This document shows positions 1 to 64,000 of a stretch of DNA of 64,000 nt, piece by piece. Location of the stretch: the NCBI GenBank assembly GCA_963969365.1, contig OZ017763.1:1860001-1924000 (forward strand), given 5' to 3'. This DNA comes from Asterochloris sp. CNOR1 (taxonomy: Eukaryota; Chlorophyta; Trebouxiophyceae; Trebouxiales; Trebouxiaceae). Positions within the stretch are counted from its first letter, which is position 1. Each line of letters starts with the position of its first letter. The notes beneath the pieces were generated by a model that was given only the letters and a program-made list of their open reading frames with translations, did no database searches and was not told the DNA's origin. Position numbers and translations under genes: made by a program.

Positions 1-1168
1 CTGCCGGCTCTCTGAAGACTCAGCTGGAGTGCAATCTGGCAGCAGCTGGTTTCATGTAGCATGCTGAAGTGGTAAGGCAGTGGGTGAAGAACATGCGGAG
101 TCACACCTGAGCTCCAGTGAAGCCGTCTCGAGCTTTGAACCTCTTCTTTGTCAAGCTGTGCCACGCATCATGGTTGCCCAGCTGAACAGTCCAAGGAACC
201 TGTAGGCATGCAGCTCAAGGTAGTTGACCACCATACATGAATCCACTGAAGAGCTTTTTGGACCCTGCTGCTGGCTGGACCTGGCACAGTCCGGCAAGGA
301 TACCTGCATTACCCACCTGAGCTGCTGCAAAGCCCTGCACCCCCCACAATTGGTTCAGCCGACCTGGCCACCTTGGCTACCCCAACACACTGCTTTTTTG
401 AGGGGGGCTGGCTTGACAGCTGTACCCCTCCTTTTTGGGCGGCCTGGGGCCGCTGAGTTATTCTCACCAGGGTCCCTGACAGGCAGAACAGTCAAACCTG
501 ACGCAGTGCTCCAACAAAGGCAAGCAGTCACCTGTGCTTCCTTGAGACCCTGCACCATTGCCTGAGCCAGCAGCTCGTCCTCCTCTCCCAAGTCCCCCAC
601 CACAATGGCCATGTCTGGCTTCAGCCATCTTAGGGCCGTGGAGTCGTCCCTGCAACATGCACATACCAACTCTGCTGCTGCAAAGCTCTGTACAGAATGT
701 ACCGAGGGGGACCCTCAGCTTTGCATACCATTGCCAGCCATCACAGTGCCTGTGCATGCGGGAACTGGGTGGCTGACACGAGCTCAGACGTTGTCAGAAC
801 CTCTGGATTCACCTGTCCCAGTAGCCATGCACATCGCCGATGAGTGCTAATTTCACGGTGCCTGCAGAGACATCATTATGCTGCTCCATATGGCCTCCAT
901 GTTGGCTGATCCCGCTTTGCAGACACACAGCACCTGTGGCTGATGCCATGGTCCGTATGTGCCTCCCTTGATGGATGGTGGGCTTGCAGAATGTAGCTCG
1001 TGCATCTGCCCTGCTGAGCAGAGTCCTCGTACACTGAACAATCCTGAGCAGGGCTGGGGTGCTCCTCACAGTAGTTCTTAGATTAATAGCGAGAGCTAAA
1101 TGGCCAAGATCTGCCAGAAGAGTTAGAGTCAAGGCTGTGGTCCTGGAACCTGCTGACTCGATTGCCAT
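1..1168 (-). CDS. Calcineurin-like metallophosphoesterase (3' end beyond window)
   Basis: Three consecutive exons read as the N-terminal half of a metallophosphoesterase. Exon 813-861 gives KLALIGDVHGYWDR, with the metal-binding GDxHG motif. Exon 532-649 gives DDSTALRWLKPDMAIVVGD followed by LGEED, with the GDxG(E) block. Exon 107-199 gives VQLGNHDAWHSLTKKRF, with the GNHD motif. Phases agree across both introns. The GDVHGYWD / VGD(L)GEE / GNHDAW spacing recalls the TIGR04168 family of cyanobacteria and plastids; that name is from memory. A start at ATG 1168 with a 19-nt exon (1150-1168, MAIESAG) splicing to 861 is in frame but uses a weak donor, so a transit-peptide exon may have been missed. 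The C-terminal half lies left of base 1. Its 5' side faces the 3' end of the SDR gene. Confidence 0.72.
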
Positions 1169-1378
1169 CTTACAGCTTTGCTGGTCAACTGAGTCCGCAT
1201 GATCACAATTTTAGCTCACACACTAAGTGTTGGTGTCTCTGCAATGTTGGGGCCAAGCCAATTGGGCAGGGGGCATTCGAATGTAGGGCAGAAGCGTTGA
1301 AGCCAGATTGCTTGTTCACGGATGCATCAAGGCCCTGCCGTCCGATGCTAGGGATGATCACATGAAGCATGGGCCGCT

Positions 1379-4300
1379 TCAGGCAAACCACTTATCCTTT
1401 GGAGGTGCGTCCTCCTTTTTGGAGGCTACTATCTCCACCACCTTGTTCTGGGCTTGGCGCTGCAGCGCAGCCTCCACCAGCACCTCAGCAACCTGAAGAT
1501 TGAGAGAGGTATGTCTTGCTGCAATGATCTGGCACACAGGGGCACTCTCATGGCATCCATGGAAGCCATTGCAGAGCTCTGCCTGCTGGCAAGGCCCACA
1601 AGGGCAGCCCAAGGCAAGCAGTCACCACATGCCAGGCAACTGGCAGCAGGCCCGCAGCTCAAGCAAGGAGGGCCAAAGCAGTCATGTTGGTTGGCGACAC
1701 CTCCACTATGTACAGCGCAAGGCTGACAGAGCCGTGTTCTGAGCACGGGGCAGGTGCTGTGCACTGCACTCGGCACCCCCCTGAGAGGCAGACTATGGGT
1801 CCTTGATGCCAGGGTCGCTTGCGAGCAGCATGCAGCATTTGCCATGTAAACACTAGTGCAAGGCCCCCAGAGGCAGCCTGGCAGAGGGTCATGTGCTTGG
1901 GCTGTATGCTGAGCAGCAGGCAGCATGTGTCATGTAGCAAACGCGGTATGCAAGGTCCTTGAAGGCATCCTGGCAGAGGGTCATGTGCTGGGGGTTACAT
2001 GTCATCCAGCAGGCACCCTGTGCCAAGCGCTCTTGAGCCTCACCGTCTGCCTGGAGATGGAACGTCCAGGGTCTTCCTTCCTGCAGAGCGACACCGGGAT
2101 TGTATATGATTGCAATGAGGTCTGTCAGGCCCAAATCAGCTGCAAGGATGATCGTGCTAAGCATGGCGTTGCACACTAAGCCGCATGCAACAGCCCTGCA
2201 ACACCCAGGTAAGATCACATCAAGGCAGACAGCATCCAGCTCCTGCCTGCCGAAGAGCTGGTCCTCGCCCCTCAGCACAAGATTGCCAACTTCGCCAGGA
2301 GACCCGTTGCTGAGGCCGCCTGGGCGCACGATGACCCAGCTCAGGCCGCTATTTCGCAAATACTTTTCAGCCTGCATGGGGACACGAGTACACTCTCAGA
2401 TGATGCAGCTTGTTGCTCGGCACGCCCACAAAGCTTGCAGGGCGTGCACATCTCAAGCTTGATGCACAGCACGGCTCCTCTCCCCTCACCTCTACCTTTG
2501 TGCTCAGCATATCCAGAAGGCTTCCAGGGCACCCACATCTCAGGCCTTATGCTCAGCATGAGATCTGGGTGCCCTCCACTCACCTCAAACTTGTTGCTCA
2601 GCACATCCCCAAAGCTTGCAGGGCACCCACATATCAAGCCTGATGCTGAGGACCCCGTCCACTCACCTCAAGTTTGTTGCTTAGCACACCCCCAAAGGCT
2701 TGCAGGAACAGGTAGTTGGGATTCAATCTCTGCCCAGCTGCTGCGCCGTTTGTGAGCAGGCTGCTCATCAGCACAAACTTCTTGACGCCAGCCTGCTTGG
2801 CTGCATCAATCAGGTGCTTTGTTCCCTGCAGAGAACCACTAGCGCATCAACGCCTTCTTGGCTGCGTCAGTGAGATGCCTCTCTCCTGTAGTAGTGATGT
2901 GGCTGTAACTTTATCAACCTGCCAGTGCACTCATCCATACAGGGTCACGTACTCAGGCTGCATCCTGCAGTGCTGCAAGGGTCCCCTGCAAGGCAGCTGA
3001 GGGAGTGGCCCCTGCAGGGCTGCAGTTGCAAAGTACTGCTGCCATCAAGCCACTGTACCCAGAGCTGAATGCAGTCCCTCACAGCGTGGTATGCATCCCA
3101 AAGGCCTACAGCCCTTGCTATACTGCTGCGCTCTACAATTGCACTGCACACGTGACCTGCAGAGCTGGCTTCTTCTTTGCGATTTGCAAGGCTGAGATGG
3201 CTACTGCCTCCCCTCCAGGGCTTACGCAGCAACATTGCAGAGGCAACAGGGTTGGACTGGCCCACCTCATTATCGATCCTCTTGGGGCCTGACAGGTCAG
3301 AGCCGCCAGCTCCAATGGTGCAGATCACGGTGTCGGCAGAGCCAATTGCCTTCGACAGGCTCCTGTACGGCACATGAGCCACTTCACACGATTTGCTGCG
3401 TCTTGCAGAGTGGCGCAGGCAGGTGCGCCCTGTTCCTGGGCCAGGACTGGGGCAACGCCCTTCTTCCAGCTCCTGCAGGGCAGGGCAGTCACGACAGCTG
3501 TGGCGGCTTCTTGCATGAGGTAGCAGTTTGGCCCCTGTCCCTGACTGATCACTGCCCTTCTAGAGGCCCCTGCAGCACATCAACCCCTGAGCCAACATGG
3601 GTGTGCAGTGCACAGCAGCCACACTAATGCCCGGCAGCTTGCAGGGCCTCTGGAGCAGCCCAGACATGGCAACTGCTTGGCATCTGCTTTGATATGTGGC
3701 TCAACGCATCTGTAGCGTCTCATGCCCATTGTCAGAGAGATTGCAGCCAAGTAACTAAAAACAAGCAAACCTATCTGCTTGCTTCACACAAGAAGTATGA
3801 CTTCATTCTGCCTGTCGTCTACGATGTCAAAGCTAGCAAGCACCCCATAGCTGGGTACTGAGGGCAGAAGCTGGGTACAAAGGCAGCCATCTGGAGAAGC
3901 CCCCACACTGCTGCTCCCAGTCTAAGCGGCAGCAGGCTCAGGGACTTTGCTGAACCCCTCAACGCAAGAATCACTGCCCTGCATAGGCATGCTGTCTGGT
4001 AACATGCTGCTGCTGCCATTGACAAGCAGCAAGGCACAGAGTGCCAGCACTCACTCTGGACTGTCAGTGACGTCAGCAGCCACCTGTTCCACATTCTTTC
4101 CCCAGCCAAGAGCCTTTCCCTTGTCTGGATTCTGCAGGGAGGTGTGCTTCATGAGGCACCATCTAGCATCAGGCAAGAGGCAGCAGTGGCACCACCCCTG
4201 TGCAGCGCAATGCTCCCTTCCCAAGTCAGTGCTTGAGACTGACCCTGGTGCCTGCTCGTACGCTGATGCCTCTTGAGCTGAGCTCTTGAATGACGAGTTT

Positions 4301-4992
4301 ACCAGTTGACCCTGCAGGCAGGCAGTGTATATATATAGAAGAAGCATCCGATGTTCTGATAGCCACATGTTGCAAGAGCACAGCAGGGCAGCACAGCAGG
4401 CCAGGGCTCACACAGCCACAGAGCGGGCAGCGCTAGGCAGCTGAAACAGGGGCAGCACTACAGGTGGCAGGCCCCGCAGCATAGTGTGCACATCACCGCT
4501 GCCAAGCACTGCAGGCTTGGCACCCACAATGTCATTCCTGAATGCTGCTCTGACTTTTGCGCATGCAGTGCAGCAAAGCAAGCAGCTCTGGCCAGCTGTC
4601 GCATTCTGCCTTTAAAACATCATGTTCAGCAAGGGCCAATCACCTGTGCTACCTGCCACAAACACAGTGGAGCCAGCTGCCAGAGCAGGCCACTGTGCTG
4701 TGCTCAGGGCAAGCACTGCTGTGCCCACTGCCGTCAGGAGTTGTCGCCTGGCAATGCTTGTGGTAGCAGGCGCCTGCATGTGCAGACTATTCAGCATTGC
4801 ACCCTCTGCTACAAAGCACTTGCAAGGCTCCTGCAAGCCTGCCTTTGGTTCGTTGGCACCATGCTGCTGCATTGAAACTCTGCATTGCTGCAGTCTCCTG
4901 GATCCCTGACTTCGCAGAGCATGTCGACTGATCGGAGTCAGGCACAGCCGTGACCGACTAGTGCCCACCTGCTGTGCATTCATGCTGGACAT
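1379..4992 (-). CDS. Atypical SDR / NAD(P)-binding Rossmann protein with thylakoid-lumen signal
   Basis: Seven exons: 4653-4992, 4244-4311, 4055-4131, 3266-3362, 2667-2825, about 2231-2371, 1379-1492. Exon 1 begins at ATG 4992 with a Ser/Arg/Gln-rich plastid transit region, then SIARRQLLTAVGTAVLALST and an ALAAG cleavage site, which is a twin-arginine lumenal signal. The mature protein opens with VFVAGSTGKLVIQELSSRG, the Rossmann GxxGxxG-like dinucleotide site. It continues with ADVTDSPESLSKAIGSADTV, ICTIGAGG, IDNEGTKHLIDAAKQAGVKK, FVLMSSL, NYLFLQAFGGVLSNK, AEKYLRNSGLSWVIVRPGGL and VAEVLVEAALQ to NKVVEIVAS. This is the NmrA/UOS1-type atypical SDR fold seen in plant plastid proteins. The E6 donor (near 2231) is weak and a short exon could be missing there. 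It is divergently paired with the tRNA isopentenyltransferase. The substrate is unknown. Confidence 0.85.
2408..2710 (-). repeat. Donor-side echoes of SDR exon 5
   Basis: The last ~45 nt of the exon ending at 2667, together with its GTGAG donor, recurs in degenerate form at about 2576-2630, 2490-2545 and 2408-2455. The 2576 copy keeps the CTCACCTC (minus-strand GAG|GTGAG) donor and the AACTTGTTGCTCAGC exon sequence almost unchanged. Copies are spaced about 80-90 nt. They lie wholly within the downstream intron. Confidence 0.8.
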
Positions 4993-5080
4993 TGCTAAGA
5001 CTTGATACTATGAGCTAGACCCTTACCCAAAACCCTTAGCCAAGCTGCATGAACGAGGCCCCTCTCCCCGCCATCTGTGC
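4993..5080. promoter_or_regulatory. 88-bp head-to-head gap, likely bidirectional promoter
   Basis: Only 88 bp separate the proposed start codons of the minus-strand SDR (ATG 4992) and the plus-strand tRNA isopentenyltransferase (ATG 5081). No TATA box is obvious. The 5' UTRs must be very short or overlap. If either initiator is wrong, the gap changes. Confidence 0.5.
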
Positions 5081-8000
5081 ATGTTTCCTGGCTCCCGACT
5101 GTTGGGACAATCTGTTCTGAGGCCTTGCCATCTGGTCAAAGTTTGCAGGCTGGCAGCCAGATCAGCTGCCGCCTCAGTTTCAGCAGGGCAGCGGCAGCAG
5201 GTCATTGTACTGACTGGCCCCACTGCCGTTGGCAAGACAGAGGTGTCCCTGCTGCTAGCCCAGCGCCTGGGAGGCGAGATCATCAGCGCAGATTCAGTGC
5301 AGGTCTACAGAGGCCTGGATATTGGCTCCGCAAAGGTGGGTATCCACTCGACTGCTTGGCTTTCTACACATGGGAGCGGATCACATGCCTGAACGGATTG
5401 GTGTGGCTGCATTGGTCACCGCACCGCTTAGGTTGCTTCCCTTCCCTGGCTGCTCCAGCTCACACCAGCTCTGGCAGCCCCAGCAGACCACAGCGCTTTA
5501 CTGTGCTGCATTCAGTGGTACATTCATCCTGCTCCTGAGGACGGCACTCCCTTGCTGTGGTTCTGCTGGCGCTGGACTGCAGTGTCTGCCTGCTGATGTT
5601 CTGTGCACAGACAGTTGTGCTCTGCAGGAACACCTCCCCCCCGCTACAGTTCCACTGTGCTGCTGGACTGCAGTGTCTGCCCTGCTGGTTCTGTGTGCAC
5701 AGAGCAGCTCCTGTGCTGTTGTTGCCTGCTAAGCCCTGGCTTGCGGGAATGCAGATCCTGCCTGAAGAGCGTCGGGACATCCCTCACCACGTGCTGGACA
5801 TCCTTGAGCCCAGCCAGGAGTTCTCAGCTGGCGTCTTTTTTGAGGCTGGCAGGGCGGCGACTCAGGCCATTTTGCAGGTCAGCAGCATTACTGCTTACAG
5901 ATTAGAACTTTGTGCAGTCCCCTGTGAATATTTCCAGAGGCTGTGTGCTGTCCTACAGCGTGGCAATGTGCCCATTGTGGTTGGCGGGACGGGCCTCTAC
6001 CTCCGCTGGTTCGTGCATGGACGGCCCTCCACTCCCCGCTCAGACGATGCTATGGCGGCCGCAGCCCAGGCAGTGCTTGACCAGGTGGGTGCACACCGTT
6101 TGACTGCTCAAGCAGCTTCGATGTTACGCCTGAAGGCTGTCATAGGCGCAGCATCTGGGTACAGCTTCATCGAAGTGGCTGAGTGCCACGCGTGACCAAA
6201 CCTGTAACAGGCTGCATTCAGATGGGGAGCATGGCGAGTTAATGAGGCAGCACAGCAGAGGCAGCTCAATTGGTGAGATATGGGCAGTCTTTCAGGTTTG
6301 CACATTGCTCCTTGCCCTCTGCAGGCATGGCGCAACAAAGGGGCGATGCTGCAGAGGCAGCTGACCTCCGAAGAGAAATGGGCAGCCGCAGTGGACTGCA
6401 TAGAGGCGGCTGGTGATCCCAAAGCAGCTGCCAGGGTCAGGCAGGAGTCCAACAACTACTACAGGTGTGCAACGTGGTACCATGTCATGCGGAAAGTCTC
6501 AGCCTCTGACAGTCAAACAGTGGAAGGCGGCTCAGAGGGTGTCGGCGCATACACACTGCCTGGTGCTGCACCCAATGACATCTGCGTCCCCTGAGGGTTT
6601 GGAGGCTGTCAGGTTATATTCTGCCTGTTCAAAGGCCAAGGGTGAGGACTGCTGCTTGTGCGCAGGGCTGCTCTTCTGTGTGACAGGCCCGCTGTCCCAG
6701 CGCAGACTCTGCGCTGCAGCAAGGTTGCAGCAAGCTGTCTAAGCAAAATGCCCTAGCCTGCCTGACTAGGTTTTACATATCAGTCCTGCGCTCTTGCAAG
6801 CCTGATGCACCTTTGGGCGTGCTTGCTGCCGCCTGTGCACTGCCTGACTCGGCTTGACATGTGTGTCCTGCCCTCGTGCAAGCTCAATCCACCTCTTGGC
6901 AGGCTTGCTGTTGCCTATGCAGGCTGCAGAGGGTGCTGGAAGTTGTGCTCCACACTGGCAAGCCCATCAGTGGACTGGACATCGACAGGGCAACCTCACT
7001 GGACTATGACTTCAGGTAGGCACCAACTGCAGACGAACTGTAGGAGCGTGAAATGTAACACAGGCCACTTGGCCTTGGAACAAATGCGGTGAGATGCGCA
7101 TGCGCTGCTGTCGAGTTTCTGATGGCCAGTGACTTTGCTCTGGGTGAAGCTCTGCACCTGACTCTGCTTGACCAAAGTCAGCCCAGTCTAAGATGTACTT
7201 GTGGTGCTTTACGGGGTGCAGTGTACCTCAGGTCGTTCCATTGGAAGCCACAAACCCTCAGAAATGCACGCAGGCAGGTCAAATGTCTCATGCAGGTGTT
7301 TCTTTCTGGACCGTCCCCGGTTGCAGCTGTTTGAGCGCATCGACCTTCGCGTGGAGCAGATGGTCGCTGGTGGGCTGTTGAAGGTGCGCGTTGGACTGGC
7401 ATGGCACGCTGCTTCCTGAGCTTCAAGGCTGCTTGTCCCTGAGCAAGCTGAGGCCTTGGCCATGAGCTGCTTGTCCCTACGCAAGCTGGGCCCTTGGCCA
7501 TGAGCAGGTATATGCTGGCAGGCATAGAGGTGCTTGTTGTCTTGGCTGTTGCGCTTGCAATCCTCACCTGAATGTCTTCATAAGGTATCGCGCCCTGTTC
7601 CTCAGCAGACCACGGGCATTGCTTCAAATGCCCAGGGACTCACCTGATCAATCAGCCTGCAGGCGGCTGCAATGCTCTTGAGGCAGGGCCTGCCACCAGG
7701 ACACAGACCTATACGATGCAGGGCATTAACCACAGGCCACTGTCTCTTCCTAGTCTCTGTGTCCAACCCTGCCTTACATAGCCACTGACCTGCAGAAGGC
7801 TGCCATGCTGCCCGGGGCAGGGCTTGACACCAGGAGAGACCAGTGTGGACCTGGTTATAGGCTACTGGCCCCTCGCAGGTCTCTATGTCTAACCCCGCCT
7901 CACAGAACGACTGACCTGCAGGAGGCTGCACTGCTGCTGAGGCAGGGCTTGACACCAGGACAGACTTGTGCCACCCGAGCAATCGGCTACAGGCAAGCCA

Positions 8001-9139
8001 TGGAAGCCCTGCAGCACTGGCAGGGCGACCCACCAACAGCAACGCCTGCAGCCCTGGTAAGAAGAAACACCTCTTGTGCAGACTATCGCCTGCACAACAC
8101 CAGAGTGAGAGTAGCGCCCCCAGCTGGCAGCAACACATGCTACTTGAGAAAGTGCATGTGGTGAAAGTGGCGGCAGCCATGGTTCAGCATGAGGGAGCCC
8201 TAAGGGTTCAGCGCCCTGCCAGGGGGTTTTGTTGCCACTGACATCTCGATATTCTCCAACCAAAGTTCTTTCCTGTTAGGGGCGATGACCTCCACTCGCC
8301 CCTGCCTGCGAATGGGGCAGGCAAAGCTGAGAGCCTTGATTAGGCAGGCACTCAAGACGCACCCGGGCAATGGGCTCATGTTGTGTCGTGCATTGCAGTC
8401 AGGCTGACAGATGTGCACATACAGCCTCCACACCCGTCACTTTTAGGAGGGACACTCACTGCCGACTGGCATGCTGCATGCAAGCATGCAGGCAGGAGGA
8501 CATACACATAAGGACCGATGAGGTGCACAGCTGTGTGCAGGTGCAGTTGGTGAAGGACATCCAGGCGGGTACCCGCCAGTTTGCCACCCGCCAGATGACA
8601 TGGTTCAGGGATGACTCCATGTACACCTGGCTGGACGCTAGCCAGCCAGCCTCTGAGGTTGTGGCATCAATCGTTGCGGGCCTGCAGCACCCGATGGCCC
8701 AAGGTGAGTTTGACCATGAGGCGGCTGCATCATGCCATTGACCCTCCAAGTCTGCTGCTTGTGCCCAGCTTGCCTGCTGCACAAAGGCTCCTGCTCCTTG
8801 CCTGGGGAAAGTCATATGAGCAGGCAGGCACCCCCATCTTGCTGGTCCACCGTTACATTGTGGGTTAGTTACTTGTGCTATCCAGCAACAAACACTGTTG
8901 TGTGTGCTCGGACGGGATACATGCCGGTCTTGCAGGCTGTGCTGAGGGTACCAGCTTCAGCGTTTTGCCCAGAGAATGATTCAGATTGGTCACGTCTTGC
9001 TGCAGGTGGCTGCGGCAATAGCGGGCGGTTGGACAAGGAGCAACAGCAGCTGCTGAAAAGGTACCAGACAAAGCTAAAGATTTTTGGCCACCGCGAGCGC
9101 ACTGCAGAGGTGCTGCAGTCTGTGCAAATCTCCCTCTGA
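5081..9139 (+). CDS. IPT9: tRNA dimethylallyltransferase (IPT9-like)
   Basis: Transfers a dimethylallyl group to A37 of tRNAs; in plants this route feeds cis-zeatin-type cytokinins. Nine exons join in phase: 5081-5335, 5755-5877, 5959-6084, 6325-6464, 6923-7015, 7296-7383, 7922-8056, about 8541-8703, 9006-9139. Motifs in order: P-loop [145 protein letters not shown]. The [17 protein letters not shown] insertion and the LRWF motif match plant IPT9 rather than bacterial MiaA. The N-terminus could be a short organelle presequence. No C-terminal zinc finger is seen. Exon 8 may start at 8541 or 8547. Confidence 0.93.
7651..7865 (+). repeat. Two decoy copies of IPT exon 7 acceptor edge
   Basis: The true exon 7 starts at 7922 (gcag|gaggctgcactgctgc). 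Degenerate copies start at 7663 and 7796, 133 and 126 nt upstream of one another and of the real site. Each has a polypyrimidine/cag acceptor followed by about 45-60 nt of exon-like sequence ([12 protein letters not shown] and [11 protein letters not shown] versus the true [12 protein letters not shown]). Both drift out of frame or reach stops. Confidence 0.85.
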
Positions 9140-9338
9140 GAAGGACAGATTCAGCTGCTTGAAGTTTGTACAAATTACATTATGTTGGCCCCCTGCTTTT
9201 CAAGAGATGTCCTGCCTACCCTGCCATCTGTACCCCCGCCTCTCAAACACATGTGGTACTCATATGAGTCGGAACCTGACAGGCATTGAGTACACTGACA
9301 TGCTTTTGGCCAGATTAGTGCACAGATGTGCTTGACGG

Positions 9339-10124
9339 TCAGACCTGCTTGCCAATGCGCATGATGAGGTCAGAGGCTGGCAGGAACCCCTCTATCCTGT
9401 CCACAGGCTTGCCTTGCTTGAATAGCATCAAGGTGGGCAGACCCTGTATCCGGTGCTTGCTGGCCAGGTTCTGGTACTTGTCCACATCTATCTTCACAAT
9501 CTTCAGCCTGTCGCCGAAGGTGGCACCAACATCCTGCACGGCGACAGGCTTGCACACCTCGCATCGGGGGCCTGCACTTGAGCTAAAATGCTGTTGGCAG
9601 GGCACCGCCTCAAATGCTGCCAGTGGTACCTCAGCTCAGAATCCTGCTGCCCATGCCGAGTTAAGACCGAGCTTTGATGCCTACCTTCAAGGCTCCAGAC
9701 ATCATCTGACAGGGCCCGCACCAGACAGCGTTCCAGTCTACCAGCAGAGGCACGTCGCAGTTGGCCACCATGTCCTCAAAATTTTTGAATTTCTGCGTCT
9801 GGGCACAACAGGTTTGCAGCTTCAGCTGCCTGCAAGATGAATGCTAGTCACCACAGAGCGTGCTTGTGTGGCATCATGCCATCAGAAATGCAGGCTTGCA
9901 TGTCCAAGCAGGTTCTCACCTGTGTGCCTGTCTGCCCAGCAAAGGTTGAGCTGGAGACTGGCAGGCCCAGCTTTGCACCCTGCAGGGCACTGATTCATCA
10001 AATGCTGGCACATGCATCTATCTGTAATACCAAGCATCCCAGCCTTGCACACCTGGGCCTGCAGTTCAGCTGCTTCCTCTCTTGGGTTTGTAGAGGCCCC
10101 AGAAGGCCACGCCCACAGTGACAT
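9339..10124 (-). CDS. TRXy: Plastid thioredoxin y
   Basis: Three exons: 10053-10124 or longer, 9685-9798, 9339-9533. The middle exon has FKNFEDMVANCDVPLLVDW followed by the redox site WCGPCQMM. The last exon has LKIVKIDVDKYQNLASKHRI, the cis-Pro block GLPTLMLFKQGKP and RIEGFLPASDLIMRIGKQV. The IDxxKYxxxAxKxxIxxLPT pattern and the FKxGxPxDRxEG block are diagnostic of y-type thioredoxins, which reduce plastid peroxiredoxins and methionine sulfoxide reductases. The first exon contributes EEAAELQAQ just before the fold. ATG 10124 gives too little sequence for a transit peptide, so an upstream initiator exon (perhaps in the open stretch up to about 10286) is likely. It is convergent with IPT9 (200 bp). 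Confidence 0.85.
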
Positions 10125-10460
10125 GCGGCCTGATGCATCTCTGCCCCTGAACAGGGGTTTGAAGAAAGAAGGCAAGGGAAGTGTCTGCTGCTTTCTGTCT
10201 AGGTTCAAACCTTCAGGGCTTACAGCTCGAGGCACCTGCAATCGAGGGAGGTAACACAGCACAGTTACCTGCACCCCACAGGCCACTGGACTCAGGGGAC
10301 AATCTTTGACTCATCTGGGTGCCCCAGATGATTGCCCTTCAGCTATTGGGCAGGTATGCACTGCTTCACTACCGTTGTTGGCATCTCATCGGTACCATTA
10401 TACGATCTTTGTCATCTTACCCATCTGCATCAATGCAGGGGCTTACGCTCATCAAAACAG
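10125..10460. promoter_or_regulatory. Divergent intergenic/5' region between TRXy and SCS-alpha
   Basis: This region should hold both promoters and the missing initiator exons of the two diverging genes. The minus strand stays open from 10286 to 10053 with no ATG before 10124. On the plus strand a gggcag|gtatgc donor near 10352 could end the first SCS-alpha exon, but no ATG is in the right phase. No TATA element is recognised. Confidence 0.35.
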
Positions 10461-16592
<6,132 letters not shown>

Positions 16593-16887
16593 GGTGCCGC
16601 ATTTGGCTAGGCAGGACAACATTGACCATTGCTTCTTCAGCATCAATCAAAGTCAGAGACGGATTGATTCAGTCAGAGACTTGCATTCGTCAAGTTTGAA
16701 CACTGTCAAAGCATGAACGCATGCCTGCGACATGCTGCAAGGATTTTCAGTCACGCTTCAATACAGTCATATGCAAGCCTGGCTGATTGGATGCTGCTTG
16801 CATGCTGACAACACTGCAACCTATCCACATTGCTGGGGCGTGAGGGTGGGGAGGGGACTGTGCTTGCTGCAGGCGCCGCGCAGACCC
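16593..16887. other. Convergent 3' intergenic gap
   Basis: About 295 bp between the stop codons of SCS-alpha (+) and the bromodomain gene (-). It should contain both 3' UTRs and polyadenylation sites. No TGTAA-type algal poly(A) signal is evident on either strand and no further ORF is supported. Confidence 0.5.
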
Positions 16888-19800
16888 TCAGGCCCTTCGT
16901 CGCGCGGCTGGCCTCCGTTCTGAGTTGGGGGTGGCCTTGCCCTTGGTGCCCTTGCCATTCCGCACCCCATTTTTGCCTGAAGCGGCGGGGCTGGCCTTCG
17001 CCTCAGAGCGTGTCTGCCGTTTTGTCAGGCCCGGACGTTCCACTGGCGGCTCGGTGGGCGTGGCTGCCTCTGGGGGAGGGGGCTCCTGCAGCTGCTGAGG
17101 GGCCACTGCCACCGCCACCGCCAGAGAGGCTGAAGCTGCGTTGCGCGCAGCTGGTGACTTTGCTGCTGCTGCTGCCCCAGCATCCTGCAGGAAGAGGTGA
17201 AGACAATTACTCCTTAGATCAGTTTCTTGCACAAGCAGCAGCTGAGCTTTGACAAAAAGCCCCACCTGCCAGCAGAGCTGGCGGCAACAGGCCCAGCACA
17301 GAGTCTCCTAAGATCTCCTCCCAGGCACCTCATGAGTGCAGCAGGCACCAGAAAGTCTGAAGGGTACCCATCTGACGCCACCTTCCTCACTTGCGCGGGC
17401 CATCAGCGCAATCGTAGCACTGCCAACCCAGCAGGGGACCCTAAACTCAGAACCCTAGAATCAAACCCTCACCTGAGCACCCCTGGGAGCCACCATGGGC
17501 ACGCCGGCGGCCTTGTCCCGTGGCGGTGGCATGGACAGAGATCCCCGCAAAGTTCTTGCTGCCTCCTCGCCCCCGCGGCCAGCTTCCGGCATGCTCTCAG
17601 TGCGGACCACCTTCAGCGGCTTTGCCGCATTGGGTTTTGTACGCCGCACGCGCTGGGCGCCACCGGAGGGCCCTGCACATGCAAAGTCTCTTTGTGACTG
17701 CTGATCTGATAGCTGGTGTTCCTGTCCGGTTCTGTTGTAATGTCCTCCTGCCAAGGCTGGCAAACACAACAGGAAAGTTGGGAGCACCCTAGAAAGCCCT
17801 TGCCACATCACTGCAAGACCGCACCAGGCAACAGGAAGCCCACCTGCCAGGGTCTGGAACTTGGCGTGCTCCTGCGCCTCCAACAGCGCATGCCTGGCCG
17901 CAAAGGCAGCATCGCTGTCATCCTCAGAGAGAGCGTCCTCGACTGCCTGCCCAGCAGACGGGCCGCCAACCAGATCGGCGATGTCCGGCAGCACATCTCC
18001 AGAGTCTGTGGGGGAGGCAGCACAATGGCGTCAGGGGTGAGCTGTCTCTGGAACATTGAGAGTCTAGAGTTGCCCTCCAGATGTGGCGCACCTGTGAGAG
18101 GCACTGCAGCTGCCCGCCAGAAGTGGCGCACATGTGGCAGCAACCCTCACCCCAAGGTTTCCCAAGGTCTCATGTGCAACCAGTGCAGCATCTGACAGGA
18201 CCAAAGCACAGCGCATGCTGGAACAGCTTTGCAGACACGGCACACAAAGGGACTACATGTGCCAGCAACCCTCACCCAAAGTACTCCCAAGGTCTCATAT
18301 GCAAGTGGCGCAGCACCTGACAAGAAGCAGTGCACAGGACATGCAGGAACAGCTTTGCAGATACAGCACGCAAAAGGACTGATGGAACAGCAGTAATACA
18401 GCTGCTGCACCTTTGCCAGCAGCCTGGGCCTGGAGGTACTGGATGGCTCGCCGTCGCCGATCCTGCTCGGCATCGGGGACCAGCCGCACCTCGGGGACCG
18501 CAATGCTCTGCTTCTGCAGCCAGCAGCAGAGAGAGGGTCAGCAGAAAGACACCGCACTGTGTTGCTGGCAGCCGCTCATTCACAATGCTGCAGCACAGCT
18601 GGGGCCACAGCTGTGCCTCAAGAACCACTACCTCTGCACTACGGCGCAGGCAGTGGCTCTTCAGCACAGCGCAAGCAGAGGCTCTGCAGCACAGCGCAGA
18701 CTGAGGCTCAGCGCTTCTGCGCAGGCTGGGGAGGGACTGCACAAAGCATTGCTGCTGCAGAACAACTTGAAGAGGTGGCTGTATCTCAGGCACTGTGAGG
18801 CAGAGCATCTGCAGCACAGCAGTCAGTATGGATGCAGACAGAGCCAGCGGTACAGCGCAGCCCGCGAGGCAAGCCATGGAGAGACCTGGCGCTGGAGCAC
18901 GGCAAATGGCATACCCTGCCAGCCTCCAGAGAGCATGGAGGTCCGATCCACCTGATTGGTGTGCAGTCTGAGATAGCCGCAGAGCACAGGCCTGCATGTG
19001 GCAGCAGCAGAGGGCGCACGTCAATTGCACTCACCACAGCGGGGACGATGCGTGCCCCAGGCATGGCAGGCATCACATAGTCGACGTCCAAGTACTCAGT
19101 CCTCCGCCGCTTGCCCAGCTTGCTGCCAGCACGATCGAGCCCCTTGGCGGTAGGTGCAAACATGCCCCGCCGGCCTGGTTTGCCCCTCTTGGGCTTGGCC
19201 CCGCGAGCAGCCTGCAGCAAGGGACACTGTTCTTAGTTGCATGCTGCTCCCTTTGTTCCCCAAGAGCAGCTGTGTGAGCTACATGCTGCTGTCTTGGAGA
19301 GCAGGTGAGGTTGAAGGGGGGGGGGGGGGGGGGGGGGGGCAGGCAAAGTTGGGACACATGAAGCACATCCCCGGCGAGCTGCAGGGCATGGCAGCGCACA
19401 CAGGTGTCCAACATGGTATCAACCAGGTTTGCCCTGCTTGAGACTGACAAGAAGGTACCGTCAGGGCCCAGCAGCGGAAAGGTACCTGTGCTCCCATGCT
19501 TCACCTGAGGCTGCGGCTTCACCCCACGCATCACTCGGAATCTGGGGCCCCACACGCAGCTGACTCTGTGTTCTCACTTTTGAGTACAGATGGGCCCACT
19601 GAATCAGGCTGAGGCCTCCCTGTCAACACCATCTGGCCCACACAACGCCACAGGGTCCAACAAGAGAGCAAAGACTCAGCTGCCATGCCCTGGCAAGCCT
19701 GACTTTGCACCAGGCCTGCTCTGCTTGGCAGCCTCCAGGGCGAGGGCAGCTGCAGTGCTCACAGGAGACCCCTTTACCCGTAAACATTCTCACAGGAGAC

Positions 19801-22800
19801 CCATTCAGCCATAAACACAGCAACCTGCCAGTCACAAGCAGGGTGCGGCTGCCAGTCACAAGCAGGGTACGGCAAGCCCCAGCTAAGCGTCCCAGCGTCA
19901 AGGCGCGTAGTCTCACCTTTTTAGGTGGAGCTCCCCTCCCTGCCGCCAGCTTGGGTGCCAGAGACTGCTGCATGGCGGCCATGTGGCGTCCCAAGAGGTC
20001 CAGGGTCGCGTGAACCCTAGCAGGGTGGTTGCAGTCAGCCGGCTGGCCCAGGTCTGCTCCTGCATGCGCAGCAGTGGGCAGGTCAGATGGCACTCAGCGG
20101 AGGCATGGCATGCAAGCACTTGGCTGAACTGTGTGCGCTGCTAGCGCCAGCACAACTGCACTTCGTGTGGCTGCCAATGGCAGACTACAAGCCAGGCATA
20201 TGTCCAGACTGGTGTGTCCTGCAACTGCTGCTTTCGAACGTTACATGAGCACCACCAGCAGAGGTGCTTACAGCACCCAGGTGCTTACAGCACCCACTGC
20301 AGTGCTTGCCATGCCCCAGCTTTGGGCATGCTGCCTGTGAGCAGCTGGCGCCTACCTGCCAGAAGGTCCTCCAACCCATCCTGCTGGCGCCCCGCAAGCA
20401 TGTGCTGCCCAAAGAAGGGGTGCCGCAGGATGTCCGGAACGGCCAGCCCAGGCAACGGCTGCCGAACCTGCCGCTGCTTGGCCGCCTGCTCGTCCGCCCC
20501 TTCTGCAACCAGCCTTGCCGCCTGCAGATAGCGTGTGCATTGTGTGAGGCATATGGAGCAGCGTGCGCCGGCGGTGAGGCTCGACAGCCTGTTGCCTGAC
20601 ATTCAAACGATTGACAAACAGGCGTCGTGCCTCACCATCAGCTGCTACAAGAGCCACACCCCCACTGCGTGTGGTGCAACAAGATGTAAAGTGAGCGTCG
20701 CAGTACTGACGGTTCTCGCCAGGCAGGATCAACCTTCAAAGCTCATCCAGGAGCAGCAGCAGGTGGGTTGGCTTGGAGCGGCCCCACAGAGATGTGGCCA
20801 GGCGCAGGGGATGCTGCTTGCCCGCACCATTAGTGCAGCAAACAGCAGCCTGCTTGCCCTCAGTTGTCATCCTCAGCAGCCTGGCGTCATGTGCTGAGAT
20901 GATGCTGTCAAACCTCTGGACAACAACGGACCCTCAGCTGTGCAGCACCCACATGCAGACACAGCCCCTGACAAAGCAAGATGACATGCTGGTGTGGATG
21001 GGGCAGGGGGCTGACAATGCAGGCAGCCCTGACGCCCACAGGTCGGCAGACGGCAAGCGCTAGACCGCAGGCGCAGCCCAGAACGATACACACAGGGCAA
21101 GCGCTTGCCTGCTGCTGGTGGCGCAGCTGCTGCTGGTGCAGCTCGCGACACCTCAGCTCAAGCCAGTGGCGCTGCCAGGTGCAGCTGTGGTGGGGTTCAG
21201 AGGCTGGCCGCGCATCTGAGTCAGCACTAGGTGCAGCTGCGGCTTTGCCTGCAGCCATCGGAACGAGTGCTGTTGGTCAGACTGATGCATGGGCGGCACA
21301 ATCAGGGTGTTAGGCAGCATAGTGCAGCTGTTCCCAGTGCAGCCCTGCAGCTACCGATGCCCTTGCCAATGCTGGTCAGGCCAGCCTCATGCTAAACTAT
21401 GTGCACTGGATGTGGAAGGACAGTGCAGCTGAGCACATTTGTCCACTTCGGTCAGTGCCTGCAACGATGCCTGGCAGGCAGCGCAGATCACATTGAGCAT
21501 CCCAGCAAGAGCATCACAGCAAGAGATGCGCACCCAGGCACAGCTGATACTTGTTGAAAGGAGCGGTACTGCACTAGACTCGCACAATGGGGCCTGCCTC
21601 AGCTGTGCACCATTGAGGGTGCGCAGAACTGAAGCTGAGCTTGCAGGGGCAAGGGCAGCCCCGACGCTCATGTGATGTGGTGCCTGGTGCCGGGGACTAG
21701 CTGACGTGTGCTGCTTGCACTGCATTGCCCATGGGCACGCCACACAAAGCCAGCTGACAGCCTCAGATAAGCTGGGCAGCACATAAGGCCATTAGACCCA
21801 CCTTTGGATGCTGCCCCTGATGTGGTGGCGCCCTGCTGAGAGTCAGGACGCCCACTGCTGTCCCACAGCTGCAGCTCCACTGCTTGTGTGTGAGCTGACT
21901 GGCCTTTCACTGAGCCGGCCGCACAAGCCTCATCCTCTACATCAGTATCTGCATGACATAATACACATAATCCATTTTGTGGTGGTGAGGGGATGTTTTG
22001 GCTGGACTGCTATCCTAACCCTTGAGAAGACTGTGCAGCAAGCCAGGGCCACCGCATAATCAAGCAAATGCCCTGAAAACCCAGCCACTGATCCCATCCC
22101 ACTGCACCATGCACGGAGACAGCCCATGCTGTGCTGTGCCAGGTGTTACCATGACAGCGCTGCACGCTGCTCATGAGGCCTCACAATTGGCCCAACAGCA
22201 CAACTTAAAGCAGCCAGCTGCAAGTGCAGCCATCCCTGTGCTGTGCTATCTAGCACAGGTGAAGGCTGCCAGAATGCAGCTTTGAGTGGTCTACATGGCA
22301 GCCAGAGTGGTTCACCTAATCCACTTGCATCTTTGAATAGGCCAGGAGCAGCACCATCATTGCAGAACCCTGGTTGCTCTTGTGCTGCACCCATGGCAAA
22401 ATTGAGCTTGAAGCAGCGCTCACATTGCTGAAGCACTCTGCTACCAAGTCTTCCCCATGCAGCACAGCGAGTAATTCTGACAAGCAGTGCTGCAATGCCA
22501 TCCCCACCTAAGAATCACAAGCAGAAGTCTTTGCCCTGTTTCCCTTCCATGTCCCTGTGATTCCACCCACCAACCTGATGATGATGATATCATCATCATC
22601 ATCATGTAGGCAGGGCCTGTTCGCCTGCAGCATGCCCCAGCACACTCACAGTGCTGACCTAATACCCTCAGACATGCCCTCACCAGCCTCAGAGGGCCTC
22701 CCAACACCCTGAAGACAAGCCCGGGAGAAACAGCCTGCCCCTCCCCCTCCCCGTCAGCCTCCCCATCAGCTCTCACCTGAGAACGAGCTGTAAGCAGGAT

Positions 22801-25198
22801 CCTCGTCGCTGAAGTATTCAGCTGCCAGGTCAGCTGCCTCCCCAGCGCCAGTGAGCGACTCCACGGACGGCAGAGCCCCAAAGCGCTCCTCCTGCAGAGA
22901 GGCCGCTGCCGCCAGCCCTGCCAGGGCCTTTTGCCCAGCGCTGCTCTGCTGCTGCAGACGGGCTGCGATCTCCCTGGCGGCTGCAGCCTCCTCTCGGGCT
23001 GCCACAGCGGGGCCCTCGGGGTGCAGATTGTGGACTGCTCCCTTGCCCTCCAGCTCGATGGGCCCTGCACCAGACACAGTGACAGCTGGAGTGTGACTGT
23101 GCCACATCTGCTCCACACTGCCTGTGGGCTGCTCCTGTGTCCTCTAAGCTCAGTGTGGCCTGCCGTACGAGGCGGCAGCAATGCTTCTGGTGAGCCCATC
23201 ATGGTATCAATACAGCTGCTGCACCATTTGGCTGGATGAGCCCTGCAGCGAAACAGCGAGGCATTGGCTGGCCATTGCGGGGCTCCTCAGCTCAGCATAG
23301 GTCCTGCAGCAGAGTGGCTAACGCGGTCAGTATACCACCCATGCACGGCTCCTATGCCATCCAGCACCTGCAGCAGACAAAGTATAGCTTGCAATTGTCT
23401 CCCTCAGGATGCTGGTCGCGGGCCTCCAGCCTTTGCACCCAATGTGACTGATGTGGACCCACGGCTCAGCATGACAGCCTTGCATCAACCATAGGGTGAG
23501 CAAGACTGCTGTAGCTAGCAGGTCCATTGTGTTGCTGGTATTCATGGCCGGGATGGCAGCCAGCCCATGTGCACCTCCACTTGCTGCCCATTTCCACAGC
23601 GAGCATTGCCGCTGGACAAACTTGCCTCAAAAAAAGCTGCTGCCTCTGACTGTGTCACCCACCATGCAGACATGAGCACCATGCATGCGCAGGCAGGAAA
23701 AGATGACTGCAAGTCTCGGAATTCCACCTCACCCAGCATAGTCAAGGGATCATGCATGTGGCACCCCACAGCAGCATGGCACCAAAGTCCACTGGTTGGA
23801 CACAGCGCTGCGCCAAGTGCTTGCTGGAGGTCGGCACCATGCATGCATGCATGCAACCAACAGCGGGAGCAACAGGGAGGCCTTCAGATGGGCCTGCCAG
23901 TCGAAGATCAGGCCAGACAGGCATGGGCCACTGCCTGCCCCATCTCCCCAAGATGCTGTGCCCACCTGAGAGGTATCTCCTTCCAGCCTTGAGCAGACTG
24001 CCAGCAGCCCTGCAGACACAGCACAGCATGTGGGAACTCCTCTGTCTGCAGCAGGCCAAGGCTGATAAGATGACCCAGGAGGACACAACAGGCAGGGCAC
24101 CCATTGTCTAAGCCACTGCCAGCCATAACTGATCAAGCTTGGCCAGGCGCCCGCTGCCACCACGAGCATTGCAAGCAACGTGCATGCAGCTGAGCATGCT
24201 GCCTCACTTGTGTACTCTGCTGCGCTTGGCATTGTATGCCAGGGCGTTGGCACACAGAAGCTCAAAGTCCTCACAGAACTGCAGCCTGCATCATGGGAAA
24301 CAGGAGCCTGAGAAGCGTGCCCATCCCAGGGGCCATTGCCGTGCGCTGGCCCCCAGCTAGCCCATACCTGGGCAACTCAGCCAGGCTGGGCTCCACGCAC
24401 ATCATCACATAAGCAGGTTCATTGTGCACCGCAGAGGTGCATAGGTTGCTTTCTGGCTTTCAGTCACGCCACCATGTAAGCGCCAGGGCAGCCTTTGCCA
24501 GGGACTGGCCTGCTGAATGTGCACGCCCAGCTCCATACACAGGGCCCACATTGACTTCAAGCCCGTGGGTGACACGCTTTCATGAAGCATGACTGAATGC
24601 AGACTTTGGTGGGTGCTGGAACACTGATTGGGCCTGACCAGCTCCAAAGGTCCCATGATGCTTGAGCAGACTGGGCTGGCATGCCATGAAGCCAGGCTTT
24701 GACTGACAAACACTCTGCCTGGCAGGGCAGGAAGAGTGCAGCATGGTGCTAGCAAGCAAGCGGTAAAGCAGCAGCATGGCCAAAGATAGGAGTGTGGCAA
24801 GAAGCAGGCCTCACCAGGTGCGATACTGGCGGGCGTGCACCTTCTCCCGCATCTTCTCAAAGCAGATTGGCTGCTTGATGAACTTGGAGTAGCCTGGGGC
24901 CTGCTCATCTGTCACAGGATATTTGAAGTATCCCTCTGCATGGCAACAGATGGTGATTGCCCAGTGGCAATGCAGCCTTGTTGTCTCAGCAAGCGGCACA
25001 GCAGGACCAGACCAAAGGGTGGTGGCCACCAGATGGCCAAAATGCCACAACGGCCTTTTCAGCGCTGCATGTGATGATCTCACCCGTGTCCATCTTGCTG
25101 AAGGCATCCAAGACCCCCTCCAAGACCTTCAGATGCCTCTGCACGCGCTCTGGGCCTGACAGCACATGCGCTGGGGCTGGCAGGACCGCACGGCGCAT
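16888..25198 (-). CDS. Bromodomain-containing chromatin protein
   Basis: The N-terminal exon (ATG 25198 is one candidate) gives RVQRHLKVLEGVLDAFSKMD. Exon 24815-24935 gives EGYFKYPVTDEQAPGYSKFI and FEKMREKVHARQYRTW. Exon 24208-24285 gives LQFCEDFELLCANALAYN. This is a full bromodomain (acetyl-lysine reader) with the ZA-loop PV, the YSKFIK.P block and the acetyl-lysine Asn in ANALAYN. Further exons: 22777-23065 (Ala/Glu-rich), 21802-21948 (acidic, TDVEDEAC), 21109-21248 (QRHWLELRCRELHQQQLRHQ; in phase with the previous exon). Downstream open blocks near 20.5, 19.1, 18.0 and 17.6 kb (GKRRRTEYLDVDYVMP; VEDALSEDDSDAAFAARHAL) lead to a basic, Pro/Ala-rich tail ending ERRPAARRRA at 16888. Exon joins below 21109 are not all resolved, so this could be two genes. 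Confidence 0.66.
19316..19340 (+). repeat. 25-nt homopurine G tract
   Basis: An uninterrupted run of 25 G on the plus strand (C on the coding strand) inside an intron of the bromodomain gene. Runs this long form G-quadruplexes and are prone to slippage and sequencing error. The true length is therefore uncertain. Confidence 0.9.
22576..22601. repeat. 26-bp perfect palindrome of GAT/ATC trinucleotides
   Basis: Four GAT repeats meet four ATC repeats at a GATATC centre, giving a perfect 26-bp inverted repeat with no spacer. It lies in an intron of the bromodomain gene, about 175 bp below exon 22777-23065. It probably arose by trinucleotide expansion across a palindromic core. Confidence 0.9.
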
Positions 25199-25941
25199 GC
25201 CTGAGGTTGGCAGTGCTGAGGGGGCAGAAGCAGAGCTCCTGAGACCATTCTGATGGCTGCCTGGCGCCAGTGCAGTGCCCCGGGCCTGCCCCTGACCCAG
25301 AGCAATGTTGGGTAGCAGGGGCTGAAGAACAGGCCGGGTGCTGTCCCTCCCTCGCTTCCGCCCGAGAACGGAGACTTCGCTCCGCTTTGAGGTTCCAATA
25401 GTGCACGCTGCCTCTCTCTCACAGAGGACGGCTAGCTGTGAGCCAAGCTGGTCAGGGCAACACGAGCCCCCCAGCTTGTTGTGTCAGCAGCCTCAGAGGG
25501 CCACAGGGCGCTAGCCTTCCTGAAGCCTCCGATGCCCGCCTGAAACGGCTGGCCAGTGCTGCTTACAGTGATGACTACGATGTTGAGGTCATTCTGAAGG
25601 ACAGGGCTGGGCAGCCAAGGTTTTCATGTGCTTGGCACTGACCAGTCTGTCAAGTGCACACAGCTGCGTGAACCACCTTGCAGTCAGTCCTTTCCTAGAA
25701 GAAGAAGTGGATGGGGTTGAGCGCACGCCACTTTCCACCCGTTTGCAACAATCAGCGGCAGCTGCGTGTATGAATGCCAGCAGCCGCCGTGAAGCACATA
25801 CGACCTGGCAGCTGCCTGAAGAGATGCCAGCAGCAGCCTTTATTGCATGTCACAGAGCGTGCTCGTTGCCCAGCTGCCTTTTGCTGAGGCAGAATGCACC
25901 AACACCATGCTCCGCTCAGACTGAGCACATCATTTGCAGCA
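25199..25941. other. Intergenic region between bromodomain gene start and ABCI stop
   Basis: It should hold the bromodomain gene promoter and the ABCI 3' UTR. Additional upstream exons of the bromodomain gene may lie in 25199-25420, where the minus strand is open (ending at a GTG/ATG-poor region). On the plus strand, 25520-25620 reads DARLKRLASAAYSDDYDVEV with good third-position GC. No ATG, no partner exons and no family can be assigned, so it is not called as a gene. Confidence 0.35.
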
Positions 25942-28900
25942 TCATTTGTAAAAGGCCATGTGTCTGTTTGAGAACATTGGCTCCGCAGACTGCGCTGCAG
26001 CCAATGAGAGGCTCTCCTGCCCAGACCTCGCGGCAGTATCTTTGTCCTGCCGGCGCTCACGATCTGTGCGAAGCCAGCCCTCCACAATTGGGAGCAGCTT
26101 GCCATGCTGGCTGCCCAGCACCTCTGCCACAGCACCTCCTGCAGCAGTAAATAGAGACGGCTCAGAAAGTCATAGTCTGTAGGGAGACAGGCCTTCACAG
26201 TTGGCAGCAGCTTGCCGATGGTGGGCAGCAGCTTGTCAAGCTGATCGCTCAGCAACCACAGTGCCCTCTGCAGCAGCACGCAGACGCAGCTCAGAAGCTC
26301 ACAGGGTGTGTGGAGCTGGCTCTCAGCAATCAGCAGCAGCTTGCCAAGCTGGCTTCCCAGCATTCCCAGTGCTCTCCGCACCAGCAGGCGGCAGCCTGTC
26401 TCAGCAGCTTGAGCTGCCAAGCAGGTGCCATGGCTGACAGGCAGTATTGTGCAGCCCTGTGAGCCTGCACACCACTTTGTTGTACAGCCTTAGACTGTGG
26501 CTCAGTCCCAAGACGGTCGCTTCGATGTCAAGCAAAGGACCTGCCAAGGCCAGCCCTGCAGCTTATGACCCACCTCTGACGAGTTCGCCGTCTGACACAT
26601 GCGCAAGGTGTGTCATCCACTGATCCAGGCCGTCAAAGATATGTGTGGCATAGATGATGGTGGCCCCCCGCTGCTCACACTCCTGCCTGCAGTGTGCCAC
26701 AGGCATGCATGGTCAGCAGGCTGCTCAACCAGGGAGCTCGCCATCTTCAGGAAGCGCTCGGAGCTGTACTTGAGAGTTGCTGATCTGGTGGAGGAGCTGC
26801 TCCCAAGCCAGGTTACAGGTGCATGAGCAAGCTGCTGATGATCTGGCTGCTCACAGCTCCCTGCCAGCAGCCTGGGAGATGCTGCGTTCTTCTGCTCTCT
26901 GGCAAGCAGCCATACACAGCTGACAGCTTGAGCTTCAACGCCCTAGGGTGCACGCAGGAGGCTGCTCAGTCTGACTCAGCAATGCACCCTGCGTTTTGCA
27001 GGGTCTGGCAAGCGATTTGCAGGGTGCATTGCTTGATCGGACTAAACAATGTTTTCCGGGCCCTGCCTCAGGGGCTGAACCCAGACATCTGCTCCAAAGG
27101 GACCGCACCAGCCAACTGCTCAGTCGCAGGCTAAAGCACAGATGCATCTAGCAAAATGCTTGCCATGGCCCAGACTCAGAGCTGTACACCCAGGCAGCAA
27201 GCGGCAGCACATGGGCCTCACTTGAAGAACTTGAGCAAGTCCAGCCTGCCCACGACATCCATGTCCACTGTGATCTCATCCAGCAGCAACACCTGCAGGG
27301 CAGCGCAGGCGGGCTGATGACCCCAGATGATGATGATTCAGCAGCAGGACCTGCAGAACCCATGTAGGCAGCTTGCCTATCCATGTCCACCATGGTGCCA
27401 TCCAGCAGCGTGCCCTGCAAGGAGGGCATCACTGACAGGCCTGACAGGCTGGCAACCCATGATGCTGTTGTCCATGGGGCACAAACTGCAGGCCGTCAGG
27501 TGCAGTCATATAGCAAGATACAGGGCTGCGCAGGCTTTACTGCTGGCACGGGCGTATCGAAACAAATGCAGATCTGGGTGACCCCAGATTCAGCCTCAAG
27601 TGCCACAGACTGCCCCTCGATGACATGTCAGCAGCTCCATCTGGTGACAGACAGCCAAACTTTGAGACTGCCGGCCAGACAGAGTGACAGATGTAGCTTG
27701 AGCATGTGGGCACCCTATCTGATGCCCATCACATGGCAGATGGCCAGGCAGTGGTTTCAATACAGCGATCAGTGCACAACAGCCACTTTCTTTGTTTTCA
27801 CAGCTGCAGCCACACTGATATGGCATGCTGGTGGTCGGGCCAGCCACATTGCAGACAAGCGTCTTGGGTGGCCCACATGCTCTGCCTACACAGAACACCT
27901 GGCCTGCAAACAACACCTGGTCGCTGCAGCGGCGCCACGGGACCTAACTGCAGCGCTGCACAGCCAACCCTAGACCGGCCGAATGGACACCGTCGGCTCC
28001 AATGCAGAGCATGAAAGCACCCTTCTCAGCAGATACACCAGAGGCCCACAAACAATCACCTGATAAGGCCTCAGCAGGCCCATGCAGATCTGAACTCTGC
28101 GCCGCTGACCATCGGAGACGACATTTAGGCGCCACCTCAAGTCAATGTCCAGCAGCTCAATTAGCTCATCTCGCCGTCTGGGGTCAACGCCCTCCACGCC
28201 AAAGATCATCTTACTGGCGCTGATGTCGCCCTGCGGGCAGGCAGCTCTCCGATCATGTCTCCAGCGTTGAATAAGCAGCCACTGGCAGCCATCCTCCTTG
28301 AAGTATGGTATCTCTGCCAAGCAGACGGCCATTACTGCTTTCCTCCACGAGCATGACTCTGCAGGTAAGGTGTTGATCATGTCATCATGCAAACATGCAC
28401 TGCATGCGCTGCAGCGAGAGGTCTAGCAAGGCTTCAGATTCGCAGGAGCCAAGCTGTACAGGCAGGCCCGCCGGTCTGCAGTGGGGCGGTGGCATCACTC
28501 TCACGGCCGGAGGGGCCCAGTGTTGTCCTGGAGGCACACGCTGCAGGTGCTGCAATGAAGCAGTGCTGTGAAGCTTCAAACTCCCTGAAGCCCTCTGCAT
28601 CTGCAGAGGCTAGAGGCATAGCAAGCAGCCAGAGTTGAGCACTGTGTCTGGCCACATGATCCTCAGGTACAGCAAAAGAGATGCGTTCTTGAAAATACAC
28701 GAGACATTGACAGACTCTGTACAGAAACTCGGTTTGGTCCAGCGCCATGACAAGCATGACCTGCACCAGCCTGACCAACAACGCGGCTGTTGCAACCAAA
28801 CAACAGGCTGTCAGCAACTGGGCAAGCAGACACTTGACTGCGAGACAGTGTGTAGGTCAATGAGCCGCCATGCAGACGGCAGTGGTCCAGTGCCCATGCA

Positions 28901-29822
28901 GGTGCCCTTGGTGTGGTGCTGACCAGTTATGCGCTGTTGCTTGACTTGCCTGCAGAGGCATGTCATGCCCAGCAGATGCCACATCGCGCCGCCACTGAGG
29001 CCCCAAGTAGACCAGCGCCCCAGAGGAGGTCAGTTCCTGCAGCGTGGTTTGGAGTCATCAGCCTGTCAGTTTGGCTGCCAGATGCAGGCCAGCTGCCAGT
29101 GTCAGGTGCATGTTTGTTCTCCAGCACGGCTGCGCCTGGAGCCGAGGCCGAAGGCTTGCCGCCTGCTGCTGCGCCTGCAGCCGTGCTGGAGGTGCAAGCC
29201 TTCGACCTGATTCAGTTGAGGGGGCAGGGCATGCGCAGCCGACACGTTAGAACAGCGGAGCTGCAGCTGAGCATGCCACCAAATCGGCCTGGAGGCTTCT
29301 GTCATCTGGCCCAGAACATCGGAGCCTGAAACATCAGCTACTGAACCCATCCGCTCTGCGCAGGCTGAGCTTGTCGCAGAATGCTTGCCAGGTCTGTGAA
29401 GAGCAGGCAACACCAGGCGCAGGCTGATAACACTCACAATGTCATGAAACGCTGGGCGGCCCAGGACTCTGATGGCGTCTGGTGCCACCATATGCTTTCC
29501 TGCCAGGAGCTGCAGTAGGGTGCTCTTGCCTGCACTGCAGGTGGACCAGGTTTGCACAGGGCGGCTTGGGCGCGGCATTTGCGCAGGGCTGTGGTGTCTC
29601 ACTGATAACCAGGCATTCTCAGGAGCGCGTGGCACACATAACAAGATCTGCCGGGCTTTGAGCTCACCCATTGGCACCCAACAGCAGACATCTGGAACCT
29701 CTTGGCAAGGACAAACTGAAGTCCGAAATGACAGGCTTGCTCTGCAGAGGAAAGCTAAATCCCAGGGAACGGACCACTAGAGCCTCGCTGTTACTGTCAC
29801 TGAGGCTGTTAGGGGCCACCAT
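25942..29822 (-). CDS. ABCI20: ABC transporter I family ATPase (CAF16/ABCI20-like)
   Basis: Soluble, single-NBD ABC protein. Eight exons in phase: 29668-29822, 29438-29534, 28950-29036, 28070-28230, 27222-27292, 26574-26686, and 25942-26138, with ATG at 29822. Walker A is split across an intron as [19 protein letters not shown], followed by [15 protein letters not shown] sequence, [20 protein letters not shown] and [20 protein letters not shown]. The signature is [19 protein letters not shown]. Walker B is [20 protein letters not shown] and the H-loop block is [20 protein letters not shown]. The C-terminus reads [18 protein letters not shown], as in plant ABCI19/20/21 and yeast Caf16 (CCR4-NOT associated). 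The family has no membrane domain, and none is seen. The intron after 28950 has a GC donor. The listed exons number seven certain ones; any eighth would be a 5' UTR exon. Confidence 0.93.
26041..26395 (-). repeat. ABCI last exon and two decoy copies
   Basis: The real last exon (start 26138, gaggtgctgtgg...ggcaagctgctc) is echoed at about 26215-26290 and 26330-26400 in the upstream intron, with gctcagc and cagcagctt(g)c segments conserved in order. Conceptual peptides [15 protein letters not shown] and [16 protein letters not shown] mimic the true [15 protein letters not shown]. Spacing is about 110-130 nt. Confidence 0.85.
26978..27033. repeat. 15-bp perfect inverted repeat, 26-nt loop
   Basis: agcaatgcaccctgc (26978-26992) pairs perfectly with gcagggtgcattgct (27019-27033). 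It is intronic in the ABCI gene. The loop itself contains tgcagggtctgg, a partial third copy of the arm. It could form a stable hairpin in DNA or pre-mRNA. Confidence 0.9.
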
Positions 29823-30777
29823 GCCCGGCCAGCAAGGTAGAAAGGGAAGGCAGTGTCAGGCAGGCTCCAGTGTCCCTTACTTTCTCCACCACAAAACTCT
29901 GGAAAACAGTGAAAACGTTGAGCTCAGCTCATAGGTAGGAAACTCCATCCGGTTTGGGTAAGCGCGACCAGGGTGGCTGCCACCACCTCTCAGCCCAGGC
30001 AGAGCCTTGATCGCCATTTAAGGTCGAGCTTGGGTCCTACACACAGGATTTCATCCGGCAGGAATGCAAGCATCATCTGAGTTCATGACAGTCAGGGGGC
30101 AGCAGTGCCTGACAGGTTCAACCAGTCAACGGGGGCTGGGCTTGGCAGCACCTTGAAAATGGGAGCAGTCAGACGTGTGCCATATGTTTATTTGCCAGGT
30201 TTTGGAGCCTTCCCGAGACCATAATCAGAGAGCAGGTCTGTTAGGCATGCGAGTAAGCAGAACAGCACAGTGGCACTTGTCAAGTCAGGAGCTGTAAGTG
30301 CATGCCACCAAGGGCTGCTGCTGCCACGTTGTCCAGCTCACATGCTGAGGTCATGTCATAAGGCCAGGCCGCCGGGAAACACGTTCTTCTTTGTTAGTGG
30401 CACTTGCCTGCTTGTTGTTGTGACTTAAAAAGACTGTTACTGATATGTCTTGCAAGCATGCCCATGGCCTGTCAGCATGTTAAGTACCATCCCCATCTTT
30501 GAAAGACCACCCTAAAGGATGCAGCGCATTGTTTGCTGTGTGGCCCCATGTTGCTCTGCAGTGTGTTAATATTTGCCCCAGCAGGTGATGCACATGCTAG
30601 CTAGGCATGCTCCCCCACAAAACGATGTGCAAGCTGCTGAAGCCCTAGCTATGAAGTCAAGCGGCCCAGAACGCTTGCTCAAGAGCCAGGCATGACACAG
30701 ATGGAAAGCCTGCTGGCTGACACCAGTAAGTGACACAAACATGAAGCGCTGAAGCAGCAATGTAAAGGAATGACCTA
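29823..30777. other. 955-bp intergenic region, no gene seen
   Basis: Lies upstream of the ABCI start (minus) and downstream of the COMT-like stop (minus). It is AT-richer than its surroundings, with short ORFs only. It should carry the ABCI promoter and the COMT-like 3' UTR. TGTAA-like elements are present on the plus strand (about 30294, 30757), which is not the strand of either gene. Confidence 0.5.
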
Positions 30778-32761
30778 TCATCCAATAAATGTAGACACCT
30801 CCAATGCATCCTGTACATCTGGCCTCCATTCAAGTGTGGACTGCACCAAGCGGGACTCATAGCGGCCACTGTTCCTGACGTGATCCAGGTACTCAGCCAG
30901 AGATTTGGCAAATATCTGGACATTGTCTGCTATCACTAGGCAGCCTGGCGCTAACAGCGGCTCAGCAGCTCTCAAATAGGCCAGGTACTCCTTAGGCTGG
31001 CCGTCCAGGAAGAGGACTTCTATTCTGCCCGGCATCTTAGGCAGCAACTGCACTGCATCACCCCACCGAACATCCACTGCGGCCAGAGGCCTGCCTTGGT
31101 CCCTAGCCCCAGAAGTAGCCTGCAGCAGTGTGGTGCAGCTTACTTGCAGGATGCAGCTGTATGGCAGGTTGCAGTGTTGCATCAGGCAGATGTTTCCGAT
31201 CAGTGAGTCAGGCAGGTCTAGATTGCCAAAGGTGCAATGAAGGGCATATCCAACACCAACTCTTGCCTGCTAGCTACGAAGGGGTTGCCAGATCAGCAAT
31301 GCAAGGCACATGTAGTAACAACACCTGCCTGGTAGATGAAGCGCTTGGCTGCCAAGGTCCAGAGAAAGTCCTTCTCAATAGTGATCAGCCTGGCAGATGG
31401 CGGCAGCGCCTGTGCAAGGGTGATGGCAGAATATCCACACAGCGAGCCAACCTCCACCACCAGGTTTGGCTGGAGCTCTCTGACAAGCTGCTGGATGATG
31501 GCGCCCTTCTCTGGGCCCACGAAAGGCATCATGTCCTGCAGGTTCAGGTGTCAAGTCCATAAGCAGCCTTGTGCACAGGCTGAGCCCCCCCTATGATGTG
31601 TCATTTCCTGCCGTGGCGGCTGTCAATGGCATGTGCAGGCAGGCTGCTGGATGCTGATCACACTCAGCAGATGGCACTGAGCAGTGTTGCGTGCAGGCTG
31701 GTGCAGGTATGATCAAGCAAAACAGCTTGCCCTCCGTCCCCATCGCTCCAGGCGCCGCAGAATCCAGGCATCATCGACCTGCTTCAGCTTGCTCATCTTG
31801 TCACCCTCTTCTGTGACGTACACCTCGCGATCGCCAGCCCGTATCTGGGCCTGCCTCACCTGGAGTTCAGCAGTGGGCAACTGCTGCGCTGCACCCAGGC
31901 CTGCCTCTTTTGCATCGCTGCAGCGCAGCTTAGGAGCACTATGACCTTAGCTGCTGTGTCATTGAAGCACCAGAGGCAATACTGCTGACAGGAATGTCTT
32001 GGCAGCAGAGGCAACCCTGAGAACTGATGAACAGCCAAATGCTGACAGCAGGCGCTTTGGCCTGGGCACTGGTGAGCCAGATTCTTGCATCAGTAGCTGC
32101 ACAGCATCGTCGGCTGCAGCTTGGGCAGGGCTTGCCAGCGCTTGTGCCTCACCTGAGCTCTTTTCTCTACTCTGATGACTGCATTCCTTTCATCGTACAG
32201 GTACAGCGCAGCAAAGGTGACCAGGCCGGCCAGATTGACGAGGATGCCCTGCCACTCACTGCTGCTGTCCAAACGGAAGCTGGCATCCTGCAGGCACATG
32301 ACAGCCTCTGCAGAAGGGCGCTGGCATCTGCAAGCCACAGCATCAGCAGATGGCAGCAGCTTGCCTTGCTGCAGACCAGGGATAAGCCTCTTGCAGAGGC
32401 AGCCAATGCTGCAGGTGCACTGGGGTGCAAGCGCTGATGGTTTTGGTAGACCATGCTGCACTGCCATACAGCCTTAGCAGCCTCAGGCCATGCTGGAAAA
32501 GGCATCCCTTGTTCGCAGGCAGCGAATGCATAATGCTCTTTGCAGAGCATGAGTGCTGTCTCTAGCTCTCACCCTGACAAGTCTGGTCAGCGTCACAAGC
32601 AGCGCCACCGCGCAGGCCACAGTGAGGCTGCCAAACAGTGTCAGCCGCAGCGGGCGCGGCAGAAAAAACTCTGCAAAGTTGGAGGGGTCCTTGAGCTGAT
32701 CCTCCAACTGCCGCCGCTGGTCAGCCGTGGGCCCTGCAGTGTGCAGCCATCTAAGTAACAT
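30778..32761 (-). CDS. Membrane-anchored COMT-like O-methyltransferase
   Basis: SAM-dependent methyltransferase of the catechol O-methyltransferase type. Exons: 32573-32761, 32153-32287, 31731-31859, 31325-31535, and a last exon from about 31090-31140 to 30778. Exon 1 has a hydrophobic span LTLFGSLTVACAVALLVTL; exon 2 has ILVNLAGLVTFAALYLY. These give two membrane segments before the catalytic domain. The SAM site is LVVEVGSLCGYSAITLAQAL followed by ARLITIEKD. Later motifs are IEVLFLDGQPKEYLAYL (metal-site D) and APGCLVIADNV (the DN pair of COMT), ending STLEWRPDVQDALEVSTFIG. This layout resembles membrane COMT/LRTOMT. The intron after exon 3 appears to use a GC donor at 31730. The exact acceptor of the last exon is uncertain, and the acceptor substrate is unknown. 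Confidence 0.86.
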
Positions 32762-33114
32762 GCAAGATGCCTTGATCTGGAGCCAGCAAGCAACAAAAGT
32801 CGACTTTACATGCCTGGATCTGTGGTCTGCTTGTCATTGCTGTGTTTCAAGCACTGGCAGCTCAGTCCTCTGCTCTGTGTCCTCTGCTTGTGTGTGGCTG
32901 GGATATTTCGATGTCGACTGCTGCGATCAACCTGCCATAGCAGGCCTAGAGAACACTGGTGATGCTGCTGTAAGTGCATGGCAGTGGATGTTGAGTTCAA
33001 CTGAGCCCTGAGACACCCTGCCTGACAGATCATTGCCCGCCAGTCTGCATTTGTCAAGTTGACAAGCTGGCAGGGTCCCAGGTCAACCCGGCCAGGCTGG
33101 GGGCACTGATCACT
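32762..33114. promoter_or_regulatory. Divergent promoter region COMT-like / OGG1
   Basis: 353 bp between two outward-facing start codons (ATG 32761 minus, ATG 33115 plus). No TATA element or repeated motif is evident. Either gene might have additional 5' exons here. Confidence 0.4.
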
Positions 33115-36100
33115 ATGAGCAAGGCTGCTGGCCCAGCTGCTGTGAGATCTGTGATGCAGCCAGCAGCCTCCAAGCCAGCCATCATGGTCAGACCGGTGCA
33201 CCAGGCCAGTGATCTGGCATCCAGCACGGCATGGCGTTTCCTGGGGACCCCGTCAGAAGAGCTGCGTCTGGAATACACCCTGCCAACAGGGCAGTCCTTC
33301 AGGTGGAGAGACATGGGCGAGGGACTCTTCACAGGCGTCATTGGCAAGAGAGTGGTGAGTTCACCCATACTTGCTGGTTTCTTGAGCTGCTCGCACTGGA
33401 TACATTGGCGCAAGCTGGCCCCAACAGGAATAGTGGACACATCAGCTGCCATGTCGGGTTAGTCTGTGCCAGTAGACATTTTTGTTTGCTCCTTGGCTGC
33501 TGCCCTAGGTGAAAGTGGAGAAGACATACAAGATTGTGCACAGCATCCAGCCAGTTTCACTGCTGGTGCTGTTGGTCACCTGTGGCGGTGGTGGCTGGCA
33601 CGCCAGATTTCTGCTGAGCCTTGTTTGCTGCAGGTGGAGATGCAGCAGGCAGACAGACACGTGATGTAGCAGAAGGCTGCTTGGGGCAGAGCCTACAGCA
33701 ATTGTAACGTTGCCAGTGACCATGCCATTGCCGTTGCACTGCAGGTGGACACGCAGCAGAGCAGGGAGTGTTCCACTAATCCCCCTGCTGCTCAAGCTGT
33801 CACAGGGCAGGGTCCATCACATTGACATGGAGATGCTTCGGCAGGCATCTGGCGCAGTCCCTTTAAGATACTGCGCCCCTGTCGCAGGTGGAGATGCAGC
33901 AGACCGAGCAGGACGTGTTGTGGCGCGTGGTTGCTCGTGGGCAGGAAGCAGCAGCTACGGGCGATGCTGCAGCCCTGGCTGACTACTTCAACTTGGGGGT
34001 GTGCCTGGCAGAGCGGGCAGCCGAGTGGGCCAGGCGGGACGAGCGCTTCAGTCGGCTGCGCCCCTTCTTTCCAGGTGGGCGCGGTGTGCCACTGCACACT
34101 GCCAGAGTGCCTGGCTGATCAGGTAGCATATCAGCTGGTTGCAGCCCTCTTCTGCCATGCTGTGCGCAGCACAGGCGACCAACGCACACTGCCTGGAATG
34201 CCTGGCTGCTTGGCGGGCTGGAGCCGCACATCTCAGCCAGCTGTGCGCTGCCTTTGTGGTGGCTTTAGTGTGCCAATACACAACGCTGGAGTGCCTGGCT
34301 AATTCAAGAATCATGTTTGCCTGGGATCTGTGCTTCAGCTGACTACGGCACGAGGTGCACCGTCATGCATGGCACTGTGCAGTCCGTGTGACATCATGCC
34401 TGACTGCGCGAACAGCAGACAAGCCGTTCAGCTGGCTGCAGCCCTGTTTTCCAAGTGGGGCCGTGCCTTCATGGCACTGCAGATGCCCTGGGCAGGCTGG
34501 CTCATGAGGTCGACATGCAAATTATACGGCCCAGTGCTCGCTGTGCACCCTGCAGGGTCGACATTCCAGCTTGATCTTCACACGATAGGGTGCAGAGCTG
34601 ACCTGGAGATGATGTCTGGCTGATGCCAGGCAAGATGGGCTGTAGGCATGCAGCCCACACAGCTGTGCGCCTTCATTGCAACGACTCCTGCTGCAGGGGC
34701 GCGTGTGTTGAGACAGGACCCTGTGGAGTGCCTGTTTGAGTTCATCTGCTCCTCCAACAACCACATCTCCCGCATCAAGGGCATGGTGGAGCGCCTGTGC
34801 CAAGACTATGGGACGCCGCTCACACACCTGTCAGGTGAGCACACATGTCTTGTTTGCCCATATGAGCTGTCAAACCCAGCAGCCAACATCTAAGGGCCAA
34901 ATGTGCCTGTGCCAGGACCCAAGACGCTCCTCACACAGCTGTCAGGGGATAGCTTGAATGGACAAGTGCCCACTGCAGCCAGCAGCAATTGCAGGTCTGC
35001 AGGCGCCATGCCTGCTGTAGGCCTGGGAGCACTGCAGCACATAGACCCTGCTTGGCTCTCGCCAGGCCACACACTGGACACCACCCATAACTTTGCCTGC
35101 AACTGTGATTGCCCCTGTGCAGATGCCGCACAGGCCTGAAGCGCAACAACCATAGACCCTGCTTGGCCTTTGCAAAATCAGAGGATCGGCCTCATTTGCA
35201 TGTTTCTGACCGCCGCAATGCAGATGCTAATCCGGCCACAGGCATGGGAGCAGAACAGGCCGTCACCTTTGCCGGGGCTACTGTAGGTCAGGCAGCAGCC
35301 TCCAGCGACCTGGCGTTCCACGCCTTCCCCTCCATCCAGCAGCTGTCAGAGGCCTCTGAGGACGCTCTCAGGGCTCAGGGGTTTGGCTACAGGTAGGATC
35401 GGTAGGCTGCATCATCATGAAGGTGCTTTCAGCATATCAACTACAAAGCAGGCCAGTCTTTAGTCTGTAGACCATCTGGCGCCTTCTGTAGCACATGGCT
35501 GCCACAAGGGCTGTGCAAAGTCAGGCTTGCAGGCAGCAGATGCGATACGGGGACGGGGTTGTGGGGATGAGGGTGAATCCGGGGGACTCAGGGCTGTACC
35601 TTGCAATGCACGCAGAGATGCAGCACTGTGGCTGGTGCAGGCGTTACATCCCCAGCATCCAAAATGCAGTGGGCTGGCAAAGCCCCTGCAAAGCGTGAGG
35701 CATCTGCAGGCGGCCCCCTGCCGCTGCCCAGAATCCAGCAGTAACCCGTGCAGGTCAGCCATGCAGGCTGCTCGGAGTGCAGCTGCTGCAGCATTTGAGT
35801 GGAGGTCCACCCTGTGTATGGTCTGTGTTGTTGGAGGGTTTTGTGGAGCCACAGCAGCTGCAGAGGCAGCGGCCTGGCAGCGGAAAAATCCATAGCATTC
35901 CTGGAGCAACCAACACTAGTTTTTCTGAGGACCTGCCAGCGCAGCTCAAATGCCATATAAAAGCAGTAGTGCCACCGACTATGCCCATCACATTGCACTT
36001 GCAACCTGAAGCCCACACCTTTGGCACTGTGGTGACCCGGAAGTGGGGCCTCTGGGAGTTTTGCCACTCTGCTGCAACAGCAGCCAGCAGTTTCCCTGGG

Positions 36101-39100
36101 AGGGTCATCTGCCCCACCTATCTGCTGGGCTGGTGATTTCCCTGTACTTCTCCTTGTTCTAGCACCTGTTGTGAACCCCATGAGAGGCACTCCACTGCCT
36201 GCTGCCTCCACGCAGCAAAGTTGGGCCCATTGCTCTCTCAGACGACGGTCCTTTTCCAAGCCCACTCTTCTGGGGGAGACAGTTCTGCCCCACAAGCCTC
36301 TGCTGCCCTCCATAGACCTGTGAGGGTAGCAGAGGCCCCTCTGCTGCAAATTCGCAGCCCCATTTGCAGTCATGGGATCCGTCAATTTCACAGATGCTTG
36401 AGGCCTTGCTGTGCCTGTGCGATGGCCCTGGGGTGCCATCCTGCCTCCTGCTAAAGGTCCCGGTCTGATTGTTTCACAATCCATCATCTGGGCTTGATGC
36501 TGCCTGCAGGATGCTGCTCATAGTGTCATCCTCCCTCCTGCTGGAGGCCTTCAATTAGTCCAATCCACCACATCATGTGGGCTTGGCTGTGCCTGCAGGG
36601 TGTCCCTTGGGGTGCCTCCCTGCCTCCTGCTGGAGGCCTTGGATGATCAGTTCCCTCATTGTGTGAGCTTTTGCTCTATTTGCAGGATGATGTTGGGGAA
36701 GTCATGCTGCCCTATGCTGAATGTACATGACCTGACTTCTGCTTTGCAGGGCCAAGTTCATCACCTCCACGGTGCAGCAGCTGCTGCAGAAGCCGCAGGG
36801 CGGCGAGCAGTGGCTGCAGGGCCTGCGAGGGGTGCCCTACGCGGAGGCTGTGGGGGAGCTGTGTTCCCTGTGTGGCGTGGGGCCCAAGGTGGGCTCCATA
36901 TTGTGCACCACCGTAGATTCTCAAGGTTACTACGTTCCAGCTGTGTGGGAGCTGTGCTCCCTGTGTGGCGTGGGGCCCAAGGTGCAATCCATGTTGTGCA
37001 CTCTTGCAGAAGACTGAAACATCACTATATTTCTGGTGTGGTGTAGCTACGCACTCTTTACGGCATGGGTCACCAGGGTGAGCACTTGGGGTTGGAGGCT
37101 GTGGTGGAGCTGTGGGCGAAGGTCTCAGGCTGACTGTTTCGGGTCTACTTGTTTTTTCTGTGCTTCTGTTGTCCCCCAGATTTGGCAGCCTCGCACTGCG
37201 AGAACTGGAGGCTGTGACGGAGCCATTCTTGCCTGTTTGGGCGCTAGGGTCAAGGAGGGTTTACAAAGGGCACACCCAGTGCAGATGGCAGACGTGGCTA
37301 TTTAGGGGTCCATGGGAAGATGAGCCCCCCGCACAGGGTACACCGTGATATGTCACCGCATCTTGAGGGTTGGAGTTGCTGCTGGCAGCTGCCTTTCCTG
37401 ACCCCATTCACCACACCCTGTATGACATCAGGGGCACCACACTTCAGCTGGGCAACAGAGTCTTTGGAGATCTGGGCACACAGGTGCGCTGTCCTTTGTA
37501 CTTGGCGTGGGGCCGAAGGTGGGCTGAAGGTTTGGGGCAACAGGTGGGGGAGGATGTTTGTGCGGCGCAGTCCCCAAACAAGGGCACAAGAAGTTGGCAA
37601 CTTACATGGCACGCTGCAATGTTGCATCAAGGGCTGAGGGGGTGGCAGACACCAGCACTGTCTTGGGGCTTTGATCGGTGTGTCCCTGCTTGCTCAACAC
37701 CTCGGCTGGCGCAATTTGCTGCACACGCGTATGACACCCCAGTGTGTTTTACTACCTGGACACCTGCACTGGTGCCCATCTGCCCGCAGGTCGCCGCCTG
37801 CATCTGCCTGTTCTCCCTGGACAAGCAGGAGGCCATCCCGGTGGATACCCACGTCTGGCAGCTTGCCAAGCAGCATTATATGCCCCACCTGAAAGGTCAG
37901 CTGGGTCTGAGGGTGACTGCCCTTGGATGCATCAATCGCATATGGCATCCAAAAAATATAGTATGTGGGTTTGAGTGCATATAAGTATTTGTGTGAATGC
38001 AGCACAACAGATGCGACAATGAATTACACGGGGGCAAGGAGGGCGAGAGGGCCGCCAGCATCTGCCCACTGACTGGCCGGCATCTGATGCTGTCAGGGAT
38101 GAATCCAGCAGTCTCGACCACTGCCTGTTGAAGTGTCAGGTCTGGGCGGTGCCCACGCAGCGCTGCCCTGAACCCTGCCCCTAATGCCTCACCAGCCTTC
38201 ACACTCCCCCGATCAGCCAAGCAGGCTGGCCACCCTGCTGTGCATTGTTGTCCCTGTTGGCCGCCCATAGGGCACATCCTGTGCGCCACCCGGCAATCTG
38301 AGGCCAGTTGCTTGTTGCTATCAACTTGTTCATAGAGAAGTTTGATGCGTGACGGCTCATGAGGTGTTGCCTGGCGTCCCACACTGTAGGCAAGCGGGCT
38401 GAAGCAGGCATTGCCACACTGCTGTCCTTCTGTGCCATGCCGGGGACACATGTGGCCTGCAGGCAAGCAGTCTCATCAGTGCAGTGGTCAAGATGATGAT
38501 GCTTGCTATCCATCCTGCCAGCAAGTGGGCTGAGGCCAGCCTGCACGCTGACGGTCTACCCACCCAGAGCTGTACTCCCTGGCTCCTTGCCAACCCCACA
38601 TCCACCCTGCAGGCAAGCAGGCTGAGGCCAAGGCAGTGGACAAAAAGATGATGGCTGCTGTCGAGCAGGCCTTCCAGCAGCGCTTTGGAATGGATGCGGG
38701 CTGGGCGCACAACGTGCTGTTCATCTCAGGTGACTGCTGCTGCAGTTTGGGACTGCCTTTGCGCTGGGCCTCCAGACTGTTTGCTGCAAGCTGCTGCTCT
38801 GTTCTGCATGTGCCCTGGGCGTAGGCTGGGGGCAGATCTGCAGTCCATGTCGGGTATATGCTGCTGCAGTGAGTCTGATGCTGCACTGGGCCTCCAGGTT
38901 GCGTGCTGCAAGCTGCTGCTCTGTTCTGCATCCAGCATGGAGGTCGTCAATCTTCCTCAGGTTAGTGTAAGGGGTTTGCTGGATGCCAGCAGCTGCACAG
39001 GACAGAGCTGCACAGGAGTCAGATCGTTTTGCACAGGCACTGCTGGTGCCTCACCACTGCACATGCTTGCCTAACGCTGCAGTTGAGCTGCAGTCTTGCA

Positions 39101-40104
39101 GCTGCCTATTCCCACCTTACCAGCGTGACAGTGTCTTACTGGCTTTGTACTAGGCCAGCCAGCAGGAATGCCTGCCCACAGAGCTGCAGGCAGAGCTCAA
39201 GGCAGCCACAGCTCTGCCGCTTATGCCTGTAGCATGCCTCCCCTTGGCTGCAGACTTCACCTGCACCTCTGTTAGGAGAGGCGCTTGCTGGCAGGCCAGT
39301 GGCTCATACCAGAGCTGCAGGTATAGCTCATGGTGGCCACAGCTCAGCTGCTCATGGCCTCTGCATGTCTCGCTGCGGCTGCAGACGTAGCCAGCCAGCA
39401 GAGGCACCTCCCCTCAGAGCTGCACGCATAGCCCAGGGCATTCATAGCTGTGCTGCTCACAATTGTTGCATAACTCTCCTTCGCTGCAGACTTGGCCAGC
39501 CAGCAAGAGCGCCTTCCTCCTGAGCTACAAGCCAAAGCTCAAGGCAGCCACAGCTGTGCTGCTGTTGACTGCAGCACATTTCCCCCCAAAGCTGGCCAGC
39601 CAGCAAGAGCGCCCTTCCACCCCCCGAGCTGCAGGCAAAGCTCTCAAGGCAGCCACAGCTCTGCCGCTCACAACTCTGGCGCCCATGCCCATGGCGTGTC
39701 TCCCCATGGCTGCAGACTTGGCCAGCCAGCAAGAGCGCCTTCCCCCTGAGCTACAAGCCAAGCCCAAGGCAGCTAAAGGTGCACGCTCCAAAACTGCCAA
39801 AGCCAGCTCGCCTGGCCCAGCTGCAGATGCTGTTCCCTCAGCCGACGTGTCCAGCGCGGCTCCTGCTGCACTCGGGAGCTCGCGCAGAACTGCTGGGGGC
39901 AGTGCTCGACAGAAGCGCAAGCAGGCGCCTGCAGCAGAGGCAGTTGCAGGAGCTGAAAGCAAGCTGGATGCATCAGAGACATCAGGCAAAAGAGAACAGG
40001 CTGCACATGCTGCAATCAATGCAGTGCTTCAGGAGGTTGCCGGCCAGCTGCCTGACAGGCGACCAGCCAAACGGGCCACCATCAGAAGACGAGCCGTGAA
40101 GTAA
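33115..40104 (+). CDS. OGG1: 8-oxoguanine DNA glycosylase OGG1
   Basis: Base-excision repair glycosylase/AP lyase. Eight exons in phase: 33115-33354, 33888-34074, 34697-34834, 35287-35392, 36750-36888, 37790-37895, 38613-38729, 39716-40104. N-terminal domain: [65 protein letters not shown]. HhH region: CSLCGVGPK followed across the intron by [20 protein letters not shown] and [10 protein letters not shown]; the catalytic Lys (in GPK) and the catalytic Asp (in PVDTH) are both present. Then [17 protein letters not shown]. The long last exon adds an Ala/Lys/Arg-rich tail ending [13 protein letters not shown], likely nuclear-localising and absent from animal OGG1. Several introns contain echoes of adjacent exon edges. 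It is convergent with the ankyrin-like gene. Confidence 0.94.
33634..33900 (+). repeat. Acceptor echoes of OGG1 exon 2
   Basis: The true exon begins at 33888 (cgcag|gtggagatgcagcagac). Copies follow ctgcag at 33634 (gtggagatgcagcaggcaga, then cagacacgtgatgt) and actgcag at 33745 (gtggacacgcagcagagcag). Spacing is 111 and 143 nt. The 33634 copy reaches a TAG in the same frame after about ten codons. Confidence 0.87.
34050..34505 (+). repeat. Donor-side echoes of OGG1 exons 2
   Basis: The 3' edge of the exon ending at 34074 (cttctttccag|gtgggcgcgg plus ~45 nt of intron ending gagtgcctggct) is partly repeated around 34265-34300 (gtgccaata..., gagtgcctggct) and again at 34433-34500 (gctgcagccctgttttccaa then gtggggccgtg). 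Copies are more degenerate than at other sites. Confidence 0.55.
36841..37005 (+). repeat. Duplicated 3' edge of OGG1 exon 5 (catalytic HhH segment)
   Basis: The exon end gctgtgggggagctgtgttc...ggcccaag|gtgggctccat (36847-36900) is repeated at 36941-37000 as gctgtgtgggagctgtgctc...ggcccaag|gtgcaatccat. The copy would encode [12 protein letters not shown] and keeps a GT donor, so it duplicates the segment with the catalytic Lys. Spacing is 94 nt, which is not a multiple of three. Fainter copies follow near 37085 and 37500. Confidence 0.88.
38385..38640 (+). repeat. Acceptor echoes of OGG1 exon 7
   Basis: The true exon 38613 starts after ctgcag with gcaagcaggctgaggccaag. Similar starts occur at about 38390 (gtag|gcaagcgggctgaagcag), 38463 (ctgcag|gcaagcagtctcatcagtgc with trailing agatgatgatgct like the exon's aagatgatggct) and 38515 (gccagcaagtgggctgaggcc). 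Confidence 0.82.
39150..39790 (+). repeat. Six-copy tandem array of OGG1 exon 8 acceptor edge
   Basis: Copies of (gctgcag)acttggccagccagcaag plus about 70-100 nt begin near 39153, 39254, 39385, 39490, 39590 and 39716; the last is taken as the real exon. Intervals are roughly 100-130 nt. The copies at 39490 and 39590 are close enough to encode [11 protein letters not shown] peptides, and the frame is open from 39463 to the stop at 40104. Alternative acceptors could therefore lengthen the tail. Confidence 0.9.
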
Positions 40105-40381
40105 AACAGGATGGTGCCACTCAAGGCAGGACTCTTAAGATCCACGTGACTGGGGTTTCGGGCATGGCGCTGCTCGCTTCAGCTCCTCCTTGGTGCAGGA
40201 GTTTGCAGTTGGTGGCCACGCAGACCTGCATTGTCAGGGGGGCCCCCGCACTATATGTAGGTTGCCTGTGTTGCATGAGATGAAGCTTGCCGGCAATCTG
40301 TGGTGGCCGTATCACACCGGGGTTGCTGCGTGTGCAGGAAGCATGAGCACGCTGATTGTTTTTGGAAACAAGCTGAAGTGG

Positions 40382-41334
40382 TTACATCAACAAGCAAATG
40401 ATGTGTACCAATTCAGAAGGTAGTCGACCAATGTTTGCAGCACCATGTTTATGACACAACAGCACAGTGGACCGCCACGCCTGAACCAAGATTTTTTTCT
40501 CAGATGGTGCAAGGTGAGCACCAGAGCTGGAAGCAAATATGAGAAAGTCCAGATCTGTGATTGCTTTGCGGCACACACCGGGGCGCCACCAAGGGCAACC
40601 GTTCTCAATGGCCCATCTCAGCATGCTCAGAGTCCCATCGCCTGCCAGTGTCTCAGGGACCATATCCCATGCTGCGCTGTGTTGTCTCGCAACCTGAAGA
40701 CACTCGAAGTCGCCGCCGAGGGCTGCCCACCAATTTAACTCATCTGAGGCGCCAAGGGAGTGCTCAAGCGCCCACTCAAGACAAGACAGGTGAGCCTGCC
40801 TTGCAGCCATCTCTGCAACCTCGGAAGTGTCCCAGCGATTGGTGTTATGCCTGGGACATGCATGCTTGTCTGCCCACTCCATGACGTGGACATGACCAAA
40901 GCTGGCGGCCATGATGTACGTCTCCAAATCCCATGGGCAGTTGCGTTCCCTTAGCCACTGCAGCATAGGACAATGTCAAAGCCGATGTAGTACGAGTGAG
41001 GGAATGCCGTGCACTTGAGACGACTGACCTCGAGCACACACAACAAACCGCGCGCAGCCGCTTGAGCGCATACCCCCTCATTCAAAACAAGAGCTCCATG
41101 CTGTTCAATGACGGCCAGTGAGTCAACTCGTCCAGCTCGAGCTGCCCACGACGTCAAGCTGCTGTCGAAGTTATCATACAGCTTTGATTCGAACTGTATG
41201 GCCCAAGCCAGACACTCCAAGTGGCCGGCTTGTGCAGCGTCGTGACATGTCCCCGTCTCCCATGGGGAGACATCAGCAGCAGCTTGAAGTTGTGCGAGAC
41301 ATCCGCGCTGCGCTGCTTTGCGAGTTGATGCCAT
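40382..41334 (-). CDS. Ankyrin-like repeat protein
   Basis: Two exons, 41029-41334 and 40382-40957, joined through a 71-nt intron. The junction reads GLLCVLE-WLRERNCPWDLET, restoring a repeat that neither ORF alone contains. Repeats of about 30-35 residues follow the algal/protist ankyrin-like pattern A(A)xxGHLECLxWAxE...CPW: CHDAAQAGHLECLAWAIQ, WAARAGRVDSLAVIEQHGA, MAASFGHVHVMEWADKHACP, MAARQAHLSCLEWALEH, LGGDFECLQVARQHSAAW, GDGTLSMLRWAIENGCPWW. The C-terminus IGRLPSELVHIICLLM resembles the start of an F-box. ATG 41334 is the first available Met, but a 5' exon between 41335 and 41600 is possible. It is likely a protein-interaction scaffold; partners are unknown. Confidence 0.78.
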
Positions 41335-41893
41335 TGGGTTCTGTCACCCTACATGAGCACTCGAAATCTAAACATTCCAGGCCATCTCTGTCCCTCATAG
41401 GCGATGCATAGCACAACATGCGCAAAGCAGAGCACAGGCATGAGTCATGCCTCACCTCAGCTGGTAACCACTTTGAGTGCCTTGAGCAGTGCTTGCATGT
41501 CAGCGCTGAGCATGCTGTGGTGCCCTGCAGAGCCAAACTGCCTAACGTCCTCCTGAGTTTGCGTGACCAGCTCACAGCTGCGTGCTGTGCGTGTGGTGTT
41601 CAAGGGTCTGCTCACGCCCAGTGGGCCCAGCGGACGGGACAACTGCGCCAACGCAGTTGCTGTCACGGAGGACCTCAGTCAGGGAGACAGCCCAGGCATC
41701 GGAAACCTAATCACTCCAGTGCCTAATACCGGTGCCTTCCATCACTCTTTCCTTCCACAGCATGCGTGAAGCCTGACGGTGAGGAATTGCATAGGCAATG
41801 TGATGTATTGCATGCATTAATATACTTTGCAAGCAATGGGCGGGGCAGATATCTGCATGTGAACCAAAAATCAAGAGCGGCAAGTCATGTGGG
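41335..41893. other. 559 bp between ankyrin-like and tafazzin genes
   Basis: It should contain the ankyrin-like promoter or a missing 5' exon and the tafazzin 3' UTR. On the minus strand all three frames are fairly open between 41440 and 41670 (one reads QTQEDVRQFGSAGHHSMLSA). I cannot choose a frame or link it to exon 41334. Confidence 0.4.
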
Positions 41894-44839
41894 CTATGAG
41901 GTCACTGGCTCAGTGACAGCTGCAGGGATCTGTGATGTGTTTGGCAAGCTTTGCTGCTCCAGATACTGCATGTCCTGGTGTATCCTCTGCGTAATTTCCT
42001 GCCACACCTGCAGCTAACAAGGTATGGTCGAAAGGCGAGCTAGCAGCTGTGCCTCATGCATTTTGAACTGCCTGACCTGCTGTTGCTCTGTGACTGAGGC
42101 TGCTTTCTGACACCTGGGGACAATGTCCGAGAGGTCAACTGGCTGCCCGATCTGTATTGTGACGGTGTGACCTGTGGGAAAGAGCACTCAAGTCATCCCA
42201 CAGCAGGCTTGCTGCTTGGAGCGATCAGCATCAGCGTCCAGGAAGACTGCCGAGAGCGTGTCATGCCAGAAGGCAGCAATCCTGCTGGAGCAGCAAGCTG
42301 GAACTCACCAATTCCAGGCAGCATATGTTTATTAGGGAGGACAGCTCCAATGCCGCTGTGGTAGAAGGGTAGCACAATCGGGACGCTGCAGAACAGCGTG
42401 TGCAAGTGAGAACTCCCTGGGCGTAGCTGTTCAGGCGAGAAGGGTAGGCTACCCTCAGCAGTACAGTAAAAAGTGCCATGATGCAGCACCAAACAGGCAG
42501 CAGAATCAGGATGGTGCCCATCAGCATCAACATGAGGTTTCCCTGCATTCAGCTGTCCAGCAAAGGTGTCACCCTTCACATCATTGCTGTGTGTGTTTGC
42601 TACATGCAGCCCCTCAGGCAGCACCATGGGACGTTGCACATCAGCACGAGATGGGTCCCTTCAAGACAGCAGCCTGAGGCAATCTACGGCCGCGCGGAGA
42701 GCAGCGACCTAACCGGGACTCCACTGAAAGCAGATCAAGGTACCACAAGCCCAACCATTTGCTGCCGCCGCCTCTTGCCCCTGATGTGCCCAGGCAGAGC
42801 AGGCCCATGATTAGTTTCAAGCAAGACAAAGCTGTGCACTGCACGTTGGGCAGCACCGTGTGCAGCACCTCAGGTCCTCTGAGCAGCAATAGCGCCGTGA
42901 GCAGCAACACAGTGTACTGTCTCATGCCGCCTCTGCACAGCATCACCCGGTCACGCCTCGCCGAATCAGCCTGGTTGTGCACCGCCCAACACAGACAGGA
43001 GCACCATGCAACACCTCGCGTGCCTCTGCACGGCCGCACTGTAGAGCAGAAGCAGGAGTGGTCCAGCCTGCCTCTGCACTGCCCCACACTCATACTGTGG
43101 GGCATCTGCAGGTGCACACTGCAAGCCCTGGGCGCACCAAGAAACCCCCAGGTAGGCAGCTGCAGGTTGAGCATTGCGCTCACAGCCTGAATGAGGCCAG
43201 AGCAGCGATGCAATCATGTTGTACCGCCACTGCAACACCATAATGTGCCTCTCTCAGCCCCAGCCAGCACCAACACAATGCAGAGCCTCCAGTGACCAGT
43301 GCTGTGCAGACTCGCGCCAGCGGCAGTGCAGCGCAGGGCTGCCCACCTGCCTCCTGACCGCACCACGTCGCAGATGATCTTGCCAATGCCCCACTTCAGG
43401 GGAAACAGCTGGCCAGTATAGTTGACCTGCAGCAGATAGCGATGCTCCTCCTTGAGCAGCACTTTCATTGGCTCGGCAGCAGTGAAGCGCTTCATGTATC
43501 TGCTGCATGCCATATTCTGCAGTCACGAGCAGCCAAGCCCCTCAGGGAGCAGGCACAGCCCTTCAAGTGGTGAACCAGGCTCTGTCCACGAAGACAGTGT
43601 AGCTGTGCACCCAACTTGCCACGCTGCGCAGGCAGGGTCCCTTGCCCTCTGAGAAGGTGCAGCCAATTGCGACAGGTAGGCTGCGGCACACCAAATCCAC
43701 GACAGGCAGAGTCGCTGCGCACTGGGCATGCCTTGCTGGCTGCCCACCACACCCTTTCCAGGGCAGATGCGCCCAGACCCAGCGCAGCATGCAGGCTGCA
43801 TTCAGCCCAGTCCATTTACAGATGTGCAACTCAAGATCAGCGCGCCAAGGCGCAGTGCTCTGCTGGCTGCGCACCTTGCCTTCCGGGAACAGGTGGAGCC
43901 AGTCACCCCTCAGGACACGGTCTGCTGCTGTTCGAACCACCGCTTGGTTCACCCCCGCGCCCCTGTCCACGGGCAGGGACTTGCCGCTCCTGAAGAACTG
44001 CCTGCGGGCATGAGTGCCAGCCTGTGCAAGAGTCAAGACAGGTTTCACCCTGCACATCCTGCAGGGCTTGTTGCTCCTGGAAGGCGCCTGCGGACAACGC
44101 TGCAGCATGACTGCGCACCCCAGCATCTCATTGAAGTAGCAGGTCCTGCGGTCGCAAAGGCTCCACCTCGACCCCAGATGCCACGCTTCACCTGCAGGCA
44201 GCAGAGTGAGTGACATAGCATGGCACCATCGCTCATGCTCCAACAGATTTGAGTTCAGCAGAGCTTGAGCCTGGACGGCCGGCCCTGTGCTGCAGCAGTG
44301 CTGCGCGGGATGCCCCCTGATGAGGAGCAGTAGCATGACACTCTAGGTAAGTGGCGACACAGGCAAGACAATGAGCAGTGGTGAGGGCATGCCACCAAGG
44401 ATGCTATGTCTCACCAAGGGTGTACCACAGCGGAGTGAGAGCTGAGAGTACCATAGGGTCATCTATTGTGCTGCAAACAGACAGCTTCAGCTTTCAAGGA
44501 CTGCATTTGTTGTTGGGTGCAGTCAGGCTGCCGCTCACTGTCTCTGGAGGCAGGGGGCATCTGACATGGCACCAGCACCCGCCGCTGTGCCTTTGCAGCC
44601 CAGCACATCAGCAGACAGCAGTCACGTGCTGGCACCAGCTTGCACTGCTACCCATACAGCATGCAGGCCCAGGATGGGTGGACATACAAGGATGCAGCAG
44701 ACCTAGATTCGCACCTGCAATGGTTGCTCACAGTGATCAGGCCCTCGTCTGGGGAGCGAAAGCGGAGGCATTCCAGGAACTGCTTGTGGTTCAGGATCAG
44801 ACTGCGGTTGAACACTGTCAGCACCAACAGTGAGGCCAT
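41894..44839 (-). CDS. TAZ: Tafazzin-like phospholipid acyltransferase
   Basis: 1-acylglycerophosphate acyltransferase-fold enzyme; tafazzins remodel mitochondrial cardiolipin. Exons: 44715-44839 (reading open to 44857), 44415-44470, 44119-44191, 43875-44001, 43347-43426, 42309-42385, 42114-42172, 41894-42007. Exon 1 has a hydrophobic N-terminus (MASLLVLTVFN) and EGLITVSNHC. It joins STIDDPMV, restoring an NHxSxxDDP-type motif (H-x4-D). Further blocks are GSRWSLCDRRTCYFNE, FFRSGKSLPVDRGAGVNQ, GDWLHLFPEGKV (the tafazzin FPEG signature), NYTGQLFPLKWGIGKII, VPIVLPFYHSGIGAVLPN and VTIQIGQPVDLSDIVP, ending VWQEITQRIHQDMQYLEQQ. The phase of the last intron is unresolved, so an extra small exon may lie near 42040-42110. 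An upstream exon beyond 44857 is also possible. Confidence 0.88.
43621..43880 (-). repeat. Donor-side echoes of tafazzin FPEG exon
   Basis: The exon end encoding GDWLHLFPEGK (donor at 43874) and the following gcagccagcag are echoed at about 43725-43776 and 43621-43680. The far copy conceptually reads AIGCTFSEGKG and the near copy AHLPWKGCGGQPA. Spacing is about 110-125 nt. Confidence 0.75.
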
Positions 44840-44890
44840 GTGTGTCAGGGCAAGCACCTGCAGCAGCAACAATGGATCATCATCTGGCTG

Positions 44891-45325
44891 TCAGTGAGAA
44901 GTGCACCCAAAAGCAGTGAGCACAGGAGCCTTGTCTGACTGCTTGAAGTCAAAATTGCTGACACCTTGAAGTGGTGGCCACACATAGCACTGCTGGTCGT
45001 GATCATGAAGTGAACCAACAAACCCACCAAAGTCCTTCCAATGCTTCCCCATGGGCTGGCTGCAGGTTCCAGGCCTTGGACTGCCATGGTACTGACCAGC
45101 ATCGTCACCCCCGGATCTTAGATGCCACCAGCAAAATTCCTGTGCTGTTTCGAAGTTTAGGTCGAAAAATCGATGAGAAGCCCTCCAGTCAGTGCTCTGG
45201 CAGTGAACGCAGCATGCCGTACCGGCCTGGTGCACAAGAATCTTCTCAAATATCTTTGCATTCAGATTCATCAAGTGACTCTTCAAAAACAGATGATTTT
45301 GGTGCGAACGAGCAAGACTCTGCAT
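44891..45325 (-). CDS. Hypothetical 144-aa ORF, AT-richer than neighbours
   Basis: Uninterrupted ORF from ATG 45325 to 44891. It has no recognisable family; visible pieces include HLMNLNAKIFEKILVHQAG, STDWRASHRFFDLNFETAQ and GKHWKDFGGFVGSLHDHDQQ. Composition is balanced and aromatic-rich rather than Ala/Gly-rich, unlike nearby exons, and third positions are less GC-rich. It sits between the tafazzin start and the end of the large gene. It could be a decayed mobile-element or transferred gene, or a chance ORF. Confidence 0.3.
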   Translation of the reverse strand: MQSLARSHQNHLFLKSHLMNLNAKIFEKILVHQAGTACCVHCQSTDWRASHRFFDLNFETAQEFCWWHLRSGGDDAGQYHGSPRPGTCSQPMGKHWKDFGGFVGSLHDHDQQCYVWPPLQGVSNFDFKQSDKAPVLTAFGCTSH

Positions 45326-45476
45326 CTGACCAGTACGTTCAGGCAGTCAGCTGATCTATTTCATGGTGTGGCGGTCAATGATATTGACTTGAGGCTCTTG
45401 TCTGGGGCAGCAATGGCCCCCGGATGATGCACAGCAGCAGCAGCAGGCTGCCTGACAGCTGAGCCCAGTCTAACGT

Positions 45477-48400
45477 TCAGTAGCACCCGGTCATGGCTGC
45501 CTCTGAGGCTGCGCAGGCCTGCATGCGGTCAGACAGCGTCCTGTAGACAGGGCTGACCAAGGCCGCGCCCAATGGGGACAGGGCAGCGTAGTCAGGGGTC
45601 CCTGTGCAGCAGGGGGCTGGTGCCACGTGGCGGGGTGCTGGGCTGGACCCTGTCAGCCTCTGAACCACTGCAGCACACAAACAGATGAGGGTTGGTGACT
45701 TCTCACATTGTTGTAGCTCATCTGTATCAGGATTGGGTGTGCAGCAAGCCATGTGGGCAGCACACGAGGGACAGACCCATGGGCTGCAGCAAGAAGCAGT
45801 GCATGGCTGCTCACGGCTGCAGCACTGCTCAAATGTGAGTCTGCTGGCGGCTCTGCGCCAGCCAGTCAGAGACAGACAATGCTGGCATGTGACCGGCAGT
45901 GGAGTACCATCTCTCACCCAGCATCACAAAATTGCCTTGTGACTTGGAGACATGCACCTGCCTGCCGGACTCAACCTGGGGATGCAAAGCTGTATGCCAT
46001 GAGGCTGTGCAAGTGCGCTGGCGCAAACTGCACTGGCGCAGACTGCGCTGGCGCAAACTGCCCGACGAAACACAATTTCCTGTCCAGGCAGCCATATATG
46101 GACCCATTGCTGAAGTCAGGCGAGAACGCAGACATGACTCAAAATGCACACCTGGGAACACAGCCCTGAGCACCATGCAATATCAAGGCATGGCTGCAAC
46201 CAGCACCTTTGACCACAAGTCACATGACTGCTCTAACCCGCCCAGGCAGACATCTCTGGGCTTTTGCAGCTCACTTGTAAGGCCACAGCGCGGTACTGGT
46301 CAGATAAGACTCGCACCTGGGGACACAAAGCTGAGTGTCATGCGGACAGTGGGCGTCCCCTGACTGCGCGGCCTCTTCTTGCTGCTGCTAACATGCGACT
46401 GGGGGTGCGGCGTCTTGGTGGGTAGGATCTGCAGGCAAGCAAGCAAGCACACATTCCAAGCAGGACTTGACACAAAGGTGCTGTGGGGCTCAGGGCATGA
46501 CTTTTGGACGGTAGGATCTGCAGGCCAGCAAGAAAAGTATAGGCACTGCTTGGCACAAAGCAAGCTGGCAGCATGGGGCTTGAGGGGTGGCGCCCCAGCG
46601 AGAGAGGGCGCATGGCAGTGACGAAATGTCGGGAGGAAGGTGGCGGGGTGGCAGGGTCTCTGTGTGGGCAGCCGGACAACAGCATGCCAGGTTGAGTGGC
46701 AGGTTGTGCAGTGCAATGGCTGTCTTGGTGAACTGTATGAGGAGGACCTGAAGGCAGTGGGAGGGGAGGCGTGTCAGGTGGGGCGCCATGGCGCTGCTGC
46801 CCAGGCGTCACACGGTGGCGCAGCAACTGTGAAAATGCCCAGCTACATGTCTGCTGTTTGCATTGGCTGGTGCTAAGGGGCATGGGCTGCCGGCAGGTGT
46901 TGAAGACCTGCACAAACTGACACAGCTGCATGGCTGAAAGAATGCTGGGCACAACTTTGGTCGCTGGATGCATGTCTGGTTGCTGCATGATGGCTGTGCA
47001 AGGGGAGGCCAGCTGCAAAAGGGGCTTGACTGACTGCTGGCCCAAGCACTGCTTGCCATTGAGGCAGCGCACCTCGCACCCACGCAGGCTCAGCACACAA
47101 AGGTGTGCCACATCAGCGTCCTGCCTGCAGGGGCTGCATGAGCTGTGTGCCAGCAGCTGTGGAGCAGGAAGGCGCCCAAGCGCCAGGGATGAGAGAACAT
47201 GGTGGCAAACCAAAGGACTCCCACCTTTGCAACCAAGGCTCCGCATGCAGAGTTCTCAGCGCACCGGAGCGCAACATGTGGAGCAGCATACCAAATGCCG
47301 CCACTTCTGCAGCCACAGCCCCGCGTGCAGAGGTTCTCGGCGCACCAGAGAGCAGAGTGGGCAGCAGCACTCCAAAGGAACCCCACCTCTGCAGCCACAG
47401 CCTGTGCCACGGTGTCAGGCGAGGAGGCACACCAGCTGCGCCCCAGCAGGGGCAGGCACATCGAGGCCATGTCCAGGTCAACCTCATGCTCCCCTGATGC
47501 CAGCTTGGCACGCTTGCAGGCGGGGCCCTCGCAGCTGTCAAGCCCCAGGGGCACCTGCAGCAGCATGAGGGTTCTGGGTGTGGACATCGGCCACGTTCAG
47601 GCTCTCATGGCGGCCGTTCAGGATGATATAATGAGTTGTTACCGCCTGCGTCAGCAGCCTCCTTGAAGCCTCTCTAGCCAGTGGAGGATGGCCACCTCAT
47701 TGCAGCCGCAGTCAAGCAGGTCGCTTACCTGCAGAATAGGCAGGGGCCAGGCGTGTCCCACGAGCAGCTGGCCTTATGTGCTGTTCTCGCTAAGCAAATT
47801 TGGGGAAGATCATGTGATCCTAAAACCCCACTTAATGGCTATCCAATAGAATGGTACCCACCAAAGCCATGCTGCAGACAGCACCATGTCGCCCTTAGCC
47901 AAGCTGCATGCATGCAGCGGACAGCAGGGACAGCCTGCCAGATGCTGCACAGGCAGAGTAAAGTCGACACGTTCAGGGCCGCCAGGGGTGACGCTCTGCG
48001 CTCAGTCAGTGCTTCCTTCTTGAAAGCTTCAAGGAACTGCTTATGTGCGTGCATAGCAGGACACCACTCCCTCCAAATGTGAGGAACAAGCAAACAGCTT
48101 GTTTAGAGATCGAGAAAAAGGGCCCACCTTGAAAGCAGAGTCTACAGGCTCGGGGCTCCCCAGGCGCGCCTCGTATGCCTCGAACTGCATCAGCGAGAGC
48201 AGGTCCTCCCCCAGGAATGAGGTGCTGCCGGCGCACTCCCTCAGCGCGCTCACGCCGGTGCTGTCTGCAGGGACAGGGGAACAGGCTTAAGTGGCTGACA
48301 TAGGTGCAAGAAGTCCTATTTTGAGTGCCGCCAGCGCTTCCCGCTGCGCAGCCAAATAGGTGCTGTTTGCAAGGACAGGGGTGGCAGATTTGAGGAAGTG

Positions 48401-51400
48401 GTGCTGCTGCTGCAAGGCGCTGCTGTCTTCAGCGCCTGTGCTGCAAGCGCATCCCAAAGCACAGGCGTGTTTTCGCTGCCTGCAGGGAAAGGGGTGGCAG
48501 AGAAATAAGTCAGTGGTGCTGCTGCATGGCAGTGCTGTCTGCAGCTTTCCAGGGGGTCTTGCCGCACCTGTGCTGTAGGCAGGGAGCGCAGTGAAGGTAA
48601 CACTGTCTTGCACAGGCTGGCCACTTTGCTTCACCTGCTGCATGTGTAGCAGACTCGCGGGACCGATGTAAAGTTTTGGCCCTGGAAGGACGCAACATTG
48701 CGCTTCGTGTCCCAAAGAAAGCAATACGCTGGCAGCAAGCTGCTGGAGCAAGCTGCGACCATAGTGCATATCGCGTGTATGCAGGCGGTGCATATGAACT
48801 GGACTGTTCCAGCCCATGGGCACTTGCATTGCCTTCCCACCCACATATCTTGGAAGGTTGCATGTGCTTTGTGCCAAATACTGGATGTGTAGCATCCTTA
48901 CATCCATCGGAAGCACTTGCTTGAAGCCTGTTTGTGATACACAAGAGCTGTGCTGCCCACCTGCAGCAGTTGACTGTCTCTCTGCATCCCTGCATCACCC
49001 CCTCATGCTGCCTGCGGGGGACTGGTGCGTCAGCAACCACTCCAACAGGCAGGCGCCCTAGTGCCTGCCCTGCGACTATGCAGACCCCCATACACGCTTG
49101 TGGCGCCTCACCGGAACACAAGACGCGCAGAGCTGAGCTGCTCACCTGCGCTGCCCTGCAACTATGCAGACCCCCAAACACACTTGCGGCGCCTCCCCGG
49201 TACACAAGGCATGCAGAGCTGAGCTGCTCACCTGCGCTGCCCAGCGACTATGCAGGCCCCAAAAACCACTTGTGGCGCCTCACCGGTACACAAAACATGC
49301 AGAGCTGAGCTGCTCACCTGCGCTGCCCAGCGACTATGCAGGCCCCAAAAGCACACTTGTGGCGCCTCACCGGTACACAAGACATGCAGAGCTGAGCTGC
49401 TCACCTGCGCTGCCAGCCCGGCCCTTGACGGGCGAGGGGCTCTGCTCCAGAGTCCCCAGGCTGAGCACGCCGGCAGCGATCACGTCCAGAGCTGGCAGGC
49501 CCACCTGCTGGCCGCCAGGGAACTCCAGGTACAGCGTGGCAATGTCTGCCTGCAGCACAGCAGGCAAGGAGTTCCATGCAGCCTGGCACCAATCTCATGC
49601 GACAAGGGGAATGGCAGCTTGCTGGGCTGCAGGGGGATGTGCCACAAGCCTGCCAGTTCCCCATGTCCGTTTCTTGAGTGCTTGAGAGGAGCAGAACAAC
49701 AGCTGTGACTGATGTGCACCAGCTTGGCAGGGCACCACACGCACGCAAGCCTGCCAGCTTTCAACACAATTTTTAAGAAGTTAAGAAGTGCTCGAGGTGT
49801 GTAGGACACTTTTTGTGACTCACATGCATCAGCTTGGCTGGGCGCCACACTCCCTCCGGCCCCGTCAGCACCTCAACAGGCTGCCCTGCCAGCTCCAGCA
49901 CATCCCCCAGGTCGCACAACTGCAGCAAGAGAGAAACAATGCCGGAGTGCAGAAGCTTGCTGCATGGGTCGTTGGGGAGTGATGCACACTGAAGGGTCGA
50001 GCGCGTCTCTAGATTGCACAGCTGCAGCACAAGGCAGTAGGAGAAGACACATACTGCAGAAGCGTGCTGCATGGAACACTTTGGTAACAATGCTCTCTGG
50101 AGGGGCCAGCACATCTCCCAGGCCGCAACGCTGCAGCAGGGAAGGGTAAGACGTGTACATCAGGTTACACTATGCAATTGTGCCAGCTTCAGCAGGTTTC
50201 CCATGGGGCGAGGCTGCAGGGAGCCAGGTGGGATGTGAGATAGCAAGGCTGGACATCGAGGGCAAGGGATGTGCAGGGTCTGGCAACAATCCAGCCGGTT
50301 CAAGTAGGGACGCCTGTGGTCTGGGGCATGCCGACAGGGCACATGCAGCCACCAATCTGCAAGTGCACCCAAACCCTTTCAGATGTGGCAGGCAAGCAAG
50401 GGGCAAGACGCTCATTTGGCCTGCAGCAGGTCACAAAAGCCCGGCCTGCAGCAGGTCACAAGGGCTGCTCATAGCGTGGCCTAAAGGTCAATAACATGCG
50501 CATCTTGTTACCCTGCCCTCAGCAATCTGCAGACTGCACATGTAAGAGGCAGATGTCAGCACAAGTGGCTTCAAGGTGCCCAGCGCAGGTCAGTCAGTGG
50601 TGATCAGCACACACACTTGAACACCAGCGCAGACTAAGCCCAATCATTTTGCCGACTGCGCCCGATCATCTCACCTGCAGAAGGCGGCGCCCGCAGCCCA
50701 GGCCTCTGCTGAGCACGCTGAGGCCCCCACCGCTCAGCCCACTGCTGGTGAAGCCGCTGCTGCTGGGCAGGGCCACCTGCTCGGCGCTGCTGAGGCCGCT
50801 GCTGAAGCCGGAGGCCGTGCGGGAGAGCGGCAGCTCGGGCAGTGGGGCGGCTAGCGTCGGCGTGGGCAGCTTGTCAAACACCTTGGCGTCCTCCAGGGGG
50901 TCGCCCTCCTCCTCAAACACGAGGGCCCGGGGGCGGTGCTGCACCAGCACCTACAGGAAAAAGAACCAGGTTCACAGGAGCACAATAACAGGTCAACATG
51001 TACTGCTGTAATCTGACTTGGTGCGTCAGCAGGCAGCGGCTTGATGAGGGGCACATCATGGGTTGCATTTCTCCTTGAGCAACAGACCCCAAAAGCGGCG
51101 TTGTACCAACTGCAGGAATGGGCTACAAACAGGAGTCAAATCCAGGAGGGCTGGAGACCAGTGTGGTCACAAGGCCATGAAGGGAGCGCAGCAATTCCGG
51201 CCCCTCATTCCTTGGAGTTGTTTAGCTTTCACCTGAGCACCTGCAGATGCTCTAACCCTTCAGGCTGGTAGAGGCCCAGAGGTCATGCAAGCCTCTCTCT
51301 TTGCAGATCCCATCCCTGCGGGTGGGCAAGCACTCCAAGCCCATGGCCGCAGACCTCTGGGCAGAACGCGAGGTGGCAAAGTTTGCACTTCAGCGCTCAG

Positions 51401-54400
51401 CGGGCAACCCACCTCCTCTGTGCACCCACAACCCTTTTGAGTGCGCGACCCCCCCCCCCCCCCCCACATCACACTGCTGCAGGCCTCCAGGCGAGATGCC
51501 ACCAGGCATGCTCCATCTTCAAGCGCTCCCCAATGACCCACCTGCTCTTGTGCACTCACAGCCATGTGGGTGTGCGGCCCCACCAGGGACACTTGAGATG
51601 ACCTCCAGGCAAGCCGTGTTGACCAGTGATCCTCTGTTGACCCACCTTCTGGTGCGGCCCCGCACCCCTGCGTGTGGGAGACCCCTCCAGCGCAGCAGCT
51701 GCAGCGGCGGCCGGGGCCCCCAGGGCAGGGCTGCTCCCTGTGGAGCGCGCGATGCGGCACCTCTGCAGCCCACTTGCGCCCGTGGCAGTGGCCGCCCCCT
51801 GCTTGGTCCCCTGGGCCCGCTTCTTCAGCGCGCGCTCCTCTGCCTGCATTGCAGTGACGGGGACTGGGCCTCATGCGATCATATATTGTTCAAGGAGGGC
51901 TGCTCGGACTGGGCCGCTTCTCCAGCGCCTGCTCCTCTGCTTGCATGGCAATGACAGGGACTGGGGGGCCTTTGGTGATTTTGGACTGTTGCTAGAGGGC
52001 AGCTAGCCCCAGGGCATGCTTTCACAGCACATGACCCTGGGCCTGCATGGCAATGACAAAGGCTTAGGTCTGCTGCGCTGTCAACACTCACTGCACTCAG
52101 AGAATGCTGATGTGACCGGTCCCACTCCCGCCTGCCGGCAAGTGCAGGGTGCAGGCCAGGCCCTGGCAGCTCTATCTGGCCCGCCCTTCACTGTGCGCCA
52201 GAGAAGCCAGGCCTCACCTTGCTGACCCCCTTAATCTTCCCTGTTGTCCAAATGGCCGCCTGGTAGTCCCTGTTGCGCACCACATCAGAGCGCCGGCACC
52301 CGTCCTCAGCTGCAGCAGAGGCACGCGCACCATCAACACCCAGGTGGCACCTCAGTCATGGGCAGGGAGCAGGGAATCCCTCAGGTGCAGGGCGGCAGGG
52401 TCTGCAGGGCGCTCGATCGTGACACACAACCTGCAGGACAGTCAAGTGCCTGCACCCAGCCACAGCTGTAGCGCATATATAGTGCACTTCAGCCAGCAAG
52501 GTGCAGCAGTGCAGCTCCAGCACAAGCGTCAGGCGGTGCAGCAGCTGCCCTTGCCTGCAGAGCAGACATCATCGGGAGCTGAACCTCTCATGACTGCCAT
52601 GCGGCCCCACGTTACCCTCTGGCAGCAGCCAGGGGCGTATGCATTTGGCCGCATCACCATCACAGCTGCAATCGATCACAACAGACCGACGAGATGAGAG
52701 ATGTTGCTGGGCAGGCAGATGCCCCTTACCATTTGTCAAGCTGGTGCTGTGTGGAGCACTTCACCCATGCACAACACAGGAATTGCTCAAGCTGTCTCAC
52801 CCTTAGCCTCTGCCAGCTTGCGGCGCAGCCAGGCGCTGTTGTTGGAGGCGGTTGGCTGCCCAAAGGCCCTCAGGAACTCGGCCCTCAGCTGTGGCACGCC
52901 CATGGTTGCCAGCACCCTGCAGGCAAGTGCACAGGTCATTCAGTATTCTGGTCGACTGGGGCCCCAGCTGTGGCACTCCCATGCCTGGCGGCGCTCTTCA
53001 TGCCAGCTTGTAGCATCACGCCCCTGGGCACTGCTGGGTGAGGCAGCTGCTTGCTTAGCAGCTTTCTGGTCACGCAAGGCGATGGTACTCAGAGTCTGAG
53101 GGTGCCGGCAAACCTTGTGCACAGTGTCCCACACCCCAAACAGGTCCTTACAGAGCACCAACGCAGCAAGAAGGAGAGTCTCGAAATTGACAAAGTGTTT
53201 GCTGACCGTGAGCTCGGCCAAAGCGTCAGCTGCCAAGTGCAGTGATGGCTCCTGCCAAGCTGAGGGCGAAATGTCATACAAGGTGCATCCCAGAGACTAC
53301 AAGTCAGTTAAAGGGCTTTAGCCAATAAAGTTGTGCAACAGGACCAGACGTCAGCCCAGGGGGAAGACCCAGCCCCAACAGTGCAAGAACACAGAGTCAG
53401 TGACTCACTCAGGGTCCATGCCGGCGCCGCCAATCCAGGTGAGGGGCCGGTTGGGCTGGATGGCGCCCTTGCCTTTGGCTGAGGTGGCTGGCCCACTCCC
53501 TGCCCGGCACAGACCCTGCAGGCAAGCAGCGTGCTCCCGGCCGAGACTTGAGGTGCCGCCAGGGTGTTGACAGTTTGTGTGCCTCTGCGGGATGGGTGCC
53601 GGCGCTCTGAGGTGGTGCTCAGGGACTGAGGAATAGAGGGGAGTTTGAGTGACACTTTGTGAGGCTTGGGCAGGAGGGTTGGCAGGCTGAACCTCTGTGG
53701 GGTGCTGGGGGATATGAGTATGAACCGGGTCTGTCTTAAGGTCAGTCAGTTCTCTCCACTCAGACTCATGCGGACAACCCCTGCTGGATGGCGGGGCCTT
53801 CAGAGGCGCAGGCTGCTGCTGGCTACCATGCATCAAGGCCAGCACAAGCATTGTATAACACGGCATGGACTGCCGACCCACATAAAGCAGACCTGCCTGC
53901 TTGTTGGCACAGTGAGGTTCTCAGGTGCAGATTAGCCGTGCTGGTGAAGTGATCTCCAGCCAGCATCATCTGCTGAGCGGCAGGACAATGGCTGCTTTAA
54001 ACAAAGGTGCTTGCCTGCTTGTTTGCCGGGCAGGCTACGTGGCGCTCAGCCTCGATGTGAGGGTACGCAGACCGCTCCTGGCGGCTCAGCCTGCACAGTG
54101 AAGCAGAGCATGTGTAACTGAGCTGTGAGGGGTCATAGGAAAATACTGCCTGGCCCCCTGTTGTCCCAGTCAGCATACACACCAGGGAAGTGGTGAGCTG
54201 CAGCCTGCGAAATCAAGGGGTGGTGCGATCTTTTGGGGCTCCCTGACAACACACAGCGCGCTGGTGCAAGACTCCTTGCTGGAAGGATTGCCGGCATACT
54301 CGCAGGTGACCTGAGCAGAGCGCCCATCGGTCGCAATGGTGTGCAAAGTGCAGCATGGTACATGAGCTGTTCATTGTATTGTTGTGATGAGCCCCCCATG

Positions 54401-54879
54401 TTGGTTCCACTACTGAGGTGTGTGCTTTTGGTAGGTGCTACCAGGTCTAAAACACGGTGGCCAAGCAAGCTAGCAACCAATGATACTGCTTCACAGCGAG
54501 AGTCAAACCTCTGACCAATCCACCCACATGTGGTGGGCCCTGTGAGAGATGTACTAGTGCTCAAGCAACAGCTCACCCAGCATTGGACAGGTTAGAGAAG
54601 TTGCTGCTGGCGCCGCTCATCTCATCTGATTCCTCCTGTATGTGAAGGCGCACATGTGGGAGAATCTGACAGTCTCTTAGAAGTCAGCAGCCATGCACAG
54701 CATGCTCAAGGGCTTGTTCATGCCAGCAATGGGCTGCATGAACGGTAGTCAGAACCGCGATCGCAGGTCAATATTGCATGCAGCGCCCCTGAGAGCCGTC
54801 TTGTCCATGCAGCTGCTAAGCTGACCTGCCACAAGTAGGGACTCCCCAAGAAGGGGCCTCCTGCCGCGGAAGAAGCCAT
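45477..54879 (-). CDS. Large multi-exon protein with Tudor/Agenet-like segment, family unknown
   Basis: At least 13 exons chain in consistent phase: 54826-54879 (MASSAAGGPFLGSPYLWQ), 54577-54635, 54015-54090, 53409-53515, 52801-52916, 52218-52309, 51646-51843, 50675-50950, 49824-49919, 49405-49549, 48128-48264, 47397-47554, then an unresolved part and the terminal exon 45477-45667. Notable blocks are PNRPLTWIGGAGMDPEV, the helical LRAEFLRAFGQPTASNNSAW followed by LRRKLAEAK, and a Lys/Ala-rich ERALKKRAQG region. A beta-rich pair DLGDVLELAGQPVEV...GVWRPAKLMH with ATLYLEFPGGQQVGLPALDV reads like a Tudor/Agenet-type barrel. KRAK and RRR patches suggest a nuclear protein. I do not recognise the family. 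A GC donor is used at 54014. Several introns contain echoes of exon edges. Confidence 0.75.
46014..46061 (+). repeat. 15-nt tandem repeat, about 3.5 copies
   Basis: The unit (t)gcgctggcgcaaac repeats with single-base changes (gcactggcgcagact and similar) in an intronic part of the large minus-strand gene. Period 15 keeps frame, but no coding exon is supported here. Confidence 0.85.
47200..47400 (-). repeat. Donor-side echoes of exon 47397-47554
   Basis: The exon end gctgtggctgcagag|gtggggttcctttgg is followed by copies about 95 nt apart, ending gctgcagaagtggcggcatttggt (near 47310) and gttgcaaaggtgggagtcctttgg (near 47222). Each carries tgctgc/tgcgctc..gtgcgc(c/t)gagaac between copies. The 47222 copy retains a GT donor. 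Confidence 0.85.
48264..48560 (-). repeat. Acceptor echoes of exon 48128-48264
   Basis: The true exon begins (minus strand) ctgcag|acagcaccggcgtgagcgcg. Similar starts occur near 48350-48365 (caaacagcacctatttggct), 48420-48435 (ctgaagacagcagcgccttg) and 48530-48545 (ctgcagacagcactgccatg). Spacing is 65-115 nt. Confidence 0.75.
49057..49430 (-). repeat. Four-copy 86-nt tandem repeat carrying a splice donor
   Basis: Near-identical copies of an 86-87-nt unit have ctcacctgcgctgcc starting at 49141, 49227, 49313 and 49400. On the gene strand each copy reads ggcagcgcag|gtgagcagct, so each holds an intact exon edge and donor. The 49400 copy is the real exon end (exon 49405-49549). The others lie downstream in the intron. 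Identity is high (estimated above 90%), so the duplications look recent. Confidence 0.95.
49705..50125 (-). repeat. Echoes of both edges of exon 49824-49919
   Basis: Downstream, 49708-49745 repeats the exon end (gtgccctgccaagctggtgc versus gcgcccagccaagctgatgc). Upstream, 50000-50030 and 50090-50125 repeat the exon start (cagcgttgcggcctgggaga followed by tgtgctgg, versus cagttgtgcgacctggggga followed by tgtgctgg). One exon thus has echoes on both sides. Confidence 0.78.
51843..52045 (-). repeat. Acceptor echoes of exon 51646-51843
   Basis: The true start is gcaatgcag|gcagaggagcgcgcgctg. Upstream copies are gccatgcaagcagaggagcaggcgctg (about 51913-51950) and gccatgcaggcccagggtcatgtgctg (about 52022-52055). 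Each is preceded by a similar (c)gtcactg/tcattgc pyrimidine stretch. Spacing is about 90-100 nt. Confidence 0.85.
52280..53610. repeat. Inverted duplication of an exon start, 1.1 kb apart
   Basis: Plus-strand 52280-52400 (cagagcgccggcacccgtc ... gcagaggcacgcgc ... caacacccaggtggcacctc ... gggagcag) recurs in reverse complement at about 53495-53610 (gaggtgccgccagggtgttg ... gtgtgcctctgcgggatggg, then tgccggcgctctgaggtggt). The first copy overlaps the acceptor and first codons (DGCRRSDVV) of exon 52218-52309. The second lies inverted in the intron upstream of exon 53409-53515's start. The arms could pair in the pre-mRNA. Confidence 0.85.
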
Positions 54880-57800
54880 GCTGGCGATGATGTACTGCGT
54901 TGACTCTGCTGCAGCTGGACAGACGAAAGCAGCTCAATGTGGTCGATGTTAAGCTAGACTTTGTTCAAGTGAGGTGCTCATGCAGTCAGTCAAGCACGTC
55001 TGTCCACCTCATGTCCCACAGCTGTGGTGATGGGAGATCTTTTTTATTTGTCAAACTGAGCAGGCAGCGGGAAGACATGGCTCCCCTGTGACGAGCAACC
55101 TCGAAACTGAAGCGTCGAGTCCCTATTGGGTCTTCCATCTGGGAGATGCCCTGGCAGCCCGGTGCCCTCTATTCAAACGACTCTTCTGCTCAAGCGAAGC
55201 AGACACAACAACCTGCCCACCTAAGACTCAATGCCAAGCAGACTGGCAATTATTGATGCTGTGCAGCCGATTGCAGGCTCGCAAAGTCTTCACTGGCTGC
55301 GTGCGGGCTGAGGCAGCATCAAAGGGCAGCTCGGCAGGACTGCAGAAGGCGTTCCAACGTGGCCTTGGCTGTGACTCCAGCACGGTCGCTGCAAAAGCAA
55401 CAGCTGCTGGACGTGCTGCAGTGAGCTCAAGAGCCAGGGTGTACATCACCTTCTGGGCCATTGCCATCTTCAATGACGCACAGGTGCGGTGCAGCAGGAG
55501 CACCTGCTAGGGAGCTGCAAGGAGGCCTCCTGGAGGTGCTGCTGCAGTAGGCATGCCAGCATGACTGCAACTGGGATGAGAGCACCTGCGAGAGTGCGGC
55601 CGGTCAAGTTCGACTGGAAGTGCTGTGGTGGACCAGCTAGAATGCTTGCCCATAGGACGGATGGGCATATTGATGGACCAGGGAACCCCACCACCTCTTC
55701 ACGCCTGCCTCATCTGAATCCTGAGATCCAGAAGGTCTCCGCCGGTAACAGTCAAGGGTATTTTCAAGCTCAGTCCTACACTATGGGGGATGCTGCAGGG
55801 TGCCTGACACACATCTGCTTGCAGCTGTATGCATGCATGCCTGACCTGCACTCGAGTGCTCAATCGCGGCTCAGCACCTTCTGGACTCCATGACAGCTCA
55901 ACCCCCGCCAGCAGCCTGAGGAGTGCAACTGGTGGCAGCTATGGCAGCCCTTGCCTCAGCATGCAGGTGAGCAGCCGGCCTCGAACGTGTACTAACGTGA
56001 CGTTCAGTACCACCAAAGGCCAAGTGCTGCTAGATACTCAGCAGGCCTGCTTGAAGAGAACACCCTGGCCAAGACCATAGAAGCTTGTTGGCATTGCTCA
56101 TTTAGTGGCACACACATCGCCGCACCCCTTGCCAGATCTTGACAAAGGCGCTGCCGTGCACAATCCCCCAATGATGTTGTTGGGCGCCGCTGCTCCTAAC
56201 CAGTGTGCCAGGGTTAGGTTGCGCTGCTGAAGGGCCTTACATGACGGACACAGAGAGTGACATGTAAATTGGCGCAAACATCATGGGCTTGCCAGCACAT
56301 TCTGTTTGCATGGGTGCAGCTGCTTAATGTTGATGGTGCTGCCCTATAGGCTGCTGCGCTCAATGACATGGCCCTGCAACACACAGTGTTGTCTCATGTG
56401 GCCGCTGGGCATTCCCCACCCCACTTTGTCAACATTGAGGCCCAGGAAGCTGCTATACTTTTCCTGAGGACACCCGCAAATTCTGATGGCCCTTCTCGCC
56501 TTTGACACCCGAGGGTCACATGGAACAACCCCACAAAGCATGCCGAGATCAAAAAAAGGAAACTCAAAAGGGTGTTCTGCTCACTACATATGCCTCACCC
56601 AGGCGCTGTCCTATGCCATCTGGGAAGCCGGAGACGCCCTCCAAACCACAGCTTTTCAATCTCCGGGACTGTGGTGCCTGTGCAGAGTCTTGCGGGCTTC
56701 AGCCAGGAGTGTTCTACCGGTGCTCTCAGTCCATAGGGTGAGCATCTGGGGCAGCTGTCTCTCATGCACAATAACCACTTTGATTTTCATGCACATGCAT
56801 CAGGTTGATTGCCTGCAACAGACCACCCTGGCATGATGCAGAGGAGGAGATTTGAGGGCCCTGCACCTCAATGCAATCCTTGATTTGCGCGAGACTGCCA
56901 GGAGCTGCAAACACAGCGTGAGGCATCGCAGAGGGAAGGAATTGGAGGAGGAGACTGTGAAAAGCACGGCACGGCTTCAAGGAACTGCAGCTGTGAGGAA
57001 GGGAGCTGCCTGTGGGGTCTCATAAAAACAGAGCAGTGACCGCACCACTTCCACATTAGTCGCTGACAACTCAGTCGCAAGTCACCACTTGGCAGCCATC
57101 CGTCCTGGCTATATGGCACCATGCTGACAGCTGCCAAGCGAGCCTATCGCAAGGCCTCCTTGATGTGATGAGGGGCGGCTGGCTTGGCCTGCACGCTACA
57201 GTGCACAGTATAGCCTAGGACTGTCAAATGTGGACACACACAGCGGTCATGGTGGCGCTAACAGGTTGCCTACCTGTTTCTCGGCTTCCAGCAGGCCCCC
57301 TCTTGCCAAAGAAACCCTGCGAAGTGACTGCAGCAGCGCCGGCACGAACTAACTGTCAGCACCTGGGGATGGTTCCGAGCAACCTGCTGGGCTGCTGCCA
57401 GCTGAGCAGCAGGGTGGCTGTGCCCTGCAACGACCAGTGGTAGAGCCTTGTGGATGCGGGCGCAGCCCTAGGCTGCTGATGGCAGCAGCCGCCCTGCATC
57501 AAAGCCCATACAAATGCCTGCCCATGCATCAAAGCCCATAAGATTGCCTGCCCATGGCGCCAACCCACAAGTTGCCTTGCTCTGCCCTGCAGGAGAAAGT
57601 CTAGGGTGGGCGTCACCTGCCTTCTGCACTCACAACAGGGTGCTGGACTCGCATGCAATGCACAAGCCCCTAAGCTTCTCCTTTTTGGCCCTGCAGGATC
57701 TCCATGTTGCCACCAACGCCTGCCACCTTGGACGGGAATGCCAGCTCTGCACACCACTCATGACAATGCTAGCACTTGTGAGCTGCCTTCTTCAGCCCTG

Positions 57801-57981
57801 CAGGGCTCCTTTGTAGGGGTCAGCGTCTGCCATCTGCGCAGCTATCCTGGGGCTTTCCCAGATCCACGAGCTGCCTCCCTTTACACTGTTCGGGGGGGCG
57901 GGCCTCCGCCACCTGCGACCTGTTCATGTGCGCTGCAAAGCCCTTGCACAACCCCTTGAGCTGCCCCCCTGTCCCCTGCAG
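54880..57981. other. 3.1-kb region with no firmly assigned gene
   Basis: It lies between the start of the large minus-strand gene and the first supported phosphatase exon. A plausible plus-strand exon is 54915-54968 (LDRRKQLNVVDVKLDFVQ between ctgcag and gtgagg). Another is the open stretch ending at the donor 55481 (ARVYITFWAIAIFNDAQ). They cannot be joined to each other or to a family, and the minus strand is equally open at 55228-55503. The 55.5-56.8 kb part is AT-richer. 57.2-57.98 kb probably contains upstream phosphatase exons, with ccctgcag sites recurring near 57593, 57696 and 57801. Confidence 0.4.
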
Positions 57982-59904
57982 GACACCTCTGCAGGGGATC
58001 GGAGCCGCTACCGGCGCGCAGCTGGGAACCAGCCCTGCGATGCCTGCGGCAGGCGCCTGCACGCCGAGGCAGGTGTGGACGTCCATGTGTGGCACGTGCA
58101 GCTGATTGGCACGGGCACCAAGGGACGCATCTTCGGGGGCATGCCGGCTGGGGTGCAGGCTCACACCCTGGCGGCTGCGTGCTGCTTCTCGCACCCCAAG
58201 GTGGGTCCGGCTCATCATCCGTGCTGCTTCTCTCACCCCAAGGTGGGTCCGGCTCATCACCCTGGTGGCGGCGTGCTGCTTCTCGCACCCCAAGGTGGGT
58301 CCGGCTCATCACCCTGGCGGCTGCGTGCTGCTTCCCTCACCCCAAGGTGGGTCCGGCTCATCACCCTGGCGGCTGCGTGCTGCTTCTCGCACCCCAAGGT
58401 GGGTCCGGCTCATCACCCTGGCGGCTGCGTGCTGCTTCCCTCACCCCAAGGTGGGTCCGGCTCATCACCCTGGCGGCTGCGTGCTGCTTCTTTGTGCTGC
58501 TCCTCTCACCCCAGGGTGGGTCCAGCTCATTCAGCCAGAACTGTGCGCAGCTCTGGCTGCAGCTGCTTGCAGCATGAGTCGTGGAAACTGTGGCTGGGGT
58601 GCATCAGGCTCCTGCGTGCAGCGTGTCCGTGGTGCCTATGCCTCTCCCTGCAGGTGCCTGATGTCCACTCCTGCTCCCACCTGCAGCGTGTGATGGTGGA
58701 CGCCGTGGCTGACCCTCGGGAGTTCGGCTATGCCAAGCTGTATGCCCTGCTGCTGGGGGACTGCCAGAAGCAGCTGGCGGCTGCGCTCAGGGTGTTCACG
58801 CACCCCGGCAACTTCCCCCTCCTGGTGAACTGCGTTCAGGGCAAAGACCGCACAGGCCTCATCGCCATGCTGGTTCTCATGCTCTGCGGCGTGCCTCATG
58901 TGGTGAGACTGCAGACATGCTTCTTGCATGGCTGTGCCTGCATACGCTGAGCATGGCAGTTGTCCTGCTGAGCAGTGGGGTGTGCCACACGGTGAGGGTG
59001 TGGCTGTGGCTTCTGCTGCTGAGATGGCAGAGACAAAGCGCAGAACGCACCAGTCTTTGCAAGTGAAGGTAGACAATGGGCTGTGTCGTTCCTTGCGTGC
59101 AAGGGTGTCAGGCTGGGCTACAAGCCAACCAAATCAGCATGTTTGCAGGGAGGTGTGGATGTGAAGCCATGAAGTTGATTCGCTCTGTGGTCATGGGAGC
59201 AGCCAGCTCGCTTCCATGACAGCGTTTCTGCTGTGCTCCATAACTGGTCCCCCTGGTCTGCAGGTGATCATGGAGGATTTTGTGCAGTCCCAGGAGAATC
59301 TTGAAGCCGATCTGCGCTACTTTCGGGCCGGCGGCCAAGAGGGTGAGGCGACCTCTGCTGGCACAGTTCTCTGCTGCTGCTGGCAGGCTCTGCAGGCACA
59401 GGACAGTGCGCAGCCACTTGGGCTGTCGCTGGCAGACGCTGCAGCCTGCACACGTTGTCCAGGAGCCACGGGGTGCTGTTACTGGCAGGTTTGGCTGCTT
59501 ACACAGGGCTTCGCAAGGGCACTCATGTTGCTGCTGGCTCAGCAGCTCATACAGCTCTGTGAGGGTCAGCCAGCAGGCTACCCATGCGCAACGGCGACAC
59601 CGCTGTGTTCAGCACAGCTTGTCACAAGGGCCGGCTAGCAGCCTCATGTTGTGTTGCTGGCTGGTTGAACATGGCAAGCCCATCATCTCCTGCCGCGCAT
59701 TGGCCTCACCCATTGCACTGCCATCCTGCAGGAGATGGATCACTGGTGAAGACTCCCATAGGTGCAGATGCTGCATCCATTCTGGACACAATAAACCACC
59801 TCAACGCCACCTGGGGCTCTGCCGAGAAGTACTGCCAGGTGCAGCTGGGCCTTTCAGACGCTGAGCTCACCTCAATCCGCACCAATCTGATGAAGAAGCC
59901 GTGA
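57982..59904 (+). CDS. Tyrosine/dual-specificity phosphatase, Y_phosphatase3-like
   Basis: Four exons: 57982-58199, 58654-58902, 59264-59342, 59732-59904, in phase. Exon 58654 gives VMVDAVADPREFGYAKLYAL and FPLLVNCVQGKDRTGLIAML. NCVQGKDR fits the CX5R phosphatase loop with the GKDRTG form typical of the Y_phosphatase3 (PF13350) family rather than classical PTPs. The C-terminal exon (INHLNATWGSAEKYCQVQLG, LSDAELTSIRTNLM) matches that family's end (GS.E.Y....GLS..E...LR). Exon 57982 (VWHVQLIGTGTKGRIFGG) is less certain but in phase. The start codon and N-terminal substrate domain are not resolved and lie upstream. It may act on phosphotyrosine or phosphoinositide; the sequence does not decide. 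Confidence 0.8.
58168..58525 (+). repeat. Seven-copy 52-nt tandem repeat carrying a splice donor
   Basis: The unit accccaaggtgggtccggct...gcggctgcgtgctgcttctcgc starts at 58193, 58235, 58287, 58339, 58391, 58443 and 58508, with four exact 52-nt steps. Each copy keeps CCCAAG|GTGGGT (CCCAGG in the last). The first copy ends the exon at 58199; the rest fill the start of the intron. The unit length is not a multiple of three, so using a later donor would shift frame. Confidence 0.96.
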
Positions 59905-60333
59905 CTGCATCCCCATTCTGACCCCAGCATTCCCTCTTCCCCAGTCAGCAGCTCAGCAACCACAGGAAGCCTGCCATTGCAGAGCCTTGAATAAACATCA
60001 CAGTACTTGATCTGACGCACCAGCTTCAGGCGCCACACTATGGCGGTTCTGCAGGCAGACCTGAAGCCTCCTGAGCTCTCTGCTTGCCAGCTGCTGTTTC
60101 TTGCTAGCCTCGAACAAATTGCTTGCTCATATCTTTAGCTGGTTGACCCTGTCTCTGTGCTTTTATGGTGTCGTTACAGCTTGTGCAGCAATTAAATTTC
60201 ATGCCACAGAATCACAACATGCAGAACCAATGCAAGAAAGTGTAAGCGAGAAATCAGTCCCCAGAGTAGGCGTGTGTTCAGTCAGTGCTGCAATGCGCCA
60301 TTAAATCATTTCAGTCAAGTACATCAGGCTGAG
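59905..60333. other. Convergent 3' intergenic gap, 429 bp
   Basis: Separates the phosphatase stop (+) from the stop of the minus-strand helical-repeat gene. A TGTAA at 60240 on the plus strand fits the chlorophyte poly(A) signal and could end the phosphatase transcript. No ORF is supported. Confidence 0.5.
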
Positions 60334-63300
60334 TCAGGAGAGGTCTAGGCTAGCATTTCTGCCGCGAGAGCTGCCGTCCACAAATGGCAGCCACTTTGCC
60401 CTGCCAGCTTGACGAGCTAAGCCTGGCCAGGTGTCCACAATCCTGTTGAGCGCATCAACTGCCAGCTTTGCCTCAGTGCCTGCAGCAGCGCCACTCATGG
60501 TTCCCTAAAGAAGGCATGGCTACAGTCACGCCTCGTCTGCAGGCAAGCTCAGCATGCAAGGCATGATGTATGACATCCTCATCTCCTGTACTCCGCCGCA
60601 GCACACTTGGGGTGTCTGATCTAGAGATCCACTGGAGCACCCCAGAGTGCAAATTATGAGCATGTTGAGTCAGCGCCAAAGTGCATTGACAGACCATCCA
60701 TGATCACCTGTGTCGTCGATGCAGGAGGCCCACTGCAGCACCTCCACCTGCTGGGAAGCACCACCAAGGGGCTCGCTCTGCGCGTCTGAGAACCGCATGA
60801 TGGCATCCAGCACCTGCAGCAATGAACTATGCAATCAGGGCTCTCTGCCGCTGTCAGACGGTGCTGAGCGCAGCACGATTTGGTCTAGGCCAGATCAGCT
60901 TGCACTGCGATTGCAAGCTCCGCGGAACCTGCATTGAGGAGCCAGCCACCAGGCAGGGTCTACCTGGAGGGCGTCCTTGCTGAGCTGGGACTCCAGCAGA
61001 TTGGAGACTGGCAGAAAGAGGCGGCTGTCACTGATGAAGCGGGCGTGGGGCCCCAGCTGTAGTCCGGGCGCCTGCAATCAGACAGGAAGGGTTGAGCAGG
61101 GCAAACCTCAGGAAGCTCTAGGTGGGCCAGCAGGGTGTTTGCCCACAGGCAGAGTACAGGCTGTGGCTCAGCTGCATTGTGTTGCATGGCCTGAAGAAAG
61201 CCAAGCATCATACGCAGCGGCTTCAGCCATTTTCCCAGTGACCTCCAAACAGCACATCCCAACCGTTGCTGACGTCAGTTATTGCCCAATTAGAGCTTGC
61301 AGCATGCACAATGCCAGGCGCTGATACTGCCGCAGGCTGACCCCTCATCACCGTCCATAAAGCAGGGCAGGTTGCCTGAGAGGACTGGCAATACGTTCTG
61401 TCAACACAGGGAGCAACGTGCAACTACAGTGGAGCTGTGCTGCCAGCAGCCCCTAACAATGCAGGGCGCCCCACGCAATGTCAGCAGGCAGCTGTGCTGC
61501 CTTGCCAAAGCTTTACCTGAGGGAGTGACTGTCTGGCGCACACCCACTGCATAGCTGTGCGTGAACGCGGCTGAGTGCCTGGCTGCCATGCACCAACCAA
61601 CCTTCCAAACTCCATGCAGCCAGCCAGCTCACCTCAAAGATGGCTTGCAGGATGCACAGCGCCAAGCGCTGATACTGCAGCGTCAGCCGCAGCAGCACCT
61701 CCATCATCCGCTGCACCGCAATCTTGGCAAACCTGCACATCAAGCGGAAAGCTGTCCTGTCGAGGTGCATGCCTGCCCAGTGCTGCCCTCGGCATGCTGC
61801 ACAGGCAGGGCGGTGGCCTGCACTACACGTCTGCTGTTGACTCTGGTGTGTGCACTTTCTCAGGGTTGCACAGAGCTGGGTGGCTGTACATATGTTTTGC
61901 ACACCAGCCTGCTTTTTGCACACCTGCTTTCAATTTGCACTATGGCGCTTTTGTTCAGGGGACAGGGAGGACATGAACAGTCTTGCACGCCAGCCTGCAT
62001 TCCGCGCCTGGACTGGCGTGTCAAGCGAGCAGACATGGAATCTCCCTGCAGACCTGCTTGTGAGTATGCTGCACAGGCATGGGCACTCGAGAAGCGCAGA
62101 AACCAGACGTCTTGCACTGCCTGTGCAAGTGCTGACACCCAAACTGCAGGTTGCATGTCAGCCTTGTCATCCTGACACAGAGTCGGCTCAACATGGCACA
62201 GCTGGAGACACAGCTGCCGCAGACTTCCTTGAGCAGGACATTATGGGGAGATGCTGATCACGGCCTGCCCTGCTGACTGCCATGCACAGCACGCTCACCG
62301 AGGGAACAGGGACTGGCACAGATGGGGGCACAGCTGCCGCAGGATGTCCTGCAGCGAGGCGCGGCTGTCCGCCTGCAGCACCCGCAGGCCATCGGCGGCG
62401 TGGTGCAGCGCCATAGCGTCGCAGGCCCTTGCCAGTGCCTGCAGTCATGAGCCACTTGTGGCCACTTGTGTTGTTTGAGAGACTTAGGTCAGGAGTAAGG
62501 CCGCCCGCGCAGCGTAGGTCTAGGCTGACACTGCCCAGCGGACCAGTGACCAAGTAGCTGCCAGGCCGTGCGGGTGCATGCTGCAATGCCGCCGATGATA
62601 GGCAAGCAAAGTTCAGCAGCATGCAGGCCCCTGCGGTTGCTGCGTGACTGCTGTGCCGTAAGTGCACGCACAGCGAGGGCCGGACAGAGAACATCATGAA
62701 GCTTGACATGTCAACTGCCACAACACTACACTTCCCAGGCAGCCCACCTCTTGTCTGACAGCAGGCAGGCAGAGCTCACCCGCGTGCAGGCCCCCGCAGT
62801 CGCTGCGTGGCTGCTGTGCCGGAAGTGCACGCACAGCCAGGGCAGCACAGAGAAGATGGTGAAGGCCAGTTGGTCACGCGGGTCCCCCAACAGGGCCGCG
62901 ACGGCGTCGTTGCTGCCCTCAGGTGCAGGGGACCCTTCCATGAGCGTCAGCGCCGTCACCGCCTCCTCCCGAGCGCCGGCGGGGCGCCTCATGTTGGCTA
63001 TTTGCTCTGCCAGCTGGGTCATGACCTGCATGGGTGCATGGTGCTGCATGTGAGGCTTCTGCAGCACTCTGCTCTGGCTGGTGCCCGGCTCTGCCCTGGT
63101 GCTGCAAGTCACCTGCGGGCTGTGGGTGTGTGAGGGCAGCATCTGCAGCCACCCACTGTGGGAAGGGTGGGTGCACCGCAGCTCCTGCCAATTCTGGCAG
63201 GTCGTTCCAAGGTAGCTACCTGCAGCCCAGCTGGGTGAGAACCTGCAGAGTCAGGGTCCTGGGTATTAGTGGCAGCGTTAGGGTCTCTCCGAGGGAGTGG

Positions 63301-64000
63301 GTGTGTCTGGCACAAACACTGGGTGTGGGCTATGTGCTTTGCCAGCTGGGCTGCGCCCCGCAAAGGTGAGTACATCAGTGCCTCATGTTGGCCATGTGCC
63401 TTTGGCAAGCAGCTTGTCATCCAGCGGTGGCATAAAAGCAAAGGCCTCTGTCGTCTCAGTGCTCCTTCACCGGTTGCTCAGCATCACGTGGTGTGGCAGC
63501 AGGGCGTTGCAGGATTCTTGAAATGCCCTCTAAACTGCCATACATGTCCCCCCTGAGGGCTGAGAAATACAGCAATCAGCGGCTCACTTGTACTGTCTGC
63601 AGGCGGGTGTCGTGCTTGAACAGCCCCTTGACCAGCAGCTGCTGGGCAGCGCACAGGTTCCCACGAGCAAGAAGGCTGGCACCCACACGCCACCGCCGCT
63701 GACTCACGGCGGCGTCCGCCTGCAAGCCAAGAGGCCACTGCTGGGCACCGATATGACGGCAACGTCGCGGGTGCACTCAGGCATGACAAGACGTGTATGC
63801 ACCTCTGCAGCCAGCAGCACAACGAGTTGAGGAGTGATTTTTCATGAAGGCCTACATGATAGATGCTGCAACGTCAGGGAGATTGTAAGGTGTGTAGTCA
63901 TTGAAGCTGAAAGGCAGGGACCACCCTGACTGCCAGGCATGTCAGGCTTCACTACTCAGAAGGCTGTTGCACAACTGCAAATACAAGGCAGTTGAGTCTG
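60334..64000 (-). CDS. Helical-repeat-like protein, family unknown (N-terminus beyond window)
   Basis: Exons on the minus strand: 63588-63698 (VGASLLARGNLCAAQQLLVK), 62780-63025 (VMTQLAEQIANMRRPAGARE; LAFTIFSVLPWLCVHFRHSS), 62299-62438 (CDAMALHHAADGLRVLQADS), 61633-61732 (IAVQRMMEVLLRLTLQYQRL), 60964-61071 (RFISDSRLFLPVSNLLESQL), 60708-60813 (VLDAIMRFSDAQSEPLGGAS), 60334-60479 (KLAVDALNRIVDTWPGLARQ; stop at 60334). The exons are Leu/Ala-rich amphipathic helices with no enzyme motif, consistent with an ARM/HEAT-type scaffold such as a transport receptor or complex subunit. I cannot name it. The C-terminal joins 60708 to 60479 are in phase; some middle joins are unverified. The 5' end lies right of 64000. 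Confidence 0.68.
62617..62870 (-). repeat. Donor-side echo of exon 62780-63025
   Basis: 62617-62700 is a diverged copy (about 80% by eye) of 62781-62865, the last ~85 nt of the exon encoding PWLCVHFRHSSHAATAGAC. The copy reads PSLCVHLRHSSHAATAGACM in the same sense and runs on without a clear donor. Spacing is about 165 nt. A shorter acceptor-side echo (QLAKHIAH for QLAEQIAN) lies near 63330-63400. Confidence 0.9.

Follow-up and report, generated by a model that had tools for sequence, protein, structure and literature searches.

The window analysed here is a 64,000-nt stretch of the 56.4-Mb genome of Asterochloris sp. CNOR1, and the introns of many of its genes contain degenerate copies of the adjoining exon edge, splice site included, here called echoes. 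In the SDR gene (minus strand), the end of exon 2667–2825 and its donor recur in tandem at 2409–2697, with copies at an offset of 83 nt (2572–2614 and 2655–2697) and older copies reaching back to 2409 (donor test, p≤0.001). Two echoes of acceptor and exon head (offsets 259 and 125–126) lie upstream of IPT9 exon 7922–8056, at 7656–7962 on the plus strand (acceptor, p≤0.001). SCS-alpha, on the plus strand, has a degenerate acceptor and exon-head array at 15093–15456 (offsets 315, 223, 161, 151, and 89), upstream of exon 15416–15524, detected by self-match and in the curated edge test. One of its copies, 15101–15142, was mistaken for an exon by the gene finder, as was another echo at 33634–33660; the Astpho2 protein P0001 contains exon 15416–15524 once. 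An SCS-alpha intron also holds a purely intronic 128-nt tandem duplication (12277–12544, plus strand; self-match repeats), an event of the same type that involves no exon edge. The ABCI-like gene (minus strand) has echoes of exon 26061–26138 in its upstream intron (26063–26389; offsets 113, 242, and 108; self-match and edge tests) and an acceptor-side echo of exon 27222–27292 (27257–27422; offset 122; edge tests).

In OGG1, on the plus strand, there is an older donor-side echo of exon 34697–34834 (34812–34949; offset 111–112; edge tests), and the end of exon 36750–36888 with its donor is repeated in tandem at 36847–37031 (period 93; ∼90–95% identical; self-match and edge tests). Several degenerate acceptor-like copies (39149–39780; repeats at offsets 105–567) precede the putative last exon in the 3′ part of the gene, which was read by eye outside the gene model. 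The Tudor-like gene (minus strand) carries four copies of an 86–87-nt unit that includes the donor of exon 49405–49549, a clear self-repeat at 49065–49414; with only ∼10 nt of exon per unit, this array does not score in the exon-only edge test. Further echoes in this gene are a donor-side copy of exon 49824–49919 (49704–49850; offset 110) and an acceptor-side copy of exon 51774–51843, or 51646–51843 in the curated model (51814–51965; offset 97), both seen by self-match and edge tests, and an acceptor-side copy of exon 52801–52916 (52876–53006; offset 79; edge tests). In the phosphatase gene (plus strand), the last part of exon 57982–58200 and its donor are repeated at 58158–58530 (self-repeat); seven donor-bearing copies start at positions from 58192 to 58507, so that 315 nt of the 453-nt intron lie between the first and the last copy. 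The MOR2-PAG1-like helical-repeat gene (minus strand) has donor-side echoes of exons 62299–62438 (62194–62342; offset 120; edge tests) and 62780–63025 (62600–62864; offset 163; self-match and edge tests). A preliminary description had named nine affected genes: these eight and tafazzin. The eight hold, tafazzin does not (best p=0.033, FDR 0.18), and a bromodomain gene, absent from that list, also passes the curated edge test.

The hand-curated exons of the window comprised 11 gene models with 67 introns and 134 edge tests; 132 of these were carried out, and the remaining two, at either end of a single 2,255-nt intron, were assigned p=1. The comparison set for each edge was 1500 introns taken from outside the window and cropped or joined, and such foreign introns cover both base composition and shared motif. 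Twenty edges, in 9 of the 11 gene models, matched their own intron at p≤0.001, with 0.13 expected, and the pattern first noticed by inspection is confirmed. An HMM-based exon set was drawn from 25 sequences, namely the window and 24 stretches of 10 kb from 8 contigs. Here 24 of 418 exon heads matched their own upstream intron at p≤0.005 (2.1 expected) and 28 of 413 exon tails their own downstream intron. Exon middles showed no excess of matches to introns (0/224 and 1/212), and neither did exon heads against the downstream intron (2/365) or tails against the upstream intron (1/365). Overall, 51 of 476 tested introns (∼1 in 10) have a detectable copy of their own exon edge. Echoes were found in 18 of the 25 sequences, bearing out the suspected spread over the genome, at a rate outside the window about half that inside. 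The 52 significant echoes of the HMM-based set have periods of 41–385 nt, a wider range than the 52–145 nt originally given.

The constant position of echoes on the intron side is a matter of geometry: a copy can serve as the real edge only if it runs on into the body of the exon. In straddling echoes, conservation is higher on the exon side than on the intron side (0.71 vs 0.56; n=47, p=0.002; pairs picked by match score). As regards the putative reservoir of decoy exons proposed in the preliminary description, the splice dinucleotides GT and AG of echoes are kept about as overall identity predicts, in 13 of 19 scorable donors (of 28) and 7 of 11 scorable acceptors (of 24).

Local direct repeats are far in excess of chance, with 300 found in the 304-kb sample and 5 at control distances (3–3.7 kb offset), and strong ones are present in 20 of the 25 sequences. 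Inverted local repeats, looked for as a sign of template switching, were few (15 vs 3 in the control). In the window, ungapped self-matches at offsets of 20–600 and score ≥20 numbered 70, against none in any of three far-offset ranges. Repeat periods are mostly 20–350 nt (81 of 165 clusters at 80–175), multiples of three are not over-represented among them (43 of 165), and the identity between copies spans 70–75% to 99–100%. Direct head-to-tail copies are evident in the arrays at 49.07–49.41 and 58.16–58.53 kb; older pairs often match only in part, and because the best match fills 0.6 of the period in only ∼30% of the 165 clusters, a head-to-tail arrangement is not demonstrable at present for many pairs. 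The units at 58.2 kb (phosphatase), 49.2 kb (Tudor-like), and 36.9 kb (OGG1) were found at their own locus only, in a whole-genome search that is weak on low-identity copies: a query with the unit at 12.3 kb found itself only and missed its own tandem partner (∼77% identical).

Repeat coverage in a metaprofile was 7.1% in introns, 4.2% in exons, and 3.9% in intergenic sequence, the last resting on crude intergenic calls. When repeats were rotated against the annotation, 45 edge clusters compared with 32.4 ± 4.4 expected (45 was reached in 0 of 300 rotations) and 4 exon–exon clusters with 10.2, and intergenic-only clusters were not clearly short (19 vs a mean of 23.1). The rotation test shows a modest edge excess only, because random placement often hits edges anyway; a sliding profile told more. 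In this profile, the echo rate was 3–7% in intron interiors, 6–10% for edge-straddling segments, and 0.4–1.9% at 45–60 nt into exons. The rate is thus nearly flat across introns, with an edge excess of at most about twofold, and the profile keeps its shape when both flanking exons score strongly as coding. That interiors are nearly as repetitive as edges was absent from the preliminary description, and its claim that introns are built specifically from exon edges is not supported, since uniform duplication also yields most of the edge signal.

The latter was seen in a neutral simulation of uniform tandem duplication, with the rate set by hand, which produced a profile similar to the real one, with both a local rise at the edge and a dip next to it. 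At this rate, donor interiors were about matched (67 seen vs 70.3) and acceptor interiors over-predicted (52 seen vs 77.6 expected, five offsets summed), so that once the model is rescaled to interiors, edges are still in excess by ∼1.5-fold; at offset −15, both sides, 40 echoes were seen against about 26. Donor edges lay above the unscaled model (25 seen vs 16.3), and echoes 60 nt inside exons were too rare (0/244 and 1/236, with ∼6 expected each; P=0.0018 and 0.016). Halving the tolerance or imposing an exon limit of 45 nt made the simulation agree less well with the edges.

Orthologous introns, whose comparison the preliminary description had proposed, could be compared at the phosphatase array. 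The window has 7 exon-end copies, and the read-through proteins of relatives have 1, 2, and 11, in a comparison of three records (P0122, P0123, and P0127). The other close matches carry no count, as P0121 is a spliced model and P0124, P0125, and P0126 start after the donor. P0122 has one exon-end copy and no echo, yet ∼63 codons of intron-like sequence are read through at this site, which means that the intron there predates the array. The array is also present in an independent contig (P0127), and two annotated Astpho2 proteins, P0001 and P0121, follow the echo-free reading. For the IPT9 acceptor echo, the four matches among relatives (P0164–P0167) begin too near the exon to show it. The copy-number differences at one locus, the phosphatase array, support the view that intron growth is ongoing, as the preliminary description had concluded, and the wide span of copy identities agrees with it; at least at the phosphatase array, the intron appears to have been lengthened as claimed.

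We consider it probable that frequent short direct tandem duplication, together with tolerant splicing, accounts for most of the pattern without a special intron-building machine. Duplications with periods of mostly 20–350 nt would arise frequently throughout the genome, perhaps by replication slippage or end-joining. Within exons they would mostly be purged by selection, and within introns they would be retained. Those astride a splice site would also pass this presumed tolerance filter, as the copy that joins the exon body is still available for splicing, and its sites would be the ones acting in RNA; the spare copy would then turn into intron, making it longer by one unit. Arrays would later gain and lose copies, the phosphatase intron being a likely example, and copies would decay by point mutation, the exon-derived part of an echo looking younger because protein constraint acts on its partner. 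Some observations count against this explanation: the lower repeat coverage of intergenic sequence than of introns is not predicted by position-independent duplication, and the edge excess under rotation, the residual ∼1.5-fold edge excess, and the deficit of echoes deep in exons also speak against it.

The edge excess in both tests, the surplus at donor edges, and the higher coverage of introns than of intergenic sequence would suit a duplication process linked to splice edges or transcription (e.g. R-loops or transcription-coupled repair) that prefers exon–intron edges, above all donors, and from which introns grow from their edges. However, intron interiors echo themselves at 3–7%, and slower decay of exon-anchored copies predicts part of the rise at edges, with exon halves better conserved, as observed. 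We regard such a process as unlikely, and somewhat less likely still the form in which duplication is tied to transcription or splicing and focused on introns and above all donor edges, introns lengthen from the edges, and selection removes putative decoys with more than ∼45 nt of exon. That the pattern is an artefact of assembly error, of the shared TGCAG motif and composition, or of a gene finder setting exon edges inside repeats is very improbable: the gene finder did call echoes as exons twice, but repeats nearly vanish at the control offset, foreign-intron controls absorb composition and motif, the strong-exon subset and the hand-curated models agree, and the phosphatase array recurs in an independent contig.

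Intron creation by tandem genomic duplication, in which exonic AGGT segments are duplicated and introns are the spare copies, is known elsewhere (PMC4974935, PMC3443670, PMC2891723), but we hold it to be highly improbable here, as both intron and exon sequence are present in echoes, the echo-free P0122 keeps intron-like codons, and exon heads and tails do not match the introns on their far sides. Mobile introns (introners) or transposons that spread over many genes and mimic local echoes would fit the number of genes affected, and about 5% of species are reported to carry introners (PMC9860276); the single-locus results for three units, low-identity copies of which could be missed, make this a very remote prospect. 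Frequent tandem duplication with tolerant splicing remains our preferred explanation, and the genome-wide intron growth first proposed is partly supported.

The introns described here would represent lengthening by tandem duplication caught in progress, with dated steps legible within single introns; the genome is compact, and different strains could be resequenced. With their putative decoy sites, introns that contain a copy of their own edge offer natural test material for how the spliceosome passes such sites over, and they call for caution, as gene finders can call echoes as exons. Literature searches found no report of genome-wide exon-edge echoes, and no mention of such a pattern was found in the A. 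glomerata genome paper, whose main text does not use the word ‘tandem’ (PMC6652019).

Tandem genomic duplication has been described as a source of intron gain in potato RdRp and vertebrate ATP2A1, and the potato paper includes an 83-bp tandem duplication within an intron that left gene structure unchanged (PMC4974935, PMC3443670). As in those cases, short genic tandem duplications here involve splice sites and the spare copy would be hidden by splicing; unlike them, existing introns are lengthened, no new intron was seen, and duplication of an exonic AGGT is unneeded. At the one intron compared, the phosphatase, the intron was not absent from the relative without the duplication (P0122), and neither the matches to far-side introns nor the intron sequence in echoes points to a donor and acceptor derived from duplicated exonic AGGT. 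In Drosophila, novel intron positions arise via tandem duplication or intron sliding (PMC2891723); the likeness lies in proto-splice sites that are duplicated and in neighbouring sites that compete, whereas echoes here decay within the intron and no shift of intron position was seen. As with introners and introner-like elements (PMC9860276), many introns of one genome are affected, but the units here are locus-specific (three tested), include exon sequence, and lie inside introns having their own sequence. Near-identical copies at many loci were not found for the three edge-spanning units, in a search that low-identity copies could escape. Ordinary intronic minisatellites and short tandem duplications are built of direct units, from tens to a few hundred bases long, that follow one another in tandem and vary in copy number. 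The echoes share these features and differ in nothing essential, apart from the many units that lie across a splice site and thus carry putative decoy donors and acceptors.

Copies of exon edges inside the neighbouring introns are a real, genome-wide and still active feature of this Asterochloris genome. The underlying signal is an excess of short direct repeats at close range. Local direct matches with a score of at least 20 numbered 70 in the window, versus none at three far-offset ranges. A 304-kb sample, consisting of the window and 24 stretches of 10 kb spaced along eight contigs, contained 300 matches scoring at least 16 at offsets of 20–700, versus 5 at offsets of 3000–3680; at a score of 20 the counts were 182 versus 0, and matches were present in 20 of the 25 sequences. 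Inverted local repeats were few (15 versus 3 in the control). Grouping the local matches gave 165 clusters. The window holds 51 of them, a density of one per 1.25 kb, and the other stretches hold 114, or one per 2.1 kb; simple scaling of the outside density to the genome (56,383,464 bases in 21 contigs) gives some 27,000 clusters. Periods that are multiples of three were not enriched among the 165 clusters (remainders 0, 1 and 2 in 43, 62 and 60). Best identities per cluster ranged from 0.70 to 1, as the preliminary description had implied in speaking of near-identical to barely visible copies, with at least 0.90 in 49/165 and at least 0.95 in 18/165.

Introns were predicted with a simple hidden Markov gene finder, which used 17 hand-read exons of IPT9 and SCS-alpha as its training set and was trained on the window and the 24 other stretches, yielding 56 gene models with 530 introns. 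The training exons were recovered exactly in 15/17 cases in the first round and 13/17 in the last, which is not an independent test. Exon heads (first 45 nt) matched their own upstream intron above all 200 foreign introns in 24/418 cases (2.1 expected), and exon tails (last 45 nt) matched their own downstream intron in 28/413, confirming the anticipated excess over control introns. Heads against the downstream intron gave 2/365, tails against the upstream intron 1/365, and exon middles 0/224 and 1/212. An edge echo was found in 51 of the 476 introns tested, distributed over 18 of the 25 sequences, and the pattern extends beyond the window, where 37/689 edges carry one. The rate in the window is about twice as high (15/142, Fisher p = 0.034). 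With curated exons, 20 of 134 edges in the window reached p≤0.001 (132 tests run), in 9 of 11 gene models; of the nine genes originally listed as carrying echoes, eight were upheld by this test and one was not.

The phosphatase intron (58201–58653) carries an array with seven copies of the exon end and donor; their starts lie between 58192 and 58507, the first-to-last span taking up 315 of 453 nt. A search with the spliced phosphatase protein found relatives whose predicted proteins read on into the intron, and their copies were counted by peptide motif. P0127 has 11 copies and hardly differs from the window in the region of the array; P0123 has two; P0122 has one, without an echo, followed by about 63 intron-like codons versus 151 in the window. 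The intron therefore existed without the array, and copy counts of 1, 2, 7 and 11 show that the array has changed length, as expected of the ongoing process proposed earlier. The spliced Astpho2 protein, P0121, shares the donor at 58200, with its acceptor some 36 nt further downstream than the modelled one, so that VPDVHSCSHLQ (58654–58689) is left out.

Further signs of neutral decay following duplication come from the copies themselves. Straddling echoes show higher conservation in their exon half (0.71) than in their intron half (0.56; 47 pairs, p = 0.002), as would follow from protein constraint on one of the two copies. The GT is retained in 13/19 scorable donor echoes and the AG in 7/11 acceptor echoes, where mean identities of 0.85 and 0.82 predict about 14 and about 7 by arithmetic. 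The edge-spanning units at 58.2, 49.2 and 36.9 kb had no match elsewhere in a genome search, which rules out only similar copies, since it overlooked the ∼77% identical tandem partner of the intronic unit at 12.3 kb.

A 45-nt query was moved across each splice site, starting 255 nt deep in the intron and ending 60 nt into the exon (215–315 introns per position). An own-intron partner was found for 3–7% of queries in intron interiors, 6–10% astride the splice site, 4–8% at the first exon window and 0.4–1.9% at 45–60 nt into the exon, and the profile kept its shape where both flanking exons had strong coding scores. The exon edge is thus only mildly special. A genome-wide, active process stands, whereas the suggestion that introns are built specifically from exon edges is not supported. 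We simulated uniform tandem duplications, kept if intronic or straddling one edge and rejected in exons, with neutral substitution confined to introns; the simulated rate was set by hand. At that rate the dip and the rise at the edge were reproduced. Edge echoes numbered 17 versus 17.1 simulated at acceptors and 25 versus 16.3 at donors; interiors (five offsets) gave 52 versus 77.6 on the acceptor side, an over-prediction, and 67 versus 70.3 on the donor side. Rescaling to the interiors left an edge excess of about 1.5-fold. Echoes that include exon sequence beyond about 45 nt were almost absent in all sampled sequences, below the neutral simulation (0/244 and 1/236 at 60 nt into exons, about 6 simulated each). 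Long-exon copies could splice badly and be removed, perhaps by selection against strong decoys.

The preferred interpretation is ordinary short tandem duplication, with splicing and selection as the probable filter on its products and exon edges for the most part swept along with them. Duplication linked to edges or to transcription has a modest chance: rotation gave 32.4 ± 4.4 edge clusters versus 45 observed, and local repeats make up 7.1% of the bases in predicted introns, 4.2% in exons and 3.9% in intergenic DNA. Uniform duplication should give equal intergenic and intronic coverage, unless some of the DNA called intergenic is in fact untranslated or overlooked coding sequence; together, these two excesses would be compatible with duplication slightly favouring transcribed regions and edges.

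At 15101–15142 and 33634–33660 the gene finder took exon echoes for exons, and such errors probably give rise to incorrect gene models in this Asterochloris genome. Among ten proteins scanned against Pfam, nine had matches (NAD-binding, IPP transferase, succinyl-CoA ligase, ABC, OGG_N with HhH-GPD, acyltransferase for the tafazzin candidate, tyrosine phosphatase, MOR2-PAG1 C-terminal and bromodomain) and the Tudor-like protein had none. Read by hand, the SCS-alpha protein (295 aa) matches jgi/Astpho2/1071 at 100% identity over 99% of its length; Astpho2 is presumably an Asterochloris. The phosphatase differs from P0121 at several residues, so the window probably comes from a close relative of Astpho2 and not from that strain itself. 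Each of the 17 hand-read acceptors has CAG or AG at its end, mostly preceded by TG (TGCAG). The SCS-alpha introns at 10849 and 13586 start with GC instead of GT (gcaagt, gcaagc), both junctions being backed by the Astpho2 protein. An SCS-alpha intron holds an open 44-aa stretch (13942–14073, forward strand) with apparent similarity to part of a glyceraldehyde-3-phosphate dehydrogenase; a 39-aa piece is 97% identical to C5:2698871-2698987, so this intron has apparently received a copy of another gene's exon. Long G and C runs at about 19316–19339 and 51449–51467 are possible trouble spots for assembly or replication.

Genome-wide exon-edge echoes were not reported in the literature searched, and the accessible portion of the Trebouxia A48 genome paper contains nothing on intron repeats. 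Excerpts on A. glomerata describe a 56 Mb genome with 9 introns per gene (PMC6652019). The origin of new introns from tandem duplication is already known, according to the sections available of three papers (PMC4974935, PMC3443670, PMC2891723), and the potato paper among them also mentions an 83-bp intronic tandem duplication that left the gene structure unchanged.
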